Origin: Siphonodentalium dalli
Lineage: Eukaryota > Mollusca > Scaphopoda > Gadilida > Siphonodentaliidae
Length of the DNA stretch: 64,000 nucleotides
Direction: 5' to 3'
Assembly: GCA_032622095.1 (NCBI GenBank)
Contig: CP136069.1
Coordinates: 204,460,690-204,524,689, forward strand
Below the pieces are notes generated by a model. It worked only from the letters and a program-made list of their open reading frames with translations. It did not search any database and had not been told where the DNA came from. Positions 1-64,000 of the stretch are shown in pieces. How positions within the stretch are numbered: position 1 is the first letter of the stretch; the number at the start of each line of letters is the position of its first letter. Position numbers and translations under genes: made by a program.

Positions 1-1020
1 AAAAATTTATTAGTTAGAAAAACACAACAAGAACAATAAATAACTATGCTGTTCAGTCACAGTTGCTGGAGTTTCTGACCGAAAATGAGCTTCTCAGACA
101 ACATACCACTACTACAAAAAAAAAAAGCGATCTGAATAAAAGAATTTCCAGTCGGGCGTTAAAATCGAGTCGGTCGGGGCGAGGACAAACAATTACCTTT
201 TTAATTATGGCCTCAGCCTTCAGTATTTCAATCAAATTCAAGTGATATAATTAAAGTACAGGAACAATGACAATTTGAAAATCAAACTGGTTATCAGGTG
301 GGATCTCATACCAAATGAATAATTAACATAGAGATTAGAACTACTATTAATTATTAATGTAATCAAACTGGTTATCAGGTGGGATCTCATACTAGTATTA
401 CCAAATGAATAATTAACATAGAGATTAGAACTACTCTTAATTATTAACATAGAGATTAGAACTACTATTAATTATTAATGTAATAGACATTGTTTCTGCA
501 CTATATTATGTATGTGTCTCTCACTTGAATTTTATAAAATAGCCTATTATATGAATTAGAGTGATAACGGTAAGTCTCATTTCAAGCAGAATAAATATAA
601 TCCATTGAACCAAAAGATATCAGACAATAACTCATATCCCATATATATATTAAAATTTCCAAAGTTGCTCTTGAGAAACTTTATCAAATTGACCTTTCAG
701 TAAAATTCAAAATACTGACTGAGAGAGGCCTAGATTCGCTCTCAAAGTGCATTGGATTTTCGAAAATTATTAGGGAGAGAACCCCCCCAGACCTCCCCCT
801 CCCACCATCACAAAGGGAAACCCCCTCCCGAACATTCTACCGCTCAGGCCTTCGGCATATCATTGCCCGAAAACAGTCCCCCCAAAAAAAAGTTTGGAGT
901 GATCTAAGTTCCAAGAAGGGACAGGAAAATGCTATCTCCTGCGGCCCATGGCACCGTGACACAATGTTATACAATACTCTACTTGACAACATTGATACTT
1001 TCGGCTTTACTAGCAACTGT
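1..1020. repeat. Direct duplication, copy 1 (open at left edge)
   Basis: This block is nearly identical to 4672-5690. Differences are small indels: an extra GCGA after the poly-A near 125, and a C-run shorter by two near 785. Both copies contain the same internal tandem segment (ATTAACATAGAGATTAGAAC repeated). The copies diverge abruptly after TAGCAACTGT: here the sequence runs into GATATC satellite, while copy 2 continues into an open reading frame. The left boundary may lie outside the window. Confidence 0.95.
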
Positions 1021-1600
1021 CATTTGAAGATATCTCTAATTCATTTAAGGATAAGTTCTTTTTGGACATATCTGTAATACTTCTCCATAATTCAATTTGG
1101 AGATATCTCTAAATATTTGGAGATATCTCTAAATATTTGGTGATATCTCTAAATATTTGGAGATATCTCTAAATAATTGGAGATATCTCTAAATATTTGG
1201 ATATATCTCCAAATAATTGGAGATATCTCCAAATGATTGGATATATCTCCAAATGAATTAGAGATATCTCTAAATATTTGGAGATATCTCTAAATCGACA
1301 TATCCACAATTGGACATAACCGTAATTAATTACTTCTCCATAATTCGATTTGAAGATATCTCTAATTCATTTGAAGATACATGTATCTCTAAATAATTGG
1401 AGATATCTCCAAATAATAGGAGATATCTCCAAATGAATTAGAGATATCTCTAACTATTTGGAGATATCTCTAAATATTTGGAGATATCTCTAAATAATTG
1501 GAGATATCTCCAAATGAATTAGAGATATCTCCAAATCGAATTAGAGATATCTCTAAATCGACATATCCACAATTCAAATTTGAAATTACCATAATTATCT
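1021..1600. repeat. GATATC-rich degenerate satellite, block 1
   Basis: A degenerate tandem array with a unit of about 18-19 bases. The core is the dyad AGAGATATCTCT or GGAGATATCTCC, separated by AT-rich linkers such as AAATATTT or AAATAATT. Because the core is its own reverse complement, the array is nearly strand-symmetric. A second block of the same family lies at 2838-3480. Confidence 0.9.
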
Positions 1601-2837
1601 ATAATTAAAATAATAAATTCTCCCCTTCATTTCCTTTGCGATGGATTGTCTGGTTGCGTATACACAAGCCGTTCCGCTCGTATCTGTTTAGCTAAAATTG
1701 AGCTATCATCTGCCCTGAAAAAATTTGTTTCAGCAGATTTTGATGCAAGGCGACGTCATCATGTGACCCATCTGGGGGCGATATTTTTAGACGCCAAAAT
1801 TACATAACTTGAATTGAGTCGCGAAGCGGTTGTCAATGACGCTTCGTTTACATAACAAATTTAATACTATTAATCAGACTTTTTGTTGCGCTATTAATAT
1901 CATCACATATGAAGTTATGAATTAGGTCTAGTAACATATTGGCAATTAAATGATGGGGTAAATATTGGAAATTGTATCAGTTTGACTTTCTTGTCCGTTT
2001 TTATTGCGGTGCTCAACTTCAAGTTCAACGTTAAAATAAATTATTATGAAAATGAATGCAAGAAACTGTTGAAATTGATATCCAATATTTTTGACTCATC
2101 AATCAAGTCAGTGCATTTATGATTATAGATCATTATACCTTTACCCGGTACATGTATCTAGTGCCAGTGCAAATTCAACATTGAACTCCATATATATTTA
2201 CAACTACATGTACAATTAATTTATTTTGTGAACAAAATTCTAAACTTAAAATCATGGAATGAGCTAAATGTAAAATCAACTGTGCATGTATTACTGCATG
2301 TATATAGTCCACTGTAACTGTAGACCTACCGGTACCGTAGGCTATGGCATTTCATGGTCATTAGCAAATAAAAGTGTTTTTTATCCCTCACTGTTGTATC
2401 AATTACCCCGGTACGTAATTTTAGGGACGTGAGTGATGACAGTATAGAGGGCGGTGGGTTGGGATGGGGTGGTGGTGGTATGGGTACCTTACCAGTAGGT
2501 GTAATTTCTCACTCCCAACCTTGGTGCAAAGTTTGGTTATAAAACTTTCAGAAGTTGGAAAGGTCATGCCTGACACAACATTAGTAATTAATTACATTGA
2601 CATTGGTTTTCTCCATTTATTTAGTGACTATATCGCTTACAGTCAAATATTCTTCTTAATTCCCTTCATAACTGTTGGAAAAAATTGCTATTTTAGGCAG
2701 TTTAATTTCAATATCACTTCTGCACATGCAGGGAGGCATCATTGCATGTTGAAATAAATTTCATACAAGGAGCCTATTTGAGCCTATATGTCAGGTATTA
2801 GTTGACTTTGAATCATTTAGGAATAGCAAAAGGCTAT
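1601..2837. other. No gene seen
   Basis: Unique-looking AT-rich sequence between two satellite blocks. A 97-codon frame at 2464-2757 has no recognisable motif, and I treat it as chance. Confidence 0.6.
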
Positions 2838-3480
2838 ATCAAAATATTTAGAGATATCTCCAAATATTTAGAGATATCTCCAAATATTTAGAGATATCTC
2901 TCATTCATTTGAAGATATCTCCCATTCATTTGAAGATATCTCAAATTAATTGGAGATATCTCTAAATATTTAGAGATATCTCTAAATATTTAGAGATATC
3001 TCTAAATATTTAGAGATATCTCCAAATATTTAGAGATATCTCTAATTGGTTTGCACTTCTCCGCAAATGAGTACTTACCCACAATAAAGAACGGGCAATT
3101 GGAGATAACTCCAAATAAATTGGAGATATCTCTAAATGAATTGAAGATATCTCTAATTCATTTATGGATAAGTACGACAAATCAGATTTACTTCTCCTTA
3201 AATGCATTTGTGGATATCTCTAAATGATTTGAAGAGATCTTCAAATATTTGGAGATATCTTGAAATATTTAAAGATATCTCTAAATAATTGCAGATATCT
3301 CTAAACATTTAGAGATACATGTATCTTGAAATGGATTGATGTCCTAAATAATTAAGGTATGATTTGAAGAGCTCTCCAAATCGATTTAGAGATATCTACA
3401 AATGATTTGAAGATATCTCCAAATGAATTAGACATATTTCTAAATATTTGGAGATATCTTCAAATATTTGAGTATAAGTT
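2838..3480. repeat. GATATC-rich degenerate satellite, block 2
   Basis: The same AGAGATATCTCT-type dyad repeated every ~18-20 bases with AAATATTT linkers, more diverged toward the right. Short open frames here come from the repeat period and are not genes. Confidence 0.9.
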
Positions 3481-4671
3481 AATTTGGCTGCCCATAGCAG
3501 CCCCCTCCGATGCTGAATAAAGGCTCCCAAAGCCTCAGAAAAAAAATCAAAAATATTTTATTTTTTTTTAGATTTAACTCCTTGCTCAATTTAACAAAAA
3601 CAAATATAATTTTTTTTTTTTTAACTTTTATAATAATAAAAAAAAAAATAATAATAAAAAGAGTTTTGTCATTGACACTTTCATTTATTTTAGTTTTATA
3701 CGATTAGTTAGGTGTGATATCCTGTTTTGAAAATATGAAGATTTTATTGCAATAGTTGCATGTAATATAATGATATCAATAAATTACCATGTGAACATCA
3801 AATATCCAGAGTATATGAGAGTACATTTTATCGATGTTGTCATTCCAAGTGAAATCTGTTATGAAATAAGTGATGACATATGATACAGAGCTCTAGTGGG
3901 TTGTTAGATGAATTCAAAGATAAACAACACTGGTGGCTGGCTAATTGTTTATTCTATCTGTCAAATTGATTAATGGCAGCATAAGACTCTAATTTCTCTT
4001 AGGCCAAAAAAAGATATACCTGCGTTTCTGGTGACATGCAACACAAAAATAGGGGCGGATATCTGGCATGTCAAAGTGGCAGAGATAGGGATTTATCACT
4101 TTTGCTTCCAATGAGTTAACTTAAACTCCTAAACATATCCTCCGAAATCACTAAACCGTTGGATCTCACAGTGAGAGGTCCTTGGGTGAATAGGGACAGA
4201 GTTAAGAGATTTAAAACTACTCCTCCCCACCCCAAATACTTTAACCCTTTATTAAGACAAATTATTTGAGCTTTTGATTTCAAGCTGGGTACTGATATAT
4301 GGATTCCTGTGATCATATCTTTGACAAATTATCAGTTATAGCTAATCGCTATCGCCAAGATATGGGTTAAACATCTGCCGATCATGATCGGACTCTCGTT
4401 TATTCAGGTCACAATTCATAACATAACAAGATACAAATACATTTATATATATTGACATGACTTTAAGTTTACAAAAAGATTTAAGTATAACAGGCGGAAT
4501 TATACTGTAAAGTATGTTTGGCTTTATCTAACATGTACATGTAGCTTTCAGGTGGGTAGGTAGGTAGGGATTTTATTGCAAGGTGGAATGGCATACTAAG
4601 GGTCCCCTCCATGGTGCAGGCCGAGGGTATCAATATTAATAAATAGTCAGGGATTAATTTGATAACAAATT
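3481..4671. other. No gene seen; low-complexity A/T and a repeat fragment
   Basis: 3540-3660 is A-run and T-run sequence. 3664-3686 matches the right terminus of the 165-bp core element (GTCATTGACACTTTCATTT; compare 17312-17335 and 37039-37058), so it is a solo end fragment. The rest is unremarkable apart from a short block shared with 26047-26103. Confidence 0.6.
4346..4402. repeat. Short conserved dispersed block, copy 1
   Basis: About 55 bases (TCGCTATCGCCAAG, then TATGGGTTAAACATCTGCCG, then a GATCATGATC palindrome, then CTCTCGTT) recur at 26047-26103 with only a few differences. The flanks do not match, so this is a short high-identity module, perhaps the end of a transposon or SINE that I do not recognise. 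Confidence 0.7.
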
Positions 4672-5690
4672 AAAAATTTATTAGTTAGAAAAACACAACA
4701 AGAACAATAAATAACTATGCTGTTCAGTCACAGTTGCTGGAGTTTCTGACCGAAAATGAGCTTCTCAGACAACATACCACTACTACAAAAAAAAAAATCT
4801 GAATAAAAGAATTTCCAGTCGGGCGTTAAAATCGAGTCGGTCGGGGCGAGGACAAACAATTACCTTTTTAATTATGGCCTCAGCCTTCAGTATTTCAATC
4901 AAATTCAAGTGATATAATTAAAGTACAGGAACAATGACAATTTGAAAATCAAACTGGTTATCAGGTGGGATCTCATACCAAATGAATAATTAACATAGAG
5001 ATTAGAACTACTATTAATTATTAATGTAATCAAACTGGTTATCAGGTGGGATCTCATACTAGTATTACCAAATGAATAATTAACATAGAGATTAGAACTA
5101 CTCTTAATTATTAACATAGAGATTAGAACTACTATTAATTATTAATGTAATAGACATTGTTTCTGCACTATATTATGTATGTGTCTCTCACTTGAATTTT
5201 ATAAAATAGCCTATTATATGAATTAGAGTGATAACGGTAAGTCTCATTTCAAGCAGAATAAATATAATCCATTGAACCAAAAGATATCAGACAATAACTC
5301 ATATCCCATATATATATTAAAATTTCCAAAGTTGCTCTTGAGAAACTTTATCAAATTGACCTTTCAGTAAAATTCAAAATACTGACTGAGAGAGGCCTAG
5401 ATTCGCTCTCAAAGTGCATTGGATTTTCGAAAATTATTAGGGAGAGAACCCCCCCCCCAGACCTCCCCCTCCCACCATCACAAAGGGAAACCCCCTCCCG
5501 AACATTCTACCGCTCAGGCCTTCGGCATATCATTGCCCGAAAACAGTCCCCCCAAAAAAAAGTTTGGAGTGATCTAAGTTCCAAGAAGGGACAGGAAAAT
5601 GCTATCTCCTGCGGCCCATGGCACCGTGACACAATGTTATACAATACTCTACTTGACAACATTGATACTTTCGGCTTTACTAGCAACTGT
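4672..5690. repeat. Direct duplication, copy 2
   Basis: Second copy of the block at 1-1020, lying 4671 bases downstream. Near identity including AT-rich filler means a recent segmental duplication or an assembly duplication. The intervening sequence has no retroelement coding, so I do not read the pair as LTRs. Confidence 0.95.
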
Positions 5691-5864
5691 CTAGGGAACT
5701 TCCATGCCATCATGTTGACATCACATTTTCACCTGGCCTTGCCATTGTCAGAACAGAACAAATTTATTCCTGAGATTGGGATTCATCTGCAACCACAAAT
5801 AGACATGTGTTTTAATAGAAGTAAATTGTTTTTGAAAATTCCATCTAAAATTATTGCTGCTTAA
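5461..5864 (+). CDS. Candidate terminal coding exon, unknown protein
   Basis: An open frame of about 135 codons runs to a TAA at 5862-5864, and AATAAA follows at 5901. The C-run ending in CAG at 5458-5460 could be a splice acceptor. The translation has ordinary protein composition (it includes LLDNIDTFGFTSNC and IPEIGIHLQPQIDMCFNRSK) and no low complexity. I do not recognise the family. The first ~230 bases lie in the duplicated block; in copy 1 the same frame reaches TSNC at 1020 and then runs into satellite and a stop, so that copy is truncated. The opposite strand is also open over 5507-5713, which weakens the case. The start is uncertain. Confidence 0.3.
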
Positions 5865-5900
5865 TGTAAACATAGTATATACCGGTAGTATATATTTAGC

Positions 5901-5906
5901 AATAAA
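5901..5906 (+). promoter_or_regulatory. Possible polyadenylation signal
   Basis: AATAAA lies 37 bases after the stop of the candidate exon. In AT-rich DNA this hexamer is common, so its value is only its position. Confidence 0.3.
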
Positions 5907-6096
5907 GATGTGTTTTACATGTCAATTACCATGCATTAAATTTCTTTCTTTTTTTCATAAATTATTTATTTTGGGAAAAAACTCCAGGTCGAGAAACTGC
6001 AAACACAGATGTTTTGTTTTTTTTGGCCTGAGCAAAATGAGCAAATGAGGTCCCGAGATGTTCTGAATTTTGTGAAGCTGTCCCGCTGTAATGGGT

Positions 6097-6762
6097 ACTG
6101 TAGGGCCGTAACGATTAATCACGATTTTGATGCATCGCGATTTCCGGTTCTCGATGCGATTCACGATTCATTTCATTGCCGATTCGATTCTGTATTTTTG
6201 AATTATCGCAACCCAGAATTTTACCGCAAAATGATTCAACTACACTCGTTGAAAACATTTCTTATCATATCCAGATGTGAATAAATATTAAGAACTGATA
6301 TTAGTTTCATTGATAACACAAGTACCCTATCGGGGTTACAATATTGATCAGTTATCATAATAAGTTATCATAATCATGATAAGGTATGATCTAAATGACC
6401 CACTTGTCCCGCTGATATCAGATATCATACATGTACTCCAGAGTATCTGCATCGCGATGCGCATCGAATCGTCAGGGAAACATTGTGAATCGAATCGTGG
6501 AGCTGTTAACCCTTTGAGTGCCAGGGGCCGATCTCATCGGCCCTAAACCTACAAAATAAGTCTGTTAAAGAATATAAGAATAAATTATTAAAATTGTAAA
6601 AAAAACACAAAAAAAACAAAAAAATTGTTAGGCCAATGCATTGTCTTATATATGCGAGGCGACCTATGGTCTACTCGCATATATAAGAGAATGCATTGGC
6701 ACAGGGTATATGGGTTGATACAAAAATTGACCTGGCACTCAAAGGGTTAATCGTTACGGCCA
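6097..6762. mobile_element. hAT-like non-autonomous element
   Basis: Inverted ends TAGGGCCGTAACGATTAATC (from 6101) and GTTAATCGTTACGGCC (to 6761). TAATGGGT occurs at 6089-6096 and again at 6763-6770, an apparent 8-bp target duplication as in the hAT superfamily. The subterminal sequence is rich in GATTCGAT and GCATCG motifs. A second element (6506-6750) sits inside the right end. No transposase is visible. Confidence 0.75.
6506..6750. mobile_element. TTAA-ended hairpin element nested in hAT-like element
   Basis: Ends are TTAACCCTTTGAGTGCCAGG and CCTGGCACTCAAAGGGTTAA, a perfect inverted repeat that includes TTAA (piggyBac-style target). Inside is one GCCAATGCATT...AATGCATTGGC dyad with a TATATGCGAGGC centre, shared with the elements at 7429, 26494, 31931 and 48637. 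Confidence 0.85.
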
Positions 6763-6827
6763 TAATGGGTAGCGTCACTAAATTTACCCTCTGGGGACTT
6801 AATTCTGCAAATGTGAGACACACTAAA

Positions 6828-7072
6828 TCCCTTTCATGATGGGAGCTGCGCTGGTGCATTATTAAAGATCCTGTGCCAGTGCATTCTCTTATATATGTGA
6901 GTCTCCCATAGGGAGCCTTGCATATATAAGAGAATGCACTGGCTTATACGGTCAAGGTAAATATTGTTTGGACAATGTATTCTCTTATATATGCGAGGCT
7001 CCCAATATATAAGAGAATTCATTGGCACAGGGTTTTTGCAAAATTTCAGGAAGCTCCAGTCACGGAGGGGTA
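6828..7072. mobile_element. Diverged hairpin element related to TTAA family
   Basis: Runs from CCCTTTCATGATGGGAGC to CTCCAGTCACGGAGGGGT with two successive dyads (CCAGTGCATTCTCTTATATA and inverse; CAATGTATTCTCTTATATATG and inverse). The closest relative here is 51243-51494, which keeps TTAA at both ends; this copy has lost them. Confidence 0.75.
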
Positions 7073-7239
7073 AAAGCTGTGAAGCTCACATTCTATATTG
7101 TGTTGTTAGTTTGCACATCTACATGCAGCAGCCTTCATTGAATGGTTCCAATGTTTAACGTCTGGAGGACATTCGAGATTCTCCATTGTTTCGCCTTCCA
7201 TCACCCTTATCGATAATGTCTACTGGTCAATAAACAAAA

Positions 7240-8530
7240 CCTAGGGCCAATTAACATTAAATAGTGTGTCTGTCATTTGCAGAATGAGGTCTCCAGAGGG
7301 TGAATTTAGTTATGCTATCCCACATCACCAAATTCACCCTCTGGGGACCTCATAGTGCTTAGGCCTCATTTTCTGGAAGTATCTACAGTCTCAAATTAAC
7401 ATTGTTTTTAGTTGCTTTTTCTCTTCTGTTAACCCTTTACCCAACAAACCGGCCAAAACCGGCCAAATAAAGCTTCAACAGCCTAAAATATCTTCGGTCT
7501 GTCTCAATAAAACCATACAAATATGGATATCATTGGAACCGGCTCATTGACCACATTGTGATGGTTATAGTTATGCCCTGTGCCAATGCATTCTCTTATA
7601 TATGCGAGTCGACCATAGGTCGCCTCGCATATATAAGAGAATGCATTGGCCTATAATTTTTTCTTACATTCTTTAACAATTTTATAATTTTTAATGTGTT
7701 AAGCCAATGCATTCTCTTATATATGCGAGGCGACCTATGGTTGACTCGCATATATAAGAGAATGCATTGGCACAGGGCCGTTCTGTTGGGTAAAGGGTTA
7801 AGGTTGTTATATCCCCTAATTTTCAGAAAATAAAATACATAATTGAGGTGACTAATGGGTGAATTTCACCAACTTCAACTGGGGAACTTCAATCTGATCC
7901 TAGGTCTCCCATATCAGTTGAGGCCTAAGCAGAATGAGGTTCCCATGAGGTTTTGTTTACATAACAATGGTTTCAACACACAAATTGCATTTATCGGAGA
8001 ACTATCAATAATGAATATATATTTTATAAGAACAAAGTTTATAAATTTCTCTATGTTCTTCTTAGTGGTGATGTTTTTACAAACATTTATATTTTTTTTA
8101 CATATTTACCCACTGTGAGTGCCTTGGGTCCCTTTATTGGTGATGTTTTTACAGACTTATATATATATTTTTTACATATTTACCCACTGTGAGTGCCTTG
8201 GACCTTTAAAGATAGGGTATTAGTTCAGGCCTCAGCAGAATGAGGTTCCCAGAGGGTGAATGTAATAATGCTACCCCCCCCCCTGTGCATGATAGCATCA
8301 TTAAATTCACCCACTGGGGACCTCATTCTGCGTATGACAGACCCACTATTTTGAGCCCTGATATTTGATTGGGTAGGCGACATACTCAGACTATAGATTG
8401 TAACATCCACATCATTAAATTCACCCACTGGGGACCTCATTCTGCACACGACAGACACACTATTTAAAGCCCTGATTATTGATTGGGTAAGCGACATGCT
8501 CAGACTATAGATTGCGACATCCACATTGTG
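7240..8530. repeat. GAGGTCCCCAGAGGGTGAA hairpin family, cluster 1
   Basis: Contains hairpin units at 7263-7372, 8222-8335 and 8405-8460. Each has AATGAGGTCCCCAGAGGGTG on one arm and CACCCTCTGGGGACCTCATT on the other. Between units is the family spacer (ATATCCCCTAATTTGCAG type, seen at 11205, 11525 and 40365). A TTAA element (7429-7801) interrupts one spacer. Confidence 0.85.
7429..7801 (+). mobile_element. TTAA-ended double-dyad element
   Basis: Termini are TTAACCCTTTACCCAACA and TGTTGGGTAAAGGGTTAA. The left body contains AAACCGGCCAAAACCGGCC and AATAAAACCATACAAATATG. Two long dyads follow: CCAATGCATTCTCTTATATA, a GCGAGTCGACC centre and the inverse, then a mirror-order second dyad. About 373 bp with no coding. 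It interrupts a family spacer that is continuous at 11155-11220, so it arrived later. Confidence 0.9.
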
Positions 8531-8655
8531 TTATACAGGTGTTTGTTCGTCACAATGCTTTTCTGATCAAACAGTTTATCAATGTTAATAAAGCAGACGA
8601 TGCAGCCATTGTTGAATTTTATCAGCCGTGTGAGATGTGTTCCTGATGTTTTAGA

Positions 8656-9838
8656 CAGTGTTCGCGCTGTCGGTAGCCAAATTAGCCAATGGCTAATCTT
8701 TTTCGAATTTGGCTAATAAAAATTTCATTTGGCTAAACTTTTGGCTAAACTTTTTTTGAACCCAAATGGAGACTGATAGCATGGAGCCAGAAAGCTAATT
8801 AATAAAAGCGCTCAATAGATCGACATTCAAGACGAAGTTAGGTGACGAAAGCATTTCATTATTGTCGTACTTATGAAATATCGTACAAAGGGAAACCCGA
8901 TCGACAACTCTATCAACCAAGCGATCATAAAGTGATATGCAATCATCTTTAGTTTTCACAAGACGGACAAACAAAGACGCATGGACATTAAACCGACCGT
9001 GGTTGAATTATGACAATGTGAAGAAAGCAATGTTTTGTAAAGTGCATTGACGCCGGTATACAAGCAATTTGTTCGTAACATGTGCAGGCTGTTTTAATCT
9101 GGAGAAAGATTACGTCACTCTGCACGAAGCAGCAAAAGGTCATTATTAATTTTTACATTTAATCCCCTAATCCCCCAGTCAGCCCATTGTCTGTCTGGTC
9201 ACTCACGGCGCGCCTGTACAATGCATGTTTATGATGACGTGTATTTATGACGGTCAATGTTTATGAGCACCAAGTGTAAGACAATAGCTTAATCAGCCAA
9301 ATGTGAATCACGACAGATATTTTGGGGCTATTTGTCGTCAATACCGATACAGTCAAAATAATATGCATGCTTTTATGACAGATTGTAATTTGATGATGGC
9401 GTAACAATATTAAGTTATTAGTTTCCAGATGTCACTTAGATATTTTCGCAAGGATAACTATTTAATGATTTAAAAATAGATATTGATATAAAACAAAACA
9501 AAATGACATTAAGAAGGACAATACCGGGTTACCCCCCCCCCCCCCCCCCAAATCACTCTTTCACATAAAGATTAATAAATTTTTAATAAATGATATATAT
9601 AAAAATACTTGTAGTTCATCAAAATTATTTAAACTATTGTGTATTTTACCTTTGTCTGTTAGATTTTACGTTTTAGTCATTAATTGTGAACCGACCAGAA
9701 AACGATGATTTAATTTGGCCAAAGTTGTTTTTAATTTGGCCAAAAAACATTTGGCTAAAGTTTTTTTCATTTGGCTAATAAAATTTTCATTTGGCTAAAC
9801 TTTTGGCTAAAGTTTTTTTCGGTCCAGCGCGAACACTG
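8656..9838. mobile_element. hAT-like element with TTGGCTAA subterminal repeats
   Basis: Termini CAGTGTTCGCGCTG and CAGCGCGAACACTG form a perfect inverted repeat. The flanks are GTTTTAGA at 8648-8655 and at 9839-9846, an exact 8-bp target duplication diagnostic of hAT-type insertion. Both subterminal zones carry repeated ATTTGGCTAA or TTTGGCTAAAC motifs, plausible transposase-binding arrays. Length 1183 bp; I see no transposase frame. A C-run occupies 9532-9549. Confidence 0.92.
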
Positions 9839-9846
9839 GTTTTAGA

Positions 9847-10245
9847 TAAACTTTGACCCTTTCTTTACAACATATATAATCATTGATGAGTAGTTCCAAT
9901 GGGAAATGTTCAGATAATAAGTTCGTTGAACTTATATCTGAAAATTTCCCTCCAAAAAATAGTACTCCATGAGATGGAGTCCTTCTACGCTTTTATTATC
10001 TGTTGTCTGCTTATATTTCCTGAACACCCCTCCCGATGAACAATGGACTATTTTGTCGGTTTCACAACCGGGCTCTTTTGGGAAAAGTGGACCAGTTTCT
10101 GTTGAATTTTACCTAAATACATGGGTACCACATGCAGGTATCATTTCTGATATTTTCTTTATCATTGTGGGGACGGGATTGCCTTTCAAGTGGCTCTTGA
10201 CCCTGAAAATCCAAGATATGACCAAAATTTAAAAAAATTGTAGCA
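9847..10245. repeat. Dispersed repeat segment, no gene
   Basis: TGATGAGTAGTTCC...GGAAATGTTCAGATAATA at about 9890-9922 recurs at 35067-35102, with similar downstream text (TATTATCTG, TTTCCTGAAC/TTTCTGAATA). The 87-codon frame at 9969-10232 lies in this repeat and has no recognisable domain. Confidence 0.55.
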
Positions 10246-10422
10246 TTAATCCTTTCAGTGCCAAGTCCGATTTTTGTATCAACCCATATTTCCTTGATCA
10301 TTTTTCAAATTTATTGATTATAATAATGTGATACATTGATGGAAAGAGCTCTTAGAGATTTGAAAAATGATCAAGGAAATATGGGTTGTTACAAAAATCG
10401 GACTTGCCACTGAAAGGGTTAA
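10246..10422. mobile_element. TTAA-ended palindromic element
   Basis: Begins TTAATCCTTTCAGTGCCAAG and ends with a matching inverted GCCACTGAAAGGGTTAA. The arms extend about 75 bases through CCGATTTTTGTA and CCATATTTCCTTGATC. It abuts the remnant at 10423-10640. Confidence 0.85.
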
Positions 10423-10640
10423 TGATCCTACGACAGTGCATACTCGTAGGAAATAATATAATAGGGAGTCTTGCATATATAAGAGTATACACTGGCTTAC
10501 AAAGTCAAGGGAAATATTGTTAGGCCAATGTATTCTATCATCTATGTGAGGCTGCATACAGGAGACTCGTATAAATAAGAGAATGCATTGGCACAGAGTT
10601 TCCGCAAAATTTCAAGAGGCTCCAGTCATAGAAGGCTTAA
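10423..10640. mobile_element. Degraded relative of 51243-51494 element
   Basis: GATCCTACGACAGTGCAT, GGGAGTCTTGCATATATAAG, ATTGTTAGGCCAATGTATTC and GGCACAGAGTTTCCGCAAAA align in order with the element at 51243-51494. The left terminus is missing. Confidence 0.7.
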
Positions 10641-10703
10641 TTTTAATTTACTCATCAACTCTGGAATCAATATCAAACAGAAAATGGTCCATTTTTCCCA
10701 AAA

Positions 10704-10918
10704 TACAATAATGCCCTAAATAATCGACTCCTTAACCACAAGAATTATGGGAAATTTTTCAGGATTTAGTCGGAAATATGGCTTGTTGCTATTCATCGGA
10801 AAACTCTCACTGAGAGCTTTCTAATGAATGGCAACAAGCCATATTTCTGACTAAAACCTGAATAATTACCCATAATTCTTCTGTGGTTAAGGAGTTGATT
10901 ATTTAGGGCATTACTGTA
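10704..10918. mobile_element. TA-flanked hairpin MITE (CAGTAATGCCC family), copy 1
   Basis: Left TACAATAATGCCCTAAATAA and right TTATTTAGGGCATTACTGTA form a near-complete palindrome through CTCCTTAACCACAAGAATTA and a central ATTCATCGGAAA...TTTCTAATGAAT. The TA ends suggest a Tc1/mariner-type non-autonomous element. Other copies: 48162-48302 and 52781-53036. It interrupts a spacer seen intact near 12050-12115. Confidence 0.88.
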
Positions 10919-10969
10919 TCTCAATTGTGAACAAGCCTGGAAATATGGTGTATGTCAACTTTCTGTTTG

Positions 10970-12115
10970 ATACTAATTCCTGAGTACTTTTACCAGATCC
11001 GAGAATAAGGTGCCTGTCATTTGCAGAATGAGATCCCCAGAGGGTTAATTTAGTGATGCTGTCCCGCACAACAAGCCAGCATCACCAAATTCACCCATCA
11101 GGGACCTCATTCTGCTTAGGTCTCATCTTCAAGGAAGTATCTATTGTTTCAAATTAACATATATTTAGATAACTGTTTCCCTTCTATTCCGTTTCTATAT
11201 CCCCTAATTTGCAGGCAATAAAATGTATAATCGAGCTGACTAATGGGTGAACATCACCAACCTCAAATCGGAAGCTTCAATCTGATCTTAGGTCTCCCAT
11301 AGCCAAGCCTGCAAATAGCGTGTCTGTCATTTGCAGAATGAGGTCCCCAGAGGGTGAATTTAGTGACGCTATCCCGCATAGCGGGCTAGCATCACTAAAT
11401 TCACCCTCTGGGGACCTCATTCTGCTTAGGCCCTCAACTTATATGGCAGACCTAGGATCAGATTGAAGTTCTCCAGTTGAAGTTGGTGATGTTCACCCAT
11501 TGGGCACCTCAATTATGAATTTTATCTTCTGCAAATTAGGGGATATAGAAACTTCCTAGAAGGGAAATGTAACTAAAAACAATCTTAATTTGATATTTAG
11601 ATACTTCCCAGAAGATGAAGCCTAAGCAGAATGAGGTTACCAGAGGGTGAATTTAGTGATGCTAGCACACTATGCGGGGACAGTGTCACTAAATTCACCC
11701 TCTGGGGACCCCATTCTGCTTAGGCCTCGTCTTCTCTCAAAAGTTTATTTTCAAATTTCTATAGAAACTTCTTCACATAGATTATATATCTTTTTCAGTT
11801 TAGTTTCTCTATATCCCCAAATTGGCAGACGACACATTGCATAATCGAGATTCCCAATGGGTGTACATGTACATCACAACATTCACCATTTGGGAACTTC
11901 ACCCTGAGTATGTCTCCCATAGCAGATGATGCCCCCCAGAGGGTGGATTTAGTGATGCTAGCCCACTATGCAGGGACAGTGTCACTAAATTCACCCTCTG
12001 GGGACCTCATTCTGAAAATGACAGGCACCTTATTCTCAGGTCTGGTAAAAAGTACTCTGGAATTAGTATCAAACAGAAAGTTGTCCACTTTTCCCAAACA
12101 ACCTCAATTGTGAGA
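10970..12115. repeat. GAGGTCCCCAGAGGGTGAA hairpin family, cluster 2
   Basis: At least four hairpin units (about 11024-11125, 11326-11430, 11620-11730, 11930-12030), joined by inverted spacers containing GAACTTCAATCTGATC, GGTGATGTTCACCCATTGGG and ATCCCCTAATTTGCAG. Each hairpin centre contains AGTGATGCTAGCCC or a variant. Confidence 0.88.
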
Positions 12116-12214
12116 CTGACTAACATTGTCTCATGCACCAGCTGTTCAGGGCCGTTCTCTTATTAGGTGCCCTGTGAAGCATCGAGATGTATACATAATT
12201 CTACATTCAATTCA

Positions 12215-12490
12215 TGATTCGATTCAGAAATATCGCCTCTGAATTTGATTCAAGAATCGATTTGACTGCAGACCCCCGATTATTAGGGCCGTTTTGACTG
12301 CAGACCCCCGATTATTAGGGCCGTTATGACTGCAGACCCCCCGATTATTTGGCCCTGTGAAGCATCGATTTGACTGCAGACCCTCGATTATTAGGGCCCT
12401 GTGAAGCATCGATTTGACTTCAGACCCCCGATTATTAGGGCCCTGTGAAGCATCGATTTGACTGCAGACCCCCGATTATTAGGGCCGTTT
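12215..12490. repeat. Tandem array of a hAT-like element end
   Basis: Unit of about 50-60 bases containing GCATCGATTTGACTGCAGAC, then CCCCGATTATTAGGGCC, repeated about five times with variable length. The CGATTATTAGGGCC and AGGGCCGTT words resemble the terminus of the element at 6097, so an element end appears to have been amplified. Confidence 0.8.
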
Positions 12491-13240
12491 TCTTATCTAC
12501 TATTGCTGAGATTTATCTCCCTTCTGAATAATTTATGAAACATATTTATTGATTGTATGGACACCGATTTTCATGAATAGATGACTGTCATGTTTGCCCT
12601 CGTAAGTTCGTACAGAGCTCTTTTTGTTGTGTTCATTTTCAATTTTCAAGAGCATGATACATGCAGTAGTATAAGTTATATATATATATATATATGCATG
12701 TTTGTGAATATAAGGCTTAGTGAATATTAATCTGACAAGCCATGTTCCGTATAGGTAGGTACATTAATCTGACAAGCCATGTTCGGTATAGGTAGGTACA
12801 TTAATTTAGGGTGTTTTATTATAAAGTTATTATGCAATGTTGTATACAGAATGTGTTTTTCTTGTTCAAGTCCAGGTTTTGGTTAAAAGTCATATTGGGC
12901 GAGACACTCTTTATCAAGTCCAATATTACTTTTCAACACAACCTGGATGAGTACAAGAAAAACACATACTGTACACAACATTATATGATTCCATCTGTAT
13001 GTTTATCCAAATTTTGGGAATAAAACTTTTGTGGTTATTTTTGGTATTTGTCGGCACTGCATTCTCTATATAAGCCTGTATTTGATCGTCAAAAATCATG
13101 ATTTGGAACAGTAAACATGGAAGTGAAAAAAAAAACTCAATGCGGAAGTGAAACGTCTGCTAAATCCACCAGAGTACTGCATGCACATCACAATTTCGCC
13201 AATTCATTTGGCAATTGAGTTACTTCGTGACATCACGGAG
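12491..13240. other. No gene seen
   Basis: Mostly unique sequence. It contains a two-copy 37-base tandem repeat (AATCTGACAAGCCATGTTC...GTAGGTACATT, 12731-12804) and an imperfect inverted repeat around 12845-12975 (CAGAATGTGTTTTTCTTGT / ACAAGAAAAACACATACTG). Confidence 0.6.
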
Positions 13241-13254
13241 CCACGATAAAAATG

Positions 13255-14270
13255 TCATATTCACCATCTGGGAACTTAAATCTGTGTCTAGGTCTCCCAT
13301 AGCAGATGAGGCCATGCAGAATGAGGTTTCCAGAGGGTGAATTTAGTGATGCTAGCCCACTATGCGGAGTAACGTCACTAAATTCACCCTCTGGGGACCT
13401 CATTCAGCATATTTATAGCACCATATTATGATCCGTGGATTAGACATGGGATTAGAGATTACTATGTATATTATATATAGTAAAACTTGGTTGTAAGGAT
13501 TTCAAAGTCTATATATGGAAACCGATACAGTAATAGATGGGTCAGATTAGGCCGAAATAATATAATTGCATGGAAAAAGTAACTAAAAATAATGTTAATT
13601 TGAGAATATAGATACTAGTACGTCCTTGAAGATGAGACCTAAGCAGAATGAGGTCCTCAGAGGGTGAATTTGGTGATGCTAGCCTACTCTGTGGGGTAGC
13701 ATCACTAAATTCACCCTCTGGGGACCTCATTCTGCAAATGACAGGCACACTAAACTCAGGCGTGGTCCAACCTCTTGTTTACTTTTGAATTTAATTGATT
13801 TCAATGAAGTGTTCCAGGTAAATAAGATATTTTTATATGAATTATATATATGCTTCAACTCTCATTGGTGGAATCATGGTGTTTTGCTTATCAGCGATAA
13901 ACTAGTCCCAAATTAAGGGCTAAATATTTAGGTGTAGTTCAGACTTAGGGCGATATTAATTGAATGCTACATTGTTTCATTGGAAAAAGGGCTAGCATCA
14001 CCAAATTCACCCTCTGGGGACCTCAATCTTCTAAGCCCTCAACTGCTATGGGAGACCTAGGATCAGATTGAAGTTCCCCAGTTCAAGTTGGTGATATAGA
14101 ATATAGAAATATATAGAAACTGTTCAAACAGAAGTAAAAAAACTAAAAACAATGTTAATTTGAGACTATAGATACTTCCCATAAGATGAGGCCTAAGCAG
14201 AATGAGGTCCATAGAGGGTAAATTCTAAATTCACCCTCTAGGGACCTCATTCTGCAAATGTGTCTGGGTA
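13255..14270. repeat. GAGGTCCCCAGAGGGTGAA hairpin family, cluster 3
   Basis: Hairpins at 13306-13410, 13632-13752 and 14183-14262, and a half unit at 13990-14035, with family spacers between. A stretch at about 13411-13620 looks unique. Confidence 0.85.
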
Positions 14271-14369
14271 TCAAAAGATCAGTTTGATTCACTGAAATAA
14301 GCACAAAAGATGTCTCTAAGCTGGTGTCGAAACAGTTAAAAAATTAATCTGCCCGAACCCCCCCCCCCC

Positions 14370-17335
14370 CCCCCCCTTTTTAGCTCAACTTACTTTTGTA
14401 AGTTTGAGCTATTGCCATGGTTTGGCGTCCGTGTGTCCGTGTGTCCGTCAACAATTTCCTTTGTGCGGGCTACAGGTTGTACCTTTGGTCTGATCTTCAT
14501 GAAATTTGTCATGAATGTTGACATGTAGATGGGAACGAGTCATTTTGGGGTCATTCGGCCAAAAAACATGGCCACTGGCAGCCATCTTGGATTTCAAGAT
14601 TCAATCCATTGGCGCGGCCTACAGGTCGTACTGTTCATCTGATCATCATGAAATTTGTCAATGATGTTAACAATGACATGTAGATGGGAACGAGTGATTT
14701 TGGGGTCGTTCGGCCCAAAAAACATGGCTGCCAGCAGCCATCTTGGATTTTACTCTTTGCATGACTAAATCCTTTGGCGTGGGCTACAGGTCGTTGTTTT
14801 GGTCGGAAGTTTATGAAATTTGTCATGGATGTTAACACTGTCATGTAGATGGGAACGAGTGATTTTGGAGTTGTTTGGCCAAAAAACATGGCCGCCAGCA
14901 GCCATCTTGGATTTTACTCTTTGCATGACTAAATCCTTTGGCGCGGGCTACAGGTTGTACCTTTGGTCTAATCTTTATGACATTTGTCATGAATGTTGAC
15001 ATTGACATGTAGATGGGAACGAATCATTGTGGGGTCATTCGGCCAAAAAACATGGCCACTGGCGGCCATCTTAGATTTCAAAATTCAATCCATTGGCGCG
15101 GGCTACAGGTCGTACTGTTCGTCTGATCATCATGAAATTTGTCATGGATGTTAATATTGACATGTAGATGGGAACGAGTGATTTTGGGGTTGTTCGGCCA
15201 ATAAACATGGCCACCAGCAGCCATCTTGGATTTTACTCTTTGCATGACTAAATCCTTTGGCGCGGGGCTACAGGTCGTAGCTTCGATCGGAACATTATGA
15301 AATTTGTCATGGATGTTAACAATGACATGTAGATGGGAACGAGTGATTTTGGGGTCGTTCGGCCGAAAAACATGGCCGCCAGCAGCCATCTTGGATTTTA
15401 CTATTTGCATGACTAAATCCTTTGGCGCGGGCTACAGGTCGTACCTTTGGTCTGATCTTTATGAAATTTGTCATGGATGTTGACATGTAGATGGGAACGA
15501 GTCATTTTGGGGTCATTCGGCCAAAAAACATGGCCGCTGGCAGCCATCTTGGATTTCAAGATTCAATCCATTGGCGCGGGCTACAGATCGTACTGTTCGC
15601 CTGATCATCATGAAATTTGTCATTGATGTTAATAATGACATGTAGATGGGAACGAGTGATTTTGGTGTCGTTCGGCCAAAAAACATGGCCGCCAGCAGCC
15701 ATCTTGGATTTTACTCTTTGCATGACTAAATCCTTTGGCGCGGGCTACATGTAGGTCGTTGTGTTGGTCGGAAGTTTATGAAATTTGTCATGGATGTTAA
15801 CACTGACATGTAGATGGGAACGAGTGATTTTGGAGTCGTTCGGCCCAAAAAACATGGCCGCCAGCAGCCATCTTGGATTTTACTCTTTGCATGACTAAAT
15901 CCTTTGGCGTGGGCTACAGGTCGTTGTTTTGGTCGGAAGTTTATGAAATTTGTCATGGATGTTAACACTGTCATGTAGATGGGAACGAGTGATTTTGGAG
16001 TTGTTTGGCCAAAAAACATGGCCGCCAGCAGCCATCTTGGATTTTACTCTTTGCATGACTAAATCCTTTGGCGCGGGCTACAGGTTGTACCTTTGGTCTA
16101 ATCTTTATGACATTTGTCATGAATGTTGACATTGACATGTAGATGGGAACGAATCATTGTGGGGTCATTCGGCCAAAAAACATGGCCACTGGCGGCCATC
16201 TTAGATTTCAAAATTCAATCCATTGGCGCGGGCTACAGGTCGTACTGTTCGTCTGATCATCATGAAATTTGTCATGGATGTTAACAATGACATGTAGATG
16301 GGAACGAGTGATTTTGGGGTCGTTCGGCCGAAAAACATGGCCGCCAGCAGCCATCTTGGATTTTACTATTTGCATGACTAAATCCTTTGGCGCGGGCTAC
16401 AGGTCGTACCTTTGGTCTGATCTTTATGAAATTTGTCATGGATGTTGACATGTAGATGGGAACGAGTCATTTTGGGGTCATTCGGCCAAAAAACATGGCC
16501 GCTGGCAGCCATCTTGGATTTCAAGATTCAATCCATTGGCGCGGGCTACAGATCGTACTGTTCGCCTGATCATCATGAAATTTGTCATTGATGTTAATAA
16601 TGACATGTAGATGGGAACGAGTGATTTTGGTGTCGTTCGGCCCAAAAAACATGGCCGCCAGCAGCCATCTTGGATTTTACTCTTTGCATGACTAAATCCT
16701 TTGGCGCGGGCTACATGTAGGTCGTTGTGTTGGTCGGAAGTTTATGAAATTTGTCATGGATGTTAACACTGACATGTAGATGGGAACGAGTGATTTTGGA
16801 GTCGTTCGGCCAAAAAACATGGCCGCCAGCAGCCATCTTGGATTTTACTCTTTGCATGACTAAATCCTTTGGCGCGGGCTATAGGTTGCATTTGGTCTAA
16901 TCTTTGTGAAATTTGTCATGAATGTTGACATTGACATGTAGATGGGAACGAATCATTGTGGGGTCATTCGGCCAAAACACATGGCCGCTGGCGGCCATCT
17001 TGGATTTCAAAATTCAATCCATTGGCGCGGGCTACAGGTCGTACTGTTCGTCTGATCATCATGAAATTTGTAGGTCGTAGCTTTGGTCAGATCTTCATAA
17101 AATTTGTCCTGGATGTTAACAATTATACGTAGATGGGAACGAGTTCTTTTGGGGTCAATTGGCCAAAAAAAATGTCCACCAGCAGCCATCTTGTATTTTA
17201 CTCTTTGCATCACTAAATCCTTTGGCGCAGGTTAGACATTTCAATTAGCACCTTTTCTATTCCTCCATTTACTGTCAACCATTAAATTATTCCCCTACCT
17301 AAGTTGAGCTACAGTGTCATTGACACTTTCATTTG
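14370..17335 (+). mobile_element. Element with ~165-bp tandem core, 18 monomers
   Basis: The left end is a hairpin (TAGCTCAACTTACTTTTGTA and AGTTTGAGCTA), then GTCCGTGTGTCCGTGTGTCC. About 18 core monomers of 155-168 bases follow; each carries GGGCTACAGGTCGTAC, ATGAAATTTGTCATGGATGT, GACATGTAGATGGGAACGAG and CATGGCCGCCAGCAGCCATC. The right end is TAAGTTGAGCTACAGTGTCA, partly inverted relative to the left. Architecture (flank, tandem core, flank) resembles non-autonomous Helitron-type pearl elements described in bivalves, which is inference. A shorter copy lies at 36257-37058. Frames inside are repeat artefacts. Confidence 0.85.
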
Positions 17336-17399
17336 AAATAATGTGGATGAATATCTATGAATTTTTCATATTGTGGCCTTAAGTTTCTATATTTAATTC

Positions 17400-17745
17400 A
17401 GTAATCTCTAAGCTGTAGGTTTCTTGGAAGTGGCCGAGTCCTTTAGATTCAATAAGTAATCTCGCTCGTCCGGAAGTGGCCGAGTCCTTTAGATTCAATA
17501 AGTAATCTCGCTTGTCCATTTGTTTGATAACAATGTTCCGTGTAGGTAGGTACAGTACAGGGATAATATTAGAACATGTCTCAAATTGAGAAAAGTTACT
17601 TCTCTTATTCATTTATTCAGCTCTCGAAAATTAGGGAAAATGTCCCACACCAAATTTAATGCTGTGGCATGTTAGATTCCACATGTTGCCACAGTATTTA
17701 TATGCTGTGGCATGTTAGATTTCACATGTTGCCACAGTGTTTCCC
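17400..17745. repeat. Two short tandem duplications
   Basis: 17427-17518 is two copies of a 47-base unit (GGAAGTGGCCGAGTCCTTTA...AGTAATCTCGCT). 17660-17741 is two copies of a unit carrying GCTGTGGCATGTTAGATT and ACATGTTGCCACAG, itself a small dyad. Confidence 0.8.
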
Positions 17746-17819
17746 ACCACTGTTTATTTTCTTGATCGGACACATGGTTTGGAGGATAACTTGAAAAAAT
17801 ATTTCATAGAATTTCATGA

Positions 17820-18890
17820 AACTTGGCATCAAATCTGAGTTTAGTGTGCCTGTCATTTGCAGAATGAGGTCCCCAGAGGGTGAATTTACTGACGCTATCC
17901 TGCATTCACCAAATTCACCCTCTGGGGACCTCATTCTGCATGGCCTCAGACATAAACTCAGATTGAAGTTTCCAAATGGTGAATATTGTGATGTTCACCC
18001 ATTGGGAACCTCGATTATGCAATGTGTCGTCTGCCAATTTGGGAATGTAGATAAACTAACTTAAAAAGAAATTGAATTTATGTGAAGAAGTTTCTATGGA
18101 AATTTGATAATAAAAAACTTTACAGAGAAGATGAGGCCTAAGCAGAATGAGGTTTTAAATGAAAGTCCCGATCAAGTTTGACTTGGGTCCAGTCTGACCA
18201 TTTACGACAGAGTTATGCACCTTTAGACTTATAATTTTCTGTTTATTTTGTTGTACTCTTTTTGTTCTGGTGTCTAATCATGTATCTTAACAACATAGGC
18301 AGTTAGAAACAAAGATTGATTCAATGATTGTTCCCCGAATCAAATTTTTATCAAAATTTGACCTACATGTATGGTTTGACGTGGGGTGGTTGGTGGACTG
18401 GTAGGCTTGCGGACCCAAACCTATATAACATAACCATTTATTGATGGATTCTGACAATATTTGGTGTGTGAGTTTATTGTCATGTGTGACAGCTGCACAC
18501 AAATCAGGCACGCCCTGACTTTCTAACCAGAGTTATGTCACTTGTTTCTATTTACAGCAATGTTATGCCCTTTGGCGCGATAACTCAACCAAATGTAAAC
18601 CAATCATATTTTGTATATTGATCTTTCACAACATTATCTTGATCGAGTTCAAAAACCAGATATGTCCAATCCTTTGTACCTGAGTTAGGGCCCTTTGTCT
18701 ATTTTTTTATATCAATTTTAGGAAATTTAAGTCCATTAATAGCACAATACATGTAACTTTAACAAACATCAACCAATTTCTTTCATATGAGGCCTCCAGA
18801 GGGTAAATTTGGTATGCTAGCCCACTGCGTGGTAGCATCACTAAATTTACCCTCTGGGGACCTCATTATGTAAATGTCAGACATAATATT
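17820..18890. repeat. Hairpin family units flanking a bivalve-type repeat
   Basis: Hairpins of the GAGGTCCCCAGAGGGTGAA family at 17844-17945 and 18787-18887, plus a spacer to about 18155. Between them, 18160-18720 has GACAGAGTTATGCACCTTT and GAGTTAGGGCCCTTTGTC phrases, a repeat type also seen at 24520-24670 and 58800-60065. No gene. Confidence 0.75.
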
Positions 18891-19324
18891 TCCAGTCATT
18901 GTTAGGGTCACCAAGCTTTGTCAGTATTCAGATGAAAGGAATTTGTTCTGTGGAAGCAGTCTTTAAAGATTCGGATGACCTTCGCGATGGTACATGTATT
19001 ACTGTTAAAAAAGTCACATCTGTTAAAACCGCCATATACGGAAATAATATTAAAATATTATTTATATAGGATTTTGTTCTTATACCAATCATAAATGTAG
19101 CATAAATAGCATGTTGTTGTCAAGATCGTATGCCTTGTTAGCATAGTACCATAGCCATATTATGATACAGTTCCATATGTAAAGAGTGTGCGATACACAA
19201 AACACTCAACTCTTGGGAGACCCCACTATGTGAACTTTGGTTAAAATTCTTTACAACATACCAATATACATGTATATAGTGCTCGCTAATCCTCACCACT
19301 AAAATTTTTGGTGTTGAATGAGTG
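18891..19324. other. No gene seen
   Basis: AT-rich, unique-looking sequence with no convincing frame or repeat. Confidence 0.6.
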
Positions 19325-20099
19325 TAGAGGTGCCACGATTATTGATTTTGATAATCGATAATTGGTCGTCAATAATCGATTATAATCGATTAATCGTACC
19401 TAATATCAATAACAGTGGAAGCATTCCTTAATATGGCCTAGTGGGTGGGTTTTGGTTAAAAAACTCGGTTAATGTAATTTTTACGTTAATTAATGTGCAC
19501 CATAAACCACCTGTAATGACTAATGAGCACAATGTATTCAATACCAGCACATTTCTCGGCGATGTCATGGTTATAATAATTGTGAGTTCATTAGAACGAA
19601 CATAGCCATTAATTTCAGTGTTATGAATAGCCAAACATATAAACAATATAAAAGTAGGAATGCATGACAGACCGCCGGCAGTTCCTAAAAAAAAGGAATC
19701 TAATGTTACGGAAACTATAAGTTTCAGCAAACTTCCAGAGTGTGCATGGATAACAATCACAAAGGTGCCCCCCACCCAGAAATTTCAGGACTCAGAACAA
19801 GTTAGGTAATTGATAATGGTGAGTTTCATTCAGCAGTCACCATGCGATAAGTGATAGCCTGTACCAGTAACATCTAAGTACACTCATGTTCTCAGAATCT
19901 CTCTGATGCACGATCAAAGGTAGTTATATAAACCTTTGGTTGTAGATTAAACTGTGTAAAACAAACACGGTATTCAATAATAACCGGCACTTTCCAACGT
20001 CCGAAATAAATAATGGAGATTAATCGACGACGGAAATGGTAATCGATTATTGGCTTTATCAACCGTTCATCGATTATACGATTAATCGTGGCACCCCTA
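19325..20099. mobile_element. hAT-like element, GGTGCCACGATTA termini
   Basis: Left TAGAGGTGCCACGATTATTG and right CGATTAATCGTGGCACCCCTA are inverted. The subterminal zones are dense in ATCGATTA motifs (19360-19395 and 20020-20085). Flanking octamers AATGAGTG and AATCACTC match at only five positions, so a target duplication is not shown. A 115-codon frame on the minus strand (19428-19775) is hydrophobic and matches nothing I know. Confidence 0.75.
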
Positions 20100-20179
20100 A
20101 ATCACTCTCCCAAAAAATTGACACTGTGTTGATTGTTTTGTTTTGCTTATCTCTCACTTTTTCATGCTGTATATTAACA

Positions 20180-20490
20180 AATACTCGGTTCATACAAAGT
20201 GTATACAGTGTGGTTACATTGTCCCTCTATTCTTCATATGCAGTGATCACTGCAATTGCAGAGTTGGAAACTGCAGTGTGGTTACAGTGTGGTTACATTG
20301 TTGTCGCAGTGTGTGTTCCAATTATTTAAATGAGCTATGCAACTGGTGTGGTTACAGTGTTGTTGCATTGTTGGTTCCGTCAGTGTGGTTACAGTGTCTT
20401 TACATTGTCCTGCAGTGTGGGTTGGAAGTGTGGGTTTGCAGTGTTATTGCAGTGTCTCTGCACTGTTGTTGCAGTGTGGATCCTCCATGG
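20180..20490. repeat. Degenerate CAGTGTGGTTACA repeat, block 1
   Basis: Irregularly spaced CAGTGT followed by GGTTACA, TGTTGCA or similar, roughly every 10-16 bases. A second block lies at 21500-21800. The frames on the + strand are repeat artefacts rich in Cys and Val. Confidence 0.7.
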
Positions 20491-20759
20491 TGTTGTCAAC
20501 AAAGTCCATTGTATACATACAGAGAGAGAGGTACTTTATTCCTACATATAAACATTGAAGTCAAGAATGTTCCCTACATTACCACAATCCAATACACCTG
20601 CAAGTCCCCAACTGCAGTTTGAAATGCGACTCGTAGAAAGAAAGTAAAATTAGCTCCTGATTCTGAATTTGTGGAGCACACAGTAATTGAATATATCATG
20701 TGTTGCAGCAAACTGAGAAAATAGGAACAAACATAACAGTTTACAAATAGCAATATCAT

Positions 20760-21301
20760 GGGGGGAGAACTGCGACGTGAGGATCGGTGGCATTCCGATA
20801 AAGAGACGGTGGAATTCCGATAAAGAGACGGTGGAAATCCGATAAACGAGACGGTTCGATTTCGGCGACAAACGAGATTTTCTTCGTGTTTGGGCATTCA
20901 AACGGAATTGCCGTGACAAATCAGGTTTCATATCATCATATCGTTATTTAAGTTACTAATATCCATCAAAATCTAGACGCTACAGTGACTAAAACCAAGA
21001 GAATAGCCATTTAAAAGTCACGCGACGGTTAGTTTTCCGACAAAAGACACGCGACGGTTCGTTTTTATCGGAAAACGAACCATCGTGTGACTTTTAAATG
21101 GCGATTCTATTGGTTTTACTCACTGTAGCGTCTAGAATAAAATAATTATATGATGATATGAAACCTGATTTGTCACGGCAATTCCGTTTGAATGCCCAAA
21201 CACGAAGAAAATCTCGTTTGTTGCCGAAAGCGAACCGTCTCGTTTATCGGATTTCCACCGTCTCTTTATCGGAATTCCACCGATCCTCACGTCGCAGTTC
21301 T

Positions 21302-21330
<29 letters not shown>
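20760..21330. mobile_element. 550-bp foldback with poly-G/poly-C ends
   Basis: The left arm starts GGGGGGAGAACTGCGACGTG and the right arm ends CACGTCGCAGTTCTCCCCCC, followed by a ~30-base C-run. The arms match over about 270 bases through GATAAAGAGACGGTGG, CGACAAACGAGATTTTCTTC and AAACGGAATTGCCGTGAC to a centre near 21050 where CGCGACGGTT words repeat. The left arm carries an extra copy of a GACGGTGGAATTCCGATAAA unit. This is a foldback transposon or a recent inverted duplication. Confidence 0.88.
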
Positions 21331-21335
<5 letters not shown>

Positions 21336-22242
21336 GAATATATAATTTCAATCAATCCAACATAAAATCACTTACCAAATTAACTGAATATCTGTCAAAG
21401 CATACTTCTTCCTATTGAATCGGCAACATGTTTATTTTGTTGCTTAGCAGTTGTGATTTGAAAAAAGATTCCCATGATGCATTGTGCAGAACAGCCTGGT
21501 CAATCAGAATTTAAGGTTCTGCAGTGTCTTGAAGTGTTGGTACGGTTAGTTTAAAGTTTATTAAAGATTTTGCAGTGTTGTTGCAGTGTTGGTAGGACCA
21601 GTTAAAATTGTTTCAAGTTTCAGAGTGTAACTGCAGTGTGGTCGGAATGTGTTTGATGTAGTCCTACAGTGTTGGTAGAACCAAATTTTCATTTTCTGAA
21701 GTGTCAGCAGTGTGGATGCAGTGTCTCAATAACATTTTAATATTTTCAGTGTTGATGCAATGATCACTGCAACAATACTGTAAACACACTAAGCCGCAGT
21801 GTACATGTACACTCAAAAATTGTAAGGGATATTTTGTGGATAATATCACATTCATACTAACATTATGTATATTTTTGAGGAAATTCATAATTCAGTAACT
21901 TTTATTTCTATATTATAACCTACAACCATGAGCATCCTTGCCTTTAATTCAAGCGGGACCATTGATGTTTTTGAGGGGACCATTGATGTTTTTGAGGGGA
22001 CCATTGATGTTTTTATTGTCTTTTTCACATGATCATTGTTCAGACACTTCTGAGTTGACCATTATCTGGCAAGTTCTTTCTGTGATGTCACATCATGTTG
22101 CCATGACTACATACTTAAAGCATCTATGTGCATGAAGATACTGTTTCATTTCTTTGATGTTAGTTGAGCTGAGATATTCTCCTTGAAAATTATAACTTTA
22201 TAAGAAATCTTATTGGTATGACATGGGTATGTATACAGATCA
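21331..22242. other. No gene; CAGTGT block 2 and a 21-base triplet
   Basis: 21500-21800 repeats CAGTGTTGTTGCAGTGTTGG-like words. 21948-22015 has three copies of GGGACCATTGATGTTTTTGA. The rest is unremarkable. Confidence 0.6.
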
Positions 22243-22645
22243 CTTAAAGATGCATAATCCAAATTAAAGCTCCAAAATTACTATTTCTTTGGTGTCAGGG
22301 TTAAACAATATTCGATTGAGTGATCAGATATCAATTTTTTAAATCTATTTTTTTTCACCACTGGTACTTTTTTGCAGCCAGGCAAAAAGTTGACGAGCTG
22401 ACAGTCTCGGGCCAAATTGCGGATGAAGATAGAAACTCTGAAATCAAGTGGTTTTGGGATATTTGACAATCCGGCCAAATTTTGTTGAACAAAATGTTGA
22501 TAAATAACAGGTTTTGGGCAATTTTATAGTTGAATGTGGTTAGCCTTATTTTTGGGCTATTAATCGATTCTGAAATGTTGTTGGAATCTGATGATATGGG
22601 GACCAGTGAATCGGATTGAGTACCTTTAAAAATATTAAATTTCAA
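22243..22645 (+). repeat. Dispersed repeat family R4, copy 1
   Basis: Starts TTAAAGATGCATAATCC and ends GATTGAGTACCTTTAAA. It contains GAGTGATCAGATATCAATTT, CCAGGCAAAAAGTTGACGAG and GTTGAACAAAATGTTGATAA. Same family: 50513-50940 on the same strand, and a split reverse copy at 53078-53250 plus 57345-57727. Confidence 0.85.
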
Positions 22646-22829
22646 GTAAAAAATCCACCCTGTATGCTGCTTATTTGGGTCCCTATAATTATTTTTATTT
22701 CATTCAAAAAACCAATTTAGGATGATGTAAAATTATTATTAAGAATCAGACAAGGGCTAACAAATCTTCTCTCGGTTCTTATAGGGTTAAACAAAGAATA
22801 TGTTGGGAAATGACCCCATTATGTCAAAT

Positions 22830-23060
22830 TATGTACTATTATTATACCCCCACTTTCAAAGAAAATGGGGGGTACACTGGATTGACTGCGTCCGTCCGTC
22901 CGTCACGCTTTCTCCGTCCGTTTGTCCGTCCGTCCGTCCGACCTCATAACTCGAACAACTATGAACCGATTTCAAAAAAAAATTGTATGCAATCCCCTTA
23001 GGACGGTCTCTCCGCATGATGCTAATTGCGGTTCGGTCCGACTTTTTTTTAATTTTGAGG
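22830..23060 (+). repeat. Hairpin-led GTCC repeat, type A
   Basis: TATTATACCCCCACTTTC with AAAATGGGGGGTACACTGGA forms a short hairpin, followed by ACTGCGTCCGTCCGTCCGT and then CATAACTCGAACAACTATGA. The same modular design (hairpin, GTCC microsatellite, body) occurs at 24127, 28117, 36257, 37597 and 62453, and inverted at 51565-51843. Confidence 0.8.
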
Positions 23061-23160
23061 TAATTTCTCCCCTGTACTATTTATTATTTCGCCCCATATG
23101 TTTATTCAGATGCCAAGAGTAATTGTTTTTAAGAAGGAATCTTATCTTTATGACATGGGT

Positions 23161-23850
23161 ATAAATAATGATAGTCATGCATATAATAGTGATAGTCATG
23201 CGTATAATAGTGATAGTCATGCATATAATAATGATAGTCATGCATATACTAATGATAGTCACGCATATAATAATGATAGTCATGCATATAATAATGATAG
23301 TCATGCGTATAATAATGATAGTCATGCATATAATAATGATAGTCATGCATATACTAATGATAGTCATGCATATAATAATGATAGTCATGCATATAATAAT
23401 GATAGTCACGCATATAATAATGATAGTCACGCATATAATAATGATAGTCATGCATATAATAATGATAGTCATGCATATAATGATAGTCATGCATATAATG
23501 ATAGTTATGCATATAATAATGATAGCCATACATATAATAAAGATAGTCATGTATATAATAATGATAGTCACGCATATAATAATAATAGTCATGCATATAC
23601 TGATAGTCATGCATATAATAATGATAGTCATGCATATAATAATGAGAGTCACGCATATAATAATGATAGTCATGCATATAATAATGATAGCCATACATAT
23701 AATAATGATAGTCATGCATATAATAATGATAGTCACACATATAATAATGATAGTCATGCATATAATAATGATAGTCATACATATAATGATAGTCATACAT
23801 ATAATGATAGTCATGCATATAATAATGATAGTCATGCATATAATAATAAA
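23161..23850. repeat. 18-21 bp minisatellite abutting NAPRT exon
   Basis: About 33 copies of AATGATAGTCATGCATATAAT, 15-21 bases each, with variants such as CACGCATA, CATACATA and ACTAATG. It ends 35 bases before the first visible NAPRT exon, immediately before the pyrimidine-rich acceptor tract. One frame through it is free of stops and continuous with the exon's frame, so retention of this intron end would not truncate the protein from the left. Long frames on both strands here are repeat products. Confidence 0.95.
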
Positions 23851-23885
23851 TGTAAACATGATCTCGATATTCTTCTTATTTTCAG

Positions 23886-24056
23886 ATCTGTATCAGATCA
23901 CGATGGCGTACGCGTACTGGAAGAGCGGCAAGAAAGATGATCATGCCGTTTTCGACCTTTACTTCCGCAAGAACCCATTCAAGGGAGAGTATACACTATT
24001 TGCCGGGTTAGAGGAATGCGTCAAATTTCTTCAGGACTTTCATTTCTCTGATAGCG
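23886..24056 (+). CDS. NAPRT: NAPRT exon 1 of those visible
   Basis: The acceptor TTATTTTCAG and donor GCG|GTAAGT give 171 bases. It starts in phase 1, so the missing upstream exon must supply one base (G to make Asp of DLYQ). It encodes [22 protein letters not shown] and ending [14 protein letters not shown] contributes the tyrosine that stacks on the nicotinate ring in this family. The reading frame also stays open for ~700 bases upstream through the minisatellite, but the acceptor and the loss of homology place the border here. Confidence 0.96.
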
Positions 24057-27000
24057 GTAAGTGTTGTAGCATAACTAATGTTTGCCCATTTATTAATTGG
24101 TATTTTTTACAGCATTGTGATTTTTATGTGTACCCATACCATGTATGGTACACATAATGCCGACATCCGGATCAACCATCCGTCGTTCGTCCGTCCGTCT
24201 GTCCGTCTGTCCGTCCGTCCGTCTGTCCGTAGACACTTGCTATCCGATTCAATTACTTGAATATTTTTTATCGGATCTTGTTAAAATTTTATGTGCATGT
24301 TTATGATGACACACCCCTCACCTGTATAGTTTTTGGTATCGATCGGTTGATCGGTTTAGAAAATAATTAACCCTGCACACAAATGCTATCTGATGCATCT
24401 AAGTCAAACTGTTTTCTTCTGATATGCCTCATATTTCTTACCTAGGTTTTTCTTAGCACGTTCTTTATCTGTATGGTTTTTGGTATTGTTTAATTAACCC
24501 TTTTCAAACTTATGTTTACTTAGAACTCACGCAAGCTGCTATGACTCAAAACATTTTTCATCTGATCTACACCAAATTTGGTACATGTGGTCCTCACCCC
24601 GAAATACAGATCAAGTTCAAATTTGGGTTTGATCCGATATATTTTAACAGAGTTATGGCCCTTTATAATTCAAGTAATTTACTACCTATTGAATATGCCC
24701 TGTGAGATTTTAAGACAAACAACTTTGCACAGTAATCTGCTTTATTGGAAAATGACACTGGATACTCTTTGCTAAACCACTGCTGCTCCCAGAGCTGTCA
24801 AATTTAAGTGATTGATGATACTTTACTCCAGTTTGTGTGCAATAGTAATTTAACCCAACCTGTTGAAACATGTTCATGGCATTAATACAAATAGTCCATT
24901 GTCCATGTGAAGGATGTTCTGGAGCATGGCTGTTTAGAGAATTGTTGTTTACAGAGACACTGTTGTCTTATTTTGAGAAAACAAATTATCCACACATTAG
25001 TTCCATCATATGATGTCATTGAAAATGATTAACACTCTCCACACATCATATGTTCATTCTCCTATTCTATGTCCAGGTTGATCGTGATCCACTTTTCACT
25101 TGCATGTATTTCAGGATGAAAAATTAACCTATTCCATAGACACATCATATCTGATAGGCAGATTTTAAATTATCTCTTTCGCCTTGGGCCAGGTTCACTA
25201 AGAATTTCTATTAATTATAAGCCACCAATTGAATATTCATCATTTAAGGATATATCTTATTTTGAAATTCCCTCTATTGCATTTGGGCTGCAGGATAATA
25301 ATAATGGTTCTGGTATTCTTGAAGCTGACTTATTGGTCAAATATTTTTCACCCAATCACTTTTATAATCTCATTCAGGTTGATTGTGACACATTCTTCAC
25401 GTGTATAGAGAATATTAACCCAATATTTAATAATATTTCTGCTGTTACAGACATTGTATCTTTCCAATGATCAGCTTAGAATAAAATTAACCATAGGTAC
25501 ATGTATACTGTACGCGATCCAATGTTATGACTCTAATATTTTCAATTTGACCCTTCTCATATCTCTCCTTTAGTTATCTGATAATTCTGTATTAAAATAT
25601 TTTATATCCAACCATTATCAATCATATTTAATATCAAGGTCTATACACCCCTCACTTATATAGATGTTCAGGTGTTTGTTGGTCTCTAATCTCAATCATC
25701 CCATAACTTTAACTATGCAGCTAACACGACAACATAATCTGTTATGACTCAGATTCCATTGTAAGAAGTAAATAAATAGAGTTATTATGATGTTAATATT
25801 GTAACTATTATATCTTTAACAGCTATGGTGCATCTGTCTGACTGTGTTTGGGTTATAATTATCTTTATCAATCTATCACACATACATGTATCTCTGTTGG
25901 AGTGACCGAATAGGTTGAAATCGAATGTCATATCCATGTTCCTATTGTGTTTAAATGAACAAGTTGCTCAATATGTCTGATTCCACTATGAAACTAATAA
26001 ATAATAGTACGCTGTGAATTGTTGAAATTCTTGCACTCATAAAAAGATCGCTATCGCCAAGGTATGGGTTAAACATCTGCCGATCGTGATCGGCCTCTCG
26101 TTAGTATAATCCAGACAGTCAAATAATGGAAATTTGGTTACCTTATTCTACGAAGCAGGGAATATTGAAACCAACAATTTTTGAGCACAGTACCCCTTTA
26201 AATTACAGTACTTTTCAAATTAAGGATACATAGATAGAAATGGTCAATTGTTAATTGGTCCAGTCTTCTCACGAGGAAAACGCAGCGAGGGCACTTATTT
26301 GCTCTCACAATTCAGAAGTCGGGTGTAATTGCACCCGTAAAATAATTGTAAGTTGAGTTTTTCACAAAATGTCATTGTGGGATAGACCTACATGTATGTC
26401 CAGTTACACTGTGGGATAGACCTACATGTATGTCCAGTTACACTGTGGGATAGACCTACATGTATGTCCAGTTACACTTTCACATGCCCATATTTAACCC
26501 TTTACCCAACAGAACGGCCCTGTGCCAATGCATTCTCTTATATATGCGAGTCGACCATAGGTCGCCTCGCATATATAAGAGAATGCATTGGCTTAACACA
26601 TTAAAAATTATAAAATTGTTAAAGAATGTAAGAAAAAATGGTAAAAAGTGTTAAAAAAAGATTTTTTTTAGGCCAATGCATTCTCTTATATATGCGAGGC
26701 GACCTATGGTCGACTCGCATATATAAGAGAATGCATTGGCACAGGGCATAACTGTAACTATCACAATGTGGTCAAGGAGCCGGTTCCAATGATATCCATA
26801 TTTGTATGGTTCTATTGAGACAGACCGAAGATATTTTAGGCTGTTGAAGCTTTATTTGGCCGGTTTGTTGGGTAAAGGGTTAACTGAGATGGCCATATTT
26901 AACTGAGATGGGAAAGGTTCTAAATATACCTTCAGCTAGTTCAATATTGTGACAGTGACCATGCATATTTAGACAAGAGGGACGAGTGCGAATTTTAGCA

Positions 27001-30000
27001 CCCATTAATTAAAAATTGCGAGTGCATATGGGTGCGAGAGCAATCGCTCCGATCTCCTGGGAATGTCTGTTGGTCTTTTTATCAGATGTTCTGGAAAAAT
27101 ACTTGATATTGATAAATATTACTAAATTATTCTTTCATGTCTTTTCTTTCAGATCTCGCCTATCTTCAGAAGGTCCTGCCTCCAGGAACAGACGCAGGAT
27201 TCTTTGAATATCTTCGACAAATCGACACGAAATGTGTGAAGCTGTATGCTATCGATGAGGGCACTATTGTGTTTCCTAAGATTCCACTGCTGACTATAGA
27301 AGGTCCCATTCCTGTCGTGCAGTTAATGGAAACATCACTGCTAAATCTAGTCAATTACGCTAGGTAAGCTCATCAGCCCCCACCCCCTGATTATAGAAGG
27401 GCCCATACCTGTCGTGCAGTTAATGGAGACCATCACTGCTAAATCTAGTCAATTACGCTAGGTAAGCTCATCAGCCCCCACCCATTTCCAAGTGATGGGC
27501 ATTAGGGATGTGGTTGAGGGGGGTATCCACATTGAAATTTCAAATGGCTCATCTGACCCCTCCCAACCACTTAATCATCCCCCCACCTTTGAACCAGACC
27601 AAAATCTCAGGTTTACAGAATTATATTTACACTACACTCCTTGTGTTGGAACTTTCCAATTGGTACCTCCAGCTTTCCAACCTGGCTGCCTCAGCCCTAT
27701 GGTTGGAAAAATTCCAACTGATGGCCATTTCAGACAAAAATTAGAAACATATGCTACTTTTTGGACTAAAATCTAGATAATCCGCACTAATTACTGCTTG
27801 GAAAATCAAATAATAGGAATAATTTAATTTCAACTTATATGTGGTGTAAAATATACAACTAAAATGTTGTATTTAAGCATGAAATTTTCAACTGTTGAAA
27901 AATTTTACCGAAGTTGAGGGGTGGGGAAGGTGTGAGACACCCCCGCCTAGCCCTGATTGTCATTCCATTCCAGTACTAGGTTTGTAGAAATTACTACTAG
28001 TGTAGCAGCCAGGTTGGTCAACACTTATCTTTTCAGCATGAATTAATTGCGTGCAAGCTCAGATTAAATTTGTTTTCAATCGACTGACATGCACTTATGT
28101 AACCTGTCTGACATTTTTAGCTCACCTGAGACGAAGTCTCCGGTGGAGCTATAGTCATCACTCCTCGTCCGTCCATCCATCCGTCTGTCAACAATTCTTT
28201 GAACATCTTCTCCTCTGGAACCGTAAGACCAAATGGGTTCATATTTGTTGTGGATGTTCCCTTGGTGACTTTCATTCAGATTTGTTTAAATGAGGTCACT
28301 GGGTCAAATAGTTGCGAAACCAGGGCCATAACTCTATTCCTCCATAGTAATTCTTAGAACGACTTCTTTTCCAGAACTATAAGGCCGAAAGGGTTCATAT
28401 TTTGTGTGGATGTTCCCTAGGGGACTCACATTCAGATTTGTTCAAATTGGGTCACTGGGTCAAACAGTTGCGAAGCCAGGGCCATAACTCTTTCCCTCCA
28501 TAGTGATTCTTTTAAACATCTTCTCAAATACCATCAGGCCAAATGGGTTCATATTTGGTATGAAGGATCCTTGGGTGACTGGGGTTCAGATTTGTTCAAA
28601 TGAGGTCACTGGGTAAAATGTGGGCAGGGACATAACTCCAAAAAATATTTAAAAAATATTTTTTGTTATTAAACTCCATGGTCAATTATATATATATAAA
28701 TAGGGTGGGACCAGGGACATAACTGTAACTCAAATTTATTCAGATGGGGTCACCAGGTTGAATAGGGTGGGACCAGGGACATAACTGTATGTCTCTATAG
28801 AAATTCTTAAAATGTCTTCTCAAGAGAGGTTGGACTATTTAGCTTACATATAGGGGCCAAGCGAAGGACAGTTTCCCTCTTAATATGATTCCTCCAAAAG
28901 GACCCATCAGGTCTATTTTACTGATATTTAGTATGAAGGGTTATTTGTTGTCTGGGATTCAAATTTATTCAGATGGGGTCACCAGGTTAAATAGGGTGGG
29001 ACCAGGGACATAACTATATATCTCTATAGTAATTCTTAAAATGTCTTCTTAAGAGAGGTTGGACTATTTAGCTTTCATATACTTGGAGGATCCTTTAGTG
29101 ACTGAGATTCAGATTTGTTAACATGAGGTCAACATGTTAAGAAATGACGGGGCTATGGGGAGTTTAATAACACTTTTGTGTCTAATAAAATCATTGAAAT
29201 ACCAAATTCATTAAATCATCTACCTTGGACCTACCTGACTGATTAATTTGACATACATGTATGGTGTTTTGGGTCCATGGATAATTTGGCTTCAAACATG
29301 TCTAAATGGTTTAATAAAAAGGTGCTTGTGAGATTGGAAATTTCAAACAATTGAGAAAGTTTGAGATGTCGGTTGTGAAATTCCAAATTAAGACTTGGGA
29401 GTCTGGAGGGGACTTGTTGAGCTTGAGGAGGGGGTGATCAGTAGTGTATAGTTGGTAATTTCAAGGTGGATATTCACCCATCTACATACATGAAGCCTCT
29501 CTAGCCACATATCCTGTTTAGATCTACTTCTTTTAAAGTTATTATGAAAAGTTCTGACTGTTGTGGTCTCCAGAGTCCCAGTCTTTGCAGTCTGGTTAGC
29601 GACACCCCACAGTCATTGACTCTTGTTTTATGAAAATTTTTGTAACTTTGGGGGAAAAAAATCGGTAATTTCCATAATTGGCCTATATGACGAAAACAAT
29701 CATTCAGTATTATTTTTCTTATGCAGAAATCACAGTACCATCTTGTTTGATTTTATTTTAGTAATTTTCCAGTCCTTGTTACAAAACAAGTTTATCATTT
29801 AACTTTACTGACATGGTAGTGTAGTTTTTGTTTCTTGTTATATTATGCGAAAATTGGAATATTTTAACATTTCATTACATATTGTGTTTGACAAAATGAC
29901 ATTTTATTTTTATTTTCTGAGTTTATTGCCCACGATAAGGTTGCCAAATAAACTAGTGACCCTATTCCTGACAAATAACCCACACAAATACTGGTCGATT

Positions 30001-33000
30001 GCATTTATAAGATGAAATTGATGTCAATCATTATTTATTTATCGCGTCCGATGCTGATGAGTCGTTACTGAGAGATTTCAACAGAAACATCTTTTTAATT
30101 GCCTCTATCCTCAGTCCTGTTAATTAATGTCAGCTCAGCTAAATTTCGGAAACTGTCGATATTTTGTGCATAATTTAACGAAATTGCTGAGGGTGTTCAG
30201 GCCTGGAAATCTCAAGGCGGGCTGGCGGGCTGCCCGCCTACAGCCCGCCTAGAATTTTCCAAGGCGGGCTTTTTATAGCCCGCCTCGTCTACGATAGGAC
30301 ATTTATTATTTAGTTATTTTATTGTGTTTAATGAGTAAAATACTGCATCGAAATCGTAATTATATTGTACAGTGTGGGGACTGTGCGCATGCGTGACCTG
30401 ACGGTAATGTCAAATGGGAATTATAGCGGAATCAGTAAATTCCGGAACGAACTGTTTCGTAAATCTGATCTTTTGATCGATTCTCACACATTTTATGACC
30501 AAAATAAATTATTTCTCTTCATAAGATTGAGCTTACAATATATTTCACTGGATAAAATGAACACATGTTTGTGGATAGTGAGAACCAAATGTCACTGTCC
30601 CAATTAAGTTCAACCTTTCGTTCCGTTTCCGGTTCCTATCAGTGAAAATTGTATTTAGCTTGCAGCCGTCTTTTATCGCTTCGATTGACAATATTTTAAT
30701 ATAATTAGCTAAATATATCCACGTATTCTAGTTTACACTGTTATTCAATTATTAAAGTTCAGAAACTATTTTCTATGTCCCCAATTGCAAACACCCAGTA
30801 AATCTATAGATAGCAACTTGACTGCTGCAAGCAGCAGTCTGCGATCGGCAATGGAATATGGATTACATTGAGAGAAAAAGCAGTCAATATTCAAGTGCAA
30901 ATATACTGGATTTAATATTGTTCTTGATTGTGTATTTTATGTAAAATTACACTTTCATGGAGAATGCTTTTAACGTGGACAAACTCACCCAATTCCGTTG
31001 CATGGGTTGGACACTGACTGACAAATTGTTGAGTACAAACACTCTTACATTTTGTTTCTTGTTCATATAAATTATCATAACATATAAAACATAGTTAAAT
31101 ATTCACCATACCATAATTACTGTGGGGGACATTCACAACTCTGTGGACACTTTGTTTCCGCATAAAAAAAATTAATTTAGATGGAGTTATACAACATCAA
31201 AAATAGACAAACTAACGGCATTAGTAACTCAGATAAAATAAATCATAACTTTAAAAGTTGAGGAGGGCTATAGCCCTCCTAGGCATATCTAGGAGGGCTA
31301 TTAATAGCCCTCCTGGATTTTCTAGATCGCCAGCCCTGGGTGTTACATTAGTTTTGCAAGCAACATAAAAGAAATGTTGAATGTCTTGCAGTTAATACAG
31401 GACCAGATAACTAAGCCTATTGAACATCAGCAATCATATATTAAATGGACATGATACATCTGCAATAAAATAAATGGACATCGCTCATTCGAGCTTCCAA
31501 GTTGTTTTTTACGTAATTTGGAAGAATGGGTAAGATACATGGAATATTGTTATACAGGCCTCATATCCTCTGAAAAATACTTGCAATGGTCACAGCCATT
31601 TTTAGCTGTTTTCAATTTTTTCGCACATACATGTAAGTGAAATAAAAACGCCCTTTATTTCTACCGTATTAGGAATTGACTAACACAATTTATTTGTTCC
31701 ATGCCATCCAAATGGCTGTTTTTTGTTTGGGACCTAACTGCCATGTTCAACATTGTATTTTTTATGACTTACAATGCATTGTTTCGAGGACATATAATGC
31801 CCATTGTTTCGAGGACATATAATGCCCATAGAAAGGTAGTTTAAGTATTTATCGACATATTTCGATTCACAGAAAAATTCAAAAGCGAATATTATTAGGT
31901 GTATTTTGGAGAGGAAACTGCCAAGTGGCTTTAACCCTTTACCCAACAGAACGCCCAGAAAAGCCCAAATGAAGCTTCAACAGCCTAAATTATCTTGGGT
32001 CTGTCTCAATAAAACCATACAAATATGGATATCATTGGAACCGGCTCATTGCCCACATTGTGATAGTTACAGTTATACACTGTGCCAATGCATTCTCTTA
32101 TATATGCGAGTCGACCATAGGTCGCCTCGCATATATAAGAGAATGCATTGGCCTAAACAAAATTCTTTAACAATTTTTATAATATTTTTCTACATTCTTT
32201 GACAATTTTATCATTTTTAATTTGTGTTAAGCCAATGCATTCTCTTATATATGCGAGGCGACCTATGGTCGACTCGCATATATAAGAGAATGCATTGGCA
32301 CAGGGCCGTTCTGTTGGGTAAAGGGTTAAGCCAGACCCAAACTATGTGTGTGATAATAATGGGCCAAGCTCCAAAATCATAAACTGAAGTTAATACCATG
32401 TATATGTAGAGCATGTGGTTATACTGAAGTTAATACCATGTATATGTAGAGCATGTGGTTATCCTGGGCTTTATACTGAAGTTAATACCATGTATATGTA
32501 GAGCATGTGGTTATCCTGGGCTTTATACTGAAGTTAATACCATGTATATGTAGAGCATGTGGTTATCCTGGGCTTTATACTGAAGTTAATACCATGTATA
32601 TGTAGAGCATGTGGTTATCCTGGGCTTTATACTGAAGTTAATACCATGTATATGTAGAGCATGTGGTTATCCTGGGCTTTATACTGAAGTTAATACCATG
32701 TATATGTAGAGCATGTGGTTATCCTGGGCTTTATACTGAAGTTAATACCATGTATATGTAGAGCATGTGGTTATCCTGGGCTTTATACTGAAGTTAATAC
32801 CATGTATATGTAGAGCATGTGGTTATCCTGGGCTTTATACTGAAGTTAATACCATGTATATGTAGAGCATGTGGTTATCCTGGGCTTTATACTGAAGTTA
32901 ATACCATGTATATGTAGAGCATGTGGTTATCCTGGGCTTTATACTGAAGTTAATACCATGTATATGTAGAGCATGTGGTTATCCTGGGCTTTTTAGCCGG

Positions 33001-36000
33001 GGTAAAATTTCTGGATATATTTTAGCCAACGCAGCACCCACCATGAAAGGGTTAAGTAACATTATATAAGTATTAAATAATATTAATATTAAGTATCATA
33101 TTTTATACTTCAGTCTTGTAGCCACAAACTCTGTAAGATTCAGGTTAGCTGCCGGAGCTGATAAAACGTTACTGGAGTTTGGGCTTCGTCGAGCTCAGGG
33201 TCCCGATGGAGGATTGTCAGCATCCCGATACTGTTACCTCGGAGGTAAACTTCATGTTTATTATTGATACTGTTAGCTCGGAGGTAAACTTTATGTTTAT
33301 TATCAATACTGTTACCTCGGAGGTAAACTTCATGTTATCAATGTTCACAAACAATTGATTTAGATATGCTTAACAAGTTATTCAAACTTTCCTGAACTAA
33401 TTTTCCACTCACCAGGTTTTTATAGTGCCTTGATATACGGTTTTAATAACTATCTGTGATATAAAATATGATCAAAATTCTATAATTCATCACCATTTTA
33501 AATGTCTGTGTCTCAGGTGCCCATAGAAAATAGCTGAAATCATTGAAACATTTCTCCCGTCTTGCTACCAGAATGCAACAGAATTCATACTAAGATATAG
33601 AGTTATTACCCTTCCTTTGAAAATAATAGATTTTGCAGTATAGTCCAGATGAAACTTAAGCACAGAAAACACTTCGGTACCTCAACAAAAACAACATGTT
33701 CTCAGTTTATTACACTGGATAAGTTAATAATACAATGTTTTGGAGCTTCTTTTTTCAAATGGTATATAATATGGCATATATTTTATATAGTGTGATCTGG
33801 GGGTTCGAAAATTAAGTGGGCCTTTAATGGCCTTAAATCTATTTCAATGCATAAAATTTATTTACCATGTACCGGTATATATATATATATGAATATATGA
33901 AACACATTTCTGAAATTGTGACATAATTTTACATGAGGATGTACCGGTCCATGTAAAATTATGTCGCAATTTCAGAAATGTGTTTTATATATATATATAT
34001 ATACCGGTACATGGTAAATAAATTTTATGCATTGAAATAGATTTAAGGCCATTAAAAGCCCACTTAATTTTCGAACCCCCAGATCACATATATAAAATAT
34101 ATGCAATATTATATACCATTTGAAAAAGGAAGCTCCAAAACATTGTATTATCAAATTTTTGTCAGTTCTGCATACACCAGCAATATGAGTTGATACCAAT
34201 TGATGGTGAAGCATTTAAGCCTGTGTTCTCATTGATACATTGCATATACCCTCGGTAAAATTCAACATTTTATGGGGTTTTCCATAGCCGTGTGGTCCAC
34301 ATGTATTATGTCATGGACAACATCATCGCATTGAGAGCTAGATTAAGTGGGCATAGTTTTGGGTTAGCCCGAAAATTCACTTTTGCAAACAATATTCGGA
34401 TTTCTTCATTAGGGATGTAAATGCCATCCAAAAAAGGTGTGAACTCGGTCGAAAAACGATGTAAATGTTAAAAGGTTTGAACTCGGTCGAAAAACGATGT
34501 AAATGTTAAAAGGTGTGAACTCGGTCGAAAAATGATGTAAATGTTAAAAGGTGTGAACTCGGTCGAAAAACGATGTAAATGTTAAAAGGTGTGAACTCGG
34601 TCGAAAAACGATGTAAATGTTAAAAGGTGTGAAGTCGGTCGAAAAACGATGTAAATGTTAAAAGGTGTGAACTCGGTCGAAAAACGATGTAAATGTTAAA
34701 AGGTGTGAACTCGGTGTGAACTCGGTGTGAACTCGGTCGAAAAACGATGAAAATTACTAATATGCCTCTAATGATGTACCATCTAATTTATAATTCTTTT
34801 GAAAGTCGATTTCTTATGATTCTTATCTAACCATTAAAAATTTCATAGTTTCATTCTCATTGTTGCCACGTATGATTTGTCAGGTCTTTTATGTGGGATA
34901 TTGATCATTAAGTATTGAATATATATGTTATCTGGCCAAGATTTTAATAATTAATGGGTTTTTTCCTCATTAAACTCAGGTTTTGATGACACCAGCATTT
35001 AACAGGTTTTGATGGGTATCTTTGTGAGTCGATCTGATAATTCACGCATTCTATACTAAATACTCATTGATGAGTAGTTCCCTTAGGAAATGTTCAGATA
35101 ATAGGTTCAACCAAAACCATGAACATAGGAACCCTTCTGCACCAGTATTATCTTTTTGACTGTTTGTAATCTGCTCATTTTTTCTGAATACCCTTCCAAA
35201 TAAATAATGCAACATTCCAATGTATACTTTTATAACTGAATGGGAGAATCCATTTATTAAAGAAAGGGTTATTAGCAGGCCTCATAATATGGTGATGGAC
35301 ATGTGCAGAATGAGGTCCCAGAGGCTAAATTTAGTGACTCTACCCCGCACAGTGGGCTACCATAATTAAATTCACCCTCAGGGCACCTCGTTCTGCTTAG
35401 GCCTCATCTTCTCTGGAACGTATCTTTTTTGTAAAATTAACAAGTTATTTAGTTTCTTTTGTAAACTTCTCATTTGGTTAGTTTCTCTATATCCCCAAAT
35501 TGGCAGACGACACAATGCATAATCGGGGTGCCCCATGGGTGCACATCACCATCTGGGAACCTAAATCAACCTAAAGCAGATAAGGCCATGCAGAATGAGG
35601 TCCCCAGAAGAATTTGATGATTCCAGCTTGAACAGCGGGCTAGCATCACTAAATTCACCCTCTGAGGACCTCATTCTGAAAATGTCCAGCACCATATTTT
35701 GAGGCCTGGTTAATAGCTGTTTTTCTGTCATGTTTCGATGGCACCAGTAATGTGTTGGGGTCGGGATTACAACATTTCAGTGATAATTAATAGCTTTTTT
35801 TCTGTCAGGTTTCAATGGCACGAGTAACCTGTTGGGGAGCAAGCCTTGAAATAGGGTGTCTGTCATTTTCAGAATGAGGTCCCCAGAGGGTGAATTTAGT
35901 GATGCACTAAATTCACCCTCTGGGGACCTCATTCTGCAAATGACAGACACACTATTTCAAGGCTTGTTGGGGAGGGGTGGAGGGTTACGACATTTCAGTG

Positions 36001-39000
36001 ATAATTAATAGCTGTTTTTCTTTCAGGTTTTGATGGCACCAGTAACGTGTTGGCAGGGAAGCTTTACGGCATTCCAGTGCGAGGCACTCATGCGCACGCC
36101 TTTGTGACATCATTCTCTGATCTGGATGACATCACGCTCAGAGTATGTACATTATGAAACGTATTCGAAGTTCAGTTATGGATTAAATAAGGTGTATCTC
36201 TTCCAAGCCACAATTACAACAACAACATAATTTTTATAAAACTACAAATACCTTTTTAGCTCAACTTTACTTTGTAAAGTTTGAGCTATTGCTATTGCCA
36301 TGGCTTGGTATCCGGTCGTCCGTGTGTGCGTGCATGCGTATGTGTGTGAGACGTCAACAATTTCCTTTAGCATAGGCTACAGGTCGTACCTTTGGTCGGA
36401 TCATTATGAAATTTGTTATAGCTGTTGACATTGACATGTAGATGGGAACCAGTCATTTTGGGGTCATTTGGCAAAAAAACATGACTGCCAGCAGCCATCT
36501 TGGATTGTACTCTTTGCATGACTAAATCCTCTGGCATGGGCTACAGGTCATACTTTTAGTCAGATCATCATGACATTTGTCATGGATGTTAACATTGATA
36601 TGTAGATGGGAGCGAGTAATTTTGGGGTCATTCGTACATAAAACATGGCCGCTGGTAGCCATCTTGGATTTTACTTTATATATAACTAAATCCTTTGGCT
36701 TGGGCTACAGGTCGTACCTTTGGTCGGATCATCATGAAATTTGTAATGGCTGTTAACATTGAAATGTAGATGGGAACGAGTCAGTTTGGGGTCATTCGGC
36801 CATAAAATATGTCTGCTGGCAGTCATCTTGTATTTTACTCTTTGCATGGCTAAATCCTTTGGCATACCCTTCAGTCCACTTCCCTCATCCGATCATCACC
36901 AAACTTCATATTAATATTGATATTGATCTACTAGATTGAAGCTATCAAATGTTTTTGAATTTCATTGGAAAACATAGCCGCCAGTAACCATCTTGGACTT
37001 TACACATGAAATTATCCCCTTTGCAAGTTGAGCTACAGTGTCATTGACACTTTCATTCTGTGAATAAAACACAGACAAAACTGAAGATGTTAATATGGGA
37101 AGAGAATGCATTGGCACACTCATTTAATCTGATATAAAAATTACAGTGTGCTACTAGTATACCTACCCTACTGGACAAAACAAGTGTCCACCGGCTAACT
37201 ACAGTTGGGCCGCGGTGTACTTGCCGTTCGGCCATGGTGTAGTTGCCTCGGTGTACGTTCATTAAACTGAAAAAAGACGATACAAACCAGAAATCTAACC
37301 ACAGTGCACGTACTTGCTGTTCAACTGCATTGTACTTGCCGTTCGGCCGCGGTGCTCAACTGCAGTTACAAACTCTGACACTGCGGCCGAACGGCAAATA
37401 CACTGCGGTGCCAATGGACACTTGTTTTGTCCAGAAGGGTATATGACAGGGATTACCAATAATGTTCTAATGCCCCTGCCTATTCACAATTTGTATTGTT
37501 GTCTATAAATTGACACCTCTCCATTATAACATGTGATCCTAAATTACCTTCAGTGCCTTTCAATTGTTCTGGAGTTAAAAATATTAAATACCATTTTTAT
37601 GCCCCCATCCCAAAAGATGGGGAGTATACTGGATTACATGCGTCTGTCTGTCCGTTCGTCTGTCTGTCTCTGTCCATGTTTACATCTGACATTTACAGGC
37701 ATGTTGTCAACTTTAGGAAAAATTAATAGTTATGTGGCTAGTTTCCATTACTTGGCTAACCACGTAACAGCATTGAGATGAACCCTCAAAAATTATCTAT
37801 TGGTCCAATCATCATATTTAATTTTGTAGTCATTCAAAAGTTGGAAATAAAAAGTCCATAGATTTAGACATCCATGATCTGTCAATAGGAGGTGTTCGGA
37901 CAGTCTTGTGGCTAGTCACCCAATCATGGACCTGTCAGTTTCTCCTATTCAACTGTCCTAGTTGCTGTATACAAGTGTTTGAGTTTCAATCAGCTACTTA
38001 TGCTATAATTCATACATGTTCTGACTACAGGAATTTTATCACTATAAACTTTTTGAGAGTCACATAACTCAATAGCCACATATATCCCCAAATTAGAGAT
38101 GGGCGGTACTCGGTATTTACCGTGCGGTATCGGTATCAGCGTAATACCAATTTACTGTACCAAATCAAAACTAAAAATACTGAATTTTCGGTATTGAAAT
38201 TATCCATGTGTTGCCAACTTGTGTGTCTTCGTATTGAGTAAAGTTTCTCAGTAAACAGTTTTGATTCGGTACTTTAATTATACACATCCATCAGACCATC
38301 ACAAAGAACCCGACTGGTAAAAAGCATCCACTTGATAAGAACTCAGCCGACTGTGACCTGTTATCAGTTTGACAGGCCTTGTAAGCGAGCAAAAGGAATA
38401 CACACTCAGATGGCTGACCTAGTTACGGGCCTAACAATCAATGCAGTTGAATAGATACACACTACACAGTGTATCAAAGAAGCTGTGCTGTAACATATTG
38501 CTACATCATGATTGTAACGTCAATGCCACACTGACTGTCCTATGTAATACTCAGGCGGTGGCAGTCCGTATAGCACGTGGCTTTGGCAACTTCAAAGACA
38601 CCGACAATGCAAGCAGCATAAACAGAAATAAGGTCCGAATTCATTTATACAGTGAATCAGAATCTACTTTCTCTTTCTAAACATAGAACAGATCCATCAA
38701 TTGATTAAATTCTAAGATTTATTTCGCGTTGCGACTATTGATAGGGATTTGTGAATTGTGATCACTAATTACTACTCACAATTATATTCAATCGCGAAAA
38801 TGTGACGAAATTGACACGTACATGTATAGATATTGTATCCATGCAATGATGTAATCTCTTATTCTTTTCAAAAGCGGTGCGACGGCGTGCGTGTAAATCA
38901 TCAAAGAGATGTGTGAATATCACTTAATTGAATAATTGTGTTGGTCATTGTGTTGCCTCATTTAGCTGTTGTCACGAATGTATTAAATCCGTGGGCATAT

Positions 39001-42000
39001 ATACATGTACATTGTTAAGTTAAAACTTGAATTACCGCAATTTACCGGGAATTTCTGCTCTGGTTTTGTAATTTAATAGCAATACCGATTAGCATACCGA
39101 TACCGCGGTAAATCGACGGAAATTTACCGATACCGATACCGAGCTTGAAATTTCAATACCGCCCATCTCTACCCCAAATGTTGGTATGTCCATCCATCCG
39201 CTCATATATCTCAACCATGGGTGATCAGATCTCAATGGTTTGGCATCAGGAGGGCTTTCAAAAGAGTGTTCATTGACATTGTTCACATTTTATGTTCAAG
39301 AGTTATCCCTCTTTGTTTATCTGAAAATGTTGGATTTCTGTCTGTCAGCTCATATATCTCAACCATGGTTGATCGAATCTCAATGAAATTTGGTATGCAG
39401 GTTTGGAATCATTAGGGCTTTCAACAGAGGGTTCACTGACATTGTTCACATTTTCTGTTCAAAATTTACCCCTCTTTATTTATCTGAAAATGTGGATTTC
39501 CTTCATCGTTCGTTAGAATTGTCAAGTAATTTGGTCGTTCTTCACATTTTTTTCACAATTTGTTTTCCGACCTACCCATATTTCAATTTATTACATGATC
39601 CGACCCTTATTCCATTCAATAAACCCACTCTATAAATTGTGATATTAAATGTTCGTTTAATAACAGGAAATAGTGCAAGGTGACCTTTGACTTCCGGTTT
39701 GTCGTATGTTTACATTCCGTACGCTATGTCTCAAAATACTATGGCTTCCAATATTTTTCCAACAAGCTATAATGAATGAAGAGATTGAAAAGTTTGTCAT
39801 TAAATATACACCATTAAATACCCAAAGAGTCTGTCTTTTATCTGGGACTATTTCTTTACGCGGGCAAACATCTCATAGTTATGTGAAACGTCATCGCATG
39901 CCTTATAGAAGCCGATTTTAGTTTTGTCGAGGTTTTGGATCATGTAATAAATAGAATCTACAACCTATCCCCAGTTTATAGCGGAATTTACAAAACGAGT
40001 CCAGTAAATTAGGTCTGGACATCTCCAAAGTAAATATATTTACTTTTTATTGTAGAAACTGAAGCATAAAACTAGCTCAGAAGAGTTCGACTTCGTTGAA
40101 CTTTGTTTGAAATGGCAGGACAGATTAGCTCCAGCAGTAAGTAAGTACTATGTCTAACACAAGTCTGCAAATAGTTTGTCTGTCATTCACAGAATAAGGT
40201 CCCCAGAGGGTGAATTTAGCGATGCTATCCTGCACAGTGGGCTAGCATCACCAAATTCACCCTCTGGTGACCTCATTCTGCTTAGGCCTCATCTTTTGTG
40301 TAGTATCTATAGTCTCAAATTAACATTGTTTTTAGTTACTTTTTCCCTTCTATTCATTTTCTATATCCCCTAATTTGCAGAAGATGACTAATCGAGGTGA
40401 CTAATGGGTGAACATCACCATCTTCAACCGGGGAACTTCAATCTGATCCTAGGTCTCTCATAGCAGTTGATGCCTAAGCAGAATAAGGTTCCCAGAGGGT
40501 GAATTTGGTGATGGTAGACTGCCTTACATCATTAAATTCACACTCGGGGGACGTCATTATAATACGGTGCCTTGATATAATACGGTTTAATAACAATCTG
40601 TGACATATAATATGATTAAATCCCATAATTCATCAGCATTTGGAACGTCTCTGTCTCAGAAGGTGGCCATAAATTCCCCTGTTTCACTCCCAGAATGCAA
40701 CAGAATTCAAAGTAAGTTATAGAGTTATTCCCCTTCCATTGGAAAAATATTCTTTGCAGTACAGTCCAGATGAAACTTTAGCAAAGAAAACACATCGGTA
40801 CCTCAACAAAAACAACATGTTCACAGTTTATTACACTGGATAAGTTGATAATACAATGTTTTGGAGCTTCCTCTTTCAAATGGTATATAATATGGTATAT
40901 ATTTTATATAATGTGATCTGGGGGTTCGAAAATTAAGTTGGCCTTTATTCTATCTCGCCAATCTCAGGAAATTAAAATATTTAACAATGAGATCGTAGAA
41001 AATTCGGACATTTATTATATTTATATTTACAGCATTCCTTAAAGACCAGATCAGGCAAGGAGAGCTTGCGGCATTCATATCATATGCTCTTGCTTTCCCC
41101 GACGGATTCCTCGCTCTTATTGATACCTATGATGTCATCAAGTGAGTATTTTAACCCCTTGTTATTACTCCGATGCCTTCAATTTACTGAAGTTTATATG
41201 GAGGTCCAAGTAGCTACAAAGATCTAGTAACTTTGTAACCCTGTGGTGACTCCAGTAGCGATCTTTAATGTGCACATACCGAGGCGTGTACACAGGTCAG
41301 CCATTAATGTCCACACCCGATCGGACAGCGTATGGCACCCATGACAACATACCTGGAAAAATGTTGTAATGGGGGTTAGTTGGCATTTTGCATTCGGATC
41401 TTTATTCAATGATCTCGAATAAGACTTTTCGGTCTGACAAACTTGGTATATGACCGAGTTCTGATTTTTGTCAGAATACCCTGACCAGGTTTCTATCCCC
41501 GATCCGCTAGCATGAGAGACTAGTACGCCACCTCTCAGCCACCGACTTCACTAAAGTGAAATGAATGTTAATACCCCGACCAGGCTTCGATCCCCGATCG
41601 GCCAGCATGAGAGTTTAGTACACCACCTCTCAGTCACCGACTTCTCTAATGAGAGACTAGTATGCCACCTCTCAGCCACCGACTTCTCTATGAGAGACTA
41701 GTACGCCACCTCTCAGCCACCGACTTCTCTAATGAGAGACTAGTACGCCACCTCTCAGCCACCGACTTCTCTACGAGAGACTAGTACGCTACCTCTCAGC
41801 CACCGACTTCTCTAGCACGAGAGACTAGTATGCCACCTCTCAGCCACAGACTTCTCTACGAGAGACTAGTACGCCACCTCTCAGCCACCGACTTCTCTAA
41901 CGAGAGACTAGTACGCTACCTCTCAGCCACCAACTTCTCCAGCACGAGAGACTAGTATGCCACCTCTCAGCCACCGACTTCTCTACGAGAGACTAGTACG

Positions 42001-45000
42001 CCACCTCTCAGCCACAGACTTCTCTAAAGTGAAATGAATCGCTCATTCAGTTATAAACATATACAAAGGAATTGTCTATTATTCTTTTGGAGGTGTGTTT
42101 AGGAGGATTGACAAAAAGATATTAAAGACCCATTTAATTTTCGAGACATCAATTATTTTTTCTATAGTGCCTTGATATATGGTTTTAATAACAATCTATG
42201 TCATAAAATATTATTGAAATACTATAATTCATCATCAATTGAACATCTTTGTCTCGTGGATGCCCATAGAGAAATAGAAAACAGCGGAAATCATAGAAAG
42301 GTTTCCCTTGTTATGGCTCCCAGAATGCAACAGAATTCAAACTAAAAATGTATTTTCAGTGGAAGGGGAATAATCTAAAAGTTAAGATATAGAGTTATTC
42401 CCCTTCCATTGAAAATAATACACTTTGCACTACAAAACAGATGAAACTTAAGCACAAAAACATGTCGGTAACTCAACAACACAACATGTTCACAGTTTAT
42501 TACACCGGATAAGTTGATACAGTCAATTTCAGTCAATTTCAGCATATCGTTTAAATGCATATTTCGGCTATTTGCATAAAATATGCATGCACCAAACCAT
42601 TTTCTCATAAAAGACTATTTTTTAATCGTTTATTTGCATAAGGGTCAGACTCTATTCCGTTTTTATGGATACAAAAATTGCCAAAAATGTTGATGAGAAG
42701 GGGTAAAAAGTCACCCATGGTGCCGAAATTATAGCAATTTGTAAAAATATTTACTTTGAAAAACGTATTTTATGGGAAAACTTAATACAAAGTTGGTAAC
42801 AATGACCATCGCGAGAACAATGGCAGTTTTCAGTTTTATTACACATGTGCTTTTCTATCTCTTCTAACATACTTCTGTCCACAGACATTTTCTGTATGTT
42901 TACATATTTCCTTGCGAATTGCATGATTTCTCAAAAATTTGTATATTTAATTGTTTGTTTGAGTTGTGTCTGCTTCATAAAAAAAATGTTTGTAAACACA
43001 TGCAGTTCCAATTGCAATTCCGATAAGTGAAAGGAAGGAAGTTTCCGGGAATTCCATCAAAGAAGTGTCAAGACGCCGACTAAACACATGGCGTTTGTAA
43101 TCACCGGCGCAATTGATTCCTCGAATTTATGTCATTCAGATAACCCCATTGAAAGATAAAATAATATTTCCAGGAATTCTATCAGATTAAGAGAATCTGT
43201 TGAATTGTGTCAGCTTCATTATTCCAGTTTCCCCAGTCAGTTTGTGTTGAAACCGAAAGTGAAACTAAGAAAATAGTTCAAGTTTGTAAACACCTGCGCA
43301 GTTATTCCAGTTTCCCCAGTCAGTTTGTGTTGAAACCGAAAGTGAAACTAAGAAAATAGTTAAGAAATAAATCATCAAATTATTGTCTTATAATTAGCAA
43401 CACAAAGTGATTTATTTTGTCTAAATTTAAATAACCCATATTTAACAGGTCTTCAATATTTATTCATGCTCCAACTTCTTAGAAATTGCCGGCTTCTGGG
43501 AAACAAAACAGCTTCTGTGGCGATGACAAAAGATTAATCAAGTCGCCACAAATATGCATGGATTGAGGTGTGAATTTGACCTAATTCCATTAACTGCAGC
43601 CACAGCACAAAATGAAATCATAGCAATGTCAATGAGGTCACTATTAAAAGAAATGTTCCAGACAGGAGCACGTGCTATCAAAACAATAACCTTTGTTGAA
43701 CTGGCATGTTGCTTGGGGTCATTTGTGAGCATACAAATTAAAGAAGGTGTCTTACACTGTTGGGCTTCACTGTTTAATTAAAACTATATTGGGGCTCAAT
43801 TCAGCAAACATTTACGTTTGACACTGGCTACTCAATTGTTTTGGTGTGAATATGCACTGATTAATTATCAGATCATTATTTTATTTCATTTTTGAAGACA
43901 CTTTGTTCCCCAAAATGAATGTTGCATTTAATGAATAGAGTTATGCCTCTTCCCATAGTTCAATATAGATTCGTAAATTGCGCTCACAAATATGCATGAT
44001 ATATTGGGAAATCAATTTGATTTTTGTTAGTTTTCCTAGTTGGCTACATGGTTAGAAGGTTGTGTCCGGTTGGTGATAACAAATGTTTGTTTTTTGTATT
44101 AGATTACGTTTTGATGGCATGCATTTCTTATAGGTATTGTGTTGAATAAATTATGCATGTGTGCAGTATTTAGAATAGGGGGAAACTGAAAACAGTTTTA
44201 TTCTTCAACATTACTGCATTTTAGATGATGATATAATATCAGACACAATTTAATATAGATTAGGCTCTTCATATACCTATTTATTTTGAAACGAACAAAA
44301 TTACCGAAAATAAACGGCAACTACCTTACATAGGATTATCCCCCTTCTCATAACGTGAAACAAACGAAAATAGTATTTTTATCGGGAAACATTGGCGTTT
44401 TTCTTACCAGTTCTTGGTGGCTATTAACTGATATTTGGTGGGTAGTTAATGATTATTTGTTTAATATTACATGTGTGTAATGCATTTCTAACTGATTGAT
44501 TGGATATATTCTAAATATAAACATGTATATAGTGAGTTTATTATCAATGGGGGTTCCGACAAGAACATCGTTTTATTCTTGAACATTTTACAATCGTAGA
44601 TGATAATATAATATGGAATAACATTAAATTAATATAGATGAAGCTCTTTAGATATTTATTTTTTTAAACAAACTAAATTGATGATGAAATTGAATGAACA
44701 AAACATAAACAATTCACTGTATTTCTAGACTGATGCTGGTGATAGAAAAAACGGCTTGTGCTTTTTTTTTTTTGTGATATCGGCTTTATGCATATTCGGT
44801 TAACTGCATAAGAAAAGCCATACACCGACGCTATGCAATAAAGCGAAATTGACTGCAATACAATGTTTTGGAGCTTCCTCTTTCAAATGGTATATAATAT
44901 GGCATATATTTTATGAGATCTGGGGGTTGCAAAATTAAGTGGGCCTTTAATTACAGAACTGGAATTCCTATCTTTAGCATTGGCGCTGTCTAAGCTTGTA

Positions 45001-48000
45001 TACATCCAGAGAGGAGTGAGGATAGACAGCGGTGATCTTGTATCACTCCTTCAATTACGATTTCATATATCCATTTAATTACAGAACTGGTATTCCTAAC
45101 TTTTGTTGTGTAGCATTGGCACTGTCTGAGCTTGGATACACGCCAAAGGGAGTGAGGATAGACAGTGGTGATCTTGCATATCTCAGTTTACTCGTCCGCG
45201 AAATATTCGTCAAAGTATCAGATCAGTAAGTATTATATTTTGGGGATAACATGGCGAATGTTCTGTGGAAAATTTAGTATATGGATGATGGCAGAGCCGG
45301 TCACTGTTAAGGGGTATTTTCCACAGTATATTCGCCCTGTACCTTTCCGAAATCACTAAACACCAAACTGTTATTCCCATTCTAATTCTCTTCATATTTA
45401 AAACATATCATTCACATGAAATTGGAAACAATATCATTTTAAGATTGTGTACCTCTTCCTAACAAGTTTTATATAGTTTCCAGGGTATTATATAATAAAA
45501 GGGCACCGAAAGAAGATGGTTTTCTTAGAAGGTTGGATTTTTCGAAACAAAGAAAACCGAATCATTCAAAAATTTAAAATTAGAATGGTAAAAAGTTTAC
45601 TTAGTTAAGAAAGGGGAATAACTCGGTGAAAAAATGATTTTTTTCTGTTGTCCAATACATTTTGCATATTAGCAATATTAGGTAACAATTATTGAATATC
45701 CTATTTTCAATTCTCTCCATTCAAAACTGTGAAATAGTAACTTTAATGCTGCACCAGTGCAGCTCCCGTCATGATAGGGTTAAGGTGGTCATGTGATGTG
45801 AAAAATGTTCCACTCACATATATATCTGTTCCTCGTATTTTTGTTTTCAGATTCAAGAAAGAATGGTTTTCCAAACTCTGGATAGTCGCTAGTAATGACA
45901 TCAATGAAGATACAATCCACTCTCTCAATCAACAGGTCAGTCTCGCTCATTTCAATCAGTTATCAAGCAAATAGTGTGTCTGTCGTTTGCAGAATGAGGT
46001 CCCAGAGGTTGAATTTAGTGACGCTATCCTGTAAGGCGAGCTAGCATCACCAAAATTACCCTCTGGGAACCTCAATATGCTTAGGCATCAACTGCTGTGT
46101 GAGACCTAAGATAAGATTGAAGTTCTCCTGTTGAAGTTGGTGATGTTCACCCATTGGTCACCTTGATCATGCATTTTATCTTCTGCAAATTAGGGGATAT
46201 AGAAAGGGAAAAAGTAACTAAAAACAATGTTAATTTGGGACTATAGATACTTCCTGCCTAAGCACAATGAGGTCCCCAGAGGGTGAATTTGGTGATGCTA
46301 TCCCTCTGGGGACCTCATTCTGCAAATGACAAACACAATTCACAGACTTGTACCTACTCCGATAAGTGAAATAACTCATGAATGTATAATATGTAACCCA
46401 CAGGGAGCCTCATACAGAGGGAAGCATCCACTACATAGTGTGGTCTGCTCCAGTCTGTGTGGGGCTCTCTATGGGTTAGACACACTATATCTAGACTTGG
46501 TCAGTAATGTAAGACATCCATCTAAAACCTCACTGATAAAGTTTAATGTTTAACCCGCAGGGAGCCTCACACATATGGAAGCATGCATTACAGAGTGTCG
46601 TCTGCTCCAGTCTGTGTGGGGCTCTCTGTGGGTTAGACACACTATTCGCAGGCTTGAAAGTTGATTTCAATCAGTTTTAGAGATGTAGCATCGCCTCCCA
46701 AACATCACTTACAACAACTCAAATTTGTTACCAGCTACTTTTACATGTATCAGGGTAGGGGGTAATTGTAATCAGTAATCGTAATGTTAATTTGATACTA
46801 TAGATACTTCCCAATAACGAGAATAACATCATCACTGCAGAAATACTTAAACCCAGATTTTATTCTAGTAATCAAGTGGTTACTGATGACTGATCAACAT
46901 CCTGCATCGGCGAATGTCTGAGCATTTTGTTGTAATATCAAGCGTAAACTGGTATCAGTTTCCGATGTGACCATTTCACCACATCAACATCCCGACGCTG
47001 TGCTGGAAAGCATCACTAAATTCACCCTCTGGGGACCTCATTCTGGAAATGACAGACACACTAAACTCAGACTTGGTTGTCAATCATAACGTGTTTTATT
47101 CAATATTTGTTCACCGACCAGCGATATATATCGATGCTAGTGAACCGACCAGCGATGCTAGTGACACCGACCAGCGATGCTAGTGAAAATGAAAAATAAC
47201 GTTAGCAGTTCTCAACCAATCAGACTGCATGAATTAGCGACAAATATTTAACTATTGAATTACAATTAATAACATTCTTTCTAGCATCTGGGAACATCTG
47301 AGGTCAGTGTGCATGCTTTGCTGCGCGTTCATAAATTGCTTCATGCTACTGATAGTGACTGATAGACGAAATTTGTTATAACCAGAATATTTTTCAAATT
47401 CCTGGCAGGGGTGGGGGGGGGGGGGGGGGGAGGGGGGGGGTCGAAAAAAACATTCAGGCATATAAGCTGATTTTTTTCCTTTCGACCCTTGTTCGGACCC
47501 ACCCACCCTTGCGTCCAAATTTTTTCCATTTTCGGCAGTTTTTTCCGACACCCATCCCCCTTTTAACACTAAAACAGAGATTTGCGAGTGGAAATTCACT
47601 GTAAACAGCTGTATATGAATTTCTGTGCATACTATTTGTCATGGATGTTAACATTGACATGTATATAGGAACGAGTTATTTTGGGGTCATTCGGCCAAAA
47701 AAAAACATGGCTGCCAGCGGTCATCTTGGATTTCAAAATTTGCAACAAAATACAACACGATAACTGCCTGCAGTCAGTGTAGTAGTTAGAATTACATTAT
47801 TTCTCTTATTCTAAGGTGTTTTAAGCCAAACTCATTGCAAAAAACAGTCAAAAAACTTGCAGGAAAAATTTGTTTGAGTTGCGGAAAAAATTGTTTGTTG
47901 GTCCCCGGTGGGAAATTTGTATACTTCCGTATATAGCATTGTTAAGGATTGTCGTTTTACATAGATTGTGCTTCACCACTTCACCACTCCCTATTCCTTT

Positions 48001-51000
48001 GCCTCTCTTCCTATCTCTTGCTTTGATGCCTACTTTGTTGTTTTGATATTCGTGAGGTACATCTCTGCTAAATTATAGACATTCTATCTCAATGTATCAG
48101 AATGGAGACAAAACAGTTGAGTGCACAAATATTAACACTCTTTCTCTTGATGACAATCATTTACAGTAATGCCCTAATTAATCAACTCCTTAACCACAGC
48201 AGAATTATGGGTAATTTTTCAGGACTAAATCCGACTAAATCCTGAAAAGTTACCCATAATTCTGCTGTGGTTAAGGAGTCGATTACTTAGAGCATTACTG
48301 TAGCTGATTATTTCATTTCCACATAAAAAAATATAATTTACACGTAAATGTGGCTGAACATGGCTATATAATGACCTTGTTGACAGATTGTAGTAAATGT
48401 GGCTGAACATGGCTATATAATGACCTTGTTGACAGATTGTAGTAAATGTGGCTGAACATGGCTATATAATGACCTTGTTGACAGATTGTAGTTCTTCTAT
48501 TGTGTACTCGTCATGATATGACTTTGTTGCTAAAAGGATGTTAACCCATATAGAGCCCCACATAGACTGGAGCAGACGACACTCTGCAGTGCATGCTTCC
48601 ATCTGTGTGAGGCTCCCTGTGGGATAAATCTCTTAATTAACCCTTTACCCAACAAACCGGCCAAAAACGGCCAAATAAAGCTGCAATAGCCTAAATTATC
48701 TTGGGTCTGTCTCAATAAAACCATACAAATATGGATATCATTGGAACCGGCTCATTGACCACATTGTGATGGTTACAGTTATGCCCTGTGCCAATGCATT
48801 CTCTTATATATGCGAGTCGGCCATAGGTCGCCTCGCATATATAAGAGAATGCATTGGCACATTCTATGGTCGACTCGCATATATAAGAGAATGCATTGGC
48901 ACAGGGCCCTTCTGTTGGGTAAAGGGTTAAACCCCAATCAATCAATCAATCTTATAGTGTAAACTCAATGATTTTCCTTATCATGTACAAACTGGGATAC
49001 CCGGCGTTGCTTGGGTAAAAAAGATTAGAAACAACTTGAAGTATTTTAACATATATTTACTTAATATTAAAGAGTTCCATGAAAGAATAATTGTTAGTGC
49101 CCCTTTAAGACATCTGAGATCAATGGTGCATATCTATTATCTACTAACACTCCCTGAATCAAATTACCCATCTGTACAAATATTCAGCCCATAGTCTTAA
49201 ACCGTTTAGTCGCCAAGACAGATTAATAAATTAAATTAATTTGTAGTGCTTCTTTAAGACGTCTGATGTCAACAGGGCCTGTCTAATCACTTTCAGGGTC
49301 AAAATACCACTGTGTACCAACTTTCAGCCCCAGGGTTCAACAGGTATGGTAACCGTCGTTGCTCGATTAAATGAAGAGCAAATTATTAAGTCATGATGGC
49401 ACAATATGTGGGTGGTTTATTATGACATATTTACCTCATGGGTGTGTCTGTAACGTTAATATACTTAGAGTGTTTCAGTTAGAGCAATACATATCACCTG
49501 TTAACGTATTACTACCAGGAGTAACCGGTTTAGTCTAAAATTTAGAAAATCTAACCTTGTGGGTGGATACCACTAACCACATCCACTCGTCAAAATTTTT
49601 AAATCTCAAATCGCATTTTTTTCCCAATTTTGTTCCCTTTACGAGTTTTGGTGGAATTTACCAAAGCGCCTCAACCCAATTGACGCGCACTCTCTGTTTG
49701 GCAGGTTACTATTATAGTAGAGCGGTCAAACTTTGGTGGCATATCTAGGGTAGAGCAATGTACATGCTCCTGCATTAACCTCGCTCCTACATTAGCCCGT
49801 TTGGATTTGGCAGGAAAAATATGTGAATTTCCCCTTTCCGGTCCCAATCACTCTTCCCATTTAGAAAATGCAATAAAACACAGCCATGGGTTATCGGATC
49901 TGAATGAAATTTGGTATGGAGGTTTGCCATCACAAAATGGTCACAAGCTCCATGGAATTTTCCCAAGATTTATATTAAAGATTGCCTAGGATGCCATAAT
50001 CTAATTGAGTGCCGTGTTTGTGAAGTTGTTACCCTCTTTGTATACCTCGCTTCTCTAATAGGAGAGCACAATGATTTTTTTAAATTAATATTCCTAGCTG
50101 AGTGTCTGGTTGTTAATTTTTTAGTACTAACATACTGTATTAATATTAGATAAACAAGATTGCGCCGCAGGTGCTGGTGTACCCCGCATTAACCAATGGC
50201 AGAGATATATGTCCAAATTCTTATCATTTTGTCTACCCGAATTGACTCGGTCAAGCTTGGCTTAGCCATTCTACACTCAGGTTTACCCCCCCCCCCCTAT
50301 TCTATTGTCAAGTTCAAATTTGTTTAACTTTAGTTATAGTTATAATGGTTTAACTTTAGTTATAGTTATAATGGTTTTGATTTCAGGGCCACGCTATCGA
50401 TTGCTATGGCATCGGTACACATCTGGTCACATGTCAGAAGCAGCCAGCCCTAGGCTGTGTTTTCAAGGTAAGATGTTATGATAACAGTCGGAAATTCAAT
50501 TTATTACATCATTCATTAAGGATGCATAATCCGAATAAACGCTCCCAAATTACTATTTATTTGGCTTCGGGGGTAAAAATATTTGATTTGAGTCGAGTGA
50601 TCAGATATTGATTTTTTAAATCCATTATTTTTCAAACATTACTTTTGGCGGCCTGGCAAAAAGTCGATGAGAAGATGGTCTCGGACCAAATTTCAGATGT
50701 AGATGGATAACTCTAAAATCAAGTGGCTTTTTTATTTGACAATCTGGCCAAATTTCGTTGAACAAAATGTTGATAAATAACAGTTCTTGAACAATGTTAT
50801 ACTATAGTTGACTGTGGTTAGCATTATTTTTGGGCAATTATCAATTCTAATAACTGAAGCGGCATTTAAAATTTTGTTGTTGTTGTTGGAATCTGTTGAT
50901 ATGGGGACCATTGAATCTGATTGAGTAGCTTTAAACCCATTATATAATACCTGGTAATTTCAGCTTGTCGTCTATTTACATTCCATTCTAAATTGAGGTC

Positions 51001-54000
51001 CTCAAAGGTTGAACATTATACTAAGCATCACTAAATTCACCCTCTTGGGACCTCTTTCTGCAAATGTCTGCACGTTATTCTCAGGCCTGTCTATACTATC
51101 CCTGAAGTCCAAGCTGTTTATCAAACTCACAACCAGACCAAACATCTGGCAAAATCACCCACCAGTCTTTAAATCCCCAAGAAAATCATTCTCCCAACTA
51201 TATGTACAAGCATTTCATGCATATCCTACTATATTTAATAACTTAACCCTTTCATGATGGAGCCATGCTGGTGCAGCATTAAAGATCCTGTGCCAGTGCA
51301 TTCTCTTATATATGTGAGTCTCCCATAGGGAGCCTCGCATATATAAGAAAATACACTGGCAAGGTAAATATTGTTAGGCCAATGTATTCTCTTATATATG
51401 CGAGGCTTCCTATGGGAGACTTGCATATATAAGAGAATGCATTGACACAGGGTTTTTGCAAACTTTCAGGAAGCTCCAGTCATGGAAGTGTTAAATAACG
51501 ATACAATATTAGGCCCACATTCAAAAGGCGTTTACATGATGACTGTATTAATAAAAGATCAGCCGACCACAGTGTCCCCCGACAACGTGACAAGTCGATG
51601 CCGCTTTGCTAAAGAAAGTCGAAAAGGGTTAATAACTCCGTAAAAAAAAAAAAATTCCGTCATCTATATACATGTTGCACATCTCCAATATGTGGGTAAT
51701 AATACTCTGAAGTTTCAAATATCTACGATCAAAACTGTGGGAGGAGTTGATTACACCATGAAGGTACTCAAAAGTGTGATGGACGGACGGACAGAGCCCA
51801 TTGCTATAGTCCCCCTTTTCTTTCAGAACGTCGGGGGACAATAAGTATTCTGCAGCTATTAAATGTCCCGACTGCATGATTGCTTGGTTTAATTTAGAGT
51901 GGTTTCCCCTACATCACAATCCACACCTTCACTCACACCTTCACTCAATCATACTCAACCATAAAGACATGTATATAGCCACTAACTAGAAAGAGACAAG
52001 CCCTCAAGTAGTCCCTAACAATTTCAACTATAAATACACCCTCCATGCACATGATGCATGCAGCTAATTTGATCATACTTGGCACAGATTGGAGCAAACG
52101 CACATGCATATTACAATAATCAAAGGATGATAATTATGTTTAGTACCACTGTAATGACAGTCTACTATATCACTCGAAGATACAGACGTGTTTGTATCAT
52201 CACATTAAAATACCCTTTGATGTGTTTTTCTATCGGTAAAAGCCAGGGACGTGCTTTGATGATCTTCATTGGGGGTTCTCAGATAAAAAGTCCCGGGAAA
52301 TCTCATTTGCACATCACCCTTAGCTCAAAATTTTCCAACTGGTATCCTACTTCAAGATTTCCAACTGTGGGCAATTTTCAATGTAACATTCCCTAATCCC
52401 TATGGTTGGACATTTCCAACCAATGGCTATTTCAGTCCGAAAATTTTACTGAAAGTAGTTAAATATTTTATTTTTGGTCAGAAGACAACATATTCCACAC
52501 TAAATATCTGTTTGAAAATCAAACTATCATTACAATTTCAACCTATATTTGTTTTTAAATTTCCAACTGTTGCTTTGTCAAGCATGGAATTTCCAACTGT
52601 TGAATATTTTTACCAAAGTTTGTGGGGTGGTGAGGCACCCCAATCTGCCCCTGCTGCCACATCTCTCGTAAAGGCAACTCATACACTTCATTCCTCAAAC
52701 TAAACTTATAAAGTTCACACTTTTGACACGTTCTGGTGACTACAGTTGGTCGATGAATCCAGGAAATACTATATATAGACTACAGTAATGCTCTAAGTAA
52801 TCAACTTCTTAACCACAGCAGAATTATGGGTAACTTTTCAGGATTTAGTTGGAAATATGGCTTGTTGCCATTCATCGGAAAGCTCTCCCCGAAATATGGC
52901 TTGTTGCCATTCATCGGAAAGCTCTCCCCGAGAGCTTTCCGATGAATGGCAACAAGCCATATTTCCAACTAAATCCTGAAAAGTTACCCATAATTCTGCT
53001 GTGGTTAAGAAGTCGATTACTTAGAGCATTACTGTACATATACTCTGAAAAGACTTATATTGGGTTTTATATATTAAAGGTACTCAATTCAATCAGACAG
53101 TCCCCATATCATCATCAAAATATCATACCACTGTCAACTATGCTATAAAATTTCCCAAAATGTGTTATTTATCAACATGTTGTTCAACGAAATATGGCTG
53201 TATTATCACTTGATTATCATGAAATTTCGCCGTATTACCACTTGATTATTTTAGAGAAACAATATTTTTCTAAATAAGTAAAATATATATCTCCTAGAAG
53301 TATCTTGCCTACTGAACTATATGGTATATCCCCAATATTAACAAGGAAGGGTTAACAAACCCGCGTTGAAAACGGAACGAAAATTCTGTGGTACATTTTA
53401 TCCTGTTTCCTGACCGGTAACCTCTGATGACGTCATCTCCCAATGTCCATTTAAACTCGACAACAGATCGTTATTCTTCACTTTTTCCCCATTAGGACAT
53501 TCCTCGTGAGCGGGGTGGGTGCGAAGCCCTGGGAGGGAGCTCAGAGTTCAGTGGGCAAGATACTTCTAGGAGATATATATTTTACTTATTTAGAAAAATA
53601 TTGTATCTCCGTCAAAGGTATCTTGCCCACTGAACTATATGGTATAATATAGAATTTTCTGGCAGGTGGAGGCCACGAGGAAAAATAAACACCTCTACGC
53701 ACCTCAATCAAAGAACTGGATTGACCTGATAACCTACAATATATACAATATCACATAAGCCAATGTACGTAATTACACCAGAAGACTAATACATGTTGAC
53801 CAGCTACCAGAGGGCCCAAACTAAACAAATATTGGTGACTTGGATTGAATATCCTTTAAATAAAGTAGATACCGATAGTTCCCGAAAGACATGGAGACTG
53901 AGATGACCTCCCTTTTGGAGCTTAGAGCTATCAATGTATCAGCTGAGTATTTTGCTGGACAAGGAATGTGTAACCCCCCCCCTCAAAAAGAGCCCAGACA

Positions 54001-57000
54001 CCCAGTTATCCGAGATATGCCATTGTCGATAAGGATTGAGATATCATGGACCGAGAATCTATACTAGTGACCGGGAAGAGACTCTCGCCGAAATAGTCGA
54101 TTCCACCACCCCTGTAATACATCCAGAAGAATTTGAATGTATAGAATACTGACCTAATCCGACATATAGGGAACCATACATGTAATTGTTGGAACCAAAA
54201 GAAAATTTGTAGGAAACCTAGAGTCGCTTTGATGACCAGAGCACATGACAATGCTGTTTATAGAAAGCACCAGAAAAATCAAATGTGCCAAGATGACCCA
54301 CCAATGTAGATTCAAATAGGGCCGTGTAGTATTAGTGAGTACTAGAAAGGAAACGTTGCATTGACCCTATAACCAGGAAGTACAGGAATAAGCTATTCGT
54401 GGAATTACCCCATTTGCAGGTGACCCGTCAAGGAAGTCCCTGCCTGCCCGCGTTAGCCACAACATTGAGCAAATTACAGGCTTACGTAGTCCGAATGACC
54501 GCCGTGAATACCAATGGAGACACCCGCGTGTGGACACTAGCTCGTGCATACAACCAATTTCGGAACGTCTGTAATAAACCATTGAATACGTGAACAAGAG
54601 GATCCTAATGAATCAGTGAATATTATGGACCATAAGCAGTCATTCACAAATTGAAAGGTCTAAATGAAGCCCCACCGTCGCTGTCAATGTGTCTCATGTC
54701 ATGTAGAAGCAGAGAAGATAAGGGGACGAGAAGAAATCAGATAGACCGTTTAGAAAGGCTACGTCTATTCAACTGTCCGCTAAAGTAGGCAACAAGTGGT
54801 TGCAAGCCTTGAGATTCAATGAGAACCACGAAACCTATGCTCGTAATGATGCTCGAGAACTTTTCAAAGTTCAGTGCTGTATGACCAACCTGCTTCCTCT
54901 TCGATTCTCCCAAAAGGAAATGCATTTGGAGCCTGGCATTTATATGTTTCATGATTTCAAGAAGGCTTTCATTTCCCAACCTGGCAATATTCAATATGTT
55001 GAAATACCGGCTAGCTCCAAAGTTAAACCCAACTGAGAAATCACAGGAAACATGCACCGTGATTGTGGCACAAGCCCAAAACCAGCCGAAACAGATGACC
55101 GGTTGAACTATTGAAAAACAAAGACCCAGTTTTCTTTTCTCTCTATTCTTGATCTTCTGACGGACCCCCGACAGGTCGATGGTCCAAGGTACCCCTTCTG
55201 GGACGGATGGGGTGCCCCTCCGATTGCACCTTGTTCTTGAGACAACCATTGCCTGAAGTGCGAAGCTAGTGGGTGGAGCATATGATCTGGCATCCTACAC
55301 CCAATGCTAGTGAATACCTCGCACGAGGGGAAGCATCTGGTAAGGATCTTCTGTCTGTATGAAGAGCATACAACGTTATTAATTTGAATCGTGAAGATAG
55401 GAAACCAGTTGCTTTCTAAAGATGAGCATATGTCTAGGATGGATCCATATAGTGACCCATTGTATCAGTACCGCTCTTGTGATATGACTGACCCATCGTC
55501 CAAAGATTATTCCTGAAGACTATCGACACGGGTGACACTCTATTCCAGCCATGACCACGACCTCGCAGGCGCCGGAGGGCACATTGAAAGAAACAATAAC
55601 ATATAAAGCAAGGAGCTGAACTCTGCTCAATCCGAGAACAATAAAACTTTTGAATACCTGGTCCGCTCTCATGTCGCTCGGTTTGCAGTCCGATGGCCTA
55701 ACCACTCGGCTACAGCGACACTTGTCTGCATCAGAGAACCCTGAACAACTATCTGAGCTCCCTCGTGAGTGCATGGATGGGTGACCCCAAAGGAATGTCC
55801 AGAGCCTTTTTACCTCGGGGATAGAGCTACAGCTCATCCCGATCCCGATCTCCATCAGTCCGAACTGGCGATGGGTTGTTAAGAGTGGCAGGATCCGAAG
55901 CATGCCTCCTACTAGAACGGCATCGGGGAACAAATTCTTTTGCATCTTTAATAGGATTCAAACCCGAAGGTACTGGTTGCTATTTGATCAGAAGGCGGCC
56001 AGTAACTGGAATTCCAGGCCCACAGACCTGGAGTTGGCCAACAAGGAGGAAGCATGCTTGGGAATTTCAACCCCAGCCCAAGCCCAGCAGGGACTGAAGG
56101 CATATAGGATTATAATAGGGACAGGGTGTTCTCACCCCCAGCGGTGCTGACCCCGAGATGGTGACTTGTAGCGATGGACGGCGTGGTTCAAATGTTAGAT
56201 GGAAGCCACGGCCGCACCTGGGCATGCCAACCCGCCAACGGTCGACCCGAGGGAGCAGATTGACGTCCCTTACGATAGTCCAGGGAGCGCACCAACTGTG
56301 ACTAACGGGTTCGATGGGTAGCCCCAACCCGCGCCCTGTTTGAGGTAACTATCGCCCCGAGTTGCTAAGCCAAAGAGGGGATCACCCTCGACAGGTATCC
56401 TTGTCTCAGAGGCAGCGGTACCCTCGAAACGAGGAGAAAAGCAGCTCTAGGGGAGCTACAGGGAAAGATCTTCTGTATCTGGTTCTTCTTATCTGTAGAT
56501 ATTACAGTGCAGGAACCATCTGGTTGTAGACGCACTGGTCCAGGTTAGTAGAGCAGAACACAGTCGTACCTGCCGAGGATACGAATTGGTGTCCCGTTCG
56601 ATAGTCCAGGGAGCGCACCAACTGTGGCCAATGGGTTCGATGGGTAGCCCCAACCTGCGCCCTGTTTGGTGTGACTATCGCCCCGAGTGCTAATTACGCC
56701 GATGAGGGGAACACTATATATCGACAAGTGTCAGTGTCCTGGTCTCAAAGGTTTCTTCTCTTCTCTTGGGACCCTCGAAATGAGGGGAAGCAGCTCTAGG
56801 GGAGCTACGGGGATCTGTGGCGACTCCAGTAGCATTCTTTAATGTGCACACTCAGAGTTTAATGTGCACACTCAGAGGCGTGTACACGTATCAGCTATTA
56901 ACTTGTTCGCGCCCGATCGTGCATCGTACTGCACCACCGACAACATACCTGGACAAGTGTTGTAATGGGGGGAAGTCAGGATTTTGCATTCTGATTTCGT

Positions 57001-60000
57001 GCTATAAAGATTTTTAGCATCTTTAGTCATATCCAAATGTGCATCTATTATTGAATAATTTATTCGTCCGTTCCATGACAAATAGAAAAACGATGCATTC
57101 GTTGAATTATGAACGTTCTCGATCGTTTAAAAACATGGACGCTAATCGCTATAGCAACGCGAGTCAATTGCACAATTCAACATAATAATTAACGGAAATA
57201 ATGTTTTTTGTATAACACAAAAAACTGTCAACTTATCTTCGATGTGTTCCTTCCGTTAACAAGGGAAAAAGTGGAGAATAACGAGCTGTCGTCGAGTTTA
57301 AATGGACATTGGGAGATGACGTCATCAGAGGTTACCGGTCACAAATCGATATCTGATCACTCTCAGCTTTGAAAGGTGGGTTCCTCGATTTGAATCAAAT
57401 ATTTTTTTTACCCACGAAGCCAAAGAAATTATAATTTGGGAGCTTTAATTCAGATTATAATAGTAATTTGGGAGCGTTAATTCGGATTATAATAGTAATT
57501 TGGGAGTGTTAATTCGGATTATAATAGTAATTTGGGAGTGTTAATTCGGATTATAATAGTAATTTGGGAGTGTTAATTCGGATTATAATAGTAATTTGGG
57601 AGCGTTAATTCGGATTATAATAGTAATTTGGGAGTGTTAATTCGGATTATAATAGTAATTTGGGAGCGTTAATTCGGATTATAATAGTAATTTGGGAGTG
57701 TTAATTCAGATTATGCATCTTTAAATAAGCGGTTTCCAAATTCCAAACAGAAGCGATTACACGGTGTAGGTAGTCCCTCTATATTAATGTCCCTTGATAA
57801 AGTAATTGAAATGTGTCTGGGTAGATATGTCTAGTCTAGTGAGGCGAATTCAGTGGCCCCAGCAGAGACCACTTGACAAGTGCAAATTGTCGGGATTCTG
57901 GCCCGCAAAACCAAATGACATCATGAACCATGTCATGACATCTTCGCTGGTTTTAATTAAGCTAACATATGAAATGGGTCTAAATGAAAAAATATTTAGT
58001 CCTAAATCACACAGGGATTCTTCGGAACTAGCCTGTTTTAATTTCATCTTGTTGTGTCATTGCCGATTCCATGCAATCTTCACACAGTTGCTAACTAGAA
58101 GGTGATAAAATAAAAAAGACTTGATGTCCGCATTCTGATTTTGCCTGACCGTATATAGGAAAAATCATATGATGTCATTCACAATTGGCAGGGTCTGGAA
58201 AATCAGGTGCCAGAACCATTGAGGGACAATCTATGTTTATATGTTAATATGTTTTACTATCCACTCTTCTCCCGATCAGGTGAGCATTCAGATGCCTGTT
58301 CGCTCTAGTTTTGATCGTGATCAACAATTCTTTTTCAGTTAGTTGAAATCAACAAAAAACCAAGAATAAAGTTAAGTGAAGATGTTGAGAAAGTGACAAT
58401 ACCAGGGAAGAAATTAGCTTACAGACTGTATGGTTCCGATGGTAAGTAAAGATACCGGGGTAGAAATTAGCTTACAGACTGTATGGTTCTGATGGTAAGT
58501 GGAGATACCAGGGCAGAAACTAGCTTACAAACTGTACGGTCCGATGGTAAGTAAAGATACTGGGGTAGAAATTAGCTTACAGACCTTACGGGTCCGATGG
58601 TAAGTAAAGATAACAGGGTAGAAATTAGGTTACAGACTGTGCGTGTCTTATGGTAAGTAAAGATACCGGGGTAGAAATTGGCTTACAGACTGTATGGCTG
58701 TATGGATCTGATGGTAAGTAAAAATACCGGAGTAGAAATTATCTCACAGACTGTACAGGTCTTACGCTAAGTAAAGATACCGGACGGACGTCGGACGGGC
58801 GGCGTGTTTTGCTTATAACTCAACCGTTTATTGACGGATTAAAAAATTTGGTGTGTGAGTACATATCCATGCACGTAAGCTGCAGACAAAAAAATCGGGT
58901 TCGTCCGCACATTTATTACAGAGTTATGGCCCTTTGCCATTTTTCACTGATTTTAGGCTTGTTAGCGCAACAACTTCAACAAACGTTATCTGATTCGATT
59001 GAAATTTGGGATATAGGTGTCTCCCAAGAATATCTCGGACGAGTTCGAAAACTGGCCTGGTCCGATAAAATTTGATAGAGTTATGGCCCTTAATTAGTCA
59101 TTTTTCACGAATTTTCAGCTCGTTAGCGCGATAACATCAACAAACGTTATCCGATTTGATTGAAATTTGGTATATAGGTGTCTCCCAAGAATATCTCGGA
59201 TGAGTTCGAAAACCGGCCTGGTCCGATAAAATTTGATAGAGTTATGGTCCTTAATTAGTCATTTTTCACGAATTTTCAGCTCGTTAGCGCGATAACTTCA
59301 ACAAACGTATCCGATTTGATTGAAATTTGGTATATAGGTGTCTCCCAAGAATATCTCGGACGAGTTCGAAAGCCGGCCTGGTCCGATAAAATTTGATAGA
59401 GTTATGGCCCTTAATTAGTCATTTTTCACAAATTTTCAGCTCGTTAGCGCAATAACTTCAACAAACGTTATCCGATTTGATTGAAATTTGGTATATAGGT
59501 GTCTCCCAAGAATACCTCGGTGGAGTTCAAAAACCGGCCAGGTCCGATAAAATTTGATAGAGTTATGGCCCTTAATTAGTCATTTTTTCGCAAATTTTCA
59601 GCTCGTTAGCGCGATAATTTAACAAACATCATCCTATTTGATTGAAATTTTGATATATAGGTGTCTCCCAAGAATACCTCGGACGAGTTAGAAAACCGGC
59701 CCGGTCCGATAAAATTTGATAGAGTTATGGTCCTTAAGTAGTCATTTTGTACGAATTTTGAGCTCGTTAGCGCGATAACTTCAACATACGTCATCCGATT
59801 CAACTAAAATTTGGTATATAAGTGTCTTCCAATAATATCCTGGACGAGTTCGAAAACCAGCCTGGCCCAATAAAATTTGATAGAGTTATGGCCTTTAATT
59901 AGTCATTTTTCGTGAATTTTTAGCTCGTTAGCGCTATAACTTCAACAAACGTCCTCCGATTTGTTTAAAATTTGGAATAGACATACTTGCCAAGAATATT

Positions 60001-60918
60001 TCGGACGAGTTCGAAAACCAGCCTGGCCCGATAAAATTTGATGGAGTTATGGCCCTTAATTAGTAATTTTTCGATTTTACATATTAATTAGTCTACCGAT
60101 ACTGATGCACACCATTTGGCGGTAGCCACCGGCTGTAAGCCACCGAAAACGAGACACAGCATCTCTGATGCCACCTCTTGTTTATTTATGGTATTATTTT
60201 TATTTATTCTACTATTCTAATTCGTTCTCTCAAAGAGGAAATAGAGAGTGATCAATTGGTTCCGAGAATTACGTTAAATAATTCTCGAGAGGCGAGAGAC
60301 ATCGGTAAGATATGAGTGCACATTAGTTTCTTACCTAAACGTGTCTGTTTATTACACTTCTGCATCAATTAGATTCACCCAGAAAAAATGCATAAAAGTC
60401 CCAATATGGAGAAAGATCAACCATCGAAAATTCAGTCTAGGTCAGTAAGCGACGTAACGCCAATGACATGACGAGAAATGACATAATTCACTAGTGACAT
60501 TACCATTTTCAATGAAGGGCATTTTCAATGGAAATCGAGCATAGGAGTGTAATAAAGTATTTTAATAAGTAAATATTATTTGATTTTTTAGGTTCATTGT
60601 TTTAAATTGCCCTTCGTCTTTGATTGTTGAAATTTCCGTTCATAAAAATGTACTTACGCCAGTTTATAGTCCAGTTTTCTAATTTCACAGGTGAAGCATT
60701 GTTAAACGTGATGCATATTTAAACTCCGGGTTTCTAATTTTACAAGAAAGACATTGGTCGCATTAGATGTGATCCGTATTTACACTCAGGCCTTCCAATT
60801 TGACAGTTATACTCTGGTTTTTTATTTGACAGGTAAAGCGTTGGTAGATCTGATGCTCAAACCAGAAGAAACACCACCTCAGCCAAATCAGCGGGTTCTC
60901 TGTCGACACCCGTTCATG
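23886..60918 (+). CDS. NAPRT: NAPRT, nicotinate phosphoribosyltransferase (partial gene, 11 exons)
   Basis: Joins nicotinate and PRPP, with ATP, to form nicotinate mononucleotide: the first step of the cytosolic Preiss-Handler NAD pathway. Eleven exons (1319 coding bases, about 440 residues of a family usually near 540) have consistent phases and GT/AG borders. Family motifs in order: DLYQ and YW near the N-terminus, [43 protein letters not shown] with the histidine that is phosphorylated in the family, [25 protein letters not shown]. The tyrosine, histidine and arginine equivalent to human Tyr21, His213 and Arg318 are all present (23891, 36095, 45155). Not found: the first coding exon (ending ..G before AT CTG TAT) and the C-terminal exons, which should lie beyond 60918. 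Introns are 0.6-7.9 kb and repeat-filled. No frameshift in any exon. Confidence 0.97.
26047..26103. repeat. Short conserved dispersed block, copy 2
   Basis: Partner of 4346-4402: TCGCTATCGCCAAG, TATGGGTTAAACATCTGCCG, GATCGTGATC, CTCTCGTT. Confidence 0.7.
26494..26883 (-). mobile_element. TTAA-ended double-dyad element, reverse copy
   Basis: TTAACCCTTTACCCAACA at left and TGTTGGGTAAAGGGTTAA at right, with both GCATTCTCTTATATATGCGA dyads. The CCATACAAATATGGATATCA body segment is at the right side, so the element is inverted relative to 7429 and 31931. 390 bp. Confidence 0.92.
27153..27363 (+). CDS. NAPRT: NAPRT exon 2
   Basis: Acceptor TTTCTTTCAG, donor CTAG|GTAAGC, 211 bases, phase 1 in and phase 2 out. 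It encodes [20 protein letters not shown], the EGTIVFP turn, [20 protein letters not shown] and YA before the split Ser. This is the inter-domain region and core strand that precedes the SLVATN helix. An extra partial copy of its 3' end follows at 27387-27483. Confidence 0.96.
27387..27483 (+). repeat. Tandem partial copy of exon 2 3' end with second donor
   Basis: A ~97-base copy of 27290-27386 starts directly after the original: CTGATTATAGAAGGGCCCAT to CATCAGCCCCCACCC. It reproduces the last ~74 exonic bases, the donor (GT at 27462-27463) and the first ~22 intronic bases. A one-base insertion (GGAGACC for GGAAAC) breaks the frame. If the first donor were skipped, the reading frame would meet TAA in its GGTAAG at once. 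Confidence 0.93.
27590..27965. repeat. Dispersed repeat family R10, copy 1
   Basis: Shares ordered words with 52290-52660: CCAATTGGTA/CCAACTGGTATCCTA, CCCTATGGTTGGA, CAACTGATGGCCATTTCAG / CAACCAATGGCTATTTCAG, and ATTTTCAACTGTTGAA near the right end. The overlapping 94-codon frame is not a gene. Confidence 0.7.
28117..29160 (+). repeat. Hairpin-led GTCC repeat, type AGCTCACCTGAGACGAAG
   Basis: The hairpin TTAGCTCACCTGAGACG / CTCCGGTGGAGCTA is followed by GTCCGTCCATCCATCCGTC. Tandem bodies of about 170 bases follow, with GGGTTCATATTTGGTATGAA, GAGGTCACTGGGTCAAA and CAGGGCCATAACTC, then a second series (GGTGGGACCAGGGACATAAC). This family is very common in bivalve DNA in my experience. No coding. 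Confidence 0.85.
29161..30197. other. No gene seen in this intron stretch
   Basis: AT-rich sequence with no recognised repeat or frame. Confidence 0.6.
30198..31338. mobile_element. hAT-like element, CAGGCCTGG termini
   Basis: CAGGCCTGG at left and CCAGCCCTG at right, with GGTGTT adjoining both ends (8-bp duplication not exact). Subterminal short palindromes: GGCGGGCTGCCCGCC and AGCCCGCC words at left, GGAGGGCTATAGCCCTCC words at right. The two ends use different palindrome sequences. No transposase. Confidence 0.7.
31339..31930. other. No gene; one short tandem duplication
   Basis: 31774-31830 repeats CCATTGTTTCGAGGACATAT twice. Otherwise unremarkable. Confidence 0.6.
31931..32329 (+). mobile_element. 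TTAA-ended double-dyad element
   Basis: Same termini and two dyads as 7429-7801, 399 bp, same orientation. The spacer between the dyads is a few bases longer (ATTCTTTAACAATTTTTATA). Confidence 0.92.
32383..32992 (+). repeat. 52-base minisatellite, ~12 copies
   Basis: Unit CTGAAGTTAATACCATGTAT, then ATGTAGAGCATGTGGTTATC, then CTGGGCTTTATA. The copies are essentially identical, apart from a first unit missing the CCTGGGCTTT portion. Such homogeneity means recent expansion. Confidence 0.95.
33114..33244 (+). CDS. NAPRT: NAPRT exon 3
   Basis: Acceptor ATACTTCAG, donor GGAG|GTAAAC, 131 bases, phase 2 in, phase 1 out. It encodes [30 protein letters not shown] and [21 protein letters not shown] is the strongest signature of eukaryotic NAPRT and helps form the active-site floor. 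Two extra copies of its donor follow. Confidence 0.97.
33245..33345 (+). repeat. Two extra tandem copies of exon 3 donor junction
   Basis: The 39-base unit GATACTGTTACCTCGGAG then GTAAACTTCATGTTTATTAT recurs, giving further donors at 33284 and 33323. Each copy contains ~17 bases of exon 3 end and ~22 bases of intron start. Use of a later donor would read GGT AAA CTT and then shift through intron sequence. Confidence 0.93.
33415..34200. mobile_element. R7 foldback element, copy 1
   Basis: Contains TATAGTGCCTTGATATACGG at left, then ATACAATGTTTTGGAGCTTC, a long inverted pair (33720-33935 against 33950-34150) through GGGGGTTCGAAAATTAAGTG, and a centre of TGTACCGGTCCATGTAAAAT. Partial copies: 40558-40955, and 42121-42519 with 44858-44950. 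Confidence 0.8.
34434..34742 (+). repeat. 38-base minisatellite, ~8 copies
   Basis: Unit GGTGTGAACTCGGTCGAAAA then ACGATGTAAATGTTAAAA. The last copies collapse to a short GTGTGAACTCG repeat before the array ends. Confidence 0.95.
34950..35025 (+). repeat. Distant partial copies of exon 4 acceptor
   Basis: AATTAATGGGTTTTTTCC...CTCAG|GTTTTGATGACACCAGCA, then AACAG|GTTTTGATGGGTATC. Both repeat the real exon 4 acceptor and first ~15 exonic bases about 1 kb upstream of it. More diverged than the copies at 35710-35840. Confidence 0.7.
35280..35700. repeat. GAGGTCCCCAGAGGGTGAA hairpin family, cluster 4
   Basis: Diverged hairpins at 35296-35400 and 35583-35695 with the family spacer between (CCCCAAATTGGCAGACGACA). 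Confidence 0.8.
35710..36000 (+). repeat. Two tandem copies of exon 4 acceptor and 5' exon
   Basis: Copy a: TAATAGCTGTTTTTCTGTCAT then GTTTCGATGGCACCAGTAAT (acceptor AG lost to AT). Copy b: TAATAGCTTTTTTTCTGTCAG (AG at 35807-35808 intact) then GTTTCAATGGCACGAGTAAC. Each continues through a diverged ~60-base part of exon 4 (compare GGATTACAACATTTCAGTG with real CTTTACGGCATTCCAGTG) into the next AATTAATAGCT tract. Copy b is interrupted by the MITE at 35840-35966. The frame from copy b ends at TGA after [12 protein letters not shown]. Confidence 0.92.
35840..35966. mobile_element. Hairpin MITE with 8-bp target duplication
   Basis: Termini CAAGCCTTGAAATAGGGTGT and ACACTATTTCAAGGCTTG are inverted, and the arms carry GAGGTCCCCAGAGGGTGAA. 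TTGGGGAG flanks both sides (35832-35839 and 35967-35974). This single clean copy defines the true ends of the hairpin family seen throughout the window and places it with hAT-type 8-bp insertions. Confidence 0.95.
36027..36142 (+). CDS. NAPRT: NAPRT exon 4 with catalytic histidine
   Basis: Acceptor TTTCTTTCAG, donor AGA|GTATGT, 116 bases, phase 1 in, phase 0 out. It encodes [20 protein letters not shown], then [10 protein letters not shown] and SDLDDITLR. The second histidine (CAC at 36095-36097) aligns with the residue autophosphorylated by ATP in this family. At least three upstream partial copies of its acceptor exist in the intron. Confidence 0.97.
36257..37058 (+). mobile_element. 165-bp core element, short copy
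   Basis: Hairpin start TTAGCTCAACTTTACTTTGT / AAAGTTTGAGCTATT, GT-rich microsatellite, about four core monomers (GGGCTACAGGTCGTACC, GACATGTAGATGGGAACCAG, GCAGCCATCTTGGATT), and end CAAGTTGAGCTACAGTGTCA. Same family as 14370-17335, with more diverged monomers. Confidence 0.88.
37157..37443. mobile_element. Foldback MITE, GGACAAAACAAGTGTCC termini
   Basis: TATACCTACCCTACTGGACA and TGTCCAGAAGGGTATA enclose arms with AAACAAGTGTCCA and GCCGTTCGGCC words. The interior repeats CTTGCCGTTCGGCC and GGTGTA phrases in both orientations. Confidence 0.82.
37444..38093. other. No gene; hairpin-led GTCC repeat
   Basis: 37597-37700 is TATGCCCCCATCCC / GATGGGGAGTATACTGGA followed by CGTCTGTCTGTCCGTTCG. The rest is unremarkable. 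Confidence 0.65.
38094..39171. mobile_element. hAT-like element with exact 8-bp target duplication
   Basis: Ends TAGAGATGGGCGGTA and TACCGCCCATCTCTA are inverted. CCCCAAAT flanks both sides (38086-38093 and 39172-39179). Subterminal CGGTATCGGTATC and ATACCGATACCGCGG motifs are repeated at both ends. 1078 bp; the 79-codon frame at 38441 shows no transposase motif. Confidence 0.94.
39180..40055. other. Tandem duplication and otherwise featureless intron
   Basis: 39184-39505 is two copies of a ~165-base unit (CTCATATATCTCAACCATGG, GGGCTTTCAAAAGAG, CATTGTTCACATTTTATGTT). A relative occurs near 49880 (CCATGGGTTATCGGATCTGA). The frame at 39706-39921 is unrecognised. Confidence 0.65.
40056..40140 (+). 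CDS. NAPRT: NAPRT exon 5
   Basis: Acceptor TTTTTATTGTAG, 85 bases, phase 0 in and phase 1 out. It encodes [20 protein letters not shown] and QDRLAPAV. This is the variable linker between the histidine loop and the SYALAFP strand, so its low conservation is expected. The end has two overlapping donors (GTAAGTAAGT). Only the second, GT at 40141, gives the phase needed by exon 6. Confidence 0.9.
40160..40955. repeat. Hairpin-family units then R7 fragment in intron 5
   Basis: 40165-40290 and 40470-40560 are GAGGTCCCCAGAGGGTGAA hairpins with the spacer between. 40558-40955 is an R7 fragment (GTGCCTTGATATAATACGG to TTCGAAAATTAAGTTGGCC) that lacks the right arm of the foldback. Confidence 0.82.
41033..41141 (+). 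CDS. NAPRT: NAPRT exon 6
   Basis: Acceptor TATATTTACAG, donor TCAA|GTGAGT, 109 bases, phase 1 in and phase 2 out. It encodes [20 protein letters not shown] and [15 protein letters not shown]. The ALAFP and LIDTYD words are conserved; the latter lies next to the phosphoribosyl-binding barrel strand. Confidence 0.95.
41215..41420. repeat. Dispersed repeat with CTTTAATGTGCACA, copy 1
   Basis: GGTGACTCCAGTAGCGATCT, TTTAATGTGCACAT, GAGGCGTGTACACAGGTCAG, GACAACATACCTGGA and TTGTAATGGGGGT align with 56815-57010. Non-coding. Confidence 0.8.
41455..42030 (-). repeat. Minisatellite built on a tRNA-like A box
   Basis: On the minus strand the unit reads GTCGGTGGCTGAGAGGTGGC then GTACTAGTCTCTC, about 40-57 bases, ~11 copies. 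GGTGGCTGAGAGG resembles a Pol III A box. At the left edge (41480-41560) the sequence extends to GGATCGGGGATAGAAACC, which resembles a B box, so the array may be the amplified head of a tRNA-derived SINE. This is inference; no functional tRNA. Confidence 0.7.
42121..44950. mobile_element. R7 element interrupted by 2.3 kb element
   Basis: The left end ATTAAAGACCCATTTAATTT and right end AAAATTAAGTGGGCCTTTAAT are inverted. The R7 body stops at AAGTTGATA (42519) and resumes at ATACAATGTTTTGGAGC (44858). Joining these gives the uninterrupted text seen at 40848-40863, so the 2.3 kb between is a later insertion. Confidence 0.85.
42520..44855. mobile_element. 2.3 kb element, CAGTCAATTTC termini
   Basis: CAGTCAATTTCAGCATATCG at left (its first 10 bases duplicated in tandem) and GCGAAATTGACTG at right. 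Both subterminal zones carry TATGCAT, GCATAAAATATGCAT and CGGCT words. 43215-43360 holds a two-copy ~59-base tandem repeat (TTCCAGTTTCCCCAGTCAGT). No target duplication can be shown and no transposase is seen. Confidence 0.75.
44957..45084 (+). pseudogene. Broken upstream copy of NAPRT exon 7
   Basis: AATTACAG|AACTGGAATTCC..., GTGAGGATAGACAGCGGTGA and TCTTG repeat the real exon 7, which begins 128 bases later, over about 85 exonic bases, after which similarity fades. An 8-base deletion (CCTATCTTTAGCATTGG for CCTAACTTTTGTTGTGTAGCATTGG, written here in two parts: CCTAACTTTTGTTG + TGTAGCATTGG) shifts the frame. The acceptor AG is intact, but the copy has no donor, so it is not a usable exon by itself. 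Confidence 0.93.
45085..45225 (+). CDS. NAPRT: NAPRT exon 7
   Basis: Acceptor TTTAATTACAG, donor ATCA|GTAAGT, 141 bases, phase 2 in and out. It encodes [31 protein letters not shown] and [11 protein letters not shown]. The arginine of GVRIDSGDL (AGG at 45155-45157) aligns with human Arg318, which contacts the substrate. The upstream neighbour is a degenerate copy of this same exon. Confidence 0.97.
45226..45850. other. NAPRT intron 7, nothing recognised
   Basis: AT-rich, no repeat family from this window seen, no frame of note. Confidence 0.6.
45851..45935 (+). CDS. NAPRT: NAPRT exon 8
   Basis: Acceptor TTGTTTTCAG, donor CAG|GTCAGT, 85 bases, phase 2 in, phase 0 out. It encodes [20 protein letters not shown] and [17 protein letters not shown] matches the conserved barrel strand (IVVSNNIDE in human) and loop. 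Confidence 0.95.
45970..47085. repeat. Hairpin families in intron 8
   Basis: GAGGTCCCCAGAGGGTGAA units at 45970-46080 and 46255-46335 and a half unit at 47008-47070. Another imperfect hairpin family, TAACCCACAGGGAGCCTCA...GTGTGGGGCTCTCTATGGGTTA (split across its loop), occurs at 46394-46482 and 46552-46636 and again at 48541-48625 and 62281-62369. Confidence 0.82.
47098..47770. repeat. Short tandem, G-run and core-element fragment
   Basis: 47110-47185 repeats ACCGACCAGCGATGCTAGTGA. 47408-47440 is a G-run that creates Pro-rich frames on the minus strand. 47630-47745 is one stray monomer of the 165-bp core (GTCATGGATGTTAACATTGA, GGGGTCATTCGGCC). Confidence 0.75.
47771..48161. other. No gene seen
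   Basis: Unremarkable intron sequence. Confidence 0.55.
48162..48302. mobile_element. TA-flanked hairpin MITE, copy 2
   Basis: TACAGTAATGCCCTAATTAA to AGAGCATTACTGTA, 141 bp, the shortest copy of the family at 10704. The central ATTCATCGG segment is absent, so the arms meet at GGACTAAATCC. Confidence 0.9.
48330..48492 (+). repeat. 47-base tandem repeat, three copies
   Basis: AATGTGGCTGAACATGGCTA then TATAATGACCTTGTTGACAG and ATTGTAGT, nearly identical. Confidence 0.93.
48637..48930 (+). mobile_element. TTAA-ended element, internally shortened
   Basis: Same termini and body as 31931-32329, but 294 bp. The first dyad is complete; the second lacks its left arm (GGCACATTCTATGGTCGACTC junction). 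Confidence 0.92.
48931..50386. other. NAPRT intron 8 remainder, no gene
   Basis: CAATCAATCAATCAATC at 48936. 49560-50150 has CACAGCCATGGGTTATCGGA and GAATGAAATTTGGTATGGAG, related to 39370-39410. A two-copy TAACTTTAGTTATAGTTATA tandem (50323-50375) precedes the next exon's acceptor. Confidence 0.6.
50387..50467 (+). CDS. NAPRT: NAPRT exon 9
   Basis: Acceptor TTTGATTTCAG, donor AAG|GTAAGA, 81 bases, phase 0 on both sides, hence skippable without frame loss. It encodes [20 protein letters not shown] and [16 protein letters not shown] is the conserved phosphate-binding loop of the barrel, so skipping would remove part of the active site. Confidence 0.96.
50513..50940 (+). repeat. Dispersed repeat family R4, copy 2
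   Basis: TTAAGGATGCATAATCCGAA to GATTGAGTAGCTTTAAA, collinear with 22243-22645. Confidence 0.85.
50985..51242. repeat. Degraded GGTGAATTTAGTGATG hairpin and flank
   Basis: ATTGAGGTCCTCAAAGGTTG at left and CACTAAATTCACCCTCTTGG at right (50993-51062), most of the loop lost. Confidence 0.7.
51243..51494. mobile_element. TTAA-ended hairpin element, ATGATGGAGC subfamily
   Basis: TTAACCCTTTCATGATGGAG to CTCCAGTCATGGAAGTGTTAA (last four bases TTAA), with two dyads built on CCAGTGCATTCTCTTATATA and CCAATGTATTCTCTTATATA. A better-preserved relative of 6828-7072 and 10423-10640. Confidence 0.88.
51565..51843 (-). repeat. Hairpin-led GTCC repeat, reverse orientation
   Basis: On the minus strand: TTGTCCCCCGACGTTCTG, GGGGGACTATAGCAATGG, CTGTCCGTCCGTCCATCAC, body, and end GTTGTCGGGGGACACTGTGG. 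Confidence 0.78.
51844..52780. other. No gene; R10 repeat copy 2
   Basis: 52290-52660 is collinear with 27590-27965 (see there). 51890-52230 shows nothing recognised. Confidence 0.6.
52781..53036. mobile_element. TA-flanked hairpin MITE, copy 3, extended centre
   Basis: TACAGTAATGCTCTAAGTAA to AGAGCATTACTGTA, 256 bp. The GGAAATATGGCTTGTTGCCA segment of the left arm is present twice in tandem, the right arm once, so the hairpin has a bulge. Confidence 0.9.
53078..53250 (-). repeat. R4 reverse copy, part 1 (before insertion)
   Basis: TAAAGGTACTCAATTCAATC, GTTATTTATCAACATGTTGTTC and CCACTTGATTATTTT are the reverse complement of the right half of R4. The match stops here and resumes at 57345. 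Confidence 0.8.
55649..55723 (-). repeat. tRNA-like segment, probably SINE head
   Basis: The minus strand reads TGTCGCTGTAGCCGAGTGGT then TAGGCCATCGGACTGCAAAC and ends CAGGTATTCAAAA, about 75 nt. TAGCCGAGTGG is a good A box; the B-box-like GGTATTCAAA is poor and no acceptor stem pairs. I read it as tRNA-derived, not a working tRNA gene. Confidence 0.4.
56815..57010. repeat. Dispersed repeat with CTTTAATGTGCACA, copy 2
   Basis: Collinear with 41215-41420. It contains an internal duplication of TTTAATGTGCACACTCAGAG. Confidence 0.8.
57345..57727 (-). repeat. R4 reverse copy, part 2, with amplified terminus
   Basis: GATATCTGATCACTC resumes R4 after the 4.1 kb insertion. From 57428 the R4 end segment (TAATTTGGGAGCGTTAATTC then GGATTATAATAG, ~31 bases) is repeated about ten times, then finishes in ATTATGCATCTTTAAA. 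Single-copy in the other R4 members. Confidence 0.88.
57728..58338. other. NAPRT intron 9 end, no gene
   Basis: Unique-looking. The 99-codon frame at 57806-58105 lacks recognisable features. Confidence 0.55.
58339..58441 (+). CDS. NAPRT: NAPRT exon 10
   Basis: Acceptor TTCTTTTTCAG, donor GATG|GTAAGT, 103 bases, phase 0 in, phase 1 out. It encodes [42 protein letters not shown] and the P-G-K turn match the family (PRMKLTEDPEK in human). The last ~45 bases and donor are the first unit of a tandem array extending to 58781. Confidence 0.97.
58442..58781 (+). repeat. Exon 10 donor junction repeated ~6 more times
   Basis: Unit of ~52-60 bases: GGGTAGAAATTAGCTTACAG, ACTGTATGGTTCTGATG, GTAAGTAAAGATACC. 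Donor-like GGTAAGT recurs at 58495, 58547, 58600, 58653 and 58714; the last copy is GCTAAGT. Each contains ~40 bases of exon 10 3' end plus ~12 of intron. Splicing from any later copy would place TAA (GAT GGT AAG TAA) in frame. Confidence 0.95.
58782..60185 (+). repeat. ~162-bp tandem repeat, about seven units
   Basis: GGACGGACGTCGGACGGGC leads into ATAACTCAACCGTTTATTGA. Units then carry GAGTTATGGCCCTTAATTAG, TCATTTTTCACGAATTTTCA, GCTCGTTAGCGCGATAACTT, GAAATTTGGTATATAGGTGT and CTCCCAAGAATATCTCGGAC. The right end is a hairpin, GGTAGCCACCGGCTGTAAGC and CACCTCTTGTTTATT. The bivalve-type body again has a tandem core close to 160 bases. Confidence 0.88.
60186..60670. other. No gene seen
   Basis: Intron sequence with no recognised element. 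Confidence 0.55.
60672..60832 (+). repeat. Two upstream partial copies of exon 11 acceptor
   Basis: Copy a: TTTCTAATTTCACAG|GTGAAGCATTG then TTAAACGTGATGC (AG 60689-60690). Copy b: TTTCTAATTTTACAAG|AAAGACATTG then GTCGCATTAGATGTGA (AG 60745-60746). The real site is TTTATTTGACAG|GTAAAGCGTTG at 60833, and TTCCAATTTGACAG at 60805 adds a further lone acceptor. Diverged, hence older than the exon 10 array. Confidence 0.78.
60833..60918 (+). CDS. NAPRT: NAPRT exon 11, last visible
   Basis: Acceptor TTATTTGACAG, donor ATG|GTATGT, 86 bases, phase 1 in and phase 0 out. It encodes [20 protein letters not shown] and VLCRHPFM. The EE-PP-P pattern matches the family segment before the C-terminal domain. 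About 80-100 residues should follow; I see no matching exon up to 64000. Confidence 0.95.
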
Positions 60919-61024
60919 GTATGTCATGAAAAAGATTCATTTATACCACGATCGCCTATCTTACTATATAAATAAAGCCATCTGTTTAAATTTTACATTT
61001 AATCAACACCTGTTGATTAAACGT

Positions 61025-61350
61025 GCCTACTGTTGATTAAACTTCGCAGAGTGGATTAAACTTTCTCCATACAATTTGAACGGAAAAGTGTTTATCCATC
61101 GCATTGTAAATATCGTGGCATAAACTTCGCAGAGTGGATTAAACTTTCTCCATACAATTTGAATTGAAAAGTGTTTATCCATCGCGTTGTAAAGATCGTG
61201 GCATAAACAAAATATACGCATAGTGTTTCTGAATAACAAATTTAATCCACTCGTGTGATTGGCGATTTACACCACTCGCTGAAGCTCATGGTGTAAATTG
61301 CCAATCCCACTCGTGGATTAAATTTGTTATTCAGAAACACTATGCGCATA
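61025..61350. repeat. Tandem pair followed by palindrome
   Basis: 61043-61205 is two copies of an ~81-base unit (ACTTCGCAGAGTGGATTAAA, CTTTCTCCATACAATTTGAA, AAGTGTTTATCCATCGC). 61205-61350 is a palindrome: GCATAGTGTTTCTGAATAAC...GTTATTCAGAAACACTATGC with AATTTAATCCACTCG arms. Confidence 0.85.
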
Positions 61351-61900
61351 TTCTATATATAATTTTAGGACTTTTCTTGGCGGAAGGCACAAAGAACCTG
61401 TTTATCCATGGCATAAATAGAGGATCTGACATGAGTTTCTATTTTATAATGAATTTATAAACCGAGTTCACTAAATTCGATTTGAGCCAAGGTTTACCGA
61501 GGCTCAAATAGAATTTAGTGGACGAGGTTGATAAATTATGTATAAAATAGGACGAGTGCGAGATACAATCATAAACTGCAGCGATTGCAAGTTAGTTGAA
61601 GAACGTCGTGATGTCATCGCACATGCTGATATTAAACGTGTGTCTTACCGATAATTATGAAACTGCTTTTATGGGCAAATTATGTGATAAAAAGAAATAT
61701 CAACAGAAACATTATCATGATAGCGCAATATGAGATTTCTTACAAATTCTGAATAAATGGCACAATTTTGTCTTTTCTAAATTAATTTAGCCCCTAGTTG
61801 CATCCAGTGCACTGTATAATAGTTGTCTCTGCAAGTTATTTAGTCATGGGAAGGCCTTTGGAATTCTCACAGATTATAATATAGAAATGGGTTCTGTCCA
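61351..61900. other. No gene; one palindrome
   Basis: 61450-61545: ATGAATTTATAAACCGAGTT and its rough inverse around GAGCCAAGG, CGAGGCTC. Otherwise unremarkable. Confidence 0.6.
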
Positions 61901-62400
61901 TCCAGGGACCTCATCCTGCATGGCCTCATCTGCTATGGGAGACATAGACTCAGATTTAAATTCCCAAATGGTGAATATTGTGATGTACACCCATTGGGAA
62001 CCTCGATTATGCAATGTGTCATCTGCGAATTTGGGGATATAGAGAAACTAAACTAAATAAAAGAAATAGAATCTATGGCAGAAGTTTCTATAGAATTTCC
62101 AGAGAAGATGAGGCCTAAGCAGAATGAGGTCCCCAGATGGTGAGTTTGGTGATGCTATCCCGCATAGCATCACTAAACTCACCATCTGTGGACCTCATTC
62201 TGCAAATGACAGACACAATAAACTCAGGCTTGGTCAGTGATGTAAGACATCCATCTTAAACCTCGCTGATAAATTTAATGTTTAACCCATAGGGAGCCTC
62301 CCCCAGATGGAAGCATGCACTAGAGAGTGTCGTCTGCTCCAGTTTATGTGGGGCTCTCTAAGGGTTATACACACTAAACTCAGACTTGAATGCAATCCAG
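61901..62400. repeat. Hairpin families at right side
   Basis: 62105-62230 is a GAGGTCCCCAGATGGTGAG hairpin with spacer at 61925-62100. 62281-62369 is the AACCCATAGGGAGCCTCCC family. Confidence 0.83.
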
Positions 62401-62452
62401 GGACCAGCCTTGAGGTTTCAAATAGGGAGAAGTCACTTCCCCTTATTATGCC

Positions 62453-62700
62453 CCCGACAATCTGAAGAAGGATTTGGGGGTATATAGTGGAGATATTCGT
62501 CGTCCTTCCATCCATCCGTCTGTCCATCTGTCCGTCCATAACAAACATTTCCAACACAGCTCAAGTATCGATAGTCCAATTTGGATTTCCTTTGGCATGT
62601 CGGTAGACCAGCATTGTGGAAAGGATCTCCACATAGTGCAGATTTTGTTCACACTTTTTTTCCAGAGTTATGGCCCTTTGATGGGCGTAGTGTAAAACGC
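62453..62700 (+). repeat. Hairpin-led GTCC repeat, type ATGCCCCCGAC
   Basis: TATGCCCCCGACAATC / GATTTGGGGGTATATAGT hairpin, CCATCCATCCGTCTGTCC, then body with CCAGAGTTATGGCCCTTTG. Confidence 0.83.
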
Positions 62701-62979
62701 GTCCTTAACAAACATTATGCTGTGGATGTCTTTATTATTGGATTTCGTTGTCCTTTAGCTTTGTGATAGCACAGGTTGAGGGAAAGGATATCCACATTTT
62801 ACTGGTTTCGTCCATAATTTGTTACCAGAGTTACGGCCCTTGTTTATTTGATTATTAGGGAGAAGTCTATTGTTATCAGGGAGAAGCAACAATCATTGAT
62901 GTCTGATTTACGTCATAACATCACTCTTTTATGATCAAATATGTATATTGCAACACAAGAGCCCATTATAAAATCATTA

Positions 62980-63095
62980 TAGTGAGTTAGAACACCATTA
63001 TAATCAGTAAGAACACCATTATAGTGAGTTAGAACACCATTATAATCAGTAAGAACACCATTATAATCAGTAAGAACACCGTTATAATCAGGAAA
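62980..63095 (+). repeat. Short tandem, ACACCATTATAATCAGTAAG
   Basis: About five ~20-base units alternating ATAATCAGTAAGA and ATAGTGAGTTAGA. Confidence 0.85.
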
Positions 63096-63194
63096 TATAC
63101 TTTAAATATGCTGTTTGCACATATGAATACATGTATATGAGAGAGAAGTCACTTCTCCCCGGGACAAAAATTGGGAGAAATGGCACATTTTAAG

Positions 63195-63650
63195 GAGAAG
63201 ATATCTCCCAAGTCACTCTCTAGGCTGGTCCTCTCCCAAGTCGCCCTCTAGGCTGGTCCTCTCCCAAGTCGCCCTCTAGGCTGGTCCTCTCCCAAGTCGC
63301 CCTCTAGGCTGGTCCTCTCCCAAGTCGCCCTCTAGGCTGGTCCTCTCCCAAGTCGCCCTCTAGGCTGGTCCTCTCCCAAGTCGCCCTCTAGGCTGGTCCT
63401 CTCCCAAGTCGCCCTCTAGGCTGGTCCTCTCCCAAGTCACACTCGAGGCTGGTCCTCTCCAAATTCGCCCTCTAGGCTGGTCCTATCCCAAGTCGCCCTC
63501 TAGGCTGGTCCTCTCCCAAGTCGCCCTCTAGGCTGGTCCTCTCCCAAGTCACTCTCTAGGCTGGTCCTCTCCAAATTCGCCCTCTAGGCTGGTCCTATCC
63601 CAAGTCGCCCTCTAGGCTGGTCCTCTCCCAAGTCACACTCGAGGCTGGTC
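63195..63650 (+). repeat. 28-base minisatellite, ~16 copies
   Basis: Unit CCTCTCCCAAGTCGCCCTCT then AGGCTGGT. A few units carry CACACTCGAG or CCAAATTCG variants, and the variant order repeats itself near 63430 and 63560, which indicates block duplication. Confidence 0.95.
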
Positions 63651-64000
63651 CATGCGTACATCCATCCAAATGATTAACCAACACAAGAGAAACTCTATGG
63701 AACGGCTTCGTTAATTCATTTTTATAGAGTTATGGATAGCCCTCAGAGTGACAATTTACAACTTTTGGTCTCTTTGTCATAGCTCATGGCTCATGTTTGA
63801 ATTGTCTAAATAGTATGTTCATGAGGCAACATGAACAATATCCATATGTAACATGTTTTGTACTTTCATTATCCTCGCAATTTCGGAAAAAAAAAATTGG
63901 TAGTATACTGGATTGACATTTTACATCTCTGTCCAACCAGATATATATCATATTGTAAATGATGTCTATCTCATCAGTCAATACACCATAAATATAAAAC
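63651..64000. other. No gene seen at right edge
   Basis: AT-rich. No further NAPRT exon recognised. Confidence 0.55.

Follow-up and report, generated by a model that had tools for sequence, protein, structure and literature searches.

The original report of the repeats known as mirages is said to be that of Canestro in 2002. According to the relevant sections of two amphioxus papers, mirages are minisatellite-like duplications of intron/exon boundaries that leave regular splicing undisturbed (PMC3087553, PMC3902484), and TnC and PGBD5 were added as further cases (PMC3902484). Among the papers listed in our literature search, no description of mirages outside lancelets was recognised. Intron-gain cases (PMC4974935, PMC2891723) and repeats at human exon-intron boundaries (PMC2812944) are, in the sections considered, neighbours of junction copying and not the same thing. 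In the potato RdRp gene, as described in part of that report, a duplication can likewise cross an intron-exon boundary with its splice signals, but it yields a new spliced intron in the coding region, whereas the NAPRT copies described here stay in an existing intron and leave the frame unchanged (PMC4974935). Minisatellite arrays at exon-intron boundaries, a further likeness, are described in sections of a paper on human segmental duplications; there the variable internal tandem repeats belong to recent paralogues, and novel introns and alternative transcripts were reported (PMC2812944).

The DNA analyzed here is a stretch of 64 kb (the window) that contains most of an NAPRT gene. The arrays at its exon borders would, as we read them, be the same phenomenon as the amphioxus mirages, in another genome. 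As in the amphioxus sections consulted, tandem units straddle a donor or an acceptor, the true border is intact, several loci are affected, unit length is variable (10-160 bp in amphioxus), and many units hold copied splice signals; identity was 81-100% in one amphioxus globin case, and the NAPRT copies range similarly. Units containing both exon and intron sequence across the junction occur at 8/26 NAPRT junctions and 27/365 junctions of control genes. In NAPRT, 5' and 3' exon boundaries are both affected, with the authentic boundary and the frame intact, and copy number and unit length vary among the arrays. Unlike in amphioxus, the genome here is of 2.23 Gb, 8 of the 26 junctions of one gene are involved, the case is known from sequence alone, and the rate was measured over 365 junctions and set against introns. 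The initial annotation of this DNA had supposed such recurrence to be undescribed; the amphioxus mirages, as far as the sections consulted go, had already been reported.

Eleven NAPRT exons were found in the window on the plus strand (A-K, exons 1-11 of the initial annotation), all bounded by AG and GT. Spliced together, they form a single open frame of 439 aa, and the translation matched human NAPRT (4yub) with E=1.4e-136; over these first 11 exons the alignment has gaps of a few residues only. Because exon A begins at human residue 20, at least one more exon probably lies upstream of it. The exon count is greater than eleven, since two further exons (L and M) lie directly downstream, in a 7.3-kb piece cut past the window (L199). 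The 13 exons read as a single frame and are separated by introns of 0.6-7.9 kb:

23886..24056, plus strand: exon A, with a junction copy at neither end
27153..27363, plus strand: exon B (exon 2 of the initial annotation), AG/GT, in frame, human-aligned; true donor at 27363|27364
33114..33244, plus strand: exon C (exon 3), AG/GT, in frame, human-aligned
36027..36142, plus strand: exon D (exon 4), AG/GT, in frame, human-aligned
40056-40140, plus strand: exon E, without a junction copy
41033-41141, plus strand: exon F, without a junction copy
45085..45225, plus strand: exon G (exon 7), AG/GT, in frame, human-aligned
45851-45935, plus strand: exon H, without a junction-spanning copy
50387-50467, plus strand: exon I, without a junction-spanning copy
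58339..58441, plus strand: exon J (exon 10), AG/GT, in frame, human-aligned
60833..60918, plus strand: exon K (exon 11), AG/GT, in frame, human-aligned
L199 562-633, downstream of the window: exon L
L199 1880-1987, downstream of the window: exon M

By junction-anchored self-comparison, a junction was considered copied when a match spanned it by at least 8 bp on each side and lay within 300 bp. Six of the 22 window junctions had an extra copy (donors B, C and J; acceptors D, G and K), with spanning scores of 33-168; the remaining 16 scored at most 13 or were without a spanning match. In all six cases the copy is intronic and leaves the true exon uninterrupted. This agrees with the claim of the initial annotation that six of eleven exons have intronic junction copies, donor-side at exons 2, 3 and 10 and acceptor-side at exons 4, 7 and 11. 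The repeats are as follows:

27290..27483, plus strand: exon B donor array, two copies of a 98-bp unit (TRF 94%; score 106, offset 98)
33226..33336, plus strand: exon C donor array, 2.8 copies of a 39-bp unit (TRF 90%; score 112, offset 39)
35710..36056, plus strand: exon D acceptor array, the true acceptor region and two upstream copies (score 104, offset 218)
35840..35966, no strand assigned: foldback element in the exon D array, 127 bp, with 62-bp arms (97%)
44948..45043, plus strand: exon G acceptor copy, diverged, covering the acceptor and most of exon G (score 50, offset 128)
58399..58783, plus strand: exon J donor array, about seven copies of a 53-bp unit (TRF; score 168)
60664..60714, plus strand: exon K acceptor copy, old, 76%, AG intact (score 33, offset 142)

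The exon B copy is the freshest (TRF 94%): 53 bp across the junction are identical, and the copied donor GT at 27462 has the same surrounding sequence as the true donor. The exon C array holds two copied donors with intact GT, and identity over the aligned stretches is 92% and 100%. Copies of the exon D acceptor are 88-92% identical among themselves and are split by the foldback element; the nearer one retains its AG (35807-35808) and the farther one has lost it. A gapped alignment of the exon G copy against 45076-45179 gave 82% over 105 columns. Five copies were measured in the exon J array, with 79-87% identity and GT intact in four. The exon K copy, the weakest of the six, is real: none of 1000 dinucleotide shuffles attained its local score of 39, their maximum being 29.

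Exons L and M also carry donor arrays, the first with 18.6 copies of 34 bp at 91% (L199 619-1252) and the second with 32- and 44-bp units from L199 1963 to about 3895, where there are 47 donor-like motifs including the true donor. With them, NAPRT has copies at 8/26 junctions and 8/13 exons (donors B, C, J, L and M; acceptors D, G and K), and five of these eight junctions sit in TRF tandem arrays. Offsets are 32-142 bp, apart from 218 bp at D, where the insertion is included; the smallest arrays have 2 units and the largest has 47 donor-like motifs. Copies are about 76% to 100% identical, which supports the proposal of the initial annotation that the process was repeated and not a single event. 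The ages it gave do not hold as stated: exon 2 has the freshest copy, exon 3 is at 90% by TRF, the exon 10 copies are not near-identical (79-87%), and exon 11 is at 76%. Each affected NAPRT exon has a spanning copy at one end only, as is not the case in tandem exon duplication, and no new intron or exon was found in the frame of the 13 exons (the first 11 human-aligned), the copies being confined to introns.

Other repeats occur in and around these introns. Pieces like 'gaggtccccagagggtgaattta' recur in the window, by eye, in both orientations. Hairpin elements with 'gccaatgcattctcttatatatgcgag' arms lie in NAPRT introns at 26520-26750, 32080-32300 and 48780-48900, and also in several control loci. 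The 164-bp tandem arrays at 14457-17071 and 36363-36865, whose unit matches several other loci, including L003, L005, L008 and L013, probably represent an internally repetitive dispersed element. A perfect array of eleven 52-bp units (32419-32992) lies upstream of exon C and stops about 120 bp short of its acceptor; the unit had no match in any other fetched locus. At 929-1137 of L198 (G000:C3:72015500-72017600) there is a dispersed copy of exon I that includes flanking intron and both splice sites (91% over 209 columns), between two 103-bp direct repeats that are 98% identical (829-931, 1136-1238). This exon I copy has a single 26-bp unit, perhaps the pre-duplication state of the same unit duplicated at window 50322-50377.

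The control set, drawn from this assembly of 2.23 Gb in 9 contigs, comprised 197 exons of eight Pfam families in two samples, with 365 junctions; these were placed approximately, from the splice-site scores around the ends of matches in hand-picked rows and not by RNA. A spanning copy within 300 bp was present at 27/365 junctions (7.4%; 15/222 and 12/143 by sample), in 19 of the 71 gene groups and in many unrelated genes, so that the feature is not peculiar to the NAPRT locus. The densest were one gene each of MCM (3/5 junctions), RPB2 (3/10) and TCP1 (3/13), and a P of 0.04 is suggestive of clustering by gene. In 26 of the 27 cases donor copies lie downstream and acceptor copies upstream, the exception being L021. 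Two RPB2 genes 0.5 Mb apart (G000:C2:30894577-30895227 and C2:31384638-31384969) have the same exon start copied upstream; the extra copies listed are three in one gene and one in the other, and these differing numbers are suggestive of length instability. Our results showed that junction copying is a real, recurrent, genome-wide feature of an already known kind.

Within this genome-wide pattern NAPRT is an extreme case and belongs to the upper tail. When every repeat base is counted, 21.7% of anchors in the gene match and 6/22 is unremarkable (P=0.34). Counting each array once, 1.3-1.7 copied junctions were expected with the NAPRT introns as null (P 0.0015-0.006) and 1.5-2.2 with flanking DNA (P 0.003-0.018), compared with the six found; all of these window tests are post hoc. 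Exons L and M, which lie outside the window and were not selected for junction copies, have 2/4 junctions copied (P=0.03 at the other-gene rate of 27/365), and at that same rate 8 or more of 26 gives P=0.0004. Given how many genes a genome holds, one like NAPRT is expected somewhere.

Tandem duplication is likely to be in excess at junctions, from modestly to strongly, and the size of the excess depends on the null chosen. By raw coverage there is parity: TRF arrays cover 19/365 junctions (5.2%) and 5.4% of intron positions. This null was set aside because long arrays are counted many times. With arrays collapsed to one unit, the junction/intron ratio was 1.63 (CI 1.13-2.16), and 2.36 (1.50-3.36) for strong matches; this null was faulted in turn because its counts include transposon-internal repeats. 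A directional profile per ancestral position, accepting any copy within 300 bp, gave 26/364 junctions (7.1%) and 1053/15719 intron positions 101-340 bp away (6.7%), a ratio of 1.07 (CI 0.66-1.61); spaced and transposon-internal repeats are included in this count. In this profile, 864 of the 1602 deep-intron matches were outside TRF arrays, and the 18 printed ones mostly resemble pieces of dispersed elements.

The restriction to adjacent duplications was adopted after the parity result had already been seen. Counted per ancestral position, adjacent tandem duplications were found at 20/365 junctions (5.5%) and at 296/18594 intron positions 31-360 bp away (1.6%). Their profile is highest at the junction itself (5.5%), declines to 3.8% at 11-30 bp and 1.1-2.5% at 31-360 bp into the intron, and drops into the exon as well. 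With one count per event, junctions had 3-5 times the rate of nearby introns, within a few hundred bp. Near-identical duplications (at least 93%) were 9.1 and 10.3 times as frequent at junctions in the two samples (7/222 vs. 45/12960 and 5/143 vs. 12/3542), with intron matches that come from just 7 flanks; ratios were 0.7 and 1.1 for the middle age class and 1.0 and 4.7 for the old class. TRF events numbered 19 at control junctions, 4.05 being expected, and 4 in NAPRT plus the window, 0.68 being expected (5 with all overlapping TRF rows used, P=0.0007). The adjacent scan of NAPRT gave 4/26 junctions compared with 3.55% in its own introns (P=0.013). In the window introns and upstream flank, adjacent duplications reach 3.4-5.1% (all) and 1.0-1.6% (near-identical), so with these as null the excess falls to about 1.1-1.6 times and 2-3 times, respectively. 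At the TRF density of the window, 9.6 junction arrays would be expected in control genes (3.5 without dispersed units), and 19 were observed. Equal frequency of intronic duplications away from splice sites, which the initial annotation had named as the outcome that would speak against its claim, had a mixed outcome: it holds for coverage (5.2% vs. 5.4%) and for the 1.07 ratio, and the window introns and upstream flank reach 3.4-5.1%, but it does not hold for adjacent events (5.5% vs. 1.6%) or TRF events (19 vs. 4.05).

Several sources of the excess were considered. Ascertainment through weak exons found by means of their copies was not supported, because the excess persists for exons over 50 bits (7/166 vs. 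28/7288). Exonic freezing as a detection bias was not supported either, since in 20 units the exonic part (93.0% identity) and the intronic part (93.9%) diverge alike. Exon methylation was rejected as a cause because CpG content showed no difference between duplicated and other exon edges; CpG o/e is about equal in coding and intron sequence. Duplicated edges were higher in exon-edge TpG+CpA (P=0.005) and intron-edge GC (P=0.019), two of seven uncorrected tests. Where a locus has a junction copy, repeats make up 28.5% of its introns vs. 10.2% in others (P=0.0001), a difference that is partly the arrays' own extent; on the opposite side of the exon the regional density was 12.9% vs. 8.6% (P=0.11). 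As to microhomology, near-perfect arrays have an overhang of 0-7 bp in 13/18, too few to choose a mechanism.

We consider it probable that the arrays are mirage-type repeats, the product of neutral duplication across the genome that is filtered by selection and tolerated through exon definition. Units of about 30-150 bp straddling the exon/intron border would arise as short tandem duplications, continually and genome-wide, when repair or replication slips at short homologies in the ordinary way. Duplications wholly within coding sequence would be purged by selection, and one that straddles the border would leave a complete exon and a spare border in the intron, and so could persist. Persisting arrays would expand or contract like a minisatellite and then decay. 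Exon definition is invoked because the NAPRT introns are long (0.6-7.9 kb); the closest sites would be paired, the exon-proximal site used and the copies ignored, and normal mRNA would presumably be produced as before. As described in part of one study, pairing under exon definition favors the splice sites with the shortest distance across the exon; where two equally strong donors competed, in five minigenes, the exon-closest donor was used exclusively, and for competing acceptors no more than a weakening of the upstream preference was reported (PMC9225289). Acceptor-side copies are therefore less clearly explained by exon definition.

Uniform birth followed by a filter predicts equal rates at junctions and in introns, and with excesses of 3-5 and 9-10 times something more may act. 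Units at junctions were also shorter than those in introns after weighting the latter for spanning. Duplications that take in exon sequence might arise several times as often as those in introns, and some 5-7% of all junctions might be self-copied and largely intact, through a mutational process directed at exons that shows itself at their edges; we consider this less likely than not. Tentatively, exons or exon edges could be a duplication hotspot from which only border-overlapping units survive selection. The adjacent duplications (20/365 vs. 296/18594), the near-identical class in both samples, the TRF events of the controls and of NAPRT plus the window, and the NAPRT adjacent scan all favor this, and weak-exon ascertainment does not explain them; the hotspot is at odds with the equal uncollapsed coverage, the excess that shrinks against window introns and upstream flank, the 9.6 control arrays predicted from window TRF density, the middle age class without excess and the old class at 1.0 and 4.7, the 7 flanks that supply the near-identical intron matches, and the equal CpG content of exon edges. 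That six of 22 junctions fell in repeats by accident in a repeat-rich genome, with no excess at all, seems unlikely to us. The raw anchor rate of 21.7% in NAPRT, the coverage parity and the ratio of 1.07 with spaced and transposon-internal repeats would agree with accident, but more than half of the deep-intron matches behind that ratio lie outside TRF arrays and the printed ones are mostly dispersed-element-like, the next two NAPRT exons beyond the window carry two more arrays, and the event-based counts weaken it further.

Alternatively, selection could maintain the copies, whether as decoys, as spare splice sites or as a source of alternative splicing and new introns, as the initial annotation had in part suggested; this is very improbable. 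Many copied sites are intact (GT/AG in 60/69 copies), and according to the sections consulted there is a documented case in potato of an intron gained through duplication of an intron/exon border (PMC4974935), as well as a model of such gain for amphioxus. However, 57.6 intact dinucleotides are expected from overall identity, close to the number retained, and selection in either direction is not indicated. Moreover, replacing the true sites with copies gave a stop codon in 7/7 tested sites, all in window arrays: the exon B copied donor would add 98 nt and a stop, and the exon C copied donors would add an insert with a length divisible by three that yet contains stop codons. Since all seven bring stops, regular NAPRT mRNA would require that the copy sites go unused, and their use in alternative splicing is not indicated by these translations; the NAPRT frame is also without a visible new intron or exon. 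Assembly error is hardly credible: tandem repeats are prone to misassembly and the analysis rests on one assembly, but many substitutions and small indels separate the copies, the exon D array contains a foldback insertion, and the two RPB2 genes 0.5 Mb apart share extra copies of the same exon start.

As mirage-type repeats, the arrays would extend mirages beyond the lancelet genes of the sections consulted (PMC3087553, PMC3902484), and they would offer numerous intermediate stages to the model that derives new introns from duplicated borders. Should the possible exon-edge excess hold against deep introns as well, a duplication process linked to exons would be indicated. If 5-7% of junctions are self-copied, RNA could show the outcome of near-equal splice-site competition at a very large number of natural sites, and natural junction copies would, if this is true, replace the reliance on a few artificial minigenes.
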